Part shown: in pieces, positions 1 through 56,518 of the stretch
How positions within the stretch are numbered: position 1 is the stretch's first letter
Layout of the letters: the number at the start of each line of letters is the position of its first letter
Assembly (NCBI GenBank): GCA_016742175.1
Contig: JACVCH010000025.1
Location: 1 to 56,518 of the forward strand
Origin: Rhizobiaceae bacterium
Lineage (GTDB): Bacteria > Pseudomonadota > Alphaproteobacteria > Rhizobiales > Rhizobiaceae
Length of the DNA: 56,518 nt
Direction of reading: 5' to 3'
The notes under the pieces: model-generated
Database searches by the model: none
Seen by the model: the letters and a program-made list of their open reading frames with translations, nothing else
What the model was told of the DNA's origin: nothing
Made by a program: the position numbers and the translations under genes

Positions 1-1646
<1,646 letters not shown>

Positions 1647-1974
1647 ATGTTGTTCTCCAGGCGGCCATCAGGCCATTGGAAGCCTCAGCGGCTCTCGTCA
1701 CGGACATGGATATAGATGCGCAGAGCGCGCTTTCGACGGCGCATACGCGCGTTCACGTAAATGCGCTGTTAACCCTGGTAGCGAAACCGGCGTGCCCAAC
1801 CCGCTCAAAACCAGTGTACCGTCCCATCATCCGTCTTCAATGCGGGCAAAGCCGCTCGTTAAAGGTTCGTGGTCGTCCTGATTCCGTCATTCCGGCGGAA
1901 GGTCAAGCGGCTGTGACATGATTCGCCGCAAAAAAGCGAATCAATTGCCGGTTCGGCAGCCGGCGGTCCAGCCT
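1647..1974. other. dnaG-rpoD intergenic region
   Basis: This 328-base gap separates the dnaG stop from the rpoD start. It holds the rpoD ribosome site (CTCC on the + strand, 1655-1658). A 7-bp inverted repeat (GATTCGC at 1920-1926, GCGAATC at 1936-1942, A-rich loop) lies just after dnaG but has no T-run on either strand, so I do not call it a terminator. A separate rpoD promoter is likely here, but I cannot place -35/-10 boxes with confidence. Confidence 0.5.
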
Positions 1975-3897
1975 TCAGGCCCGGCCCGCCCGGCCCGACT
2001 GCACCCCGAAGCCTTCGATCAGCGCCTCGGTGGCCTGCACGTCGCGCAACTGCGACTGCACGTCGACGAGATGACGGTAATTTTCTTCCGTCGGCTCGGT
2101 CGCCAGTGCAGTCTCGGCTGCTTTCAACTCCCTATGTAGAGACTGAGCCGCCTGCTGCAAGTATAGGGCCTGATGAAAGGCGTTGCGGGCGTCGTCGAGG
2201 GCAGCTTCGGGCAGGGCGGTCCACAGGCCCGCGCCCTTGACCTGCAGGAGCGCGCGTTCCCAGATTTCGGCGATGCCGCAACTCTTCACGTGCGCGACCA
2301 GCGTGCCGGCCTTGCCGGTCAGGCCGTGCGCGGCGGCGTCGACGATGCAGGCCTTCAACTGACGCAGTTCGGCGCTGGTGATCGACAGGCGGTCGATGTC
2401 GTCGAAGAACTCGTCGACGAGGTCGGGCTGGTGGACGAGGGTGACGAGGATGGACGTCTCGCGCAGCGGCATGGCCGAGGCGGCGCGGCGGACCATCGAC
2501 GAGCGGGCAAGCGTCTCGGAGACGGCGAAGCGCTGCTTGCCCATCTGGCCGGGCGCACCGGGACGGTTCTGGCCGCCGCCGCCCTTTTCGAAGCGGGGGT
2601 TCTGTGGCCGGGTCGCGCCGAAGAAGCGGATGACGCGGTCGCGCATCTCCTGCTGGTAGTGGCGGCGGACGTCCTCGTCCCTGATCTGGAAGGTCAGTTC
2701 GCGCAGGCGCTTTTCGAGTTCGGCGCGGCGCTCGGGCGTGTCGAAGGTCGAGCCGCCCGTCTCGCGCTGCCACAGCATGTCGGCGAGCGGACGTGCCTCC
2801 GCGACGATGGCGCGGAACGCGTCGGGCCCTTCGGCCTTGACGAGGTCGTCGGGGTCCTGGCCGTTGGGCAGGAGCGCGAAGCGCAGCGTGCGGCCGGCCT
2901 GGACGAGGGGCAAAGCGAGGTCGGCGGCGCGGAACGCGGCCTTCATGCCGGCCTGATCGCCGTCGAAGCAGAGCACCGGCTCGCCGGACATGCGCCAGAG
3001 GAGTTCGAGCTGGTTTTCGGTGAGCGCCGTGCCGAGCGGGGCGACGGCGTTCTCGACACCGGCCTGCGCCAGCGCGATGACGTCCATGTAGCCCTCGACG
3101 GCGATGACAGTGCCACCGCGGGCGACGGATGCGCGGGCGCGGGCGAGATTGTAGAGCACTTGGCCCTTGTGGAAGAGCTCGGTGTCGTTGGAATTCAAAT
3201 ATTTGGCGGGCGCATCGGCGGACATGGCGCGGCCGCCGAAGGCGATGACGCGGCCGCGCGCGTCCTCGATCGGGAACATGATGCGGTCGCGGAAGCGGTC
3301 GTAGGAAACCGGGATGTCCGGGCCGTGGACGACGAGGCCGCAGGCTTCGATCTGGCCTTTCTCAACGCCCTTCGACGCAAGATGCTCCTTCAGCGCGTTG
3401 CGGCTTTCGGGCGCGTAGCCGAGGCGGAATTTCTGCTGGGTGGGGCCGACGAGGCCACGTTCGCGCAGATAGGCGCGGGCCTTGGCGCCGTCGGCGCCTT
3501 GCAACCGGTCCTGGAAGAACTGCGTCGCCATTTCCATGACGTCGGAAAGCGAGGCGCGCTCGCGCTCGCGCTGCTCCTGCTGGACGTCGCGGGCAGGCAT
3601 GGGCACACCAGCCATGTCGGCGATGCGCTCGACCGCCTCGGGGAAGGCGAGGCCGTCATGCTCGGTCAAAAAGCGGAAATGGTCGCCGGACACGCCGCAG
3701 CCGAAGCAGTAGTAGCGGCCCTTCTTGTCCTCGCAATGGAAGGAGGGGGATTTCTCGCCGTGGAAGGGGCAGCACGCCCAGTAGTCGCCGCGCTGGGCAT
3801 TGGTCTTACGGCGGTCCCACGTCACGCGCGCGCCGATCACCGAGGAGATCGGCACCCGGTCGCGGATCTCGTCGAGGAAGGAAGGGGAAAATCGCAT
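1975..3897 (-). CDS. dnaG: DNA primase DnaG
   Basis: Synthesises RNA primers at the replication fork for DnaB helicase and DNA polymerase III. The N-terminal CHC2 zinc finger is complete (CCPFHGEKSPSF, then YYCFGCGVSGD). The Toprim catalytic core follows, with VIAVEGYMDVIAL and the acidic CFDGDQAG motif. The C-terminal part is the helicase-binding region with the usual low conservation. I chose the ATG giving MRFSPSFLDEIRDR, the N-terminus typical of rhizobial DnaG (about 640 aa). An in-frame ATG 27 bases upstream (3924) is possible, and neither has a strong ribosome site. The gene lies upstream of rpoD on the same strand. Confidence 0.96.
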   Translation of the reverse strand: MRFSPSFLDEIRDRVPISSVIGARVTWDRRKTNAQRGDYWACCPFHGEKSPSFHCEDKKGRYYCFGCGVSGDHFRFLTEHDGLAFPEAVERIADMAGVPMPARDVQQEQRERERASLSDVMEMATQFFQDRLQGADGAKARAYLRERGLVGPTQQKFRLGYAPESRNALKEHLASKGVEKGQIEACGLVVHGPDIPVSYDRFRDRIMFPIEDARGRVIAFGGRAMSADAPAKYLNSNDTELFHKGQVLYNLARARASVARGGTVIAVEGYMDVIALAQAGVENAVAPLGTALTENQLELLWRMSGEPVLCFDGDQAGMKAAFRAADLALPLVQAGRTLRFALLPNGQDPDDLVKAEGPDAFRAIVAEARPLADMLWQRETGGSTFDTPERRAELEKRLRELTFQIRDEDVRRHYQQEMRDRVIRFFGATRPQNPRFEKGGGGQNRPGAPGQMGKQRFAVSETLARSSMVRRAASAMPLRETSILVTLVHQPDLVDEFFDDIDRLSITSAELRQLKACIVDAAAHGLTGKAGTLVAHVKSCGIAEIWERALLQVKGAGLWTALPEAALDDARNAFHQALYLQQAAQSLHRELKAAETALATEPTEENYRHLVDVQSQLRDVQATEALIEGFGVQSGRAGRA

Positions 3898-4166
3898 CGG
3901 GATTTGGCTCGCTTTGTCCTGCATATAGAGCCGATCCGCGCCCTGCGCGAGACGAATGCGGGATCATGCCCGTGATTCACAAGCGCGGGACGCCGCGACT
4001 GGACCATCCGGACGCGCTTGCGTGCCGGTTCGCGCCGTGCGATTCCTGTTAATCGACTAAAGAAAAAGTCGCGGGCAGAACCGCGCGAGAGCAAAGCTGA
4101 TTTCATGATTTCCTTCTTCACATGCTTCGAGTCGCGCCCGGCCGTCATCCATCCGGAGGTCCGGTC

Positions 4167-5828
4167 GTGAGCGGGTCGGTCGTTCTTCTCAACCTCGCCG
4201 GCGCGGTCGCGCTGCTTCTGTGGGCAACGCGCATGGTGCGCACCGGCGTCGAGCGCGCCTATGGCGAGGTGCTGCGCCGGCGACTGCGGGCCACGCTGTG
4301 CAATCCGCTGGCGGGCGTCGTCGCGGGCACCGGGCTTGCGATCGCGCTGCAAAGCGCGACGGCGGTGGCGCTGCTCGTCGGCTCGTTCGTCGGTTCGGGC
4401 ATCGTCGGCGGCGCTGCGGGGCTCGTCGCCGTGCTCGGCGCCGACCTCGGCTCGGCCATCGTCGTCAAGATGCTGTCCTTCGATCTCAGCCTCCTGGTGC
4501 CGATCTGCCTTTTCGTCGGCACGGCGATCTTCCTGGCGACGGAACGGCGCTCCTGGCGCCAGTTCGGCCGCATTCTCGTCGGCGTCGGGCTGCTTCTCCT
4601 GTCGCTCAGGCTGATCGGCGAGGCGTCGGAGCCGCTTCGCGAAAGTCGGCTCCTACCGGTGATCGTCGACTTCCTCGCCGCCGATCCGATCACCGCCTTC
4701 ATCGTCGCGGCGATCATGACGTGGCTCTTCCATTCGAGCGTCGCGGCGATCCTCTTGATCGTGGCGCTCGCTGCGCGCGACCTGATACCGGTCGAACTCG
4801 GCATCGTGATGGTGCTGGGCTGCAATCTGGGCGGCGGGCTGATCGCGGCGATGCTGTCGCGCACGATGGCGCCGGCGGGCCGCTCGGTGCCGATCGCCAA
4901 TCTCGTCCTGCGCGGAATCGGCGCGGTGACGGCGCTGGTCGTCATCGCCTTCGTCCATCCGCCACTCGACCTGCTCGGCAGCGCGCCGGAGGTGCAACTC
5001 GTCAACGCGCATATCGCCTTCAACCTGGCGCTGGTGATCGTCGGGCTGCCGCTGGCAGGGATCGTTCACCGGCTGGTGGGCAAGGCGCTGACGGCGATGC
5101 AGCCGGTGGAGGTCATCGACCTCGAAGACCAGCCGGTCTCCTCGCTCGACCCGGCCGTGCTCGACAATCCGCCGCTGGCGCTCGGCAATGCCACGCGCGA
5201 GGTAATGGCGATCTGCGACACTGTCGAGATCATGCTGACCAATGTGATGGAGCTCTACGAGGAGGCGGACAAGCCGAAGATCGCGGCGCTGACGGCGCTC
5301 GACGACCGCGTGGACGAGCGCCATGCGGCGATCAAGCTCTATCTGGCGCGCATCAGCGCCTCGCAGATGAGCGAGGACCAGGCTTTGCGCTACCAGGAAT
5401 TGCTCGGCGCCTGCGTGAAGCTCGAACAGGTGGGCGACATCATCGTGCGCAACATGCTGGCGCAAGTGAAAAAGAAGCTGGAGCGGAACGTCGCCTTTTC
5501 GCCCGACGGCATCGACGAACTGCACGAGATGCACGCGGCGGTGCTCGCCAATGCGCGGCTTGCCTTCAACGTGCTCGTTTCGCGCGACCGGGAGACAGCA
5601 CGCCAGCTCGTCCATGAAAAGGAGCGGCTGCGCGACCTCGAAAAGCGCTCCAGCCAGCGCCATTTCGATCGGCTGCGGCGCGGGACGGCCGAGAGCGTGG
5701 AGACGAGCTCGATCCATCTCGACACGATCCGCGACCTGAAGCAGATCAACTCGCTTCTGGCCTCGATCGCCTATCCGGTGCTCGAAGAACATGGGTTGTT
5801 GCGGGACAGCCGGCTAAAAGCCGTCTAG
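4167..5828 (+). CDS. Na/Pi cotransporter family protein with PhoU-like C-terminal domain
   Basis: Inner-membrane protein of the Na+/phosphate symporter family (NptA/YjbB type), probably exporting or importing phosphate with sodium. The first ~330 residues contain two homologous hydrophobic repeats with the family's Gln-Ser-Ala-Thr-Ala signature (ALQSATAVALLVGSF) and the second-repeat FHSSVAAILLI. From about residue 370 onward there is a helical PhoU-like domain. The start is GTG at 4167: a GGAGG box at 4155-4159 sits 7 nt before it, whereas the upstream ATG at 4122 has no such site. The length, 553 aa, is normal for the family. The neighbours are housekeeping genes on the other strand, so it is probably monocistronic. 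The transport direction and ion are inferred from family only. Confidence 0.88.
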   Translation: MSGSVVLLNLAGAVALLLWATRMVRTGVERAYGEVLRRRLRATLCNPLAGVVAGTGLAIALQSATAVALLVGSFVGSGIVGGAAGLVAVLGADLGSAIVVKMLSFDLSLLVPICLFVGTAIFLATERRSWRQFGRILVGVGLLLLSLRLIGEASEPLRESRLLPVIVDFLAADPITAFIVAAIMTWLFHSSVAAILLIVALAARDLIPVELGIVMVLGCNLGGGLIAAMLSRTMAPAGRSVPIANLVLRGIGAVTALVVIAFVHPPLDLLGSAPEVQLVNAHIAFNLALVIVGLPLAGIVHRLVGKALTAMQPVEVIDLEDQPVSSLDPAVLDNPPLALGNATREVMAICDTVEIMLTNVMELYEEADKPKIAALTALDDRVDERHAAIKLYLARISASQMSEDQALRYQELLGACVKLEQVGDIIVRNMLAQVKKKLERNVAFSPDGIDELHEMHAAVLANARLAFNVLVSRDRETARQLVHEKERLRDLEKRSSQRHFDRLRRGTAESVETSSIHLDTIRDLKQINSLLASIAYPVLEEHGLLRDSRLKAV

Positions 5829-5835
5829 GGCGCCC

Positions 5836-5876
5836 GAAAAAAGTAGAGCCCGGTCGCTGGAGGACGACCGGGCTCT
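5836..5876 (-). terminator. Rho-independent terminator of the OmpA-family gene
   Basis: Perfect 12-bp stem (AGAGCCCGGTCG at 5845-5856, its complement at 5865-5876) with an 8-nt loop. Read on the - strand it is followed by ACTTTTTT, so it ends the transcript of the gene at 5942-7912. It may also block readthrough from the Na/Pi gene ending at 5828, but has no T-run in that direction. Confidence 0.85.
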
Positions 5877-5941
5877 GATGCCTCTCCCCGCCGGGCCTAG
5901 ACCCGAGGGGGATGGGGCAGGGAACCTTTTATGTAGGTATC

Positions 5942-7912
5942 CTACTGCGCCTGTGCCACCGGGGTTACCAGAGGCGTGATGCGACGGATGGCGACGCGAC
6001 GGTTGCGGCGCTCCTGCTCTTCGGTCTGGACCTTCAGATACTGCTCGCCATAGCCCTGGGTGACCAGGTTTTCCGGCGGAATATCGAAGACGTTCGTCAG
6101 AGCGACGGCGACCGCCTCGGCGCGCTGGTCGGACAGCGCCAGATTGGCTTCGTCCGTGCCGACGGCGTCGGTGTGGCCTTCGATCAGGAAGGTCTCGGCC
6201 GGGTTCTCCTCGAGCATCCGCGAGATGGCGTTGGCGACGCCTTCAAGACGCGGAATCTCGCTCTCGGGGATCGTGGCCGAGCCGAACTCGAAGGTCAGCG
6301 TGTCGAGATCGACGCGGCGGGCGATGTCGCGAACGCGGGCCGAGTACTTGACCTCGTCGATCGAATAGACCTCACGCACCTGCTCGACCGGCGGCTGATC
6401 CAGGAACTCGTAGTAGATGTCCGGATCTTCGACGCGGTTCGCCTCGAGAATGTACTGGCTGACGGGGATCGTCAGGCGCAGCGGAGGCAGGTCGAGCGCA
6501 GGATCACGCCACTCGCGCGGGCCTTCGTCGACGAAGCGGCGATCGTCGACATAGACGAGCACGTATTCGCGGCCATCCGGCTCGACGCGCGAGCGGCGGA
6601 TCACGTCGCCGTAGCGGTTGCGGACGGTGATGATCTCGACGCCGTTCGGGCGAACGATGACCTCACGAGTGCGGCCGCGCGGCAGCTCCTCGTAATAGAC
6701 CTCGTCAGCCTGCCAGGCGAGACGCTCGCGGTCGTCGCTCTGGATGATCGTGGTGTTGTTGAAGTTCACGATGAAGCGGTTGTTGATCTCGCGAACGACT
6801 TCGGCACCCTCGCGGCGCGATTCACGCAGGTCGGGACGTGCGTCCAGACGGCGGCCTTCCTCGGCACGCAGAGGCTGGATCTCGATCGGCTCCTCGAGCG
6901 CCTGCGCCTCGGCATCGGTCGTCGGAGCCGGTGCGGGCGGCGTTTCGGGTGCAGCCTGCTGCTCGGCCGGTGCGGCACCCTCGGCGGGCGCAGCCTGACC
7001 GTCGGCAGGAGCTGCCGCGGGCTCGACCTTCTGCGAATCGAGGATCGGCGCGAGATCGTCGGTCTCTTCGATCGCCTGCTCGGGCGGGATGACCTGAAGG
7101 GCCTCGCCGGCTTCCGCGGGCTGTTCCACGGCGCCCTCGACTTCGGCCTCGCCTTCGACGGCGGCGCCGCCTTCGGCAGGAGCCGCGCCTTCTGCGGGAG
7201 CCGCGCCTTCGGCAGGGGCTTCCTCAGCCGGAGCCGCGTCAGCGGGAGCCTGGGTGGGAGCAGGCGCTTCCTCGGCGGCCGGAGCCTCCGCGGGAGCCTG
7301 TTCGGCAGCCGGCGCTTCGGCCGGAGCCTCTTCGGCGGCGGGGGCTTCCTCAGCCGCTGGTGCTTCCTCAGCAGCCGGTGCTTCCTCGGCGGCGGGCTCT
7401 TCAGCGGGCGCTTCTTCAGCCGCAGGGGCTTCCTCGGCAGCCGGCTCTTCAGCGGGTGCTTCTTCGGCTGCCGGAGCCTCTACGGGCGCCTCTTCGGCAG
7501 CAGGTTCTTCGGCCGGGGCTTCCTCGGCGGCGGGTTCTTCGGCCGGGGCCTCTTCAGCCGCAGGCGCTTCCTCAGCGGCCGGCTCTTCGGCCGGAGCCTC
7601 CTCGGCAGCGGGCGCCTCAGCCGGAGCTTCCTCGGCCGCAGGCTCCTCGGCGGGGGCCTCTTCGGCGGGCGCTTCTTCCTCTACCGGCGCCTCTTCAGCG
7701 CCATCCTGAGCTTCCTGCGCTTCGCGCTGCAGGCGCTGCTCTTCCGTCTCTTCTGTCGCCTGGGCGAGGATGACCGGCGCATTGAGCTGCCCATCCTTCT
7801 GCAAGGCGTCGAAATCCGTTCGCGCGCCGGCAAGCGGTGCCGCGCCGAGCTGAGCGGTAGCCATGATCAACCCGAGGGCTGTCCCGGCCAGTATCCGCGA
7901 CTGTCTCTTCAT
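5942..7912 (-). CDS. OmpA-family outer-membrane/peptidoglycan-binding protein with long Ala-Glu-Pro tract
   Basis: The N-terminal signal peptide (about residues 1-30) is followed from about residue 73 to 262 by a low-complexity tract built of EEAPAEEPAA-type units. A central region is rich in short beta-strand and DxxGREYV-like segments. The C-terminal OmpA domain (about 530-640) has FEFGSATIPESEIPRL, the GHTDAVG peptidoglycan-binding core and a terminal NRRVAIR. It probably spans the periplasm, the Ala/Glu/Pro tract acting as an extended spacer to a domain that binds diaminopimelate in peptidoglycan. AGGAG lies 9 nt before the ATG at 7912, and a strong terminator follows. Rhizobial proteins of this layout are usually annotated only as OmpA family; the precise role is unknown. 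The acidic repeats will make the protein migrate anomalously on gels. Confidence 0.85.
   Translation of the reverse strand: MKRQSRILAGTALGLIMATAQLGAAPLAGARTDFDALQKDGQLNAPVILAQATEETEEQRLQREAQEAQDGAEEAPVEEEAPAEEAPAEEPAAEEAPAEAPAAEEAPAEEPAAEEAPAAEEAPAEEPAAEEAPAEEPAAEEAPVEAPAAEEAPAEEPAAEEAPAAEEAPAEEPAAEEAPAAEEAPAAEEAPAAEEAPAEAPAAEQAPAEAPAAEEAPAPTQAPADAAPAEEAPAEGAAPAEGAAPAEGGAAVEGEAEVEGAVEQPAEAGEALQVIPPEQAIEETDDLAPILDSQKVEPAAAPADGQAAPAEGAAPAEQQAAPETPPAPAPTTDAEAQALEEPIEIQPLRAEEGRRLDARPDLRESRREGAEVVREINNRFIVNFNNTTIIQSDDRERLAWQADEVYYEELPRGRTREVIVRPNGVEIITVRNRYGDVIRRSRVEPDGREYVLVYVDDRRFVDEGPREWRDPALDLPPLRLTIPVSQYILEANRVEDPDIYYEFLDQPPVEQVREVYSIDEVKYSARVRDIARRVDLDTLTFEFGSATIPESEIPRLEGVANAISRMLEENPAETFLIEGHTDAVGTDEANLALSDQRAEAVAVALTNVFDIPPENLVTQGYGEQYLKVQTEEQERRNRRVAIRRITPLVTPVAQAQ
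7126..7696 (-). repeat. Degenerate Ala-Glu-Pro coding repeat inside the OmpA-family gene
   Basis: Roughly 570 bases encode imperfect tandem copies of GAAGAAGC.CCGGC.-like units, read as (A/P)AEEAPAEE. Unit length varies and third positions differ, so this is amino-acid-level repetition under selection rather than a fresh DNA expansion. Confidence 0.8.
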
Positions 7913-8092
7913 TAGAGTGTGCTCCTGAATTTAGGTCCCAACCCGGCTTCAACAGAAAGACCAGCTTTTTGTTCCGGTTTGGCGGGAAAACAGGCCGTCG
8001 GAAGGCCATTTGGCGGCAATGCGGCGGCAAATCGACCGAGATCGCGGACGATCCCGCTTGACCGCGCAGGGGCGCGGGTCCACATCGGCGCG

Positions 8093-8539
8093 ATGTCCGA
8101 ACCCTTCTGGAAAACCAAGACGCTCGAGGCGATGACCACGCCGGAATGGGAAGCGCTGTGCGACGGCTGCGGCAAGTGCTGCCTGTCGAAGCTGGAGGAG
8201 GAGGACACCGGCGACATCTACTGGACGAGCATCGGCTGCCGCCTGTTCGATGCCGGCCAGTGCCGCTGCTCCGACTATCCCGGACGGCTGGCCAAGGTGC
8301 CCGACTGCGTCAAGCTGACGCCGGAAAAGGTGCGCACGCTGCCCTGGCTGCCGTCGACCTGCGCCTACCGGCTGGTGGCGAATGGTGAGGATTTGAAATG
8401 GTGGCACCATCTCGTCTCGGGTTCGCGCGAGACCGTGCACGAGGCCGGCATCTCGGTGCGCGGCAAGGTGACCGCGCTCGAAACCGACATGGAAAGCGTC
8501 GACGATTATTTCGACCACATGCTGGACGAGGAGCCATGA
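8093..8539 (+). CDS. YcgN-family (UPF0260) cysteine-cluster protein
   Basis: Small cytoplasmic protein, 148 aa, with the family's cysteine arrangement: CDGCGKCC near residue 23, a [12 protein letters not shown] segment and a later C near residue 68. These could bind a metal or Fe-S centre; the family function is not established. I start at [15 protein letters not shown] because this is the conserved N-terminus of the family; the upstream in-frame extension to 7919 runs through the divergent promoter region and is low-quality coding. It is transcribed divergently from the OmpA-family gene, and the SnoaL gene follows 67 nt downstream. Confidence 0.85.
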
Positions 8540-8606
8540 GGCGCTTGCCCGAACCACGGCGCGCGGCCTATCCGCATTGCCTCCAGATCGAACGAAGGAA
8601 CCACCG

Positions 8607-9020
8607 ATGAGCCAGACCGAAGCCAAAGTCCTGATCGAGCGCTATCTCGAGGCCTTCAATGCCGGCGACAGCGAGGCGATGCTCGACTGCCTCGACGAGG
8701 ACGTGGCGCACGACATCAACGAGGGCGGCCGCGAAATCGGCAAGGACAAGTTCAAGTGGTTCCTCGGCATGATGGGCCGCCACTACAGGGAAGAGCTGGC
8801 CGACATCGTCATCATGACCAACGAGACCGGCAGCCGCGGGGCGGCCGAGTTCACCGTACACGGCGAATATCTCGCCACCGCAGAGGGCCTGCCGGAGGCG
8901 AACGGTCAGCGCTATTCGTTGCCGGGCGCGATCCTGTTCGAGATCGATGGCGGCCGCATCTCGCGCGTGACGACCTATTACAACCTCAAGGCCTGGATCG
9001 CGGCGGTCTCGAAGGGCTGA
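8607..9020 (+). CDS. SnoaL-like / ketosteroid-isomerase-fold protein (NTF2 superfamily)
   Basis: 137-aa single-domain protein of the nuclear transport factor 2 fold. The helical start (YLEAFNAGDSEAMLDCLDEDVAHDINEGG) and the strand-rich end (LFEIDGGRISRVTTYYNLKAW) match the SnoaL-like polyketide-cyclase group. A GAAGGA ribosome site lies just upstream of the ATG. No catalytic role can be assigned from sequence. It could share a transcript with the YcgN-type gene before it. Confidence 0.8.
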   Translation: MSQTEAKVLIERYLEAFNAGDSEAMLDCLDEDVAHDINEGGREIGKDKFKWFLGMMGRHYREELADIVIMTNETGSRGAAEFTVHGEYLATAEGLPEANGQRYSLPGAILFEIDGGRISRVTTYYNLKAWIAAVSKG

Positions 9021-9147
9021 GCGCGACATGAACCGTGCATGAATGGCGGGTTTTGAACGTGTTCAGCATGGCTGCGCCATTCTCTCCTGGATCGCTCTTG
9101 AGCGAGACGAGATGCCCTGATCCGCATCTGCCACGAGGAGAGACACG

Positions 9148-9507
9148 ATGTTCAAATTCGCAAAGATGGCGGCGCTTTCCGCCCTGATCGGCCTCGGAGC
9201 GCTGGCCGCCGCGCCGGCCCAGGCCAATGCTACCAGCCTGCAGTTCCACGGCAATGCCGGTACGGTCACCGTGCAGTGGGGCGGCGGCTACCATCGCGGC
9301 GACCGCTGGGACCGCGGCGGGCGGCACCACCGCCGCCAGGCCTGCACGCCCGGCCAGGCTGTCCACAAGGCCGCGCGCATGGGCCTGCGCAATCCGCGCG
9401 TCGTCAATGCCAACCGCAACGTGATCCGCGTTGCCGGACGGGCCTGGCGCCACGGCCGCACGGCGATCGTCTTCGCCCGCGCGCCGAACTGCCCGGTTAT
9501 CCGATAG
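9148..9507 (+). CDS. Small exported basic protein, function unknown
   Basis: 119 aa. A clear signal peptide (MFKFAKMAALSALIGLGALAAAPAQA, cleavage after AQA) precedes a mature part of about 90 residues. The mature part is very rich in Gly, Arg and His (GGGYHRGDRWDRGGRHHRR) with two Cys (QACTPGQA and APNCPVIR) that could form a disulphide in the periplasm. A GAGGAGAG ribosome site precedes the ATG, and a strong terminator closes the unit. Similar short proteins are common in rhizobia without known role. The His/Arg-rich stretch could bind metal or polyanions, but that is a guess. Confidence 0.75.
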   Translation: MFKFAKMAALSALIGLGALAAAPAQANATSLQFHGNAGTVTVQWGGGYHRGDRWDRGGRHHRRQACTPGQAVHKAARMGLRNPRVVNANRNVIRVAGRAWRHGRTAIVFARAPNCPVIR

Positions 9508-9554
9508 GCAAGGGCATTCGATAGAACCGCGAGACTGATCCGCGGAAGACGGAA

Positions 9555-9585
9555 GGCGCCGGACCCAGGCTGGTCCGGCGCCTTT
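9555..9585 (+). terminator. Rho-independent terminator after the small exported protein gene
   Basis: Perfect 11-bp GC-rich stem (GGCGCCGGACC at 9555-9565, complement at 9572-9582), 6-nt loop, then TTT. The stem is strong enough to act in both directions and also separates the convergent DUF305 gene. Confidence 0.8.
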
Positions 9586-9598
9586 CGCACGTTCGGGC

Positions 9599-9973
9599 CT
9601 ATTCGGTGTCGTTGGCCGCGAGCCAGGCTTCGAGCTGCGCGATCTCGCGCTCCTGCGCCTCGATGATCTCCTCTGCGAGCTTGGTCATCTCGGGGTCGTC
9701 GCCTTCTTCCAACTGGATGCGCGCCATGTCGATCGCCGCCTGGTGATGCGGGATCATGCCGCGCGCGAAGTCGATGTCGGCATCGCCGGAATATTCCATC
9801 GCGGCCATGTCCTCGTGCATCGTGTCCATCGCGGCGCGATAGGCGGCGGTCGACGGGCTGTCGTCGGCGGCTGCGCCCTCACTCATATGTCCGTCATGCG
9901 ACATCTGCGCCGAAGCGGGGACGGCCGCCAGAGCCATGAGGGCCGAGAGGGCAAGGATCGTGGGCGCTTTCAT
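9599..9973 (-). CDS. DUF305 domain-containing exported protein
   Basis: 124 aa with a signal peptide ending at VPASAQ. The mature protein carries the DUF305 hallmark [13 protein letters not shown], an earlier His/Met-rich segment ([10 protein letters not shown]) and a helical C-terminus. It is a four-helix ferritin-like fold, periplasmic, often found near copper and other metal-resistance genes; Met/His residues suggest metal binding. No metal-transport genes are adjacent here, so the role remains open. It is monocistronic, facing the preceding terminator. Confidence 0.85.
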
Positions 9974-10142
9974 CGGTCGGGTCTCCTGTATGCGTTCGAT
10001 TTTTCGAGGATAGGGCTTCCACCAACTGGAAACTCAAACGATTTTTGCAATGCGGCATTAACTGCGTCCCTCAACCCCCCCTTCAGAAAAGCAAACTAAG
10101 AATAAATCCATTCAGGCAGCATGGGCGTTGAGGGAGCGAAAG

Positions 10143-11741
10143 GTGATCGGCCTTCTCAAATCATTTCTGCAGGATCGCGACGGCAACTACGCGATGATGC
10201 TGGGCGTATTGCTGGTTCCGCTCGTCGGCGCAGTCGGGCTGACGGTCGATTATACCAATGCGATGAACGTGCGCTCGTCGCTGCAGAACGCGGCGGATTC
10301 GGCCGTGCTGTCGCTGGCGCGCGCCCACTACGGCACGCTGAGCGAAGCCGACGCCTACCAGATCGCCACCGACATGCTGGACGTCAATTTCGTCGGTTCC
10401 TACAAGAACCTGACGGTCGACCGGGACGGAAACGAGTGGCGCCTCAGCGTCACGGCGGTGGCCGACAATCCCTTCGCGATGTTCAAGGCCGGCAGCACCA
10501 TCGACATGCAACTCGAATCGCGCGCGGCGTTCAGCGACATGAGCTACGAGATCGCGCTGGTGCTCGACACGACCGGCTCGATGGAAGGCACCAAGCTCGC
10601 CAATCTGAAATCGGCGGCGACGACCATGGTGCAGACCATGACGCGCGGCCTGACCGATACGAGCAAGATCAAGTTCTCGCTGGTGCCGTTCTCGACCTTC
10701 GTCAATGTCGGGCCGCAGCACGCGCCGACCTTCAATGCGGACGGGACGCTGAAGACGACGGGCGCGAGCTGGCTCGACACATGGGGCCGCAACCCGGTGA
10801 CGAACGGCGACCTGCCGACCGGTCTCAGTCGCTTCCAACTCTACCATTTGATGGGCAAGAGCTGGCCGGGCTGCGTGGAGACGCGCGATCCCTACAACTT
10901 CACCGCCTACGACACGACGCTGGCGCCGATCAGCAGCGATCCGCGGAGCCTCTTCGTGCCGACCTTCCACATCGACGACAGCGACAGCTACAGCGCGCGG
11001 CCGAACAACTGGCTGAGTGACAGCCGATATGCCGTCTCGGTCAGTTCAAACGCTTCGTCGACGGCGAAGCGGCTGGCGGTCTATGGCGTGCCCTATGCGA
11101 ACGGGCAGGTCGGCGATCGCTCGACCTGGCGCAAGCCGACCATCAGCGACGGCGCCTCGCGCTACTATTCCAACTATTCGGAGCCGATGGGCCCCGGATT
11201 CTTCTGCGACAGCCAGCCGATCGTGCCGCTGACGACCGATTACAACCAGATCCTCGACGCGATCGACGGGCTGAAGGCGCTCGGCAACACCAACATCTTC
11301 GAGGGCATGATGTGGGGCTGGCGCACGCTCGACGACGCCGTGCCCTTCACCGAAGGCCGCCCGCGCAATGCGCGCAACAACGAGAAGATCGTCATCCTTT
11401 TGACCGACGGCAACAATGCCTGGAACCGGATGAGCAACATCCGCTACTCGTCCTATTCGAGCTTCGGCTTCCTGGCCGACCAGAGGCTGGTGGCGCGCAA
11501 CAGCAACGATTCCACCATCATGTCGGCGATGGACACCAAGACGCTGGCGGGCTGCACCAATGCCAAGGCCGACGACATCACGATCTTCACGATCCGGCTC
11601 GACCTGCAGGATTCCAACTCGGCAACACTGATGCGCAATTGCGCGACGGATCCGGAGCACTTCTTCGACGTGCCCGATCCCTCGACGCTGCAGTCGACCT
11701 TCGAGGAGATCCGGCATCGGATCAACCGGGTACGCATCACG

Positions 11742-11747
<6 letters not shown>
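10143..11747 (+). CDS. TadG-like pilus-assembly protein with von Willebrand A domain
   Basis: The N-terminus (LLKSFLQDRDGNYAMMLGVLLVPLVGAVGLTVDYTNA) is the TadE/TadG-type prepilin-like hydrophobic helix. A secreted von Willebrand A domain follows, with the MIDAS start LVLDTTGSM near residue 140 and IVILLTDGNN near residue 415. The family is linked to Flp/Tad pilus assembly, but no other tad genes are present, so this is an orphan copy as often seen in rhizobia. I use GTG at 10143, because AGGGAG (10131-10136) lies 6 nt before it; a TTG at 10128 would overlap that site. The stop codon overlaps the convergent recQ stop. Confidence 0.85.
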
Positions 11748-13553
<1,806 letters not shown>

Positions 13554-13595
13554 GGCGAATCGGAAAGGGGACCGTCATAGCAGAAGAGGGATCGA

Positions 13596-13671
13596 TGGTG
13601 GGCCCGGAGGGACTCGAACCCCCAACCAAGCGGTTATGAGCCGCCGGCTCTAACCATTGAGCTACAGGCCC
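13596..13671 (-). tRNA. tRNA-Ile2 (anticodon CAU, lysidine-modified)
   Basis: Full cloverleaf on the - strand including the encoded CCA: 7-bp acceptor stem GGGCCTG/CGGGCCC, D-stem GCTC/GAGC, anticodon loop CTCATAA, T-loop TTCGAGT and discriminator A. The anticodon CAU alone would read Met. The body, especially GGTTAGAGC and CCGCTTGGTT around the variable loop, matches the bacterial Ile-AUA tRNA in which TilS converts C34 to lysidine. It does not resemble elongator or initiator tRNA-Met. Confidence 0.88.
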
Positions 13672-13788
13672 CACACGGGTGTTGGCATTAGTGGCTTTTG
13701 GCCCCCCGCACAAGCTTTGCGGCGCCGCAATGCGCCCATAATCGCCGCCTACGCCTTGAGGCTCGATCCGCATTTTCGGGAGTTCTCC

Positions 13789-14523
13789 ATGCGCCTTCTC
13801 GTTTCGACCGCCATTCTCGCGCTCGCCCTGCCGTTCGCCGCACAGGCGCAGGAGGAACGGCCCTTTCCCAAGATCGTCGTTTCCGGCATGGGCGAGGCCG
13901 CCGTCGCGCCCGACATGGCGATCGTCAACCTGGCCGTGCTGCGCGAGGCCGAGACGGCGCGCGCGGCGCTCGACGACAACAATGCGGCGATGGCGGACGT
14001 GATCGCGGCGATGAAGGAGGCCGGGATCGCGGCGCGGGACCTGCAGACCGCCGGCCTGTCGATCAGCCCGCGCTATGTCTACCCCGAGAACAATGACGGC
14101 TCGGAGCAGCCGCGCATCGTCGCGTACCAGGTGACCAACAATCTGACGATCCGCATCCGCGACATCGACAAGGTGGGCGAAATCCTCGACCAGTCGGTCA
14201 CGCTCGGCGTCAACCAGGGCGGGTCGATCTCCTTCGTCAACGACGATCCTTCCGCCGCCACCGCCGAGGCGCGCCGCAAGGCCGTCGAGGACGCGATGGG
14301 GCGTGCGCAGACGCTGGCCGAGGCGGCCGGCGTGACGCTCGGCGACGTCATCGAAATGTCGGAGCGCACCGCGCCGCCGCCGATGCCGATGCAGGAGCGC
14401 GCGATGATGCGCATGGCGGCCGCCGATGCGGGCGGCTCGGTTCCCGTCGAGACCGGCGAGAACAGCTATGTCGTCCATGTCGACGTGACGTTCGCCATCG
14501 ACGGCAGCGAAGCGCCCGAATAG
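13789..14523 (+). CDS. SIMPL-domain (DUF541) periplasmic protein
   Basis: 244 aa with a signal peptide ending at AAQAQ. The mature part begins KIVVSGMGEAAVAPDMAIVNLAV, the typical first strand of the SIMPL fold, and continues with YQVTNNLTIRIRDIDKVGEILD. Homologues (BP26 of Brucella, YggE) form oligomeric periplasmic channels or rings and protect against oxidative stress. Brucella BP26 is a strong antigen, so an immunodominant envelope protein is expected. I start at MRLLVSTAILALAL, giving a clean signal peptide; upstream codons overlap the tRNA leader region. Convergent with the amidase gene 6 nt away. Confidence 0.85.
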   Translation: MRLLVSTAILALALPFAAQAQEERPFPKIVVSGMGEAAVAPDMAIVNLAVLREAETARAALDDNNAAMADVIAAMKEAGIAARDLQTAGLSISPRYVYPENNDGSEQPRIVAYQVTNNLTIRIRDIDKVGEILDQSVTLGVNQGGSISFVNDDPSAATAEARRKAVEDAMGRAQTLAEAAGVTLGDVIEMSERTAPPPMPMQERAMMRMAAADAGGSVPVETGENSYVVHVDVTFAIDGSEAPE

Positions 14524-14529
14524 GGCGCG

Positions 14530-15951
14530 TCAGTTTCCCGGGCGCGGATCGATCGGCGCGACAGTGCCCAGATCGAGATGGCGCTCGAGCGCGGCGGCGC
14601 CGGCAAGGAGCCGGGCCTCGCCGCGCGGGCGCGCCGCGATCTGCAGGCCGACCGGCAGGCCCTCCCGCGTGAAGCCGCAGGGCAGCGACAAAGCGGGTCC
14701 GGTGGTGAGCGTCACGGCGAAGGCGATGGTCAGCCAGTCGATGTAGGTCTCGAACTTCACGCCGGCGCATTCGGTGACGTAGCGGTTCTCGACCGGGAAG
14801 GGCGAGACGATGGTCGCGGGCGTCAGGAGCAGGTCGTACTCCTCGTAGAAGGCGAGGGCGCGGGCGATGATGCCGGCGCGGCGCGCCTCGGCCTTCGCGA
14901 CGTCGCCGACGGTGAGCGCCAGGCCCTTCTCGATGTTCCAGACGACTTCCGGCTTCAAGAGATCGCGGTGTGTCTCGAGCTTGGCGGCGTGGCCGGTGGC
15001 GAAGCTGACGGCGCGCAGCGTCTGGAACGTCTCGCGGGCGTCGGAGAGGTCGGGATGGGCGTCGGTGACCTCGACGCCGAGCTCGGTGAAACGGTACGCA
15101 GCCGTGCGGCAGATGTCGGCCACTTCCGGATCGACCGGCGTGATGCCGCCGAGATCGGCGGAGAAGGCGACGCGCTTCGGCAGGGCGCGGCTTTGCGCGG
15201 CCTTGCGGTAGCTCGTTCCGTCGCGCGGCAGCGAGATGGGGCTTGCGGGATGCTCGCCGGTCATCGCGTCGAGGAAAAGCGCGACGTCCTCGACGGTGCG
15301 GGCCATCGGGCCCTCGACCGAGAGGATGTCGTCGACGAGCATGCCGGCATCGGCGGCGACGCGGCCGGGCGAGGGGCGCAGGCCGACGATGCCGTTGAAG
15401 GAGGCGGGATTGCGCAGCGAGCCGCCGAGGTCGGAGCCCTGCGCCAGCCACGCCATGCCGGTGGCGAGCGCGACGGCCGAGCCGCCCGATGAGCCGGCGG
15501 CCGAGCGGGAGGTGTTCCACGGATTGAGCGTGGCGCCGAAGACATCGTTGAAGGTGTTCGCGCCGGCGCCGAATTCGGGCGTCGCGGTCTTGGCGTAGAC
15601 GATGGCGCCCTCGTCCTCCAGATGCGCGACCATGATGTCGGAGCGGGCGGGGACGTGGTTTTCGAAGATGCGCGAGCCGTAGGTCGTGCGCACGCCCTCG
15701 ACTTCGGTCAAATCCTTGATGGCGACGGGCGCGCCGGCAAGCTGGCCGCGCTCGGCGACGGGGCGTTTCGCCAGCGCGTCGGCATGGGCGCGGGCGCGGT
15801 CGAAGGCGAGGGTGGGCAGTGCGTTGACGGCGGGATCGACGACGGCGATCCGCTCCTCCAGCGCGTCGAGCAACTGGCGCGGCGACCATTTCTCGGCGCG
15901 CAGGCCGTCGACGATTTCACCGGCGGATTTGCGGATCAGTTCGGACGTCAT
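14530..15951 (-). CDS. Amidase-signature family amidase
   Basis: 473 aa hydrolase of the Ser-cisSer-Lys amidase family. The catalytic Lys is in VAIKDL (K79), the cis-Ser in AAGSSGGSA (about S154) and the nucleophile in GSDLGGSLR (about S178), all correctly spaced. It hydrolyses carboxamides such as aryl or aliphatic amides. It is not GatA, as gatB/gatC are absent and the C-terminus differs. Start ATG at 15951 with GGAGG 7 nt upstream; the longer frame to 16203 includes a terminator and is not coding. Likely monocistronic. The substrate cannot be told from sequence. Confidence 0.88.
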   Translation of the reverse strand: MTSELIRKSAGEIVDGLRAEKWSPRQLLDALEERIAVVDPAVNALPTLAFDRARAHADALAKRPVAERGQLAGAPVAIKDLTEVEGVRTTYGSRIFENHVPARSDIMVAHLEDEGAIVYAKTATPEFGAGANTFNDVFGATLNPWNTSRSAAGSSGGSAVALATGMAWLAQGSDLGGSLRNPASFNGIVGLRPSPGRVAADAGMLVDDILSVEGPMARTVEDVALFLDAMTGEHPASPISLPRDGTSYRKAAQSRALPKRVAFSADLGGITPVDPEVADICRTAAYRFTELGVEVTDAHPDLSDARETFQTLRAVSFATGHAAKLETHRDLLKPEVVWNIEKGLALTVGDVAKAEARRAGIIARALAFYEEYDLLLTPATIVSPFPVENRYVTECAGVKFETYIDWLTIAFAVTLTTGPALSLPCGFTREGLPVGLQIAARPRGEARLLAGAAALERHLDLGTVAPIDPRPGN

Positions 15952-16019
15952 GCAGGTGCCTCCCGGAATTGCCGTTCCGTGATAGCGGGGCAAGGCAAGC
16001 GGTCCAAGGGCCAGACGGC

Positions 16020-16044
16020 AAAAAGCCCGGCGAAACCGCCGGGC
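16020..16044 (-). terminator. Rho-independent terminator of the 76-aa gene
   Basis: 8-bp stem (GCCCGGCG at 16025-16032 and complement at 16037-16044) with a GTTT loop on the - strand, followed by TTTTT. It separates the small gene from the amidase gene downstream on the same strand. Confidence 0.78.
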
Positions 16045-16066
16045 CAGGACATTCAGCCGGATTGGA

Positions 16067-16297
16067 TCAGGCGAAGCGGGCGGCTGCCTGCGCGCGCGTC
16101 GCGGAGGGAGAGACGAAGGCCTCGGCGAGTTCGAGGTCGTCATTCGCGATGAGGCGCTTCGGGTCGTCGCCGACGGCGTGGATGACTTCGGGAGGAAGCG
16201 CATCCGCGGCGATCGCCGAATCCCAGGCGTTGCGGGCCTCGCGCTCTGCGCGGATCAATGCGGAGAGGGCGAGGATGAGCCGGTCACGATGGTCCAT
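16067..16297 (-). CDS. Small cytoplasmic protein, function unknown
   Basis: 76 aa, no signal peptide or membrane segment, mostly helical with alternating acidic and basic residues (ALSALIRAEREARNAWDSAI). The gene is closed by its own terminator, which supports it being real. I recognise no family. It is divergent from topoisomerase IB. Confidence 0.55.
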   Translation of the reverse strand: MDHRDRLILALSALIRAEREARNAWDSAIAADALPPEVIHAVGDDPKRLIANDDLELAEAFVSPSATRAQAAARFA

Positions 16298-16464
16298 GAG
16301 AGAAATAGCCTATGTCTTCTTGTGATCGTCTTTTTTGGGGTCGGCCCTTTGGACGGGCGAACGGAAACGCGGCGAGGCGCTGCGGGTTCCGGCCGGCGGT
16401 GTTTCCTGTGAGGAACCTTGTCGGCATCCGGCGCATTCTGCGGGACCGACCAGGAGCTTCTTCC

Positions 16465-17541
16465 GTGCTCGACACCGCCGCCAAGACCAATGCGCCCGAT
16501 GAAAGCGACCTGCCGATCGCGCTGCGAAGGCCGGACGACCTTTCCTATGTCAGCGACGCGGAGCCGGGCATCCGGCGCAAGCGGGCCGGCAAGGGCTTTG
16601 CGTTCCTGACGCCGGAAGGGGCGAAGCTAACGGACAGACGAGAGATCGCGCGGATCAAGGCGCTGGTCATCCCGCCGGCCTGGACGGATGTGTGGATCTC
16701 GCCCGATCCGCTCGGCCACATCCAGGCGACGGGGCGCGACCTGAAGGGGCGCAAGCAGTATCGCTACCATGCGCGCTGGGGCGAATACCGCGACGACGTG
16801 AAGTATCAGAGCCTCGTCGATTTCGCTTCGGCGCTGCCGCGGCTGCGCGACCAGATGGAGGCGGACCTGCGCAAGCGGGGACTGCCGCGCGAGAAGGTGC
16901 TGGCCTCGATCGTCTGGCTGCTCGACAACACGATGATCCGCGTCGGCAACCCGGCCTATGCGCGCGAGAACAAGAGCTTCGGACTGACGACGCTGCGCGC
17001 GCGCCATGTCGAGGTGGAAGGGTCGAAGCTGCGCTTCGCCTTCAAAGGCAAGTCGGGCAAGGAGTGGAACCTGAAGCTCGTCGACAAGCGCATGGCGCGG
17101 ATCATGAAGGACATTCTGGACCTGCCCGGCCAGCACCTCTTCCAGTATCGCGACGAGGAGGGCGAGCGGCGCATGGTGCGCTCGCAGGACGTCAACGCAT
17201 ACATCCGCGAGGCGACCGGCGAGGATTTTTCCTCCAAGCACTTCCGCACCTGGGGCGGGACGACGAGCGCGGCGGCGCTGTTCTCGACCGTCGAATTGCC
17301 GGAGACCAAGACCGAGACGGCGCGCGTGCTCAACGGGCTGATCGACAAGGTGGCGGCGCGGCTCGGTAATACCCGCGCCGTCTGCCGGCGCTGCTACATC
17401 CATCCGCGCGTGGTGGATTCGTGGTCGGAAGGACGGCTGGTGGAAGAACTGGCGGAGGCGCGCAAGCGCTATCGCAAGCCCATCGAGGGGCTCGATGAAG
17501 AGGAAGCGCTGGTGCTGCGTTGGCTGGAAAATCCGAAATAG
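16465..17541 (+). CDS. DNA topoisomerase IB (poxvirus-like)
   Basis: 358 aa, relaxes supercoils by a 3'-phosphotyrosyl nick without ATP. The N-terminal small beta domain ends near residue 120. The catalytic domain shows MIRVGNPAYARENKSFGLTTL (catalytic Arg), FKGKSGKEW (Lys), SSKHFRTWGGT (Arg and His) and CRRCYIHPRVV with the nucleophile Tyr at about 311. Start is GTG at 16465 with AGGAG 8 nt upstream; a longer in-frame opening from 16312 has no ribosome site and poor N-terminal similarity. The stop abuts the convergent kinase stop with no gap. Confidence 0.92.
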   Translation: MLDTAAKTNAPDESDLPIALRRPDDLSYVSDAEPGIRRKRAGKGFAFLTPEGAKLTDRREIARIKALVIPPAWTDVWISPDPLGHIQATGRDLKGRKQYRYHARWGEYRDDVKYQSLVDFASALPRLRDQMEADLRKRGLPREKVLASIVWLLDNTMIRVGNPAYARENKSFGLTTLRARHVEVEGSKLRFAFKGKSGKEWNLKLVDKRMARIMKDILDLPGQHLFQYRDEEGERRMVRSQDVNAYIREATGEDFSSKHFRTWGGTTSAAALFSTVELPETKTETARVLNGLIDKVAARLGNTRAVCRRCYIHPRVVDSWSEGRLVEELAEARKRYRKPIEGLDEEEALVLRWLENPK

Positions 17542-18594
17542 TCAGTGCTGGGCGGGGCGGCCGATGGGCAGGTCGATGGTCAGGCGGGTGCCACCGACGC
17601 CGTCGCCGTAGACGATCGACGTGTTGAGGCTGGTCGCCATCGCCTTGACGATGCGCGAGCCGAGGCCGGTGCCTTTGGGCTTGCCTTCGCCGTTCCAGCC
17701 GATGCCGTCATCCTCGACGCGCAGGATGGCGGAATCGGTGCCGGCGCGGCGGATGTAGACGCGGACCTCGCCCTCCGAATCGCCGGGATAGGCGTATTTG
17801 TAGGCGTTGGTGACGAGTTCGGTGACGATCATGCCGATCGACACGGCCTTGTCGGTGGGGACCGTGAGCGGTTCGAGGTCGGCGCGGATGCGCGAGGCGT
17901 GGCCGGCGGCCTTCATCGAGGTGTCGAGTTCGGCGATCAGCGTCGAGATGTAGGCGTCGAGGTCGACCATGGTCACGTCGTCGGACGTGTAGAGCCGGCG
18001 GTGGAGGCCGGCGATGGCGGAGATGCGCGCCTGCGTCTCGGCGAGCGCGTCTTTGGCCTTGGGTTCGGCGACGGCGGAAGCCTGCATGCGCACGAGCGCG
18101 GCAACGAGGGCGAGGGAATTGGCGACGCGGTGGTTAACCTCGGCGAGCAGGATCTCCGCCCGGTCGCGCGCGTCGCGCACGTCCTTTTCGGCGCGTTCCT
18201 TCTCGCGCTGCAGCCGCGCCTTCTCGATCGCCTGGTCGATCGCGCTCGACAGGAGGACGAAGAACTCGTCGCCGACGCTTTTCAAGACGTAGTCGGCCGC
18301 GCCGGCCTTCAGGGCCTCGACGGCGACCGTCGCCTCGGACGAGCCGGTGACGTAGACGACGGGCGGGGCGACGGGGCGCTTCTTCAGCGCCGCCAGCATG
18401 TCGAGACCGGTTCCGGACGCGAGATAATGGTCGAGCACCACCACGTCGATCGGCTGCGCGTCGATCTGCGCCAGGCCGTCGGCAATGTCGCCGCAATGGT
18501 CGACGGCAAAGCCCTGGCGCTCGAGGCGCTTCTGGACCAGGCGCGCGAGCGCCGGATCGTCGTCGACATAGAGGACGCGGACGGATTCGGTCAT
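17542..18594 (-). CDS. Hybrid REC-HisKA_2 sensor histidine kinase
   Basis: 350 aa, cytoplasmic. The N-terminal receiver domain (1-120) has DDD at 11-13, phospho-acceptor D55, T83 and K105. A short coiled coil follows, then an HisKA_2 dimerisation domain with H155 (EVNHRVANSLALVAAL) and a C-terminal HATPase_c with N box IVTELVTNAYKYAY and G box VEDDGIGW/GTGLGSRIV. A receiver placed in front of a kinase suggests that phosphorylation by an upstream kinase switches this kinase on or off. It is the last gene of a three-gene operon (CHASE3 kinase, single-domain regulator, this gene; 5-nt gap), which fits a relay. The final output regulator is not in the window. Confidence 0.88.
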   Translation of the reverse strand: MTESVRVLYVDDDPALARLVQKRLERQGFAVDHCGDIADGLAQIDAQPIDVVVLDHYLASGTGLDMLAALKKRPVAPPVVYVTGSSEATVAVEALKAGAADYVLKSVGDEFFVLLSSAIDQAIEKARLQREKERAEKDVRDARDRAEILLAEVNHRVANSLALVAALVRMQASAVAEPKAKDALAETQARISAIAGLHRRLYTSDDVTMVDLDAYISTLIAELDTSMKAAGHASRIRADLEPLTVPTDKAVSIGMIVTELVTNAYKYAYPGDSEGEVRVYIRRAGTDSAILRVEDDGIGWNGEGKPKGTGLGSRIVKAMATSLNTSIVYGDGVGGTRLTIDLPIGRPAQH

Positions 18595-18599
18595 CTCGA

Positions 18600-19043
18600 T
18601 CAGGCGGTCTCGGGAACCTGCATCACCGAGAAGAACAGGCCGAGCTGGCGGATCGCGTTGGCGAACCCGTCATAGTCGACCGGCTTGGTGATATAGACGT
18701 TGGCGCCGAGATCGTAGCAGCGCTGGATCTCGCGCTGGTCGTCCGTGGTGGTGAGGACGACGACGGGCGAGCGCTTGGTGTGCGTGTTGTTCTTGATCTT
18801 TTCGAGGATGTCGACGCCGGTCATGTCCGGCAGGTTGAGGTCGAGCAGGATGAGGAACTGGCGGCGCGCGCTGTCCTCGCCCGAGCCGTCGGTCCCGAAC
18901 AGATAGTTCAGCGCGGACGTGCCGTCGGTGAAGGGGATGATCTGGTTGCTGACGCCGGCGCGGCGGATGTTCTTCTCGATGAGGCGCGCATGGCCTTCAT
19001 CATCCTCGATCATGATGATCGTTACTGGCTGTCCGTCGGTCAA
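18600..19043 (-). CDS. Single-domain response regulator (Rcp1-like)
   Basis: About 147 aa receiver domain without output domain: IEDDEGHARLIEKNIRRAG acid pocket, phospho-acceptor in ILLDLNLPDMTG, Thr in VVLTTTDD, Lys in YITKPVDY. The family takes phosphate from bacteriophytochrome-type or CHASE3-type kinases and passes it on. Start choice: AAGGAG lies 8 nt before the TTG at 19043, whereas the in-frame GTG at 19052 overlaps that box, so I prefer TTG (start MTDGQPVTIIMIEDDE). The preceding kinase gene stops at 19045, so the two are translationally coupled. Confidence 0.88.
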   Translation of the reverse strand: MTDGQPVTIIMIEDDEGHARLIEKNIRRAGVSNQIIPFTDGTSALNYLFGTDGSGEDSARRQFLILLDLNLPDMTGVDILEKIKNNTHTKRSPVVVLTTTDDQREIQRCYDLGANVYITKPVDYDGFANAIRQLGLFFSVMQVPETA

Positions 19044-19044
19044 C

Positions 19045-20535
19045 TCATGCACTCCTTTGAACCGTGGGAAGTTTTTCCGGCAGCGTCACCCGGAACGTGG
19101 TTCCGCGTCCGAACTCGGACTCAAGGGTGATATCGCCGCCAAGGTTCCGAACAAGCGTGCGGACATGGGCGAGGCCGATGCCTTCGCCCGGCCTGTCCTG
19201 CGTGCCGGAACGGCGGAAAAGGTCGAATACACGCTGGTGGTCCTGATCGGCGATGCCGCGGCCATTGTCCTTGACGTCGATGACGATCTGGCGGCCGTTC
19301 ATCTTGCGGGCGGACACGTCGATCTCGATCGGACGGTCCGGCGCGCGATATTTCACCGCATTGTCGAGAAGGTTGCCGACGATCTGTTCCAGCGACAGCC
19401 GGTCGGACAGGATCGGCGGGACGGCGACGTCGACCTCGATGCGGCCGTCGCTGTCGGCGACCTGGTGCTGGACCGTATTGGCGTTGGCCTCGATCAGTTC
19501 CTTCAGGTCAATCCGCTCCGGCTTCAGCGGGCGGCGGCCGTCGCGCGAAATCTTCAGGATGGCGTTGATCAGCGCGTCCATCTTGCGCGTGGAGGAGCGG
19601 ATGAAGCCGATCGCCTCGGGCAGGTCTTCCGACGCGGCGAGGCGGGCATCCTTGACCTCCTGCTCGGAGAGCGGCTCGCCATCGGCCAGGACATAGGTCT
19701 GGATGGTCTTCATCGTGGCGTCGAGTTCGCTGGTGAAGCCCATGATGTTGACGAGCGGCGCGCGCAGGTCGTGCGTCACGATATAGGCGAAGCGCTGGAC
19801 TTCCTCGTTGGCGCGGACGAGGTCTTCGGTGCGTTCGGCGATGCGCGCTTCGAGGCCCGTGTTGAGCTCGCGGACGACCTCGCGGGCGGCCATGAGTTCG
19901 CGGGTGTAGCGCAGCGCCATCCAGACCGCGGCGCCGACCACCGCCAGAATGACGAGTGCGCCGAGGAAGGTGGTCAGGCGCAGCCAGTTCGCCGTTTCGC
20001 GCTGGCGTTCGGCGCCGGCGTCGAGCCGCTCGTCGGCCGCGCGGACGATGGCGGCGAAGAGTTCGCGCGCCTCGTCCATGATCTGCTTGCCGCGATCCGT
20101 CCGCACGATCTCGACGGCGGCCTCGACATTGCCCTGGCGGACGAGTTCGATCGTCTCGTCGATCTCGGCGACCTTGAGGTTGATGCCCTGGAGCAGCCGT
20201 TCCATCGGCTCGGTCGCCTGCGGATAGGGCAGGAGGATGGTGCGCAGCAGCTCGTAGCGCTCCATGACCGTGCCGCGCGCGGCCTGGTAGGGCTCCAGAT
20301 AGCGCTCTTCCTGCGTCAGGATGAAGCCGCGCTGGCTGGTCTCTATGTCCTGGAGGGCGCCGCGCAGATCGACCGTCGCCGAGCGCGCGCGGCGGGCTTC
20401 GATGACCTCATCGAAATGCGTCTGCGTCTGTTCGACGAGCCAGATGGAGGTGCCGACAATGGCCACCAGCGCGAGCACGCCGATGAGCAGCAGGATCGCG
20501 GTCGTCCTGACGAAATTTTTATTTGCAATCGGCAT
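19045..20535 (-). CDS. CHASE3-domain sensor histidine kinase
   Basis: 496 aa membrane kinase. Transmembrane helix 1 is at about 11-35. The periplasmic CHASE3 helical sensor follows (about 36-180, with the conserved DIETSQRGFILTQEERYLEPY). Transmembrane helix 2 is at about 186-208, then a linker coiled coil, HisKA with H255 in YIVTHDLRAPLVNIMGF, and HATPase_c with LLDNAVKYRAP, VKDNGRGI and GEGIGLAHVRTLV. It is the first gene of the operon and the likely source of phosphate for the small regulator and the REC-HisKA_2 kinase that follow. The ligand is unknown; CHASE3 domains are poorly characterised. Confidence 0.9.
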   Translation of the reverse strand: MPIANKNFVRTTAILLLIGVLALVAIVGTSIWLVEQTQTHFDEVIEARRARSATVDLRGALQDIETSQRGFILTQEERYLEPYQAARGTVMERYELLRTILLPYPQATEPMERLLQGINLKVAEIDETIELVRQGNVEAAVEIVRTDRGKQIMDEARELFAAIVRAADERLDAGAERQRETANWLRLTTFLGALVILAVVGAAVWMALRYTRELMAAREVVRELNTGLEARIAERTEDLVRANEEVQRFAYIVTHDLRAPLVNIMGFTSELDATMKTIQTYVLADGEPLSEQEVKDARLAASEDLPEAIGFIRSSTRKMDALINAILKISRDGRRPLKPERIDLKELIEANANTVQHQVADSDGRIEVDVAVPPILSDRLSLEQIVGNLLDNAVKYRAPDRPIEIDVSARKMNGRQIVIDVKDNGRGIADQDHQRVFDLFRRSGTQDRPGEGIGLAHVRTLVRNLGGDITLESEFGRGTTFRVTLPEKLPTVQRSA

Positions 20536-20627
20536 TTATTCTACGGCTCGGCGTCCCACTGCGAGCAATGGCGCATCAAATGCCGAAACGCTACTAGATT
20601 TTTTATAGGCGGGCCCTAAGCCCCAAT

Positions 20628-20658
20628 AAAAACGCCCGCTGGCTGAACCAGCGGGCGT
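20628..20658 (-). terminator. Rho-independent terminator after the VDVP-repeat membrane protein gene
   Basis: 11-bp stem (ACGCCCGCTGG at 20632-20642 with complement at 20648-20658), 5-nt loop, followed on the - strand by TTTTTATT. It isolates the small gene from the downstream kinase operon. Confidence 0.87.
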
Positions 20659-20681
20659 TTCGTTCAATCATTTGACAACGA

Positions 20682-20918
20682 TCAGTCGCCGTCGGTCGTC
20701 ACGTCCACATCCGGGACGTCCACGTCCGGCACGTCGACGTCGGGCGTGTCGATGGTCACATTGACGTCGTCGGCACCGCCGCCACCGCCATTGAAGCCGC
20801 CGAGCAGCCAGACGCCGCCGATGATGACGACGACCGCGAGCACCAGAGCCACGGCCCAGCCGCCGCCTCCGCCGCCGCCGCGACCCGTATTGATAACCGT
20901 CGGTCCACGATCAGACAT
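20682..20918 (-). CDS. Small single-pass membrane protein with Val-Asp-Val-Pro repeat
   Basis: 78 aa. Gly-rich N-terminus (RGGGGGGGWAV), one transmembrane helix (AVALVLAVVVIIGGVWLLGGF), a Gly linker, then a periplasmic acidic tail made of DVDVPDVDVP repeats. The tail could bind Ca2+ or other cations. Start at MSDRGPTVINTG, where AGAGGAAAC precedes the ATG; an upstream in-frame ATG at 20951 lacks a good site. Own terminator. Similar short proteins are found in rhizobia as hypothetical proteins. Confidence 0.75.
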   Translation of the reverse strand: MSDRGPTVINTGRGGGGGGGWAVALVLAVVVIIGGVWLLGGFNGGGGGADDVNVTIDTPDVDVPDVDVPDVDVTTDGD

Positions 20919-21055
20919 GGATGTTTCCTCTCTCTCAATCTGGCTGTGCAATCCGCCTGCGGATCAATCTAAGCGGCGGATGCGATGTCCCTTTTCGCGG
21001 TGCAATAATGTGCGAGCCGGCAAATTGGTTCCTGCTAATTGAGCGATCGGTGAGC

Positions 21056-23329
21056 TTATTTCTCGTCTTCGTCGGAGCGAGCCATCTCCTCGGGATTGTC
21101 GGTGGTCGGAGCCGTCAGCGCCTCTTCCCGTTTCGGCTTGCGCTTCCTGCGCGCGTTCGAGGCGGGCAGCTCGTCGGTCGGGCTGTCGGAACTGACGCGG
21201 TAGGTGACCTGCGGGAACGGGATTTCAATGTCCCGGCGCTCGAACGCGTCCTTGATGAACTCGTTGTATTTGCGCCCGATGCCGTATTGCGAGCCCGGCA
21301 GGGTCTTGATGCGGGCGCGCACGTTGATGGCGGAATCGCCGAAGAGCGTGACGCCCTGGATGTCGAGCGGTTCGAGGATCGCGGTCTTCGCGTCCGTTTC
21401 CATCAGCTTGTCGAAAGCGTCCTGCATGGCCGCCTTCACTTCTGAGATGTCGCTGTCATAGGCGACGCCGATCTCGGCCACATGGTAGGAGAAGCCCTTC
21501 ATCGAATTCGACACCATGTCGACCGAGGAGAACGGGATCAGGTGCAGCGTCCCGTCCAGCGAACGGATCGAGACAGAGCGGATCGTCAGCTTCTCGACGA
21601 CGCCGGACGTCGCGCCGACGCTGACGACGTCGCCCTCGTTCATGATGTTCTCGAGCTGAATGAAGATGCCGGTGATGATGTCCTGCACGAATTTTTGCGC
21701 GCCGAAGCCGATGGCGAGGCCGAGCACGCCGGCGCCGGCCAGGAGCGGGGCGATGTTGATGCCGATCTGCGCCAGCGCCAGCATGACGATGAAGATGGCG
21801 AGCGCGATGGTGAAGGCGTTGCGGAAGAGCGAGAGCAGCGTCTTCTCGCGCGCCGTCGGCACCGTGCCGAAGTTCGGGTTGAGGCGGTATTCCACCCAGG
21901 ACGACATCGCCAGATAGATGAGGAAACCGACGAGCAGGATGATCAGTGCCGAGATGACCGAGCCGGTGACACGCTGGCCGCCCTCGGTCGCGACCCAGCC
22001 GAGGAAGTCGACGAGGCCCCAGGCCTGCGCGATGGCGATGGCGACACCGATGAGGGTGACGGTGCGTACCACCTGCATGACGCGCGGCACGAAGGCATGG
22101 AGCCGGGTTTCGAGCAGCGGCAGGCGCTGCTTCAGGTCGTCCGGCAGGCGAACGCCGACATGGATGAAGCGCGAGATGAAGGTGATGATGACGACGCCGA
22201 CGACGACGGCGACGATCGACTGGACCGTCGCGCCCAGCATGAAGGGCAGGGCTTCGGCGGGATTGGCGAGCCAGACGACGAGGATCGCGACGAGATAGGC
22301 GATGGCGATCATGTGCCAGTAGGCGCCGAGGAAGGCGAGCGACTTCGACAGGGCATCGTGGCGGCCGTTGTTCGCGCGCCAGGTCATGGCGTTGCGAACG
22401 GTGGCCTTGTTCTGCAGCACGATCAGGATGCCGATGACGACGGCCGTCAGCATGGCGAGGACGCGCAGCGCCTGCGCGGCGGTGGGGCTGACGACGTCGG
22501 CGAGGACCGGGGCGAAGAACATGAAGGAATAGCCGAGGAGGCCGACGATCCGGGCCGACCAGAAATACCAGTAGGCCGCGGTGGTGTCGCCCATGGGGAG
22601 CGGGCGCAAGGCGGGGCCGTGCGGCTCGAAGATCGCGCGCAGGACGACCTTGGTGAGTTCGACGGCGAGGAAGGCGTTGAGCAGCAGCGTCTGGTTGATG
22701 CCCATGCGCCCGACCGGGCCGGCCAGGAAATAGAGCGAAATCGCGTAGCCGATCGCCCATGCGGCAGCGACAGCAGCGACATCCACGGCGGCGGCGCCGA
22801 CGAGACCCATGATCCGCGCGACCCAGCCGCGCCCGGCAATGCGGTTCGAGATGGCTTTTTGGCCCCGGCCGGCGAGGGCGCGCAGGACGAAATAGCTGGC
22901 GAAGAGCGCGACGGCGAGGATCGCGACGCTGGTCGCGGTTCGCGTGAGTTCGCCATAGTCGCGGGTCGCGGAAGCCGAGAAGACGGCGCCGACATCGGAG
23001 CCAAGCTCGACCACGGTGCTGACCGTCGTCGACACGCCTTCGGCGATGTCGCGGGTGTATTCGGCGACCTGGCGGGCGATGGTGGGATCGGCCGTGCCTT
23101 CGGCCGCCTGCGCCTCAGCTTCGGCGGCCCCTTCCGCGCCGCCGGCGGCGCGCAGGCGTTCGATCAGCTCGGTGCGGGTCGTCTCGTTTTCGAGCAGCCG
23201 GATGAGGTCGTCGACGCTCGCCGCAGGGGCCTCTTCCGTCGCGGCCGGTTCGGACTGTGCAAATAGCTGGGCGCCGGCGCCCCCGACAGAGAGAAAGAGG
23301 GCGAGGAAGGCGCAGGCAAGAAATCGCAT
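21056..23329 (-). CDS. Mechanosensitive ion channel, MscS family (large)
   Basis: 757 aa. Signal peptide (about 1-21), an acidic periplasmic helical region (30-115), about eight to eleven transmembrane helices, and a C-terminal MscS core. The core has the pore helix region ALAQIGINIAPLLAGAGVLGLAIGFGAQKFVQDIITGIFIQLENIMNEGDVV, where Gly/Ala packing lines the pore. A beta/alpha cytoplasmic domain and a charged tail (NARRKRKPKREE) follow. It gates open under membrane tension to release solutes after hypo-osmotic shock. The size places it with the YbdG/MscM-like or YnaI-like large channels rather than MscS itself. Monocistronic. Confidence 0.9.
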   Translation of the reverse strand: MRFLACAFLALFLSVGGAGAQLFAQSEPAATEEAPAASVDDLIRLLENETTRTELIERLRAAGGAEGAAEAEAQAAEGTADPTIARQVAEYTRDIAEGVSTTVSTVVELGSDVGAVFSASATRDYGELTRTATSVAILAVALFASYFVLRALAGRGQKAISNRIAGRGWVARIMGLVGAAAVDVAAVAAAWAIGYAISLYFLAGPVGRMGINQTLLLNAFLAVELTKVVLRAIFEPHGPALRPLPMGDTTAAYWYFWSARIVGLLGYSFMFFAPVLADVVSPTAAQALRVLAMLTAVVIGILIVLQNKATVRNAMTWRANNGRHDALSKSLAFLGAYWHMIAIAYLVAILVVWLANPAEALPFMLGATVQSIVAVVVGVVIITFISRFIHVGVRLPDDLKQRLPLLETRLHAFVPRVMQVVRTVTLIGVAIAIAQAWGLVDFLGWVATEGGQRVTGSVISALIILLVGFLIYLAMSSWVEYRLNPNFGTVPTAREKTLLSLFRNAFTIALAIFIVMLALAQIGINIAPLLAGAGVLGLAIGFGAQKFVQDIITGIFIQLENIMNEGDVVSVGATSGVVEKLTIRSVSIRSLDGTLHLIPFSSVDMVSNSMKGFSYHVAEIGVAYDSDISEVKAAMQDAFDKLMETDAKTAILEPLDIQGVTLFGDSAINVRARIKTLPGSQYGIGRKYNEFIKDAFERRDIEIPFPQVTYRVSSDSPTDELPASNARRKRKPKREEALTAPTTDNPEEMARSDEDEK

Positions 23330-23422
23330 GAGATCAGGAGGTCTCGATGATCGGACGGCGGAGAGACCTTAAGCATGGCGGGGCAAATGTGGAGGTCAAC
23401 CCCGCCGGGCAGATTTAGCGTG

Positions 23423-24253
23423 TCAGCCCTTCATGCCGCCCTGCGTCAGGCCGCCGACGACGCGCTCCTGGAAGAGGGCGATGATGATCGAGATCGGCAC
23501 GATGGCGACGACGAGCGCGGCCGAGATGATCGGCCAGGGAAACGAGAACTCGCCTTGGTAGAGCGTGATGCCGACGGGCAGCGTGCGGCTCGACACGCGC
23601 GAGGAGAGCGTCAGCGCCAGCAGGAACTCGTCCCACGCATTGACGAAGGCGAGGATGCCGGCGGTGAAGACCCCCGGCGCCGTCAGCGGAATGACGACGT
23701 GCCAGAGCGCGCCGAGGCGCGAGCAGCCGTCGATCATCGCTGCGCTTTCGAGGTCCTTCGGGATGTCTTGGAAGAAGGAGATGAGGACCATGGTGCAGAC
23801 CGGCATGGAGAGCACCGCGTAGGGCAGCACCAGCGCCCACCAGGTGTTGAGCAACCCGACCGTGCGCATGACCTGGAAGAGCGGCACCATCAGCGAGATC
23901 AGCGGGAACATCGCAATCGCCATCAGCACCGACAGGATGAGGCCTGGCGCCGGCAGGCGAAGGCGCACGAGCGCATAGGCGGCGAGCGCCGAGACGGTGA
24001 CGCAGAGCAGCGTCGAGAGCGTCGCGACGGCGACCGAATTCCACATGAAGGTGAGGATGGGCTGGTCGGTGAAGACGCGGGTGTAGTTCTGGAAGGTCAG
24101 CGTGTCGGGCAGGATGGTGATCGGCAGGCGCAGGAGCTCGGCCTCAGTCTTGAGCGAGGTGAGCACGATCCAGATCGCCGGCACGAAGCCGTTGACGACC
24201 ACGACGAGGCCGGCGATCAGCACCATCACGCGGGGGCGGGGGAGGCGCATCAT
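23423..24253 (-). CDS. Carbohydrate ABC importer permease, MalG type
   Basis: 276 aa, six transmembrane helices, with the permease EAA loop (ESAAMIDGCSRLGALWHVVIPLTAPGV) that docks to the ATPase. It pairs with the MalF-type permease whose stop lies 1 nt before this start. From context (catabolic operon at 27.9-38.8 kb) it probably carries sulfoquinovose or its glyceryl glycoside; that substrate is inferred, as sequence only shows a sugar-type importer. Starts MMRLPRPRVMVLI. Confidence 0.88.
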   Translation of the reverse strand: MMRLPRPRVMVLIAGLVVVVNGFVPAIWIVLTSLKTEAELLRLPITILPDTLTFQNYTRVFTDQPILTFMWNSVAVATLSTLLCVTVSALAAYALVRLRLPAPGLILSVLMAIAMFPLISLMVPLFQVMRTVGLLNTWWALVLPYAVLSMPVCTMVLISFFQDIPKDLESAAMIDGCSRLGALWHVVIPLTAPGVFTAGILAFVNAWDEFLLALTLSSRVSSRTLPVGITLYQGEFSFPWPIISAALVVAIVPISIIIALFQERVVGGLTQGGMKG

Positions 24254-24254
24254 C

Positions 24255-25196
24255 TCACGCCTCCTGCCGCGGGTCGCGGCGCGTGTAGCGCAGGTAACCG
24301 GCAGTCATGACCAGCGAGACGACGAACATCAGCACCGCGAGCGCCGAGCCGTAGCCGAGGTCGAGGAAGTCGATCGTCGTCTTGTGAATGTACATGGCCA
24401 GCGTCTCGGTCGAATTGCCCGGGCCGCCATTCGTCATCGCATAGGGGATGTCGAAGGTCTGGATTGCGGTGATGGTGCGGAAGATGGCGGCGACGATGAT
24501 CGCGGGCCGCAGCATCGGCAAGGTAATCTCGATGAATTGCTGCCATTTCGACGCGCCGTCGATCTCGGCCGCCTCGTAGAGCGATTTCGGGATCGTCTGC
24601 AGGCCGGCGAGCAGGATCAGCGCGACGAAGCTCGACGTCTTCCAGATGATGGCGATGCAGATGGCGACGGTGGCGAGGAAGGGATCGGTGAGCCAGGCGA
24701 GCTTGGGCAGGCCGACCCACATCAGGATGTTGTTGACGATGCCCTGGTTGAACTCGAAGAACCAGCGGAAGATCAGGCCCGCGAAGACCAGCGGCAGCGC
24801 CCAGGGCAGGAGGAGGCCGAGCCGCACCGGCCATTTGATCTTGAAGGGCTGGTTGGCGAGAAGCGCGAGGCCGAGGCCGACGACGATGGCGCCGGGCACG
24901 GTGACCGCGATGTAGATGACGGTGTTGAGCGTCGTCTCCCAGAAGCGCGCGTCGGTCAGCGCCTCGCGGTAGTTGTCGAGCCCGACGAAGGGCGTGCCGA
25001 GCCAGGGCTCGGTCAGGCTCAATCGCTGCGTGGAGGTGACGAGCAGGCGGCCGATCGGGAAGAGCACGACGGCGAAGAGCAGCAGGAACGCCGGCAGGAT
25101 CATCAGGAGGCCGAGGTGGCGCTCGGATTTTTCCAGGCGGGATAGGGGGAGGGGTTTGGTGGTGGGTTTTGATTTGGTCGAGTCGAACGTCAGCAC
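24255..25196 (-). CDS. Carbohydrate ABC importer permease, MalF type
   Basis: 313 aa, six transmembrane helices and the EAA loop (EAAEIDGASKWQQFIEITLPMLRPA). Start is GTG at 25196. The mosaic repeat ending at 25201 sits directly upstream, so the purine-rich AGAGGGGGG at the repeat's edge is the only ribosome-site-like sequence, about 6 nt before GTG. The gene is separated from the binding-protein gene by this repeat and coupled tightly to the MalG-type gene. Substrate as for the partner permease: inferred from neighbouring catabolic genes. Confidence 0.88.
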   Translation of the reverse strand: MLTFDSTKSKPTTKPLPLSRLEKSERHLGLLMILPAFLLLFAVVLFPIGRLLVTSTQRLSLTEPWLGTPFVGLDNYREALTDARFWETTLNTVIYIAVTVPGAIVVGLGLALLANQPFKIKWPVRLGLLLPWALPLVFAGLIFRWFFEFNQGIVNNILMWVGLPKLAWLTDPFLATVAICIAIIWKTSSFVALILLAGLQTIPKSLYEAAEIDGASKWQQFIEITLPMLRPAIIVAAIFRTITAIQTFDIPYAMTNGGPGNSTETLAMYIHKTTIDFLDLGYGSALAVLMFVVSLVMTAGYLRYTRRDPRQEA

Positions 25197-25200
25197 GAGG

Positions 25201-25316
25201 CGCCCCCCTCTGTCCTGCCGGACATCTCCCCCGCGAGGGGGGAGATCACGCGGTGTCGGCGACGAGAATAATCTCCCCCCTTGCGGGGGAGATGGGCGGC
25301 AGCCCAGAGGGGGGCG
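25201..25316 (-). repeat. Mosaic palindromic repeat, copy A
   Basis: 116 bp bounded by inverted CGCCCCCCTCTG/CAGAGGGGGGCG ends. Two internal hairpins of the CTCCCCC..GGGGGAG type flank a 28-bp centre that is the exact reverse complement of the centre in copy C. So this copy lies in the opposite orientation. It fills the gap between binding-protein and permease genes of the importer. Structure fits the rhizobial intergenic mosaic (RIME-like) class. Confidence 0.9.
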
Positions 25317-25340
25317 TTCAAGCTCAAGCTCTCAATCCCC

Positions 25341-26600
25341 CTACTGCATGACCTCGGAAAGCCCCTGCTCGATGGCTTGGAGCGACGCTGCGCCGTCCTG
25401 GGTGCCGGCGAGGAAGGCGTTCATGTTGGTGCGGATGACCTCCGAGACGCGCGGATAGGCGGGGCTGACGGGGCGCGAGCGGGCGGTCTCGACGACCGGA
25501 AGCGCGTCCTCAAACCACGGATTGGCCTCCAGCACCTCGGCGTCCGTGTAGACCTCGGGGAAGACGGGCATGTGCGAGGCGAGGATCGCCTGCTGCTTGG
25601 AGACTTCGGGGCTGGAGAGATACTTGACGAGTTCCACGGCCGCTTCCTTGTTCTCCGAGAATGCGGAGACGGCGAGCTGCCAGCCGCCGATGCAGGTTGC
25701 CGGCGTGTCGGCGGTGAAGCCGGGCAGGGTGACGACGCCGACATTGCCCTTGACCTGGCTGTCCTCGTCGTTCTGGACGCGGTTCCAGACATAGCCCCAG
25801 TTCATGGCGAAGATGGCGTTGCCGGCCTGGAAATCCTGGCGGATGCGGTCGGTCGGGATTTCGGCGATGTTGGCGGGCAGGACGCCGGCCTCCTTGAAGT
25901 CGCCCCAGAGCTCGAAGGGACGTGCGGCCTGTTCGGCCGAGAGCGTGATCGCCCCGCCTTCGCCGCCAAGCTCGCCGCCCGCGCCCCAGTACGGCACGAG
26001 ATAGGTGCAGACCGTGCCCTCGATCGGCGCGCCGGCGGTGAGGAAGCCGGCAAGGTTCGGATTGCCTTCGGCTTCCTGAATTTTAAGCGCGGCGGCCTTC
26101 AGTTCGTCCCAGGTCTTCGGCGGCTCGACGCCGTGCTTTTCGAGAAGGTCGGTGCGGTAATAGAGGAACTGCGAGTCGGCGAAATAGGGCAGCGCCATGA
26201 CCGCGCCGTCGACGACGTTGGCCTCGCGATAGGCGGGCAGGTAGCGGTCCATGATCGCGTCGCGCTCGTCGCCGAGATATTCGTCGAGCGGCTCCGCCCA
26301 GCCGGCGGCCGCCCACTGCGCCGGGCGGATGACGTCGATCAGCACCACGTCGAGCGTCGAATCCTGCGAGGCGAGGACGGTGTTGAGGTACTGCTGCTGC
26401 TGCTCGGACGTCGCGCCGCCGACTTCGATCTCGACCGTCACGTCTGGATTCTGCTCCTGATAGGCGTCGAGGATCTGGCGCATCACGTCGGGGCGCTGCT
26501 GGCCGCCGGTGAAGATGCGCAGTTCGGTCTGCGCGAAGGCCGAGCCGGCCGACATGGTCATGATCGCGGCGAGCGCGGTTCCGGTAATCAGTCTCGTCAT
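25341..26600 (-). CDS. Extracellular solute-binding protein of a carbohydrate ABC importer
   Basis: 419 aa, family 1 (MalE-like) periplasmic binding protein. The Sec signal peptide ends at AGSAFAQ. The mature protein has TELRIFTGGQQRPDVMRQILDAYQEQNPDVTVE at the start, a DVVLIDVIRPAQWAAAGWAEPLD hinge and a late GGWQLAVSAFSENKEAAVELVKYLSS typical of the family. Length and type resemble SmoF, the sulfoquinovosyl-glycerol binding protein of Agrobacterium, but I cannot verify the sulfonate-binding residues by eye. It follows the ATPase gene by 52 nt. Substrate is inferred from the catabolic genes opposite. Confidence 0.88.
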   Translation of the reverse strand: MTRLITGTALAAIMTMSAGSAFAQTELRIFTGGQQRPDVMRQILDAYQEQNPDVTVEIEVGGATSEQQQQYLNTVLASQDSTLDVVLIDVIRPAQWAAAGWAEPLDEYLGDERDAIMDRYLPAYREANVVDGAVMALPYFADSQFLYYRTDLLEKHGVEPPKTWDELKAAALKIQEAEGNPNLAGFLTAGAPIEGTVCTYLVPYWGAGGELGGEGGAITLSAEQAARPFELWGDFKEAGVLPANIAEIPTDRIRQDFQAGNAIFAMNWGYVWNRVQNDEDSQVKGNVGVVTLPGFTADTPATCIGGWQLAVSAFSENKEAAVELVKYLSSPEVSKQQAILASHMPVFPEVYTDAEVLEANPWFEDALPVVETARSRPVSPAYPRVSEVIRTNMNAFLAGTQDGAASLQAIEQGLSEVMQ

Positions 26601-26652
26601 GTCTCTCTCCCTGATGTTGCGGACCCGACGGCGCGGGCCGGAATGCTCTTGA

Positions 26653-27741
26653 TCAAGCGGCGAGGCGGATGGCCTCGCCGGTTTCGGCGTCGAAGAAATG
26701 GGCGCGGTCGAGCGCTAGGCCGAGCGTCACATCCTGGCCGTGCTTCAGCCCGGCTTCCGGCGAAAAGCGCCCGGTGAAGCGGGCATCGCCGACGCGAACC
26801 GTCGCCTGCGTTTCCGAACCCAGCGGCTCGACCAGCTCGACCTGGCCGGAAACGGGCGTGCGCGACGGGTCGTCATGGCCGAGGGCGACATGTTCGGGGC
26901 GCAGGCCGATGACGATGTCGCGGCCGGCGCAGGCGGCGAGGTTCGCACCACGCGGGGTGACGTCCATGCCGGACGGCAGGCGGATCACCTGCGCATCGGC
27001 CGAGACGCTGGCGGGCGTCATGTTCATCGGCGGCGCGCCGATGAAGGAGGCGACGAAGCGGTTCGCCGGCCGGTTGTAGACCTCGTCCGGCGTGCCGTAT
27101 TGCTGGAGATGGCCGTCCTTCATGATCGCGATGCGGTCGGCGAGCGTCATCGCCTCGATCTGGTCGTGGGTGACGTAGACGATGGTGGTGCCGAAGCGCT
27201 GGTGCAGTTTCTTGATCTCGACGCGCATCTCGGCGCGAAGCTGGGCGTCGAGATTGGAGAGCGGTTCGTCGAAGAGAAAGACTTTCGGCCGGCGCACGAT
27301 GGCGCGGCCCATGGCGACGCGCTGGCGCTGGCCGCCGGAGAGCTGGCCGGGGCGGCGCTCAAGCAGGTGCTTGATCTGGAGAATGTCGGCGGCCTCGTGG
27401 ACCAGCGTCTCGATCTCGGATTTCGACGTGCCGCGCATCCTGAGGCCGAATCCCATATTGTCGTAGACGCTCTTGTGCGGATAGAGCGCGTAATCCTGGA
27501 AGACCATGGCGATGTCGCGCTCGCGTGGCGGCATGTCGTTGACGACGGTGCCGTCGATGGCGATCTCGCCGCCGGTGATGCCTTCGAGGCCCGCGATCAT
27601 GCGCAGGAGCGTGGACTTGCCGCAGCCGGACGGGCCGACGAGAACGACGAACTCGCCGTCGCGCACCGACAGGTCCACGCCATGCAGCACCTCGACGCGG
27701 CCATATTGCTTGACCACCTGGCGGATTTCGACGCCTGCCAC
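26653..27741 (-). CDS. Carbohydrate ABC importer ATPase, MalK/UgpC type
   Basis: 362 aa. The nucleotide-binding domain has Walker [10 protein letters not shown] (about 36-44), Q-loop [11 protein letters not shown], signature [19 protein letters not shown], Walker [13 protein letters not shown] and switch His in VTHDQ. A C-terminal OB-fold (TOBE) regulatory domain follows ([24 protein letters not shown]). It powers the two permeases downstream. As first gene of the importer operon it is transcribed from the divergent promoter region holding the 27828-27848 inverted repeat. Promiscuous UgpC/MsmK-type ATPases can serve several importers. Confidence 0.93.
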
Positions 27742-27941
27742 GTTTGACCTCCCAGCGATCCTCTTGGCGGGACCATAATCTTATCCGGCGCGCCGTAAAG
27801 GGCGCGGCTCGACCCGGATCATGCCATGTCTTGTAAAAGATACAAGACCTGTTACCGTTCTCGTCATCACGAGGGTGTTTTCCCTTCCTGCGCCGGGATC
27901 GCGGCGCGGTTCAACCTGCCCGAACAGTGCGACACGAGTGC
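27742..27941. promoter_or_regulatory. Divergent promoter region between importer and catabolic operons
   Basis: 200-base gap between the leftward ATPase gene and the rightward PfkB kinase gene. It contains the inverted repeat at 27828-27848 roughly in the middle, positioned to control both directions. I cannot place -35/-10 boxes confidently. Confidence 0.6.
27828..27848. promoter_or_regulatory. Candidate GntR-family operator, site 1
   Basis: Perfect inverted repeat GTCTTGTA-N5-TACAAGAC. A close copy lies at 33558-33578 upstream of the GntR/UTRA gene itself and of suyA. A palindrome shared between an autoregulated regulator promoter and its target promoter is the expected pattern for this regulator family. 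Confidence 0.75.
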
Positions 27942-28847
27942 ATGAGCGACATCTTCTTCATCGGCATCGCGGTCGTGGACTATGTCTTTTCGGTCGACCG
28001 GATGCCGGACCGCGCGGAGAAATACCGGGCCCGCGACATGCAGGTGGTGGGCGGCGGGCTGGCCGCCAATGCGGCCGCGACCGCGGCGCGGCTCGGGCAT
28101 GAGGCGCACATGATCGGGCGTCTCGGCGACGACGTCGTTGCCGACCAGATCATCGACGGGCTCGCGGCCGAGGGGGTTGACTGCGCCGGGCTGCGGCGCT
28201 TTGCGGGGTATCGCTCGCCGCTGTCGTCGGTGTTCGTCGACAAGGCAGGGGAGCGGATGATCGTCAATTACGGCGACTGGTCGATCCCGACGGCGACGGA
28301 CTGGCTGCCGGACGAATTGCCGGCCGGGACGGGCGCGGTGATGGGCGACATTCGCTGGGAGGAGGGCGCGCGGCACCTCTTCGATCTGGCGCGCGCCGCC
28401 GGCCTGCCCGCCGTGCTCGACGTCGATCGGCCGCCCTTCGATGCCAGCCTTCTCGATGCGGCGAGCCATGTCGCGCTGTCGGCGCAGGCGCTGCGCGAGA
28501 TGACCGGAACGGACGACCCGCGGGAAGGGCTGACGCGGCTTCGCGAGCGGTGTTCCGCGCATCTTTCGGTGACGATCGGCGCGGAGGGGACGCTGTTTTT
28601 CGAGGGCGACGCGATTGCGCACGAACCGGCCTTCGCGGTCGAGGTCGTCGACACGCTCGGGGCCGGGGACGTCTGGCACGGCGCGCTGACCGTAGCGCTG
28701 GCCGAGGGGTTGGAAACGCGCGCGGCGATCCGCTTCGCCTCGGCGGCGGCGGCGCTGAAATGCACACGGTTCGGCGGGCGTGCGGGCATTCCGACCCGCG
28801 CCGAACTCGATCAATTTTTGAATGAAAACGAAGGATCGCAGGCATGA
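27942..28847 (+). CDS. PfkB-family sugar kinase, probable 6-deoxy-6-sulfofructose kinase
   Basis: 301 aa ribokinase/PfkB-fold enzyme. Substrate-side motif VVGGGLAANAAATAARLG (about 35-52) and the C-terminal DTLGAGDVWHGAL with catalytic base D243. By context it would phosphorylate sulfofructose at C1 with ATP, the YihV role in sulfoglycolysis; YihV is also a PfkB kinase. It starts the catabolic operon. The stop overlaps the aldolase start (ATGA). The GTG 15 bases upstream is an alternative start; neither has a clear ribosome site. Alternative reading: kinase for another ketose, such as tagatose 6-phosphate or a keto-deoxy sugar. Family is certain, substrate inferred. Confidence 0.82.
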   Translation: MSDIFFIGIAVVDYVFSVDRMPDRAEKYRARDMQVVGGGLAANAAATAARLGHEAHMIGRLGDDVVADQIIDGLAAEGVDCAGLRRFAGYRSPLSSVFVDKAGERMIVNYGDWSIPTATDWLPDELPAGTGAVMGDIRWEEGARHLFDLARAAGLPAVLDVDRPPFDASLLDAASHVALSAQALREMTGTDDPREGLTRLRERCSAHLSVTIGAEGTLFFEGDAIAHEPAFAVEVVDTLGAGDVWHGALTVALAEGLETRAAIRFASAAAALKCTRFGGRAGIPTRAELDQFLNENEGSQA

Positions 28848-29884
28848 CCACACTTTCGGCAGGCAAGCTCTGGGGCCTGCGGCGGCTTGCCGACGAGAAG
28901 GGCCGGTTCAAGATGCTGGCGGTCGACCAGCGGCCGCCGATCAAGAATCCGATCAAGGCGATGCGCGGCACGGCTGAAGCGCCCTATGAGGACGTGGCCG
29001 GGTTCAAGCTGATGCTGGTGGAGGAATTGCAGGCCGAGACGTCCGCCGTGCTGATGGACCCGCATTTCGCCTTGCCGCGCGGGCTCTCCGTGGCCTCGCC
29101 CGCCAAGGGCATGATCGTGACGCTGGAGGATTCGATCTTCCGCGAAACCGAGACGGGGCGGCTTTCGGACGAGATCGACGACTGGTCGGTCGAGAAGATC
29201 AAGCGCGCCGGCGGCGACGCGGTGAAGGTGCTCGCCTGGTATCGGCCGGATGCGGATGCGGCCAATTGCCGGGCGCAGGAGGACTTCGCGAAGCGAATCG
29301 GCGAAGCCTGCCAAGCCTATGACATTCCCTATCTTTTCGAACTTCTCGTCTATCCGCTGCCGGGCGAAGCGGACCAAACGAAGGGCTATGTCGAGATGGC
29401 CGCGAAACAGGCCGACAACGTGCTCGAAAGCGTGCGGCGCTTTGCCGATCCGGCCTTCGGCATCGACATCTTCAAGCTGGAAAGCCCGGTGCCGGCCAAG
29501 GGCATTGGCGACGGGACCGACGCGGCGACGCAGAAGCTGTTCGACGAGATGGGCCGGATCGCGGCGCGTCCGTGGGTGATGCTTTCGGCGGGCGCCGGCA
29601 TGGCGGAATTCGAGGCGGTGTTGAAGCACGCCTATGCCGCCGGTGCGTCGGGCTATCTGGCGGGGCGCGCGATCTGGTCCGAGCCGTTCAAGGCGTTTCC
29701 GGACTGGGACGCGATCCGCTTGGGCCTGCGGCAGACGAGCCTGCCCTATGTGAAGCGGATCAACGCGCTGACGGATGTGAGCGCGACGGCCTGGTTCGAC
29801 ACGCCGCTTTATGGCGGCAAGGCGGAAATCGCCCATTCGGACGCCTCGTTCCGGCATTCATACGTCGGCATGGGAGGCGCGTGA
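28844..29884 (+). CDS. LacD/YihT-type class I aldolase, probable sulfofructose-1-phosphate aldolase
   Basis: 346 aa TIM barrel. The start RFKMLAVDQRPP matches the YihT/LacD N-terminus (FAMLAVDQR). DAVKVLAWYRPD supplies a Lys near 128. The Schiff-base Lys is K211 in DIFKLESPV, corresponding to VLKVEVPV in tagatose-1,6-bisphosphate aldolase. PWVMLSAGAGMAEF and ASGYLAGRAIW form the phosphate site. By context it cleaves sulfofructose 1-phosphate to DHAP and sulfolactaldehyde. An AAGGA site lies inside the kinase gene just upstream; the stop overlaps the next start (TGATG). It could instead act on tagatose bisphosphate, but no lac/tagatose genes are present. Confidence 0.82.
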   Translation: MTTLSAGKLWGLRRLADEKGRFKMLAVDQRPPIKNPIKAMRGTAEAPYEDVAGFKLMLVEELQAETSAVLMDPHFALPRGLSVASPAKGMIVTLEDSIFRETETGRLSDEIDDWSVEKIKRAGGDAVKVLAWYRPDADAANCRAQEDFAKRIGEACQAYDIPYLFELLVYPLPGEADQTKGYVEMAAKQADNVLESVRRFADPAFGIDIFKLESPVPAKGIGDGTDAATQKLFDEMGRIAARPWVMLSAGAGMAEFEAVLKHAYAAGASGYLAGRAIWSEPFKAFPDWDAIRLGLRQTSLPYVKRINALTDVSATAWFDTPLYGGKAEIAHSDASFRHSYVGMGGA

Positions 29885-31281
29885 TGGCGCGGATCGGATT
29901 GCTGCCGCTGGCGCGCGCGACCTTCGACGTCGCCTATGCCGAGGAGCTCTACGGCAGGCTGAAGGCGGGGCTTTCGGCGGCCGGGCATGACCTCGTCGGC
30001 GGCGAGGCGCTGCTGTTCGACGCGCCGGCGACCGAGGCCGCGCTGGCGGCGATGAAGGGCGAGGCGCTCAATTTGCTGCTCATCGTGCAGGTGACGTTCA
30101 CCGACGCGACGATGACGGTGAAGATCGCCGAGGAAGCTGACGCGCCGCTCGCGATCTGGTCGTTTCCCGAGCCGAGGACCGGCGGTCGGCTGCGGCTCAA
30201 TGCGTTTTGCGGGCTCAATCTGGCGGCGCATGCGCTGGGCCTGAACGACGTCAAATTCGGCTGGGTCCATGCCGATCCACTAACGACGGACGTGGGCGCG
30301 CTGGCCGGTGATCTTCTTGCCGGGAGGAGGCAGGCGCAGGCGCTGCCTCTGGCGACGGCGGTGGCCGGCGAAGCTGAGCGGGCCGGGGCGCGGGCGCTTC
30401 TGGCGCGCATCGCGGGCAGCCGGATCGGGCGGATCGGCGAGCGGCCGGACGGGTTCTTCACCTGCGACTACGATCCCGAACGGCTCGAAAGCCTGGCGGG
30501 CGTCTCGGTCGAGCCGATCGCGCTCGATGCGCTGTTCGCGTCCGCGCGCGGTGCTGGCGCGGGGGCCGTCGGCGAAGCGCGCGCGGAGGCCGGCGCGACG
30601 CTCGACGATCTCGACAGTGTCGACCAGGACCAGCTCGACCGGTCGCTGCGCCTGCGGGCGGCGCTGGAGGACGTGCGCGCGAAAGGGGGTTATGCGGCCT
30701 TCGCGGTGCGCTGCTGGCCGGAAATGTTCACGCAATATGGCGGCGCGGTCTGCGGGCCGGTCGGGATGATGGGCGAGCGGCGCGTGCCGTGCGCCTGCGA
30801 GGCGGACGTTCATGGCGCGCTGACGAACCTGTTCCTGCAGGAAATGACCGGCGACGCGGCATTTCTCGTCGATCTCGTCGATCTCGATGCCGAGGACGGC
30901 ACCGGCGTCGTCTGGCATTGCGGGCAGGCGCCGGTCTCGATGCGCGACGAGACCGTGACGGCCAAGGCGGCGATCCATTCCAACCGCAAGATGCCGCTCC
31001 TGTTCGAATTTCCGCTGAAGCCGGGGCGCGTGACCTTCGCGCGGATCAGCCAGGCGCGCGGGCATCCGACGATGGTGATCGCGGGCGGTGAGATGAAACG
31101 GCGGCCGCTCGCCTTTTCCGGTACGGCAGGCGTTCTCGCCTTCGATGCGCCGATCGACACCGTGGCGCGGACGATCGTCGGCGCCGGGCTCGAGCATCAC
31201 TTGAGCCTCGTCTATGGCGACCACCGGCCGGCGCTGCGCGCTCTGGCGGCCGAAATGGGCCTGCCGGTCCTCGAATTCTAA
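29884..31281 (+). CDS. L-fucose-isomerase-like protein, probable sulfoquinovose isomerase
   Basis: 465 aa. The C-terminal half carries the Mn-binding triad of the fucose/arabinose isomerase family: E306 in CACEADVHGALTN, D330 in AAFLVDLVD, and H345 in VVWHCGQAP. The N-terminal half is the matching Rossmann-like substrate domain (LLLIVQVTFTDATM, IWSFPEP). In this operon the missing step between sugar and kinase is an aldose-ketose isomerisation, here sulfoquinovose to sulfofructose. The E. coli enzyme for that step, YihS, belongs to a different (AGE-type) family. As I recall, fucose-isomerase-like replacements are known from actinobacterial sulfoglycolysis. True L-fucose isomerase is about 590 aa, so this is a shorter relative. 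Confidence 0.75.
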   Translation: MARIGLLPLARATFDVAYAEELYGRLKAGLSAAGHDLVGGEALLFDAPATEAALAAMKGEALNLLLIVQVTFTDATMTVKIAEEADAPLAIWSFPEPRTGGRLRLNAFCGLNLAAHALGLNDVKFGWVHADPLTTDVGALAGDLLAGRRQAQALPLATAVAGEAERAGARALLARIAGSRIGRIGERPDGFFTCDYDPERLESLAGVSVEPIALDALFASARGAGAGAVGEARAEAGATLDDLDSVDQDQLDRSLRLRAALEDVRAKGGYAAFAVRCWPEMFTQYGGAVCGPVGMMGERRVPCACEADVHGALTNLFLQEMTGDAAFLVDLVDLDAEDGTGVVWHCGQAPVSMRDETVTAKAAIHSNRKMPLLFEFPLKPGRVTFARISQARGHPTMVIAGGEMKRRPLAFSGTAGVLAFDAPIDTVARTIVGAGLEHHLSLVYGDHRPALRALAAEMGLPVLEF

Positions 31282-31292
31282 AAGGAAATCCC

Positions 31293-32405
31293 ATGTCGAA
31301 ACTGCGCTACGCGATCATCGGTTCGGGCATGATGGGGCAGGAGCATATCCGCAACATCATGCTGTTGCCCGACACGGAAATCGTCGCCGTCAGCGATCCC
31401 GACGAGGGGATGCGCGAGCGCGCGGCAGCGCTTGCCGGCGGCGCGCGGCAGTTCACCGACCATCGCGCGCTGATGGATGCGGGGCTCGCCGACGTGCTCG
31501 TGATCGCCAGTCCGAACCACACGCATCACGACATCCTGCTCGACGTACTGCCGGCGGACCTGCCGATCCTCGTCGAAAAGCCGCTCTGTTCGACGGCGGA
31601 GACGAGCCGGCACATCCTCGCCGCGGCGTCCGGTCGCAAGGCGCCGGTCTGGGTGGCGATGGAATATCGCTACATGCCGCCGATCGCGCGGATGATCGAG
31701 GAAATCCGCGCCGGGACGATCGGCGAGGCGAAGATGCTGACGATCCGCGAGCACCGCTTTCCGTTCCTGCACAAGGTCGGCCACTGGAACCGTTTTGCGG
31801 CGGAGACCGGCGGAACGCTGGTGGAAAAATGCTGCCATTTCTTCGACCTGATGCGGCTCGTCACGCAGTCCGAGCCAGTGCGGGTCTACGCGTCGGGCGC
31901 GCAGGACGTGAACCACAAGGACGAGGCCTATGACGGCCGCGCGCCGGACATTCTGGACAATGCCTATGTGATCGCCGATTTCGCCAACGGCATGCGGGCG
32001 ATGCTTGAACTGTGCATGTTTTCGGAAGGTAGCTGGTTCCAGGAGCACGTGTCGGCGATGGGATCGGCGGGCAAGATCGAGGCCTTCGTGCCGGGACCTG
32101 CACGGTTCTGGCCGGGTGCGGGCGAGCGGGCGGCGGAGATCGTCATCTCGCCGCGCGAGCCGAAGAGCCCGCAGCGGCGGGTGATCGAGGTCGACCCCGA
32201 AATCCTCGCCGCCGGCGACCATCACGGCTCGACCTTCTACCAGCACCGCCTGTTCCGGCAGATGGTGTTCGACGGCGGGGTGCCGGAGGTGTCGCTCGAA
32301 GACGGGCTGCGCTCGGTCGAAATGGGCGCGGCGGCGGAGCTTTCGGCGCGCACGGGGCAGGCGGTGGAGTTCGCGGAAGGCTGGCGCGACCGTCAGGTGG
32401 CGTGA
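31293..32405 (+). CDS. Gfo/Idh/MocA-family protein, candidate NAD-dependent sulfoquinovosidase
   Basis: 370 aa. N-terminal NAD-binding Rossmann fold (YAIIGSGMMGQEHI), VIASPNHTHHDI, the EKPLCSTAE sugar-site Lys, then a C-terminal alpha/beta domain with ETGGTLVEKCCHFFDLMRLV. The usual role of this family is sugar oxidation, but NAD-dependent glycosidases that oxidise C3 transiently are built on this fold, and one such family (GH188, SqgA) cleaves sulfoquinovosides. No classical GH31 sulfoquinovosidase is in the window, and this gene follows the isomerase by 11 nt with an AAAGGAAA site. I favour the glycosidase reading. A simple dehydrogenase remains possible. Confidence 0.72.
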   Translation: MSKLRYAIIGSGMMGQEHIRNIMLLPDTEIVAVSDPDEGMRERAAALAGGARQFTDHRALMDAGLADVLVIASPNHTHHDILLDVLPADLPILVEKPLCSTAETSRHILAAASGRKAPVWVAMEYRYMPPIARMIEEIRAGTIGEAKMLTIREHRFPFLHKVGHWNRFAAETGGTLVEKCCHFFDLMRLVTQSEPVRVYASGAQDVNHKDEAYDGRAPDILDNAYVIADFANGMRAMLELCMFSEGSWFQEHVSAMGSAGKIEAFVPGPARFWPGAGERAAEIVISPREPKSPQRRVIEVDPEILAAGDHHGSTFYQHRLFRQMVFDGGVPEVSLEDGLRSVEMGAAAELSARTGQAVEFAEGWRDRQVA

Positions 32406-32415
32406 TCGCTGCGGT

Positions 32416-32679
32416 CTAGCGCTGCTTGTCCAAGGTGCGGACGTAGGTCTCCAGCACCGCGTTCATGCGGGTCTGGTAGCCTTTGCCCGTCGCCTTGAAG
32501 GCATCGAGGACGGACTTCTTCACGCGCAAGGTCACCTGCTGCGTCGTGTCCGGCTCGACCAGCTTCGCGTTCTTCCAGAAGTTCTCGTCCAGTTCGGGAA
32601 TGTCGCTGGTGTCGATCTGCTCGTCCGGCAGGGCGGCCAGTTGCTCAAGGGTCAATTCCCTGTCGTAGCGCTTCTTCAT
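32416..32679 (-). CDS. BrnA-like antitoxin, no partner toxin seen
   Basis: 87 aa. N-terminal MKKRYDRELTLEQLAALPDEQIDTSDIPELDENFW and C-terminal ribbon-helix-helix (QQVTLRVKKSVLDAFKATGKGYQTRMNAVLETYV) match the BrnA antitoxin family, which binds DNA and neutralises the BrnT RNase. BrnT normally lies immediately upstream in the same operon. Here only 32 nt separate this gene from the GntR stop, and those bases do not encode a BrnT. So it is an orphan antitoxin or a remnant, placed head-to-tail after the Gfo/Idh/MocA gene on the opposite strand. Confidence 0.72.
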   Translation of the reverse strand: MKKRYDRELTLEQLAALPDEQIDTSDIPELDENFWKNAKLVEPDTTQQVTLRVKKSVLDAFKATGKGYQTRMNAVLETYVRTLDKQR

Positions 32680-32711
32680 AGGTGTTCCTCTCAGCGCGTT
32701 CAGGGACAACC

Positions 32712-33479
32712 TTACTTCAAATCCGAAAGATAATGATGCGCTTCCGTCAGACAGCGGGAGATGCGCCATTCGACGATGCGGTCGTCGAGGCCGACGGCGC
32801 GGCGGTCGACTTCGAGGAGGGGCATGCCGAAGGGGCAGTCGAGGTGGCGGGCGTCGTGGGCGTCGGCGCCGACGGCTTTCAACCGTTCGACCGCTCGGGC
32901 GACGGTGACGCCGTAGCGGGTCGAGTAGAGGCCGTAGACATTGTTCGGGATGGTCTCGAAGCGGTCGAGTTCGGGGAAGAGTTCGGCGGGCAGGACGATG
33001 CGCTCGATGATCAGCGGCTTGTCGCCGAGCGTGCGGCGGCGGACGAGCCGCCAGACGGGGTTGCCGGCGGGGATGGCGAGGGCTTCGGCTTCGGCGGCGT
33101 TGGCGGTGCCGCTTTCGAGCGACAGGACCGTCGAATCGGGGAATTCGCGGCTGCCCTCGTCGGGCGTCAGCTTGAAGAACTGGAACAGGATGCGCTCGTC
33201 GTCATAGGAGGTGACGAAGGTGCCGCGCCCCTGCCGGCGCACGAGCAGATTGTCGAGCGTCATCTCGTGCAGGGCCTTGCGCACCGTGCCCTGGGAGACG
33301 TTCAGCTCCTCGGCGATCTGGAACTCGTTCGGGATCGACTGCCCTGCCTGCCAGCGGCCGTCGGCGATGCGCGCGACGAGCAGCGCCTTCACGCGCTTGT
33401 AGAGCGGCTGGTAGCCGAGCTTGCCCGTCCGCTCTGCGCGAAAGCGCGCCTCTTCGAAATCGCCGTTCGTTTCGTCCAT
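32712..33479 (-). CDS. GntR-family (HutC/UTRA) transcriptional regulator of the sulfosugar island
   Basis: 255 aa. The N-terminal winged helix (YQPLYKRVKALLVARIADGRWQAG, then NVSQGTVRKALHEMTLDNLLVRRQGRGTFV) is followed by a UTRA ligand domain (about 95-245). UTRA regulators bind a sugar or sugar phosphate and then leave the operator. It lies divergent to suyAB, with an inverted repeat between (33558-33578) that recurs at 27828-27848. I start at MDETNGDFEEARFR; an in-frame opening to 33575 runs into the operator. Effector unknown; a pathway intermediate such as sulfofructose or sulfofructose phosphate is a reasonable guess. Confidence 0.87.
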   Translation of the reverse strand: MDETNGDFEEARFRAERTGKLGYQPLYKRVKALLVARIADGRWQAGQSIPNEFQIAEELNVSQGTVRKALHEMTLDNLLVRRQGRGTFVTSYDDERILFQFFKLTPDEGSREFPDSTVLSLESGTANAAEAEALAIPAGNPVWRLVRRRTLGDKPLIIERIVLPAELFPELDRFETIPNNVYGLYSTRYGVTVARAVERLKAVGADAHDARHLDCPFGMPLLEVDRRAVGLDDRIVEWRISRCLTEAHHYLSDLK

Positions 33480-33557
33480 CCGTGCGCCGGTCACGCGCTT
33501 CTCCGCGAAATCGATCTTCGTTTGCCGGCGGCGGGTTGTTTGACGATTGCGCGCCCG

Positions 33558-33578
33558 GTCTTTTATCTTATACAAGAG
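33558..33578. promoter_or_regulatory. Candidate GntR-family operator, site 2
   Basis: GTCTTTTA-N5-TACAAGAG, matching site 1 (27828-27848) at 15 of 21 positions, with the differences concentrated in the spacer. It lies between the divergent gntR and suyA genes. Confidence 0.72.
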
Positions 33579-33625
33579 CTATCGCCGCGCCGCCAGCGCG
33601 GGTTTGAGGTTTCGAGGAGGTCAGG

Positions 33626-33913
33626 ATGGCAATTCCCCATCTGCTCGTTCACGAGCACAAGGACAATGTCGGCGTCGTCGTCGTCGAAGGGCTGACGGCG
33701 GGCACGACGATGCTCGGTGTCGTCACGCACGACAATTCCAGCTTCGAGCTGGAGGCGAAGGCGGACGTGCCGATCGGCCACAAGGTCGCGCTGTCGGACA
33801 TCAAGAGCGGCGACACGGCGATCAAGTATGGCGAGGACATCGGTAAGTTCGTCGCCGACGTCGCCAAGGGCGGCCACGTCCATGTCCACAATCTCAAGAC
33901 CAAGCGCTGGTAG
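33626..33913 (+). CDS. suyA: (2R)-sulfolactate sulfo-lyase subunit alpha (SuyA-like, UxaA N-terminal type)
   Basis: 95-aa SAF-domain protein equivalent to the small N-terminal domain of altronate dehydratase: [19 protein letters not shown], the [26 protein letters not shown] core and the end [10 protein letters not shown]. SuyA pairs with SuyB to eliminate sulfite from (R)-sulfolactate giving pyruvate. GAGGAGG lies 5 nt upstream of ATG. The partner gene follows after 10 nt. A split altronate or galactarate dehydratase would look similar; SlcC and ComC homologues 2 kb downstream favour sulfolactate. Confidence 0.72.
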
Positions 33914-33923
33914 GAGTCGACCC

Positions 33924-35105
33924 ATGGCATCGAAATACTCCAATCGGACCATCCAGGCCTATCGGCGCGACAATGGCCGCGTCGGCGTGCGCAACCATGT
34001 CATCATCCTGCCGGTCGACGACATTTCCAACGCAGCCTGCGAGGCGGTGGCCAACAACATCAAGGGCACGATGGCGCTGCCGCATGCCTATGGCCGGCTG
34101 CAGTTCGGCGAGGATCTGGAACTGCATTTCCGCACCATGATCGGCACCGGTGCGAATCCGAACGTCGCCGCCGTCGTTGTCATCGGCATCGAGCCGGGCT
34201 GGACGAAAAAGATCGTCGACGGCATCGCCGAGACCGGCAAGCCGGTGGCGGGCTTCTCGATCGAGCAGAACGGTGATCTGAAGACGATCATGGATGCCAG
34301 CCGCAAGGCCAAGGAGTTCGTGCACTACGCGACCGAGTTGCAGCGCGAGGAATGTTCGATCTCGGAGCTGTGGGTCTCGACCAAATGCGGCGAGAGCGAC
34401 ACGACGACCGGGCTCGGCTCGTGCCCGACAGTCGGCAACATGTATGACAAGCTCTTGCCGGAAGGCATCTATGGCTGCTTCGGCGAAACGTCGGAGATCA
34501 CCGGCGCCGAGCACATCGCCAAGGCGCGCGCGATCAATCCGGAGGTCGGCGAGCGCTGGTACAAGATGTGGAAGGCGTATCAGGACGACGTGATCGAGCA
34601 GTTCAAGACCGATGACCTCTCCGAAAGCCAGCCGACCAAGGGCAATATCGAGGGCGGTCTGACGACGATCGAGGAAAAGGCGCTCGGCAACCTCGAGAAG
34701 ATTGGCCGGACGTCGAAATATATCGACATTCTGGAGCCGGCCGAAATGCCGAAATCGGGCAACGGGCTGTACTTCATGGATTCCTCGTCCGCCGCGGCCG
34801 AATGCGTGACGCTGATGGCGGCGGGCGGCTATGTGATCCACACATTCCCGACCGGACAGGGCAATGTGATCGGCAATCCGATCGTGCCGGTGATCAAGAT
34901 CACCGCCAATCCACGCACGGTGCGCACGATGGGCGAGCATGTCGATGTCGACGTGTCGGGCATATTGCGGCGCGAGATGACGATCGACGAGGCGGGCGAT
35001 GCGCTGATCGACATGATCGTGCGCACGGCGAACGGGCGCAACACGGCCGCCGAGGCACTCGGCCACCGCGAATTCTCGATGACGAAGCTCTATCGCAGCG
35101 CGTGA
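33924..35105 (+). CDS. suyB: (2R)-sulfolactate sulfo-lyase subunit beta (SuyB-like, UxaA C-terminal type)
   Basis: 393-aa large subunit of the UxaA/GarD dehydratase family: [19 protein letters not shown]54 in [33 protein letters not shown] matching the Cys/Gly/Ser/Asp metal-site motif of the family, and [36 protein letters not shown]. Catalyses the iron-dependent C-S cleavage of (R)-sulfolactate to pyruvate and sulfite with SuyA. Its TAGGAG ribosome site overlaps the suyA stop. Family certain, sulfonate substrate inferred from context. Confidence 0.74.
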
Positions 35106-35108
35106 TGG

Positions 35109-35471
35109 TCAGGAATCGGCAACGTCGGGGTAGGCCGGCTGAATGCGCCGGATCACGCGTTCCAACTCGTCGAGATGGTTTTGATGAATGTCCCAGATAA
35201 TGGCGGGATCGGTGTCGTGGTAGGCGTGCCGCAATATGTTGCCCAACGCTGCGATTTTTCTCCACGGGACGGTTTCGCACGAGGTCTTTACCTCTTCTGG
35301 AACATGCCGGGATGCTTCGCTGATGATTTCCAGAAAGCGCTCAGCAGCGGGACGCCTGATCGGATGGTTCTGAAAAGTTTCAAAGGTTTCGCCTTGCACA
35401 GCCAGGCGGAGCCCGGCAATGGCCTCCAGAATGTCGATGAGCCGATGGGCAATGCGCCGCGACGATTTCAC
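35109..35471 (-). CDS. HepT-like (DUF86) HEPN protein, toxin of an MNT-HepT module
   Basis: 120 aa helical HEPN protein. The C-terminal motif reads IAALGNILRHAYHDTDPAIIW. The usual RNxxxHxY RNase/AMPylation-target motif has Gly in place of the Arg, as seen in several DUF86 members, and keeps His and Tyr. In characterised pairs the MNT nucleotidyltransferase AMPylates the HepT Tyr to neutralise it. The start overlaps the stop of the MntA-like gene (ATGA). It is inserted between suyB and slcC on the opposite strand. Confidence 0.83.
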   Translation of the reverse strand: MKSSRRIAHRLIDILEAIAGLRLAVQGETFETFQNHPIRRPAAERFLEIISEASRHVPEEVKTSCETVPWRKIAALGNILRHAYHDTDPAIIWDIHQNHLDELERVIRRIQPAYPDVADS

Positions 35472-35770
35472 CCGAACACCGTGACGAGATCGCTACCAAT
35501 CTCCCGTCTAAATCGCGGCTTCAAACCCTCCCAATCCCGGGTAACGTGGGTCTCGATCCCGAACAGATCCGTCAAATCCAGATGGATGCCGATCAAGTCC
35601 ATCGGAGCGAAACCGGATTGGGGATCGATGTCGACGAGCAAATCGAGATCGCTGTCCTCGCGGTTGTCGCCGCGGGCGCGCGAACCAAACATGCGCAACC
35701 GGCTGACGCCGCGCGCGCGGAGTGTTGGTTCCATCGACTTCAGTCTCAGTATGATTTCGTCACGGTGCAT
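35468..35770 (-). CDS. MNT-type minimal nucleotidyltransferase, antitoxin of the module
   Basis: 100 aa. Pol-beta nucleotidyltransferase fold with the signature GSRARGDNREDSDLDLLVD (catalytic Asp pair) near residues 29-47. It is the antitoxin partner that AMPylates HepT. I start at MHRDEIILRLK (ATG 35770), the normal family N-terminus; a TTG at 35809 would add 13 residues. Flanking sequence to 35850 is unusually AT-rich for this window (run of T), suggesting acquisition. Confidence 0.83.
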   Translation of the reverse strand: MHRDEIILRLKSMEPTLRARGVSRLRMFGSRARGDNREDSDLDLLVDIDPQSGFAPMDLIGIHLDLTDLFGIETHVTRDWEGLKPRFRREIGSDLVTVFG

Positions 35771-35850
35771 CGATCGGCCAAATATTTTTTTTAAGCGGGA
35801 CTTTAGCAAATCTGCGCCTGGTTTGCGAATATCGCAAGGATGCCCTGATA

Positions 35851-36783
35851 ATGCCTGACGTAGTCATCAGCGAATTCATGGACGAGGCGGCGGTCGCGCG
35901 GCTGACGGCGCGGTTCGACGTGCTCTACGATCCGAAGCTGGTCGACGCGCCGGCGAGACTGGCGGAGGCTGTCGGGTCTGCGCGGGCGCTGATCGTGCGC
36001 AACCGGACGCAGGTGCGCGGCGCGCTGCTGGAAAGTGCCGCGAAGCTGGAAGTCGTCGGGCGGCTCGGCGTCGGGCTCGACAATATCGACATGGACGCGT
36101 GTTCGGTGCGCGGGATCGCGGTGCATCCGGCGACGGGCGCGAACAACCTCGCGGTCGCCGAATATGTCATCGCCAATGCGATGCTGCTCCTGCGCCGCGC
36201 GTATACTTCGAGCGAGGCGGTGGCGGCGGGGGAGTGGCCGCGCCAGAGGATGATGGGGCGCGAGCTTGCCGGCAAGACGCTGGGGCTGATCGGCTTCGGC
36301 GCCATTGCGCAGGAAGTCGCGTGGCGGGCGCATGATTACGGCATGAGGCTCGTCGCCTACGATCCGCATCTCGACGCCGGCCATCCCGGCTGGCAGATCG
36401 CGCGCAATGTGTCGCTCGACGGGTTGATGGAGTTGTCCGACGTCGTCTCGCTTCACGTGCCGCTGACCGAGGCGACGCGGCACATGATCGACGCCCGGCG
36501 GCTCTCGCTGATGAAGCGCGACGCGATCCTGATCAACGCCGCGCGCGGCGGCGTGGTCGACGAGGCGGCGCTGGCCGATGCGCTGCGTGCTGGAACGCTG
36601 GGCGGCGCGGCGCTCGACGTATTCGAGACCGAGCCGCTGACGGCGGCGGACGGCGCGAAGTTCAAGGGGCTTTCCAATATCGTCCTGACGCCGCATATCG
36701 CGGGGGTGACGGAAGAATCGAATGTGCGCGTCTCCGACATGATCGCGGATCTCGTGATCGCGCATCTGGAGAACAAGGCATGA
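35851..36783 (+). CDS. slcC: D-2-hydroxyacid dehydrogenase, probable (S)-sulfolactate dehydrogenase SlcC
   Basis: 310 aa of the D-isomer-specific 2-hydroxyacid dehydrogenase/PGDH family. NAD-binding GFGAIAQ, catalytic Arg in NAARGGVVDE, Glu in VFETEPL, His in LTPHIAGVTEES. In sulfolactate degraders SlcC oxidises (S)-sulfolactate to sulfopyruvate with NAD. The adjacent ComC-type gene then reduces sulfopyruvate to the (R) form that SuyAB accepts. The stop overlaps the comC start by 4 nt. Without context it would be called a phosphoglycerate-dehydrogenase-like enzyme. Confidence 0.75.
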   Translation: MPDVVISEFMDEAAVARLTARFDVLYDPKLVDAPARLAEAVGSARALIVRNRTQVRGALLESAAKLEVVGRLGVGLDNIDMDACSVRGIAVHPATGANNLAVAEYVIANAMLLLRRAYTSSEAVAAGEWPRQRMMGRELAGKTLGLIGFGAIAQEVAWRAHDYGMRLVAYDPHLDAGHPGWQIARNVSLDGLMELSDVVSLHVPLTEATRHMIDARRLSLMKRDAILINAARGGVVDEAALADALRAGTLGGAALDVFETEPLTAADGAKFKGLSNIVLTPHIAGVTEESNVRVSDMIADLVIAHLENKA

Positions 36784-37784
36784 GCGAACGGGTGCTGACG
36801 GCAGGCGCAGCGCATGCGCTGGTCGCCGCCGCGCTGACGGCGTCGGACACGTCGATCGAGAATGCCGATGCGGTCGCGCGGGCGCTGGTCGGGGCCGAAC
36901 TGGTCGGGCAGGGCGGGCACGGATTGCGGCGCGTGCCGGCTTATGCGGCGCAGGCGCGCGCGGGCAAGGTCAAGGGCCATGCGGTGCCCCGCGCCGAGCG
37001 CGTGCGCCCGGGCGCAGTGAAGATCGATGCCGGGTTCGGATTTGCCTATCCGGCACTGGAACTCGCCAGTGCCGAACTTGCCGAAATGGTGCCGGGGCAG
37101 GGGATCGCGATGGCCGGCATAAGGCGCTCGCACCATGCCGGTGTCGCGGGGCTCGCGGTGGAGAAACTCGCTGCGCGCGGGCTGGTAGCGCTGCTGTTCG
37201 CCAACGCGCCGGCGGCGATGGCGCCGTGGGGCGGGCGTCGGCCGCTCTTCGGAACGGACCCGATCGCCTTTGCCTGCCCGACCGAGGGCGGCGATCCGAT
37301 CGTCGTCGACGTGTCGCTCTCCAAGGTCGCGCGCGGCAAGATCATGGCAGCGAACCAGAAGGGCGAGACCATTCCCGAGGGCTGGGCGCTCGATGCGGAC
37401 GGCAATGCGACGACCGACGCCAAGGCGGCGCTGGCCGGCACGATGATCCCGCTGGGCGATGCCAAGGGGACGGCGCTGGCGCTGATGGTCGAGCTTCTGT
37501 GCGCCGGGCTGACCGCGGCGAATTACGGCTACGAGCAGACGTCGTTCTTCGACGCGGCGGGCGATCCGCCGGGCACCGGGCAGGCGATCATCGCCATCGA
37601 TCCGGGCGTCTTCGGGAGCCGTGCACTGGCGCGATTTGCGGAGATGGCGGAGCAGATCACGGGGAGCGACGGCGCGCGCGTGCCGGGGCATCGGCGCATC
37701 GCGCTGCGGGCAAAACTGACCGCCGAGGGTATCCCGGTCGATGGGGCGCTGATCGACGAAATCAGCGCGATCGGTGCCGCATGA
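36780..37784 (+). CDS. comC: Malate/L-lactate dehydrogenase family, probable (R)-sulfolactate dehydrogenase ComC
   Basis: 334 aa of the Ldh2/MDG-type fold, unrelated to classical LDH. It has the GGHGLRRVPAY entrance motif, the family SHHAGVAGLAVEKLA catalytic-His region and GTDPIAFACPTEGGDPIVVD for NAD(P). ComC reduces sulfopyruvate to (R)-sulfolactate; paired with SlcC it inverts sulfolactate. It overlaps the mutarotase start (ATGA). Other family members reduce ureidoglycolate or delta-1-piperideine-2-carboxylate; the pairing with SlcC and SuyAB homologues decides. Confidence 0.74.
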   Translation: MSERVLTAGAAHALVAAALTASDTSIENADAVARALVGAELVGQGGHGLRRVPAYAAQARAGKVKGHAVPRAERVRPGAVKIDAGFGFAYPALELASAELAEMVPGQGIAMAGIRRSHHAGVAGLAVEKLAARGLVALLFANAPAAMAPWGGRRPLFGTDPIAFACPTEGGDPIVVDVSLSKVARGKIMAANQKGETIPEGWALDADGNATTDAKAALAGTMIPLGDAKGTALALMVELLCAGLTAANYGYEQTSFFDAAGDPPGTGQAIIAIDPGVFGSRALARFAEMAEQITGSDGARVPGHRRIALRAKLTAEGIPVDGALIDEISAIGAA

Positions 37785-38788
37785 GCATCGAGGAATTCGG
37801 CCGCACCGCGGATGGCGAGACCGTGCGCCGTGTGACCATCGCCGGCGGCGGGCTGACGGTGCATGTGCTGACATGGGGCGCGGTGGTGCAGGATCTGCGC
37901 CTTGCCGGCCACGAGCCGCCGCTGGTGCTCGGCTTCGAACGCTTCGAGGACTACCCCGTCCGCTCGCCCTTTTTCGGCGCGATCGCGGGACGCTATGCCA
38001 ATCGCATCCGTCACGGACGGTTCGACCTCGACGGCCGGACGGTTCAGGTCGATACCAATTTCCTCGGCAAGCATCTCTTGCATGGCGGCATCAAGGGGAT
38101 CGGCAAGCGGGTCTGGACGATTGCCGAGACGGGCGCGGATTTCGTGCGGCTGACGCTGGCGGATCGTAACGGCGAGATGGGGTTTCCCGGAAATCTCGAC
38201 ATCGAATGCCTCTACCGCGTCGAGGACGGCGCGCTGAAAGTGGGGCTGACGGCGCGCACCGACGCGCCGACGCTCTGCAATCTCGCGCATCACTCCTATT
38301 TCAATCTCGACGATGGCGGGACGGGCGACGTGCTCGGCCATCGGTTGACGATCGACGGCGACCGCTATGTGCCGGTCGACGAGGAATGGATACCGACCGG
38401 CGGCACGCTCGACGTGGCCGGAACGCCGTTCGATTTTCGCAAGATGCGCGAGATCGCGTGCTCCGAAGACGGCGCGCAGTTCGTCTACGACCACAATTGG
38501 TGCCTTGTCGATGGCAGGCGTTCGATGAAGCGAGCGGTTCGGCTCGAAGGGGCACGGTCCGGTGTTGCGATGGAGGTCTGGACGACGGAGCCGGGCGTTC
38601 AGTTCTATGCCGGGCACAAGCTTGCCGTCGACGGCGGGCTGGGCGGGCGCAACTATGGCGCATTTGCCGGGCTCTGCCTCGAACCGCAAATCTGGCCGGA
38701 TGCGCCCAATAATGCGGACTTTCCGCAGGCGGTGCTACGGCCTGACGAGGTCTACGAGCAGGCGACGGAGTATCGGTTTTCGATTTAG
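37781..38788 (+). CDS. Aldose 1-epimerase family, probable sulfoquinovose mutarotase
   Basis: 335-aa galactose-mutarotase fold. Sugar-binding NRIRHGRF, catalytic acid H171 in LAHHSYFNLDD and base E302 in CLEPQIWPDAPNN are intact. In sulfosugar operons the YihR-type mutarotase equilibrates the alpha anomer released by the glycosidase to the beta anomer used by the isomerase. It is the third gene of the slcC-comC unit, coupled by a 4-nt overlap. Substrate inferred. Confidence 0.82.
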   Translation: MSIEEFGRTADGETVRRVTIAGGGLTVHVLTWGAVVQDLRLAGHEPPLVLGFERFEDYPVRSPFFGAIAGRYANRIRHGRFDLDGRTVQVDTNFLGKHLLHGGIKGIGKRVWTIAETGADFVRLTLADRNGEMGFPGNLDIECLYRVEDGALKVGLTARTDAPTLCNLAHHSYFNLDDGGTGDVLGHRLTIDGDRYVPVDEEWIPTGGTLDVAGTPFDFRKMREIACSEDGAQFVYDHNWCLVDGRRSMKRAVRLEGARSGVAMEVWTTEPGVQFYAGHKLAVDGGLGGRNYGAFAGLCLEPQIWPDAPNNADFPQAVLRPDEVYEQATEYRFSI

Positions 38789-38800
38789 CGGTGCATCGGC

Positions 38801-38834
38801 TTTCGATTTGCATTAGAAGAAGCGAAAACGAAAG
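38801..38834. promoter_or_regulatory. Candidate GlpR operator upstream of glpR
   Basis: One TTTCG (38801) and two inverted copies within GCGAAAACGAAAG (38822-38834), 13 nt before the regulator start. The motif is the same as in the array at 39631-39667 and suggests autoregulation. Confidence 0.5.
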
Positions 38835-38846
38835 CAGACGGCACCC

Positions 38847-39611
38847 ATGTTCCTTCTTCCGCGCCATGCCGAAATCGTGCAACTCGCCAAGGACAGCGGG
38901 CGCGTCCTCGTCGACGATCTCGCTGTTCGGTTCGACGTCTCGCCGCAGACGATCCGCAAGGATCTGAACGAGCTCTGCGACAAGCGGCTGCTCGCGCGCA
39001 TCCATGGCGGGGCGGTGATCCCGTCGGGCATCGAGAACATGGAATACGAGGCGCGGCGGCGGATCGCGGCCGACGAGAAGCAGGGGATCGGCCGTGCGGC
39101 GGCGGCGCTGGTTCCCGACAATGCCTCACTCTTCATCAATATCGGCACCACGACCGAGGCCGTCAGCGAGGCGCTGGGCGACCACAAGGGGCTGATGGTC
39201 ATCACAAACAACATCAACGTCGCCAACCGGATGCGGGTGCAGCCGTCGATCGAAGTGGTGATCGCGGGCGGCGTGGTGCGCGGCTCGGACGGGGGCGTGG
39301 TGGGCGAGGCGGCGGTCGACTTCTTTCGCCAGTTTAAGGCCGACTATGCGGTGATTGGCGCCTCGGCGATCGACGAAGATGGGGCGCTGCTCGATTTCGA
39401 CTTTCGCGAAGTGAAGGTCGCACAGGCGATCATCGCCAATGCGCGGCACGTGATCCTCGTCGCCGATTCGACCAAGTTCGAGCGCACGGCGCCGGTGCGG
39501 ATCGCGCATCTGTCGCAGGTGTCGAGCTTCGTCACCGACCGCTGCCCGAGCGCGGAGATCAGGCGCGTGTGCAAGGAAGCGGGCGTGCAGTTGGTGGAAA
39601 CTGCGCGCTAA
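38847..39611 (+). CDS. glpR: DeoR-family repressor, probable GlpR
   Basis: 254 aa. N-terminal winged helix (RHAEIVQLAKDSGRVLVDDLAVRFDVSPQTIRKDLNELCDKRLLARIHGGA), the exact DeoR family signature, and a C-terminal sugar-phosphate isomerase-like effector domain (SLFINIGTTTEAVSEAL). It sits directly before glpD-glpK and represses glycerol use until glycerol 3-phosphate binds. TTTCG direct repeats flank it on both sides. It might also be the regulator that senses the phosphorylated sugar from the neighbouring island. Confidence 0.82.
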   Translation: MFLLPRHAEIVQLAKDSGRVLVDDLAVRFDVSPQTIRKDLNELCDKRLLARIHGGAVIPSGIENMEYEARRRIAADEKQGIGRAAAALVPDNASLFINIGTTTEAVSEALGDHKGLMVITNNINVANRMRVQPSIEVVIAGGVVRGSDGGVVGEAAVDFFRQFKADYAVIGASAIDEDGALLDFDFREVKVAQAIIANARHVILVADSTKFERTAPVRIAHLSQVSSFVTDRCPSAEIRRVCKEAGVQLVETAR

Positions 39612-39630
39612 GGTTCAGCCGGCGCTTGGA

Positions 39631-39667
39631 TTTCGCACGAGTTTCGCTTAGATTTCGTTTGATTTCG
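39631..39667. promoter_or_regulatory. Phased TTTCG repeats before glpD, candidate GlpR binding array
   Basis: Four direct copies of TTTCG at 39631, 39642, 39653 and 39663, spaced 11, 11 and 10 bp (one helical turn). DeoR-family proteins use TTTCG-type repeats, so a GlpR oligomer could bind one face of the DNA here, between its own gene and glpD. Confidence 0.68.
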
Positions 39668-39683
39668 AAATCGGATAAATGAC

Positions 39684-41189
39684 GTGCCTGACGAAGCGAT
39701 CCACGACATCTTCATCATCGGCGGCGGCATCAATGGCTGCGGCATCGCGCGGGACGCCGTCGGGCGCGGCTATTCGGTGTTCCTGGCCGAGATGAACGAC
39801 CTTGCGAGCGGCACCTCGTCCTGGTCGACCAAGCTGATCCATGGCGGGTTGCGCTATCTCGAGCACTACGAGTTCCGGCTGGTGCGTGAGGCGCTGGAGG
39901 AGCGCGAGGTTCTTTGGAAGAACGCGCCGCACATCATCTGGCCCATGCGCTTCGTGCTGCCGCACCACCGGGGCCTGCGCCCGGCCTGGCTCTTGCGGCT
40001 CGGGCTGTTCCTCTACGACCATATCGGCGGGCGAAAGCTCTTGCCGAAGACCCGCGTTCTCGACATGAAGTCCGATCCGGCCGGACGGCCGCTGAAGCCG
40101 ATCTTTTCCAAGGCATTCGAGTATTCGGATTGCGGCGTCGACGATGCGCGTCTGGTCGTGCTCAACGCGCGCGACGCGGCCGACAAGGGCGCGGTGATCC
40201 GCACGCGCACCAAGGTCGTTTCGGCAAAACGCGAAGCCGATGTCTGGTCGGTGGAGATCGAGGACCAAACGACGGGCCGGCGCGAGACGGTGCGGGCGCG
40301 GCTCCTGGTCAATGCGGGCGGGCCGTGGGTCGACCACGTGCTGGCCGAGACGGTGGGTCGCCGCGACGTTCACAATGTGCGGCTCGTGCAGGGCAGCCAT
40401 ATCGTCGTAAAGAAGAAATTCGACGATCCGCGCGCCTATTTCTTCCAGAATGCGGACGGGCGGATCATCTTCGCCATTCCCTATCACGACGATTTCACCA
40501 TGATCGGGACGACTGACCAGGACTATCGGGGCGACCCGAAGGACGTCGCGATCAGCGAGGCGGAGACGGATTACCTGATCGCTTCGGCGAGCGAATATTT
40601 CGCCGATCCGGTGCGCCGCGAGGACATCGTCTGGACCTTCTCGGGCGTGCGTCCGCTCTATGACGACGGCGCGTCGAAGGCGCAGGAGGCGACGCGCGAC
40701 TACGTGCTGAAGGCCGACGCGGACGGCGCGCCGCTGATCAACATCTTTGGCGGCAAGATCACCACCTATCGGCGGCTCGCCGAATCCATGCTGGCGAAGA
40801 TCGAAGGGCTGATCGGCGCCAAGGGGCGGCCGTGGACGAAAAAGGCGACGCTGCCCGGCGGCGATTTCGCGGTCGGCACGTTCGACGAGACCGTTCGCAA
40901 GCTACGGGGCGACTTTCCGTTCCTGGCGGAGGCCCATGCGCGGCGGCTGACGCGGCTTTACGGCACGCGGGCGCGTTCGATCCTCGGCTCTGCGGCGTCG
41001 CTCGACGATCTCGGCCGCCATTTCGGCGCCGACCTCTACGAGGCCGAGATCTGCTATCTGATGGCGCACGAATGGGCGATGACCGCCGAGGACGTGCTCT
41101 GGCGGCGCACCAAGCGCGGGCTGGTGGTGTCGAGGGAAGACGCCGCGCGGCTCGAGACCTTCATGGGCGGGCTCGCGGCGGCGGCCTGA
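39684..41189 (+). CDS. glpD: Aerobic glycerol-3-phosphate dehydrogenase GlpD
   Basis: 501-aa membrane-associated FAD enzyme oxidising glycerol 3-phosphate to DHAP and feeding quinones. N-terminal FAD motif IFIIGGGINGCGIARDA; substrate-side SSWSTKLIHGGLRYLEHYEFRLVREAL; FSGVRPLYDDG and NIFGGKITTYRRLAESML near the end. Start is GTG at 39684 with only a weak upstream site. Its DHAP product meets the DHAP from the sulfofructose-phosphate aldolase. glpK follows after 24 nt. Confidence 0.93.
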   Translation: MPDEAIHDIFIIGGGINGCGIARDAVGRGYSVFLAEMNDLASGTSSWSTKLIHGGLRYLEHYEFRLVREALEEREVLWKNAPHIIWPMRFVLPHHRGLRPAWLLRLGLFLYDHIGGRKLLPKTRVLDMKSDPAGRPLKPIFSKAFEYSDCGVDDARLVVLNARDAADKGAVIRTRTKVVSAKREADVWSVEIEDQTTGRRETVRARLLVNAGGPWVDHVLAETVGRRDVHNVRLVQGSHIVVKKKFDDPRAYFFQNADGRIIFAIPYHDDFTMIGTTDQDYRGDPKDVAISEAETDYLIASASEYFADPVRREDIVWTFSGVRPLYDDGASKAQEATRDYVLKADADGAPLINIFGGKITTYRRLAESMLAKIEGLIGAKGRPWTKKATLPGGDFAVGTFDETVRKLRGDFPFLAEAHARRLTRLYGTRARSILGSAASLDDLGRHFGADLYEAEICYLMAHEWAMTAEDVLWRRTKRGLVVSREDAARLETFMGGLAAAA

Positions 41190-41213
41190 CAGACCACAAT
41201 CGGGGAGGATTTC

Positions 41214-42701
41214 ATGGGCGGGTTCGTTCTCGCGATCGACCAGGGCACGACGTCGAGCCGGGCGATCGTCTTCGACGGCGACATGAAGGTCGTCGGCGTC
41301 GGGCAGCAGGAATTCACGCAGCACTTTCCGCAATCGGGCTGGGTCGAGCACGATGCAGACGAGATCTGGGAGAGCGTCGTCGCGGTGGTGAAGACGGCGC
41401 TGGGCAAGGCGGGAATCGGCGCGTCCGAAGTGGCGGCGATCGGCATCACCAACCAGCGCGAGACGGTCGTCGTCTGGGACAAGGCGACGGGCAAGCCCAT
41501 CCACAACGCCATCGTCTGGCAGGATCGGCGCACGGCCGCGATCTGCGACGAGATGAAGGAGAATGGGCTCGCGGAGGTCTTCTCCGCGAAGACGGGTCTG
41601 CTGCTCGACCCCTATTTTTCCGGCACGAAGCTCGCCTGGCTGCTCGACAATGTCGACGGCGCGCGCGCCCGGGCCGAGGCCGGCGAGCTTCTTGCCGGCA
41701 CGATCGACGCCTTCCTGATTTGGAAGCTGACGGGCGGCGGCGCGCACGTCACCGACGCGACCAACGCCTCGCGCACGCTGCTCTTCAACATCGAGACGAA
41801 TGCGTGGGACGCCGAACTCGGCGAACTTCTCAACGTGCCGCTGTCGATGCTGCCCGAGGTTAAAGACAGCGCGGCCGATTTCGGTGTGACGGAGGCGGCA
41901 CTGTTCGGCGCGGCGATCCCGATCCTCGGCGTTGCCGGCGACCAGCAGGCGGCGACGATCGGCCAGGCCTGCTTCCAGCCGGGCATGATGAAATCCACCT
42001 ACGGCACGGGCTGCTTCGCCGTGCTCAACACCGACGAGACGCTGGTGCGCTCGAAGAACCGGCTGCTGACGACCATCGCCTATCGCCTCGACGGGCGGAC
42101 GACCTATGCGCTGGAAGGCTCGATCTTCGTCGCCGGCGCGGCGGTGCAATGGCTGCGCGACGGGATCAAGGTCATCGGCAAGGCCGAGGAAAGCGGGCGG
42201 CTTGCGGCCGAGGCGGACGAGACGCAGCAGGTCTATCTGGTGCCGGCCTTCGTCGGGCTCGGCGCGCCGCACTGGGACGCGGATGCGCGCGGCGCGATCT
42301 TCGGCCTGACGCGCAGCACCGGCCCGGCGGAATTTGCCCGCGCCGCGCTCGAATCCGTCGCCTTCCAGACGCGCGATCTGCTCGACGCGATGAAGAAGGA
42401 CTGGGCGGATGCGAGCGGCCAGACCGTTTTGAGGGTCGATGGCGGCATGGTCGCGTCCGACTGGACGATGCAGCGCCTCGCCGACATCCTCGACGCGCCG
42501 GTCGACCGGCCGATAATCCTGGAGACGACGGCGCTGGGGGCCGCGTGGCTGGCCGGGTCGCGCGCGGGCGTGTGGCCGGGGATGGAGGATTTTTCGAAGG
42601 CGTGGAAGCTCGATCGCCGGTTCGAGCCGGCGATGGGGGACGCATTGCGCGAGACCAAGCTGGCCGGGTGGCGGGATGCGGTTCGGCGGACGTTGAGCTA
42701 G
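41214..42701 (+). CDS. glpK: Glycerol kinase GlpK
   Basis: 495-aa FGGY-family kinase. The ATP/phosphate loop [52 protein letters not shown] and the C-terminal [20 protein letters not shown] are all conserved. It phosphorylates glycerol for GlpD. A GGGGAGG site precedes the ATG. The TAG stop shares CTAG with the convergent btuD stop. In this neighbourhood it can use glycerol cut from sulfoquinovosyl glycerol as well as free glycerol. Confidence 0.94.
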
Positions 42702-43480
42702 ACCTTCGGCGGTTCCAGCGCTGCCAGGCCCGTCGGCGCGAAGATCAAGCCGCATTCGTCGTGGGCGATGTGGGCGGTGATGCCGAAGACTTCGCGCAGG
42801 CGCTCGCCCGTCATGATGTCGGCGGGCTTGCCTTCGGCGACGATGCGTCCCCGCGCCATCACCACGAGACGGTCGCACCAGCGGGCGGCCAGTGTCAGGT
42901 CGTGGAGCGAGACGAGGATCGCGCGGCGTTGGCCGGCGAGGCGGCGGAAGGCGGCCATCATGGTCATCTGATGCGCGGGATCGAGGCCGGAGACGGGTTC
43001 GTCGGCAAGCAGGATCGGCGTCGTCTGCGCCATGGCGCGGGCGGCGAGGACGCGGGCCTGTTCGCCGCCGGAAAGTTCGGTGACGGGTCGGTCCGCCAAG
43101 TCTGCGACGTCCATGGCCTGCATGGCGTCGGCGACGATGGCGAGGTCGTTTGGCGACAGCGCGCCGAAGCCGCGCCAGGGACTGCGGCCGAGGCGGACGA
43201 CGTTTTCGACCGAGAGCGGCCAGGCGATGGCGCGGGCCTGAGGGAGGAACGCGATTTCGCGCGCACGTACGCGATCGCTCATGGCGGCGAGGTCCTGGCC
43301 GTCGAGTTCGACGGTGCCGGAGAAGGGCAGGAGGCCGGAGAGGCTGCGCATCAGAGTCGACTTGCCGGCGCCGTTGGGGCCGAGAAGGCCGACAACTTCG
43401 CCGGGCTGTAATGACAATGCGACGTCATGAAGGATGGGCCGGCCGGAGAGGCTGACGGAGAGGTTGCGGGCGGTGAGCAT
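42698..43480 (-). CDS. btuD: Vitamin B12 ABC importer ATPase BtuD
   Basis: 260-aa ABC ATPase of the FecCDE/BtuCD class: Walker [13 protein letters not shown], signature [16 protein letters not shown], Walker [14 protein letters not shown] and switch His [10 protein letters not shown]. Starts at [13 protein letters not shown], with the ATG overlapping the permease stop (TGATG). B12 is assigned because the operon begins with a cobalamin riboswitch and btuB. It ends convergent to glpK with 4-bp overlap. Confidence 0.86.
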
Positions 43481-44457
43481 CAGAACAGCTCCCGCCGGGC
43501 GCGCACGACCAGCCACAGGAAGAACGGCGCGCCGATCAGCGCCGTCAGCACGCCGACATTGAGTTCACGCGTCGGCACGACGAGGCGGGCGGCGATGTCG
43601 GCGGCCAGAAGCAGCGCGCCGCCGCCGAGCGCGCTCGGGACGAGAAGGCTCGAAGGCAGGCGGTCGGTGAAGGGGCGCACGAGGTGCGGGACGACGAGGC
43701 CGATGAAGCCGATGGCCCCGGCGACCGCCGTGCCCGCGCCAACGGCGAGCGCGGTGCCGAGCACGACCAGCAACCGCGTCGCCGAGAGGCGGATGCCGAG
43801 GCTCGAGGCTGCTTCCTCGCCGAGCGACAGCGCGTCGAGCGCGCGGGCGGAGGCGGCGAGCAGCAGCCAGCCGAGCGCCATCAGCGGCAGCGCGAGCCAG
43901 ACATGGCTCATCGAGCGGTCGCGCAGCGAGCCGAGCAGCCAGAAGATGATCTCGTAGGAGGCGAAGGGGTTGGGCGACAGGTTCAGCACCAGCGAGGTCA
44001 GCGCGCCGGTGAGGCTGGTCAGCGCGACGCCGGCGAGGATCAGCGTCAGCGTCGCGCCGTTGCGCGCGGCGATGGCGAGGAGGAGCACGACGGACAGGGC
44101 CGCGCCCGCGAGCGCGCCGGCCGGCAGCGCATAGAGCGAGGCGCCGGCAAGCCCTGTGTAGAAGATCGCCACCGCGCCGAAGGATGCAGATGAAGTGACG
44201 CCGATGAGGCCGGGCTCGGCGAGCGGGTTGCGCAAGAGGCCCTGCAGAACCGCGCCGGCGAGGCCAAGACTGATGCCGATGGTGAGCGCGAGGAGCGCGC
44301 GGGGGAGGCGGATTTCCTGCATGATGATCATGGCTGCCTCGTCGCCGCCGGCGAAGAGGCCGGAAACGCTCGAGCGCAGATCGAGATCGGCCGGGCCGAC
44401 GAGCAGCGAGACGGCAGTCAGGACGAGGCAGGCAAGGCCGAGGATGGCGTTGAGCAT
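43480..44457 (-). CDS. btuC: Vitamin B12 ABC importer permease BtuC (FecCD family)
   Basis: 325 aa, about ten transmembrane helices, with the FecCD hallmarks RLPRALLALTIGISLGLAGAVLQGLLRNPLAEPGLIGVTSSAS, GAIGFIGLVVPHLVR and PTRELNVGVLTALIGAPFFLWLV. Start at MLNAILGLACLVL with AGAAGG upstream; the longer frame reads antisense-like Arg/His-rich nonsense. 8 nt after btuF. Substrate from riboswitch context. Confidence 0.87.
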   Translation of the reverse strand: MLNAILGLACLVLTAVSLLVGPADLDLRSSVSGLFAGGDEAAMIIMQEIRLPRALLALTIGISLGLAGAVLQGLLRNPLAEPGLIGVTSSASFGAVAIFYTGLAGASLYALPAGALAGAALSVVLLLAIAARNGATLTLILAGVALTSLTGALTSLVLNLSPNPFASYEIIFWLLGSLRDRSMSHVWLALPLMALGWLLLAASARALDALSLGEEAASSLGIRLSATRLLVVLGTALAVGAGTAVAGAIGFIGLVVPHLVRPFTDRLPSSLLVPSALGGGALLLAADIAARLVVPTRELNVGVLTALIGAPFFLWLVVRARRELF

Positions 44458-44465
44458 CGCGCCTT

Positions 44466-45503
44466 CTACCGCGCCGGATCGCAGGAAGCGATCTCTTCGC
44501 GCAACTCGGTCAGGGCGCGCACGGCCTCGATGACGAACGGCCCGCCGCAGGCCCAGGCGCCGCGCGGCACGAAGGCGCCGATGCGCGCGGTTTGCAGCGC
44601 GCGGAGCGCGGGATGATGCGCGATCTGGTCGGCGAGGGCCGGCGCATCCGCCATCGGCTCGGAGACGATGACGATGTCGGGCTGGTGCGAGACGAGTTCT
44701 TCCAGCGGCAGCGGCGTCATGGCCGAATAGCCCAGTTCGGTCGCAAGGTTGGTCAGGCCGGCGGCGTCGATGACGCTGTCGGCGAGCGTGCCTTGGCCGA
44801 GCACCACGCCGTTCTGCTCGTATGCGATGGCGGTGGGCTTGGCCGGGCACTGGCGGGCGCGCAGGTCGGCGAGATCGCGCTCATAGGTCGATGCGATGTC
44901 TTCGGCCTTGGCGTCCTGCCCGACGAGCGCGCCCATGCGGCGGATCTCGCCGGGGATTGTGTCGACGGACTGGTTGTAGGCGAATTCCTCGACGGCGAAG
45001 TCGAGCGTTTCGAGGAGGCTGGTCGTGTTGTGGAGCGAGAAGGTGCCGGTGACGACGAGATCGGGCTTGGCCAGGAACACTTCTTCGGCGCGGCCGCTGT
45101 TCTTCGGGTAGGGTGCGGCGTCAGTGTGGAGGAAGGAGAGGGAGGGGTCGAGGGAGAGGTCGGATAGGGACGCGATCTGATCGGGCTCGGCGAGGAGGAG
45201 GACGAGCTGGTCGGTGCAGACGTTCATGGACATGATGCGGGGGAGGTCGGCGGCGTGGGCAGTCGTTGATAAGGTGCTGACGAAAACCGCCGACAGCAGC
45301 GCCCTACGGCGCCCCCCTCTGCCTTGCCAGCCGCCCTGGCCCGAGCCACGGGTCTCGGCCCGTCCTTCGGACCCCCCGCAAGGGGGGAGATTAATCTCGT
45401 CGTCGGCGTGCGTGATCTCCCCCCTCGCGGGGGAGATGTCCGGCAGGACAGAGGGGGGCGCCGTAGGGCGCCGACCGTCCATATCTGCCGGACACCCACG
45501 CAT
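44466..45503 (-). CDS. btuF: Vitamin B12 ABC importer binding protein BtuF, with repeat-encoded N-terminal extension
   Basis: 345 aa as read. The mature part (RIMSMNVCTDQLVLLLAEPDQI onward, about residue 89) is a TroA/BtuF-type cobalamin binding protein. A signal peptide core (RRRALLSAVFVSTLSTTAHA) lies at about 65-85. Ahead of it, residues ~10-65 are encoded by the mosaic repeat copy B, which keeps the frame open. The ATG at 45503 overlaps the btuB stop (TGATG), the normal coupled start, and there is no in-frame ATG, GTG or TTG between the repeat and the signal core. So translation probably begins at 45503 and runs through the repeat, unless the protein is inactivated. Confidence 0.82.
   Translation of the reverse strand: MRGCPADMDGRRPTAPPSVLPDISPARGEITHADDEINLPPCGGSEGRAETRGSGQGGWQGRGGRRRALLSAVFVSTLSTTAHAADLPRIMSMNVCTDQLVLLLAEPDQIASLSDLSLDPSLSFLHTDAAPYPKNSGRAEEVFLAKPDLVVTGTFSLHNTTSLLETLDFAVEEFAYNQSVDTIPGEIRRMGALVGQDAKAEDIASTYERDLADLRARQCPAKPTAIAYEQNGVVLGQGTLADSVIDAAGLTNLATELGYSAMTPLPLEELVSHQPDIVIVSEPMADAPALADQIAHHPALRALQTARIGAFVPRGAWACGGPFVIEAVRALTELREEIASCDPAR
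45299..45471 (+). repeat. Mosaic palindromic repeat, copy B, inserted in btuF 5' end
   Basis: 173 bp with extended 23-bp perfect inverted ends (GCGCCCTACGGCGCCCC.. at 45299-45321, complement at 45449-45471). Right arm and 27-bp centre match copy C in the same orientation. The left arm has a different ~50-bp module (45322-45372) in place of the usual TGTCCTGCCGGACATCTCCCCCGC-type arm. Lies wholly inside the btuF reading frame. Confidence 0.9.
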
Positions 45504-47398
45504 CAGAACCTCGACTTGAAGCCGGCGAAGGCGCCGAAGCCGGGCGTGTTGTAGCCGCGGACGGTCTGGTAGTCCTGGTCGAGTAGGTTTTCCGCGCGGA
45601 CGTAGAACTCGGTGCTTTCGGTGGCCTGGTAGGCCACCTTGGCGTTGACCAGCACGTAGTCGTCGAGTTCGAAACGGGTACCGCTGACTTCATCAACCGC
45701 GTCGAGCGCAATTTTTGCGTCGGCCGAGATCGTCCACTTCTCGGCAGGGCGATATGCCGCCGATAGGCCGACCTCGTGGCGGGGAACGCGGACGTTGCGG
45801 CTGCCATCGGGACCGCGGGCGGAGGTGTAGGTGTAGCTGCCGCCGAGCGCGAGCCACTCGTTGATGTCGTAGATTACGGAAGCCTCGACGCCGCGTTGCT
45901 TCGACGTGCCGTCCGTCTGTTCGTAAGTGAAACCCGTGGCCGCGTTGTTGACGATCAGGTCTTCGATATCGAGGTAGAAGAAGGTGACGTCGAGAAGCGC
46001 ACGATCGTCCAGGAATCGCTGCTCGACACCGACGTCGAATGAAACGCTGGTTTCCGGCTGAAGGGTCGGGTCGCCGACGGATGGTCCCCCCGCAAATGAG
46101 GGCGGGGCGAAGAGTTCGTAGAGGCTTGGAGCCCGGAATCCGGTTCCGAGCGACGAGTGGAGGCGCGTGCCCGTATCGAACTCGTAGGAACCGGTGGTGC
46201 GATAGGTCGTGTAGCTGCCAAATTCGGAATGGCTGTCATGGCGAAGGCCGCCGGTAAGCACGAAGCCGGCGACCGGCTCGGCAACGATCTGGCCCCAGAC
46301 GCCGGTTAGCGAGAAATTATTGTCCGTGTCCGTTCCGAAATTGTCGGTGATGCGGGCATCCTGTCGCTCGTGGTCGGCGCCGTATTGCAGCGTCAGCCAG
46401 TCGTTCGCGTCGAATGCGCCCTGATAATCGAACTTGTTGCGCCGGCCCGCATAATCCGCGTCGAAGGGTCCGAATGCCGATTCCGAGCGGATGCGGCGAT
46501 CGATGTCGAAAGACTGCACCGAAAACTGGTTCCTGAGACGCCCGTCCAATAGATCGACGTTGAAACCGGCGCGTCCCGCCAACTGCTTGCTGAGATTGCG
46601 GTTGACGCCGAACGGGTCGTCATTCCGAGGAGATGCGAAATCGTCGTCATACTCCGCTTCCGCATCGATATACAGCAGCGACCCGAACACCGACACCACG
46701 TCGTTGACGCGGTACTCGCCCGTGGCGTCGAAGGTGACGTTTTCGTAGCCATCGCGTTCCGTGCCGGCGGCGGCAGCAGAGATGCCGTCGGTGCGAAAGC
46801 CGGCGATGTTGATCGCGGCTTTGGCGTCCGCGTTGGCGGCGCGCAGGCCGTAGGAGCCGCGGGCCGTCCCGAACGACCCGCCTTCGCCCTGCAGGAGGTG
46901 GGTGACGCCGGGCTCAATGTCGCCCAGCGTCGACAGGCCGATGACGCCGGCGATGGCGTCGGAGCCGTAGAGCGTCGATTGCGAGCCCTTCAAGACCTCG
47001 ATCGTGTCGATGCCGGACGAGAGGAGGTATTGGTAGGAGGTCTGGACCTGCGGGCTCGTCGGATCGGAGATGTCGATGCCGTTGTAGAGCGTCTTGACGT
47101 AGCGGCGGGGCGCGCCGCGCACGGACAGCGAGCCTTCGCCGCCGGGGCCGCCGGGGGTGGAGATGGAGATGCCGGGCAGGCGGTCGAGATAGTCGATGAC
47201 GAGCGGCTGCGCCTTTTCCTCGATCTCCTCGCGGGAGACCGTCTCGACGCGCGAGCCGGTCTTGGTCGCGTCGGTCGGCGCGCGGTTGGGCGTGACGACA
47301 ATCTGCGGCAGTTCGGTGAACTGGGCGTGTGCGGGAAGGCTCGCCAGAATGGCGATGGCGGATACGGCGCAGGCCGCGCCGAGAGTGGACATATGCAT
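45503..47398 (-). CDS. btuB: TonB-dependent vitamin B12 receptor BtuB
   Basis: 631-aa outer-membrane beta-barrel. Signal peptide ends ASLPAHAQ; TonB box QIVVTPNRAP; plug domain with LVIDYLDRLPGISISTPGGPGGEGSLSVRGAPRRYVKTLYNGID and IDTIEVLKGSQSTLYGSDAIAGVIGL; C-terminal barrel ending in the usual aromatic FAGFKSRF. The size and plug match BtuB. The cobalamin riboswitch in the leader supports B12. Start at MHMSTLGAAC, with a GGGGGA stretch just upstream; an in-frame opening to 47449 has no ribosome site. The btuF start overlaps the stop. Confidence 0.9.
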   Translation of the reverse strand: MHMSTLGAACAVSAIAILASLPAHAQFTELPQIVVTPNRAPTDATKTGSRVETVSREEIEEKAQPLVIDYLDRLPGISISTPGGPGGEGSLSVRGAPRRYVKTLYNGIDISDPTSPQVQTSYQYLLSSGIDTIEVLKGSQSTLYGSDAIAGVIGLSTLGDIEPGVTHLLQGEGGSFGTARGSYGLRAANADAKAAINIAGFRTDGISAAAAGTERDGYENVTFDATGEYRVNDVVSVFGSLLYIDAEAEYDDDFASPRNDDPFGVNRNLSKQLAGRAGFNVDLLDGRLRNQFSVQSFDIDRRIRSESAFGPFDADYAGRRNKFDYQGAFDANDWLTLQYGADHERQDARITDNFGTDTDNNFSLTGVWGQIVAEPVAGFVLTGGLRHDSHSEFGSYTTYRTTGSYEFDTGTRLHSSLGTGFRAPSLYELFAPPSFAGGPSVGDPTLQPETSVSFDVGVEQRFLDDRALLDVTFFYLDIEDLIVNNAATGFTYEQTDGTSKQRGVEASVIYDINEWLALGGSYTYTSARGPDGSRNVRVPRHEVGLSAAYRPAEKWTISADAKIALDAVDEVSGTRFELDDYVLVNAKVAYQATESTEFYVRAENLLDQDYQTVRGYNTPGFGAFAGFKSRF

Positions 47399-47549
47399 TC
47401 GGTCCCCCGTGCCGGCCGCGTGTCGCGGGCGGCAGCTCGAGCTTTTCAACGATGCTGGGACAAGGAACCGTTGCAGCCCCGAAATCGCCAGCGATGACAG
47501 AAGTCACCACTGCGAAACACAGCCCCGGACGCGCCCCGCATCCGGCAAA

Positions 47550-47732
47550 GGTGACACTCGAGGCAGGTTTCCTGGCTCGCGCTTCGGCGGATCACTCACC
47601 TTCCCGGACCATAAGGTCCAGTGGTCGTTCGAATGTCCTCGGCGCTTACAGTTGCGGGGGCAGCCACGGCTCGGACGATCGCTCGTCCTTCCGTATTCCC
47701 TCTTAGCCCGCGTCGGACGACGCAAGGCACCT
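47550..47732 (-). ncRNA. Cobalamin riboswitch
   Basis: The - strand transcript shows the conserved elements in order: AAGAGGGAA (complement of 47696-47704), GCTGCCCCCGCAACTGTAAGCG (complement near 47648-47670), CCACTG, GGGAAGG, and the B12 box GAGCCAGGAAACCTGCC (complement 47562-47579). The ends pair as P1 (GGTG with CACC). It lies about 150 nt before btuB and should switch off btuBFCD when adenosylcobalamin is bound, either by a terminator or by hiding the ribosome site. I see no clear T-run hairpin between it and btuB, so translational control is more likely. Confidence 0.94.
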
Positions 47733-48027
47733 CAAGCTGATGGCATGGGTAGCAGGGCGGGAAAGCCGGCGTCAATCGGGGTTGTCACCAAGTTGTTATC
47801 CGGCCGTGCTCGTGTGGCGCGTCCGCAACGAGCGGTGGGGCGACGTAACGTCAATTTTTGTCGCATCAGTGGCGGAAAAGCGCCATCCATGTCGCATTTG
47901 CGCGGTTCACCACGGTCGGGGCGGGGCACATTCAGCGCCGAACATCCTGATCCGGCATCGTTTTTGACAATGCCGAACCGATACGGGATGGTAGGGGTTC
48001 AGGCAAAAATAATGGGAGATGACAGTC
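47733..48027. promoter_or_regulatory. Divergent promoter region between btuB leader and peptide-type importer
   Basis: 295 bases without coding sequence. TTGACA at 47964-47969 fits a -35 box for the rightward importer operon, but no convincing -10 follows at 16-18 nt. The ribosome site GGGAGA (48014-48019) belongs to the importer binding-protein gene. The btu promoter must lie upstream of 47732 on the other strand. Confidence 0.45.
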
Positions 48028-49692
48028 ATGAGGTTCTTTAAGAGCGAAGGCGATCGCGTTCCCGCGCATATCGAGAAACTGGCGGAAGAGGCCAAGGCCG
48101 GCGATCTGGACCGTCGCGAATTCCTGGCGCTGGCCAGCACGTTCGGCGCCACCACGGCGCTCGCCTATTCGATGCTCGGCATGGCCTTGCCGGGCGAAGC
48201 ACTGGCCCAGGACGAGGGTGAGCCCGTCACCGGCGGCACGCTGCGCGTCGCCATGTTCGTCAAGGCCAACAAGGATCCGCGCACGGCCGACTGGTCCGAA
48301 ATCGCCAACGGCATGCGCCAGTCGCTCGAGCCGCTGGTCAAGTACACGCGCGACTTCACCTTCGAGGGCCGGCTCCTCGAAAGCTGGGAAGTCAACGAAG
48401 ACGCGACCGAGTACCTGCTCAACGTGCGCCAGGGCGTGACCTGGACGAATGGCGACGAATTCAACGCAGACGACGTCATCTACAATTTGACGCGCTGGGC
48501 CGACCAGGAGGCCGAAGGCAACTCGATGGCGACGCGCGTCTCCTCGATGATCGACCCGGAGACGAAGAAGCTGCGCGAAGGCGCGATCGAGCGCGTCGAC
48601 GACTACACGATCAAGCTGACGCTGCCCGAGCCGGACGTGTCCATCATCCCCGGCTTCGCCGACTATCCGGCGCTCATCGTCCACCCGACCTTCGACGAGA
48701 CCGGCGCGGACTGGGTGGCGAACCCGATCGGCACCGGGCCGTTCGAACTCGTCTCCTATTCGGTCGGCGACCGCATCGTCTTCCAGCGCCGCACGAACGG
48801 CGCGTGGTGGGACGGCGAGGCCTATCTCGACGGCATCGAGTTCATCGACTACGGCACCGACCCGGCGGCGATGGTCTCGGCCTTCGAATCGGGCGAAATC
48901 CATACCAATTACGAGACGACGTCGGACTATCTCGACATCATGGACGGCCTCGGCCTCGTGCGCTCGGAAGTCATGACCGGCACGACGCTGTGCATCCGCA
49001 TGAACGTCGACAATGCACCCTATGACGACCAGAACGTGCGCAAGGCCGTGCAGTACGGTGTCGACAACAACGTCATCCTGCAGCTCGGCATCGACAATGC
49101 CGGCGTCAAGGCCGACAACTACCACGTCGCGCCGATCCAGCCGGATCACATGGAGATCGCCACGCATGAGCGCGACGTGGAACGCGCCAAGCAGATGATG
49201 GAAGAAGCCGGCCAGATGGATTTCGAGCACGAGATCATCTCGGTCGACGAAACCTGGCACCGCAATTCGTGCGATGCCGTCGCCGCGCAGCTTCGCGACG
49301 CCGGCTTCAAGGTCAAGCGCACGGTGCTTCCGGGCTCGACCTTCTGGAACGACTGGACGAAATATCCCTTCTCGGCGACGAACTGGAACATGCGCCCGCT
49401 CGGCATCCAGGTCATCGCGCTCGCCTACAAGTCCGGCGGAAGCTGGAACGAGACGGCCTACGCGAACGAGGAACTCGACGGGCTGATCGCCCAGGGCCTG
49501 GCGATCGGCGATTCGGAAGCGCGCAAGGAAGTCATGGAGAAGATGGAGACGATCATCCAGGATTCCGGCATCATCATCCAGCCCTACTGGCGCACGCTCT
49601 ACAACCACTCGGTCGAGGCGGTGAAGAACCACGGCATGCACCCGACCTTCGAGATCGATCTCGGCAAGGTGTGGCTGGCCGAAGGCGCCTGA
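48028..49692 (+). CDS. Peptide/nickel-type ABC importer binding protein (family 5), Tat-exported
   Basis: 554 aa. A twin-arginine signal ([13 protein letters not shown], then a hydrophobic stretch ending EALAQ) shows export of a folded protein. The mature domain is a family 5 solute-binding protein: [89 protein letters not shown] start at MRFFKSEG, with GGGAG about 9 nt upstream; an ATG 9 bases earlier is in frame. Permeases and a fused ATPase follow. Substrate unknown; relatives carry oligopeptides, opines or quaternary amines. Confidence 0.86.
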
Positions 49693-49714
49693 TTCGGGCG
49701 CGCGACTTGCTACG

Positions 49715-49741
49715 GGCGGAGGCCGCAAGACGGCCTCCGCC
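49715..49741 (+). other. Intercistronic stem-loop after the binding-protein gene
   Basis: Perfect 11-bp stem (GGCGGAGGCCG/CGGCCTCCGCC) with a 5-nt loop and no T-run, 22 nt after the stop. Such hairpins stabilise the 5' mRNA of importer operons, leaving more binding protein than permease. It is not a terminator. Confidence 0.7.
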
Positions 49742-49794
49742 AGACTGCTTCGGGAACATAAAAACAAAACCCCAACCAGAACGGCAGGGGGCTC

Positions 49795-50829
49795 ATGCTG
49801 TTATTCATCTTGCGGCGTCTCGGCGTCATGGCACTCACGATGGTCTGCCTGACGCTGGTGGTGTTCTTCCTCGTCAATCTGGAGCCGAACCTGCGGCGCC
49901 TGTCGATCAGCCAGATCGACATGCGATCCTCGGACGCGCAGATCGAGCAATGGCTGGTGAACAACGGCTATCGCGAGCCGTTCTTCGTGCGCTACGGCCA
50001 GTGGCTCGGCGTGGTGCAGAAACAGCCGGCGACGAACGATGCGGGCGAGCCGCAGCCGCGATTCAGCTATTGCTCTGGCCCGATGGAGCCGGGCTATTCG
50101 GGCATCATCCAGGGAGACTGGGGCTGCTCGACGAAGTTTCGCACGGAGGTTCAGGCGAAGCTCTTTCCGGCGCTGGCGGCGACGGGCAAGCTGATGTTCT
50201 GGGTGATGGTGACGATGGTGCCCATCGCGCTTTTGATGGGCATTCTCGCGGGAATGCGGGAGGGGACGCGGACGGACCGAAGTCTCTCGGTCGCCGCGAT
50301 CACCACGACGGCGACGCCCGAATATGTCTCCGGCGTCATCTTCACCGTGATCTTCGCCTCCTGGCTCGGCTGGCTGAACGGGTCGGCGGCGAGCGCGACC
50401 AACCAGGGCATCACCTTCAACAATTTCACCCTGCCGGTGATGACGATGGCGATCTACGGCATCGGCTACATCGCCCGCATGACGCGCGCCTCGATGGTCG
50501 AGGTGATGACGCAGCAATATATCCGCACGGCGCGGCTGAAGGGGCTCGGCTTTTCGACCGTCGTCGTCAAGCACGCGCTGCGCAACGCGCTGATCGCGCC
50601 GTTCACGGTGATCATGCTGCAGTTTCCGTGGCTCTTGACCGGCGTCGTCATCGTGGAGGTGATGTTCCGCTACCAGGGCTTCGGCTTCACGCTGGTGGAG
50701 GCGGCGGGCAACAACGACATCGACATGCTTCTCGGCTGCTCGCTCGTCTCGGTCTTCGTGGTCTTGTTCACGCAGCTCATCTCCGACGTCGGCTACGCCT
50801 ATCTCAATCCGCGCATCCGCGTTCAGTAG
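49795..50829 (+). CDS. ABC importer permease, DppB/OppB type
   Basis: 344 aa, six transmembrane helices. N-terminal helix LLFILRRLGVMALTMVCLTLVVFFLVNL, an unusually long periplasmic segment (about 35-120), then the membrane core with GSYIARMTR-like GIGYIARMTRASMVEVMTQQYIRTARLKGLGFSTVVVKHALRNALI, the EAA coupling motif. AGGGGGC precedes the ATG. Pairs with the DppC-type permease 12 nt downstream. Confidence 0.86.
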   Translation: MLLFILRRLGVMALTMVCLTLVVFFLVNLEPNLRRLSISQIDMRSSDAQIEQWLVNNGYREPFFVRYGQWLGVVQKQPATNDAGEPQPRFSYCSGPMEPGYSGIIQGDWGCSTKFRTEVQAKLFPALAATGKLMFWVMVTMVPIALLMGILAGMREGTRTDRSLSVAAITTTATPEYVSGVIFTVIFASWLGWLNGSAASATNQGITFNNFTLPVMTMAIYGIGYIARMTRASMVEVMTQQYIRTARLKGLGFSTVVVKHALRNALIAPFTVIMLQFPWLLTGVVIVEVMFRYQGFGFTLVEAAGNNDIDMLLGCSLVSVFVVLFTQLISDVGYAYLNPRIRVQ

Positions 50830-50841
50830 GGGGAGACGCGC

Positions 50842-51999
50842 ATGCAGCTCGAATATCTGAGCGCCTTCCAGATTTTCACCGGCGTCCTCGCCCGGTTCTG
50901 GCCGGTGTGGGTCGCGCTCTTCATCGTCATGGGCGCGAGCTTCTCGTTCCGCAAGCGGCTCGGGCTCTACGGCGAGCTCTTCGGCAATCCGGTCGGCGTC
51001 GTCGGCGTCGCCATCTGCTATTTCTGGCTGTTCACGGCGATCTTCGCCGGCACCATCGCGCCGTTCGATCCGCTCGGCCAGATGCTGATGATGAAGGACG
51101 CGCTGCCCGGCGCGATCGAGACGGAATCGGGCCAGGCCTATCTGTTCGGCGGCGACCGGCTGGCGCGCGACATCTTCTCGCGCACCATCTACGGCAGCCA
51201 GATCGTGCTCCTGATCGCGCCGGCGGCGACGGGCTTCGCACTGATGGTGGGAACGACGCTCGGCCTTCCGGCGGGCTATTATGGCGGGCGGATCGACTCG
51301 ATCCTCTCCTTCCTCGCCAATCTCGTCCTCGCCTTCCCGGTGATCCTGCTTTTCTACCTGCTGGTGACCCCCGGCATCATGGAAACGCCGATTCCCTACG
51401 CGATGGCGGGGCTGTTTTTCCTGTTCCCGATCATCTTCTTCGCCACGCTCTTCTACACGCGCAACAAGCACCGGCCGGGGCTGCTCGCGATCCAGCTCGG
51501 GCTGACCTTCGTGATCGGCGGGTGGATCTATGCGGGGCTGGTGTTCGACGCCGATCCGCTGGGCCTGATCCGCATCTCGCCGAACGAGCTCAACATCTTC
51601 GTCGCCGTGGTGTTCGCGTCGAGCCCCGGCGTGTTCCGCATCGTGCGCGGGCTCGTGATGGACATCAAGACGCGCGACTACGTGGCGGCGGCGCAGACGC
51701 GCGGCGAGACGCCCTGGTACATCATGCTGTGGGAAGTGCTGCCCAATGCGCGCGGGCCGCTGATCGTCGATGCGTGCCTGCGCATCGGCTATACGACGAT
51801 CCTGCTCGGCACGCTCGGCTATTTCGGCCTCGGCCTTTCGCCCGAAAGCCCCGACTGGGGCACGGCGATCAAGGATGCGAGCCGCTTGCTGCGCGCCTAT
51901 GCGCATCCCGCGCTTCCGCCGGTCATTGCGCTGATGAGTTTTGTTCTGGGGCTCAATTTGCTGGCGGATGCGCTGCGCGAGCAGTCGTTGAAGGATTGA
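50842..51999 (+). CDS. ABC importer permease, DppC/OppC type
   Basis: 385 aa, longer than usual (~300). The family core is intact: NPVGVVGVAICYFWLFTAIFAGTIAPFDP, DRLARDIFSRTIYGSQIVLLIAPAATGFAL, the EAA loop DYVAAAQTRGETPWYIMLWEVLPNARGPLIVDACLRIGYTTILLGTLGYFGLGL. Extra length comes from an N-terminal helix and a mid-protein hydrophobic insert (about 190-240). GGGGAGA precedes the ATG. Confidence 0.86.
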   Translation: MQLEYLSAFQIFTGVLARFWPVWVALFIVMGASFSFRKRLGLYGELFGNPVGVVGVAICYFWLFTAIFAGTIAPFDPLGQMLMMKDALPGAIETESGQAYLFGGDRLARDIFSRTIYGSQIVLLIAPAATGFALMVGTTLGLPAGYYGGRIDSILSFLANLVLAFPVILLFYLLVTPGIMETPIPYAMAGLFFLFPIIFFATLFYTRNKHRPGLLAIQLGLTFVIGGWIYAGLVFDADPLGLIRISPNELNIFVAVVFASSPGVFRIVRGLVMDIKTRDYVAAAQTRGETPWYIMLWEVLPNARGPLIVDACLRIGYTTILLGTLGYFGLGLSPESPDWGTAIKDASRLLRAYAHPALPPVIALMSFVLGLNLLADALREQSLKD

Positions 52000-52017
52000 C
52001 GTGATGCAGGCTCGACG

Positions 52018-52152
52018 CGTCATCCCGGAAGCCGGCCGCAGCGAAGCGAGGATCGGCTATCCGGGATCCATTCCGTTGCATCTCCACCGATCTCACGGAA
52101 TGGATCCCGGGTCGCGCTCCGCTTCGCTTCGCTTCGCGCGGGCGGGATGACG
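52018..52152. repeat. Second palindromic intergenic repeat
   Basis: 135 bp bounded by CGTCATCCCG/CGGGATGACG. Inside is a 16-bp perfect inverted repeat (CCGGGATCCATTCCGT at 52061-52076, complement at 52095-52110) and Arg-like GCTTCGCTTCGC runs. It lies between permease and ATPase genes and would form a strong mRNA hairpin. This type of element is common between rhizobial genes; only one copy is in the window. Confidence 0.85.
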
Positions 52153-52190
52153 ACCGCGCGCACACTGACCGACATGGATCGGAGATTGCC

Positions 52191-54656
52191 ATGAACGAGA
52201 CCGTCAAATCCTCCGCCGTCGAGGGCGCGGCGCCGATCCTGGAGATCGAGAACCTGTCCATCTCCTTCTTCACCAAGCGCGGGGAAATCCCGGCGGTGAT
52301 GGACTTTTCCTGCTCGGTCATGCCGGGCGAGGCGATGGGGATCGTTGGGGAATCGGGGTGCGGCAAGTCGACGGTGTCGCTGGGCATCATGCGCGACCTT
52401 TCCAATGTCGGGAAGATCGTCGGCGGGCGGATCAAGTTCCAGGGCCGCGACATGGGCGACATGTCGGATGACGAGCTGCGCGCCATCCGCGGCAATAAGA
52501 TCGCGATGATCTACCAGGAGCCGATGGCGAGCCTGAACCCGGCGATGAAGGTCGGCAAGCAGTTGATGGAAGTACCGATCATCCACGAGAAGGTTTCCAA
52601 GAAGGAGGCCTACGACCGCGCGTTCGACATGCTCACCGCGGTGCGGCTGCCGGACCCGGCGCGCATCATGGAGTCCTATCCGCACCAGCTTTCGGGCGGC
52701 CAGCAGCAGCGCATCGTCATCGCCATGGCGCTTTTGTCGAAGCCCGCGTTGCTCCTCCTCGACGAGCCGACCACGGCGCTCGACGTGACGGTGGAGGCGG
52801 GGATCGTCCAGCTCGTGAAGGATCTCGGCAAGCGCTTCGGCACTTCGATGATCTTCGTGTCGCACAATCTCGGGCTGATCCTCGAGACCTGCGACCGGAT
52901 CACGGTGATGTATTCGGGCGAGGCGGTGGAGACGGGCTCGATCCGCGACGTTTTCGACCACATGCGCCATCCCTATACGCAAGGGCTGTTCCGCTCGATC
53001 CCGCTGCCGGGCGCCGACAAGAATTCGCGGCCGCTGATCGCCATTCCCGGCCAGTTGCCGCTGCCGCACGAGCGGCCGAAGGGCTGCAATTTCGGCCCGC
53101 GCTGCCACCATTTCGTGGAGGGCGTGTGCAACGCCGCCGAAATCCCGATGGTGATGGTGGAGGGGCATGAAGGGCATTTGAGCCGCTGCGTGCGGTTCGA
53201 CCAGATCGACTGGGCGGCGCTGCCGGAAGGCGCGAAGACGCAGAAGGAAGCGGTGAAGCCCGGCGCGCCGGTGCTGCGGATCGAGAAGCTGAAGAAGCAT
53301 TACGAGGTTGCGGCCAACGCCATCTTCGGCGGCGGCGACACGCGCACCGTGAAGGCCAACGAGCAGATCAGCTTCGAGGCGCGCGAGAGCGAGACGGTCG
53401 CGATCGTCGGCGAAAGCGGCTGCGGGAAGTCGACGCTGGCCAAGGTGCTGCTCGGGCTGGAGACGGCGACCGACGGCACCGTGACGCTCGACAACAAGCC
53501 GATCGGCGACACCGGCATCGAGGGCCGCGACACCGAAACGATCTCGTCGATCCAGATGGTGTTCCAAAACCCGTTCGACACGCTCAATCCGAGCCATTCG
53601 GTCGGCGCACAGATCATCCGCACGCTGGAGAAATTCAAGGTCGGCGAGAACACGGCCGAGCGCAGGCAGCGCATGTTCGAACTGCTCGACCTCGTGAAGC
53701 TGCCGCGTGCGTTCGCCACGCGCATGCCGCGCCAGCTTTCGGGCGGGCAGAAACAGCGCATCGGCGTCGCGCGCGCCTTTGCCGGCAATGCGCGGGTGGT
53801 GGTGGCCGACGAGCCGGTGTCGGCGCTCGACGTCTCGGTGCAGGCGGCTGTGACCGAACTCCTGATGGACATCCAGCGCAAGAACAAGACGACGATGCTG
53901 TTCATCAGCCACGACCTGTCCGTCGTGCGCTATCTCGCGGACCGCGTCGTCGTCATGTATCTCGGCCATATCGTGGAGCAGGGGACGACCGACCAAATCT
54001 TCGCGCCCCCTTACCACCCCTATACCGAGGCGCTTTTGTCGGCGATTCCGATCGCCGACACGTCGGTCGTGAAGAAGCACATCGTGCTTGAGGGCGACAT
54101 TCCCTCGGCGATGAACCCGCCTTCGGGCTGCCCGTTCCAGACGCGCTGCAACTACAAGCACCTGGTGCCGGGCAACAAATGCGAGACCGAGCTGCCGCCG
54201 CTGCGCGAACTGGGCGGTGGGCACAAGAGCCTCTGCTGGCTGGGCGACGCGGAACTGGCGAAGATGGAACCAGTGATCAGCTTCGACGGCAACAAGGACG
54301 CCGATGCCGCCAGCCTGCCGCCGACGGCGGACGCACCGCGCGGCCATGTGCAGGACGCCGGGGAACACCCGGTCGACGATGGCGTGCCGGGCGGTGAGCC
54401 GCCAGTCGTGGCGTCGAAGGCGATGACGGCGGTGCCGGGCGACTCCGCGCCGGAAAAATCGCTGACGGAAGCGGGTGAGGGACGGTCTGCGGCAAGCGCC
54501 GAGGTGAAGCCCGGCCTCGCCGCCACCGCGAAGGAAGAAGCCGAGGCGGCGGGGTCGATGCCAAAGCCCAGCCGGCCCATCGACGTGGCGGCTTCGCCCG
54601 AGGAAGCGCGCCGCGCCATCGGTGCGCGGCCGGTGGGTGGCAACGACAAGGCTTGA
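52191..54656 (+). CDS. Fused double ABC ATPase (OppD-OppF type) with disordered C-terminal tail
   Basis: 821 aa. Two complete nucleotide-binding domains in tandem. First: Walker A GESGCGKST (~53-61), signature LSGGQQQRIVIAMAL, Walker B LLLLDEPTTALD. Second: Walker A GESGCGKST (~405-413), LSGGQKQRIGVARAF, Walker B VVVADEPVSALD. Each is followed by the Cys-containing oligopeptide-ATPase C-terminal motif (CNFGPRCHHFVEGVCN; CPFQTRCNYKHLVPGNKC). A ~130-residue Ala/Glu/Pro-rich tail from about residue 690 is predicted disordered and is not part of the family. Serves the two permeases upstream. Confidence 0.88.
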   Translation: MNETVKSSAVEGAAPILEIENLSISFFTKRGEIPAVMDFSCSVMPGEAMGIVGESGCGKSTVSLGIMRDLSNVGKIVGGRIKFQGRDMGDMSDDELRAIRGNKIAMIYQEPMASLNPAMKVGKQLMEVPIIHEKVSKKEAYDRAFDMLTAVRLPDPARIMESYPHQLSGGQQQRIVIAMALLSKPALLLLDEPTTALDVTVEAGIVQLVKDLGKRFGTSMIFVSHNLGLILETCDRITVMYSGEAVETGSIRDVFDHMRHPYTQGLFRSIPLPGADKNSRPLIAIPGQLPLPHERPKGCNFGPRCHHFVEGVCNAAEIPMVMVEGHEGHLSRCVRFDQIDWAALPEGAKTQKEAVKPGAPVLRIEKLKKHYEVAANAIFGGGDTRTVKANEQISFEARESETVAIVGESGCGKSTLAKVLLGLETATDGTVTLDNKPIGDTGIEGRDTETISSIQMVFQNPFDTLNPSHSVGAQIIRTLEKFKVGENTAERRQRMFELLDLVKLPRAFATRMPRQLSGGQKQRIGVARAFAGNARVVVADEPVSALDVSVQAAVTELLMDIQRKNKTTMLFISHDLSVVRYLADRVVVMYLGHIVEQGTTDQIFAPPYHPYTEALLSAIPIADTSVVKKHIVLEGDIPSAMNPPSGCPFQTRCNYKHLVPGNKCETELPPLRELGGGHKSLCWLGDAELAKMEPVISFDGNKDADAASLPPTADAPRGHVQDAGEHPVDDGVPGGEPPVVASKAMTAVPGDSAPEKSLTEAGEGRSAASAEVKPGLAATAKEEAEAAGSMPKPSRPIDVAASPEEARRAIGARPVGGNDKA

Positions 54657-54680
54657 TCCGGACCCTGATCTGGATTGTCG

Positions 54681-54710
54681 AAAGAGCGGCATAAAATGTC
54701 GCTCTTTTCT
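54681..54710 (+). terminator. Rho-independent terminator of the peptide-type importer operon
   Basis: 12-bp stem (AAAGAGCGGCAT at 54681-54692 against its complement with one G-T pair at 54696-54707), AAA loop, then TTTCT. It ends the importer operon, so the methyltransferase gene has its own promoter. Confidence 0.82.
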
Positions 54711-54808
54711 CCTTGGCTGATCGATGTGCGCATGAACAGCCGCAATCGGCTTAATTCGATGTCGCATTTCTTCTAGCGCAACGTCCCGCTGCTTTGCACA
54801 TTGGCGGC

Positions 54809-56347
54809 ATGACACAGCCGCGCCGCCGCCGTTCTGCCGACCGTGCCCGCCGCTCCGAGGATGCGGGCATCGCGCAATTGCCGCGCCACGCGGTGCGCAA
54901 TCCCTATCCGCCGATGGCGCTGCTCTCGGACGACCAGATCGAGGCGATCCACGACGCCTCGATGCACATTCTCGAGAATTTCGGCGTCGAGATCATGAGC
55001 GCGCGGGCGCGCTCGATCTTCGCGGCGGCTGGGGCGGACGTCGATCATGCGAGCGGGCTCGTCCGGCTCGACCGGGGGCTCGTGCTGGACGCGGTCGCCA
55101 AAGCGCCGTCGTCGTTTCACCTGACGCCGCGCAATTTGGCGAACCGGCTGACGATCGGCGGCGATGCGATCAATTTCACGCTCGTCGCCGGCCCGCCCAA
55201 CGTCCACGACATGGAGCGCGGGCGGCGGTCGGGCAACTATGCCGATTATTGCGATCTCGTGCGGCTGGCGCAGCATTTCAACTGCATCCACATGCTCGGC
55301 AACCAGGTTTGCGCGCCGATCGAACTGCCGGCCAATTCGCGCCATCTCGACACCTATCGCGCCAACCTGACGCTGACCGACAAGGCGTTCCACGTTTCGG
55401 CGATCGGCGCGGGGCGGGCGCTGGACGGCGTGAAGATGGCGGCGATCGCGCGCGGGCTGACGCTCGACGAGATGCGCGACGACCCGTCGGTGACGACGAT
55501 CATCTCGGTCAACTCGCCGCGCCGCTTCGACGGCGACATGCTGGACGGCATGATCGCGATGTCGGAGCACGGCCAGTCGGTCTGCGTGACGCCGTTCACG
55601 CTGATGGGCGCGATGAGCCCGGTGACGCTGGCCGGCGCGCTGGCGCAGCAGAATGCCGAGGCGCTGGCCGGCATCGCGTTGACGCAGCTCGTGCGGCCGG
55701 GCGCGCCGGCGATCTATGGCGCGTTCACCTCGAACGTCGACATGAAGTCGGGCGCCCCGGCCTTCGGCACGCCTGAGAACACGAAGGCGAACATCGCCTC
55801 GGGGCAGCTCGCGCGAAGGTACGGGTTGCCGTACCGGACGACGCCGGGCTCGGCCTCCAACGCGGCCGACGCGCAGGGCGCCTACGAAACCTCGATGGCG
55901 CTGTGGGGCGCGATCCTCGGTCACGGCAATCTCGTCTACCACGCGGCCGGCTGGCAGGAGGGCGGGCTGACGGCGAGCTTCGAGAAGTTCGTCATCGACG
56001 TCGAGATGATCCAGCACATGATGGAGTTCCTGCAGCCGATTGCGGTTGACGAGGGGGAACTCGCGCTCGACGCGCTCGGCCGGGTGCCGACGGGTGGGCA
56101 CTTCTTCGGCGATGCCCACACGCTGGAGCGCTACTCCACCGCGTTCTACCAGCCGATCCTGTCCAACTGGCAGAATTTCGAGAGCTGGGAGGAGGCGGGC
56201 GGGTTCGACGCGACGCACCGCGCGACGGCTGTGTGGAAGAAGGCGCTGGAGGAGTATGTCGAGCCGGTGATGGATGCGGGGGTTCGGGAAGAGCTCGATG
56301 ATTATGTGGCGAAGCGGCGCGAGGAGATCGGGGGCGGGGAGCCTTGA
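54809..56347 (+). CDS. MttB-family corrinoid methyltransferase, non-pyrrolysine type
   Basis: 512 aa trimethylamine-methyltransferase superfamily TIM barrel: NYADYCDLVRLAQHFNCIHMLGNQVCAP, DKAFHVSAIGAGRALDGVKMAAIARG, NSPRRFDGDMLDGMIAMSEHGQSVCVTPFTLMGAMSPVTLAGALAQQNAEALAGI and YRTTPGSASNAADAQGAYETSMALWGAILGHGNLVYHAAGW. The frame has no in-frame amber codon, so it lacks pyrrolysine. Relatives such as MtgB demethylate glycine betaine or other N-methyl compounds using a corrinoid protein. No corrinoid partner or reductive activator is adjacent. The Arg-rich N-terminus follows a weak GGCGG site. Confidence 0.85.
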   Translation: MTQPRRRRSADRARRSEDAGIAQLPRHAVRNPYPPMALLSDDQIEAIHDASMHILENFGVEIMSARARSIFAAAGADVDHASGLVRLDRGLVLDAVAKAPSSFHLTPRNLANRLTIGGDAINFTLVAGPPNVHDMERGRRSGNYADYCDLVRLAQHFNCIHMLGNQVCAPIELPANSRHLDTYRANLTLTDKAFHVSAIGAGRALDGVKMAAIARGLTLDEMRDDPSVTTIISVNSPRRFDGDMLDGMIAMSEHGQSVCVTPFTLMGAMSPVTLAGALAQQNAEALAGIALTQLVRPGAPAIYGAFTSNVDMKSGAPAFGTPENTKANIASGQLARRYGLPYRTTPGSASNAADAQGAYETSMALWGAILGHGNLVYHAAGWQEGGLTASFEKFVIDVEMIQHMMEFLQPIAVDEGELALDALGRVPTGGHFFGDAHTLERYSTAFYQPILSNWQNFESWEEAGGFDATHRATAVWKKALEEYVEPVMDAGVREELDDYVAKRREEIGGGEP

Positions 56348-56381
56348 TTTTCGCTGATCGATTGAAGTCGGCGCTTTACGA

Positions 56382-56497
56382 CGCCCCCCTCTGTCCTGCC
56401 GGACATCTCCCCCGCGAGGGGGGAGATTATTCTCGTCGCCGACACCGCGTGATCTCCCCCCATGCGGGGGAGATGTCCGGCAGGACAGAGGGGGGCG
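56382..56497 (+). repeat. Mosaic palindromic repeat, copy C
   Basis: 116 bp with CGCCCCCCTCTG/CAGAGGGGGGCG ends and two internal CTCCCCC../..GGGGGAG hairpins. Its centre (ATTATTCTCGTCGCCGACAC and on) is the reverse complement of the copy A centre and aligns with copy B in the same orientation. It ends 21 bases before the window end. Confidence 0.9.
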
Positions 56498-56518
56498 CGA
56501 AGGAACGCAGCCATTGGC

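Follow-up and report, generated by a model that had tools for sequence, protein, structure and literature searches.

A gene island in a Rhizobiaceae bacterium that appears to encode nearly all steps of sulfoquinovosyl glycerol import, breakdown and sulfite release

Sulfoglycolytic breakdown of sulfoquinovose (SQ) is usually described as a two-tier process, in which one species excretes sulfolactate or DHPS and another frees the sulfur. Annual production of this sugar, the sulfur-containing head group of plant sulfolipids, is put at about ten billion tons (PMC10755693). A cluster of GH188, fucose isomerase, kinase, aldolase and SuyAB genes has been described in Actinobacteria (PMC11465081). In Actinobacteria bacterium IMCC26103, where it is known from the gene cluster alone, it resembles the island reported here in holding GH188, fucose isomerase, SF kinase, SFP aldolase, D-3-phosphoglycerate dehydrogenase, SuyA and SuyB, ABC transporters and a regulator; it differs in including a sulfolactaldehyde dehydrogenase and in a GH188 protein with Tyr where the island SqgA has the usual Leu, and the portions of that paper used here name no ComC, mutarotase or glpDK. 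The island is a new variant of this type of gene set, described in 2024 in Actinobacteria.

The lower half of the island has a counterpart in Paracoccus wurundjeri, with SlcC, ComC, SuyA, SuyB and an ABC importer, and likewise with no sulfolactaldehyde dehydrogenase identified; unlike in the island, however, the upper pathway is an oxidative ED route on sulfofucose, the PfkB and PF01791 aldolase genes of the cluster are present but not induced, an aldose-ketose isomerase is missing, and GH188 is not named in the excerpts drawn on (PMC12421959). The sulfo-EMP pathways of E. coli and Arthrobacter share with the island an isomerase, an SF kinase and a class I aldolase, all three predicted in the island; SqgA and the formation of sulfolactate are further features in common with Arthrobacter (PMC12890257, PMC8873060, PMC10755693). 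The island differs in having a putative SqvD/SftI type for YihS and a LacD type for YihT, and would take sulfolactate on to pyruvate and sulfite. In Thermotogae and Chloroflexi, sulfoglycolysis genes and SuyAB also share one cluster, but with a transaldolase instead of kinase and aldolase (sulfo-TAL; PMC9594981). In Chromohalobacter salexigens SlcC and ComC likewise stand ahead of SuyAB, reported in the context of sulfolactate degradation and with no sugar pathway (PMC9594981, PMC12421959). The initial annotation of the present locus had spoken of a new combination for the group; the similar actinobacterial cluster (PMC11465081), the sulfo-TAL/SuyAB clusters (PMC9594981) and the frequent presence of close isomerase and SuyB in one genome of this order (17 of 20, neighbouring in only 6 of the 17) make it less new than stated. 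No description of the combination from the Hyphomicrobiales was found in the literature covered, where a figure in PMC10755693 lists a Mesorhizobium GH188 cluster whose contents lie beyond the part of the paper used here.

The window, that is, the whole stretch of DNA analysed, comprises 56,518 nucleotides of contig JACVCH010000025.1. Its island occupies positions 23,423–42,701 (~19 kb) and is made up of intact open frames, with GC by codon position of the coding type for those genes where it was computed. Counts of related loci refer to the best 80 of 491 relatives, 45 of them with full flanks; L numbers denote single loci of relatives. The features are as follows.

23,423–24,253, minus strand: ABC importer permease, MalG-type (NCBIfam permease families; next to the binding-protein gene also in L049, L051 and L055)
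24,255–25,196, minus strand: ABC importer permease (71–96% identity in relatives with this importer)
25,341–26,600, minus strand: putative periplasmic SQGro-binding protein, SmoF-like
26,653–27,741, minus strand: ABC importer ATPase (Walker A and signature motifs by eye; accompanies the importer in L049, L051 and L055)
27,942–28,847, plus strand: predicted 6-deoxy-6-sulfofructose kinase, YihV-like PfkB
28,844–29,884, plus strand: predicted class I sulfofructose-1-phosphate aldolase, LacD/PRK12858 type (NF009498, 322.8 bits, cut-off 184)
29,884–31,281, plus strand: predicted sulfoquinovose isomerase, SqvD/SftI-like, L-fucose/L-arabinose isomerase fold
31,293–32,405, plus strand: predicted GH188 NAD-dependent sulfoquinovosidase SqgA
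32,712–33,575, minus strand: GntR/UTRA transcriptional regulator (Pfam GntR and UTRA), divergent from suyA and its neighbour also in relatives, among them L117 and L141
33,626–33,913, plus strand: SuyA, predicted small subunit of (R)-sulfolactate sulfo-lyase (95 aa; matches SAF weakly, under the cut-off)
33,924–35,105, plus strand: SuyB, predicted large subunit of (R)-sulfolactate sulfo-lyase
35,109–35,492, minus strand: HepT-like ribonuclease gene, open frame with provisional start codon (PF01934, E 3e-24)
35,468–35,770, minus strand: MNT-type nucleotidyltransferase gene, HepT partner (PF01909, E 1.3e-8)
35,851–36,783, plus strand: SlcC-like predicted (S)-sulfolactate dehydrogenase (2-hydroxyacid dehydrogenase domains)
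36,780–37,784, plus strand: ComC-like predicted (R)-sulfolactate dehydrogenase (best NCBIfam match NF040650, L-sulfolactate dehydrogenase, 185.9 bits, under the cut-off of 500)
37,781–38,788, plus strand: aldose 1-epimerase, candidate sulfoquinovose mutarotase (PF01263, E 3e-71)
38,847–39,611, plus strand: DeoR-family regulator, GlpR-like (PF00455, PF08220)
39,684–41,189, plus strand: glycerol-3-phosphate dehydrogenase GlpD, named by sequence reading (only match in the genome)
41,214–42,701, plus strand: glycerol kinase GlpK, named by sequence reading (only close match in the genome; others ≤34% identity)

The island thus appears to encode nearly all genes for the import and breakdown of sulfoquinovosyl glycerol (SQGro) and for the release of sulfite. 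Every gene named in the initial annotation (importer, kinase, aldolase, isomerase, Gfo/Idh/MocA protein, mutarotase, SuyA-SuyB, SlcC, ComC and glpR-glpD-glpK) was recovered as an intact open frame, and the GntR/UTRA regulator and the antisense HepT-like/nucleotidyltransferase pair are additional to its list. The interval it gave, 26,653–42,701, is right for the genes inside but not at its left edge, as it opens at the ATPase and leaves the other three importer genes (from 23,423) outside. Its word "complete" has to be withdrawn: a sulfolactaldehyde dehydrogenase is absent from the island between 23,423 and 42,701, so this enzyme must come from elsewhere in the genome. The pathway it had read from these genes, with SQGro import and cleavage, sulfo-EMP, SlcC/ComC/SuyAB leading to pyruvate and sulfite, and GlpK/GlpD, is well supported by sequence.

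In the proposed route, the SmoF-type ABC importer would bring SQGro into the cell, where GH188 SqgA would cleave the glycoside, releasing sulfoquinovose and glycerol through NAD-dependent oxidoreductive chemistry that begins at C3. Mutarotase and the SqvD/SftI-type isomerase would then provide sulfofructose, to be phosphorylated by the YihV-type kinase and cleaved by the LacD-type class I aldolase to DHAP and (S)-sulfolactaldehyde. A dehydrogenase of GabD/SlaB type, encoded on another contig (candidate G000:C2:117532-118962), would yield (S)-sulfolactate, which SlcC and ComC would convert via sulfopyruvate to (R)-sulfolactate, the presumed substrate of SuyAB in the formation of pyruvate and sulfite. 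The sulfite may be removed by candidate oxidising and exporting proteins that other parts of the genome encode, and GlpK and GlpD would take the glycerol into metabolism. We consider it likely that the island, together with one enzyme from elsewhere, encodes complete SQGro use by one cell, with reactions and substrate predicted from the genes. The basis is the family placement of most enzymes, the contact residues of SqgA and a linkage conserved across genera.

The top three PDB matches of SqgA are both GH188 structures published so far plus a further chain (E 8e-122 to 8e-126; 8qc3, ArSqgA, 7.8e-126; 8qc2, 6e-124), while the best oxidoreductase outside them, 4hkt, follows at 1.1e-18. In the alignment, with the numbering offset by hand, the sulfonate contacts R166, L170 and K172 of ArSqgA and its sugar contacts K107, Y136, E189, H193 and H321, as listed in the part of PMC10755693 used here, are all identical in the island protein. 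GH188 matches and contact residues together rule out the assignment of this Gfo/Idh/MocA protein as a sugar dehydrogenase; it is a predicted GH188 sulfoquinovosidase with putative activity in SQ-glycoside hydrolysis. Among solved binding proteins, the periplasmic component of the importer is closest to SmoF (PDB 7nbz, E 7e-121; runner-up 4e-64), which points to a SmoF-type protein with SQGro as putative ligand.

The kinase has YihV (PDB 7ag6) as its best PDB match, with E 2.6e-63 and 42% identity, and keeps K27, N109 and R138, which we take to be residues with a role in YihV kinase; in nine aligned kinases from cluster relatives K27 and R138 are kept throughout and N109 in seven, whereas two PfkB paralogues of the same genome do not keep the three together. 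The aldolase, a PF01791 member, shares 28% identity with YihT and keeps the positions K193 and R253; it belongs to the LacD subfamily and is closer to tagatose-bisphosphate aldolases than to YihT. BLAST at E 1 gave no YihS match for the isomerase. In place of a YihS-type enzyme there is a putative SqvD/SftI-type protein, whose sole NCBIfam match is NF048012 SftI at 243 bits, under the cut-off of 700, with the Pfam family Fucose_iso_C slightly under its cut-off. Its AlphaFold model (pLDDT 94) has L-arabinose isomerase as top Foldseek match (TM 0.59), among moderate matches with TM about 0.5–0.6 and large rmsd; the modelled AraA/FucI fold is consistent with the published homology between SqvD and FucI. 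A profile of the isomerase alignment found no match among PDB sequences at E 1. A search of plasmids with the isomerase returned 10 records, the best of them a cluster from Zymomonas whose aldolase is of class II. The candidate mutarotase has only 23% identity to YihR, and a homologue occurs in 25 of the 45 full-flank loci.

SuyB starts at 33,924, inside a longer mechanical ORF (33,717–35,105). Its sole PDB match is GarD (PDB 6u7l, 3.4e-36), and its sole NCBIfam match is also galactarate dehydratase. Despite these matches, an altronate/galactarate dehydratase is ruled out by the tree, in which SuyB falls within a group of 33 proteins (support 100/100) including one from Cupriavidus pinatubonensis, named SuyB from its position beside hpsN-hpsO; the seven UxaA-type proteins taken as outgroup, E. 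coli UxaA and GarD themselves being left out, stand apart. The initial annotation had pointed to such dehydratases as the competing identity, and SuyB branches away from the altronate-type proteins used. SuyAB is a predicted (R)-sulfolactate sulfo-lyase, with iron-dependent sulfite release predicted accordingly from its placement. SuyA homologues, 69–98% identical, lie beside suyB in relatives; the separate small suyA directly before suyB is not diagnostic, because the outgroup loci L151 and L152 also pair a small gene before a large one. Both slcC and comC lie beside suyAB in the island, as in relatives; their substrate specificities are predicted, and SlcC matched no sulfolactate-specific NCBIfam model. 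The antisense HepT/MNT pair (35,109–35,770, minus strand) separates suyB from slcC by an insert of ~0.75 kb, whereas only a few bp lie between the two genes in the sister loci L069 and L071, with no HepT gene at this place; the pair is an apparent insert and probably not part of the pathway. In a further sister locus, L070, suyB is gone, together with most of suyA.

Within ~10 kb of the isomerase, the 45 full-flank loci encode kinase in 41, aldolase in 40, SqgA in 39, SlcC in 31, SuyB in 12 and ComC in 10 cases, and on these counts of island-gene homologues the clustering exceeds chance. The aldolase directly precedes the isomerase in 63 of 73 scorable loci, and SqgA directly follows it in 64 of 76. 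Across 397 genomes of the order, SuyB is encoded anywhere in the genome in 17/20 with a close isomerase versus 64/377 others, "close" being a 48% line set after the matches were seen; without that line the figures are 17/31 isomerase genomes versus 64/366. In the 17 genomes with both, SuyB lies near the isomerase in 6, far on the same contig in 3 and on another contig in 8. SqgA is missing from 5 of the 20 close-isomerase genomes. Of the 14 sampled genera in which a close isomerase occurs, 13 also have SuyB, often not adjoining it.

For the missing oxidation step, a SlaB/GabD-type protein is encoded on another contig, C2. A SlaB-like gene directly follows comC in the Nitratireductor loci L117 and L134, its product being 82–83% identical to the C2 protein. 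The Arg pair proposed to bind the sulfonate in R. leguminosarum GabD, according to the passages of PMC10599462 used, is present at the expected spacing, by eye. In comparison with structures, its highest score is to E. coli succinate-semialdehyde dehydrogenase (PDB 3jz4, 655 bits), and R. leguminosarum sulfolactaldehyde dehydrogenase (PDB 8c54, 567 bits) scores lower. Equivalent arginines bind substrate in human succinate-semialdehyde dehydrogenase. The C2 protein is a candidate for the sulfolactaldehyde dehydrogenase of the island, a housekeeping GabD being the alternative, and it offers a testable candidate for the same step, which is open in Paracoccus.

The same enzymes could act on sulfofucose (6-deoxy-6-sulfo-D-galactose), with sulfotagatose and sulfotagatose 1-phosphate leading to DHAP and sulfolactaldehyde, followed by SlcC/ComC/SuyAB. 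A LacD-type rather than YihT-type aldolase and an isomerase of fucose/arabinose-isomerase fold would suit such a route, SuyB shares 92% identity with its counterpart in Sinorhizobium mexicanum, which PMC12421959 lists as a candidate sulfofucose user, and an EMP route of this kind was considered in the part of PMC12421959 used here, which found against it in its own strain. We regard it as quite improbable, as the full SQ-contact set of SqgA, the SmoF-like binding protein and the SftI-matching isomerase speak for SQ, SqgA regularly follows the isomerase, and the island proteins scanned with Pfam include no member of the SfcH, SfcD, SfcF or SfcE families. That a tagatose/fucose-type hexose cluster lies by chance beside a sulfolactate operon, with no sulfoglycolysis at all, is scarcely credible in view of the strong and specific GH188 and SmoF matches, the YihV residue set that the paralogues do not keep together and the spread of SuyB over close-isomerase genera, even if the aldolase subfamily name, the isomerase fold, the model scores under cut-off and the many genomes with SuyB away from the isomerase can be read in its favour.

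It is also conceivable that a genuine pathway ends at sulfolactate in this strain, through the antisense insert or a missing dehydrogenase, and that sulfolactate is excreted as in Arthrobacter. The position of the insert, the lack of an island SlaB and the loss of suyB in L070 fit this; but all frames are intact, and the genome holds a second suyAB copy, with SuyB 99% identical, and a close SlaB/GabD homologue, and we deem this outcome unlikely. If complete SQGro use in one cell, the reading preferred here, is true, the presence of SuyB in 13 of 14 close-isomerase genera would mean that many members of the alphaproteobacteria are able to mineralise the carbon and sulfur of sulfolipids on their own, with no need of an oxygenase route.

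A different desulfonation module occurs in 12 of the 80 related loci, all Rhodobacterales by title, where SlcC is accompanied by sulfopyruvate decarboxylase (ComDE), with a SlaB-type gene in 11 of the 12. The curated sulfopyruvate decarboxylase cut-offs were passed by ComD in two loci and by ComE in one. The 80 loci (best of 491) divide into 16 with SuyB, 12 with ComDE, none with both and 52 with neither; for the 45 full-flank loci the numbers are 12, 7, 0 and 26. The mutual exclusion applies to single loci but not to whole genomes, because two of the seven searched ComDE genomes (of 12) also have SuyB elsewhere. Xsc was found above cut-off in all seven, as opposed to 0/14 control genomes. On balance we favour, with some reserve, a modular single-cell mineralisation of sulfoquinovose in Alphaproteobacteria, in which one sulfo-EMP core (YihV-type kinase, LacD-type aldolase, SqvD-type isomerase, GH188 SqgA) would be joined either to SlcC-ComC-SuyAB or, in Rhodobacterales, to SlcC-ComD-ComE and then Xsc, by way of sulfoacetaldehyde to acetyl phosphate. 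No account of two desulfonation modules alternating on one sulfoglycolytic core was found in the literature, nor a description of sulfopyruvate decarboxylase as what would be a second coupling to sulfoglycolysis.

A dedication of glpDK to SQGro is not supported: with no second GlpD match and no close second GlpK in the genome, the two genes look like a general glycerol operon placed next door. GlpD occurs in 4/45 full-flank loci and GlpK in 1/45, the latter count being low partly because the examined stretches end there. In favour of the proposed SQGro route, the rest of the genome codes, besides the second suyAB, for Xsc, for an exporter of TauE type and for a molybdopterin oxidoreductase that shares 62% identity with a protein of the comDE locus L100.

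The window is one entire contig (C4) of a 4.3 Mb genome (G000) in 34 contigs, and the features discussed lie on it as follows:

23,423-42,701, both strands, proposed island for sulfoquinovosyl glycerol (SQGro) breakdown
35109-35770, minus strand, HepT-like ribonuclease and MNT nucleotidyltransferase genes, in antisense orientation between suyB and slcC
42698-47449, minus strand, apparent iron or cofactor uptake set: ABC ATPase and permease (by eye), periplasmic binding protein (PF01497) and TonB-dependent receptor
48019-56347, ABC importer of peptide type (Pfam match for the binding protein; permeases and ATPase by eye) with an MttB-family methyltransferase (PF06253) beside it; a methylated amine is a possible substrate

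At its left the island has a minus-strand ABC importer, followed by kinase, aldolase, isomerase and GH188 genes in a tight run with intergenic distances of -4, -1 and 11 bp. A minus-strand GntR regulator stands between this run and suyA-suyB (spacing 10 bp), the minus-strand HepT/nucleotidyltransferase pair separates suyA-suyB from slcC-comC-mutarotase (spacings -4 and -4 bp), and a DeoR regulator with glpD and glpK forms the right end. The gene list of the initial annotation was correct, while its interval, 26653-42701, drops three of the four importer genes. Two Aliihoeflea strains have an isomerase 92-95% identical to the one in the window, and Mesorhizobium sp. YIM 152430 has one that is about 90% identical; the set of 20 drawn relatives includes four genomes from the genus of the window organism.

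The reading of the whole island rests on sequence inference. For the importer's binding protein, the top solved relative is SmoF, which binds SQGro (E 7e-121; runner-up 4e-64). The kinase has E. coli YihV as its best PDB match (42% identity) and keeps K27, N109 and R138, which we take to be the sulfonate contacts of YihV; of nine aligned cluster kinases, all have K27 and R138 and seven have N109, and each of the two PfkB paralogues found in G000 lacks at least one of the three. The aldolase (PF01791; LacD subfamily PRK12858, over cut-off) shares 28% identity with YihT, including the Lys and Arg at YihT positions 193 and 253. In NCBIfam the isomerase matches nothing but the model for the sulfoquinovose isomerase SftI, scoring 243 bits where the strict cut-off is 700; its Pfam fucose-isomerase C-terminal domain falls slightly under the cut-off, and the AlphaFold model (pLDDT 94) resembles L-arabinose and L-fucose isomerases at TM-scores of only 0.5-0.6. 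Isomerase and aldolase are the least certain island members. According to PMC9594981, SqvD is homologous to FucI, and some clusters are hybrids that combine enzymes of sulfo-EMP and sulfo-EMP2. The Gfo/Idh/MocA protein is, judged from its sequence, a GH188 sulfoquinovosidase (SqgA): three PDB matches, two of them ArSqgA and FlSqgA, lie at E 8e-122 to 8e-126, the next at 1e-18, and all eight substrate-contact residues named for ArSqgA in PMC10755693 are identical in an alignment whose offset was set by hand. Its sulfonate site has the usual Leu, not the Tyr variant known for GH188 (PMC11465081).

SuyB shares 92% identity with a protein on a Sinorhizobium mexicanum plasmid, 81% with homologues from Paracoccus and 69% with one from Cupriavidus pinatubonensis, the last taken as SuyB because its gene lies next to hpsN and hpsO; within the best 25 of 314 records identity falls from 60% (Rhodococcus) to 39% for the next match. 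In a tree of 40 proteins, the E. coli UxaA and GarD not being included, 33 SuyB-type sequences grouped (100/100) with seven UxaA-type sequences apart. A separate small-subunit gene is also present at two outgroup loci, so the small SuyA gene is not diagnostic. ComC has L-sulfolactate dehydrogenase as its best NCBIfam model, with a score under the cut-off, and SlcC matches general 2-hydroxyacid dehydrogenase models only, under their cut-offs. A second suyAB copy lies at G000:C9:90978-92156 (L157 15680-17156) in a region with Xsc (over cut-off), a TauE-type exporter, a PF03601 protein and, by eye, TRAP-type transporter genes; its SuyB is 99% identical to that of the island, which suggests recent copying between the loci.

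The HepT/MNT pair occupies a 745-bp gap between suyB and slcC that measures a few bp at two sister loci from Aliihoeflea (L069, L071), and its GC content is 0.57, with 0.62 and 0.70 in the flanks. In Mesorhizobium sp. YIM 152430 (L070 13468-13671), suyB and most of suyA are missing between gntR and slcC, and a SuyA-like remnant of 41 aa persists. Given this loss and the insert in the window, it is possible that this genus can do without the second (sulfur) half or that this half is in flux there.

Within the island no sulfolactaldehyde dehydrogenase gene was found. A SlaB/GabD-type gene lies directly 3' of comC in L054 (G287), L055 (G354) and the Nitratireductor loci L117 and L134, and its homologue in G000, at C2:117532-118962, shares 82-83% identity with the Nitratireductor pair and 66-68% with the G287 and G354 genes, the five nearest paralogues compared with it reaching at most 46%. 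By PDB match the product is a GabD-type enzyme, and the candidate could therefore equally be a housekeeping succinate-semialdehyde dehydrogenase. Rhizobium leguminosarum carries out sulfolactaldehyde oxidation with a GabD, according to PMC10599462, and PMC12421959 did not identify the corresponding Paracoccus enzyme. For sulfite, contig C2 also encodes a molybdopterin oxidoreductase, under the cut-off of all NCBIfam models and 62% identical to one near comDE in L100, a candidate SoeA-type sulfite dehydrogenase so named by inference. GlpD is without a second match in G000 and GlpK without a second close match, so that glpDK looks like a general glycerol operon, handily placed.

Relatives of the isomerase are encoded at 491 places in GTDB contigs, of which the best 80 were retained, a selection thus biased to near relatives; several are from the same organisms as in the sample of the order described below. 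At the 45 loci with at least 9.9 kb on each side, homologues called by identity thresholds were kinase (41), aldolase (40), SqgA (39), SlcC (31), mutarotase (25), SlaB-type (17), SuyB (12) and ComC (10). The SmoF importer is a minority choice, since an SmoF-type binding protein occurs at only four of the 45. By eye, frames 5' of the kinase in L100 and L139 resemble TRAP-type transporter genes.

SlcC together with the sulfopyruvate decarboxylase subunits ComD and ComE was found in 12/80 loci, all Rhodobacterales from record titles. In L100 (13480-19870) and L139 (13459-16932), the two read gene by gene, the order SlaB-SlcC-ComD follows downstream of the sulfo-EMP core, with ComE next in L139 and, in L100, a molybdopterin oxidoreductase that we infer to be SoeA-like; both ComD and the ComE of L139 passed the sulfopyruvate decarboxylase cut-offs. 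SuyB and ComDE occur together in none of the 80 loci, and 52 have neither, which suggests that SuyAB and ComDE are two alternative finishes for one sulfoglycolytic core. Xsc was over cut-off in all seven ComDE genomes searched (of 12) vs 0/14 controls, and two of the seven carry SuyB elsewhere. By title and abstract, with subscription papers mostly outside this scope, no publication placing sulfoquinovose breakdown and ComDE in one gene cluster was found; ComDE and Xsc appear in a figure legend of PMC12330013 that outlines DHPS breakdown.

An actinobacterial cluster (PMC11465081) holds SuyAB, GH188, fucose isomerase, kinase, aldolase, D-3-phosphoglycerate dehydrogenase and sulfolactaldehyde dehydrogenase. 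Sulfo-TAL with SuyAB is described in PMC9594981, and sulfofucose ED joined to SlcC/ComC/SuyAB in PMC12421959, where both halves in one bacterium are called unusual. Because these papers report related sets, what the window adds to known arrangements is a new variation in Hyphomicrobiales, predicted to comprise a hybrid core (GH188 with a YihV-type kinase, a LacD-type aldolase and an SqvD-type isomerase) combined with a SmoF-type importer and with SuyAB in its racemising module.

Among 397 genomes of the order, the isomerase (E 1e-30) is present in 31, SqgA (E 1e-80) in 37 and SuyB (E 1e-120) in 81; SuyB occurs in 17/31 isomerase genomes vs 64/366 others (Fisher 1e-5, the genomes not being independent). 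Eleven isomerases are divergent (45-46% identity), and at the same thresholds SuyB and SqgA were found in 0/11 of their genomes. With these removed, by a line drawn post hoc, SuyB is present in 17/20 close-isomerase genomes vs 64/377 others (3e-10, again for non-independent genomes), and SqgA in 15/20 vs 22/377. Because of this non-independence it is safer to count genera: 13 of 14 combine close isomerase and SuyB. SuyB lies near the isomerase in six of the 17 (G000, G093, G230, G287, G354, G378), distant on the same contig in three and on another contig in eight, some of which may reflect assembly breaks. Five loci of one genus (g76; L057-L061) have a divergent isomerase (42-46%) with a Zymomonas-type class II aldolase several kb off; SqgA (E 1e-80) and SuyB (E 1e-120) were not found in their genomes. 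On the Zymomonas mobilis plasmid pZZM402 (L005 128-11361), an apparent sulfoquinovose cluster encodes a class II aldolase, a mutarotase, an SqvD-like isomerase (38%), a GH188-like protein (48%), MFS and TonB transporters and a SlaB-like dehydrogenase.
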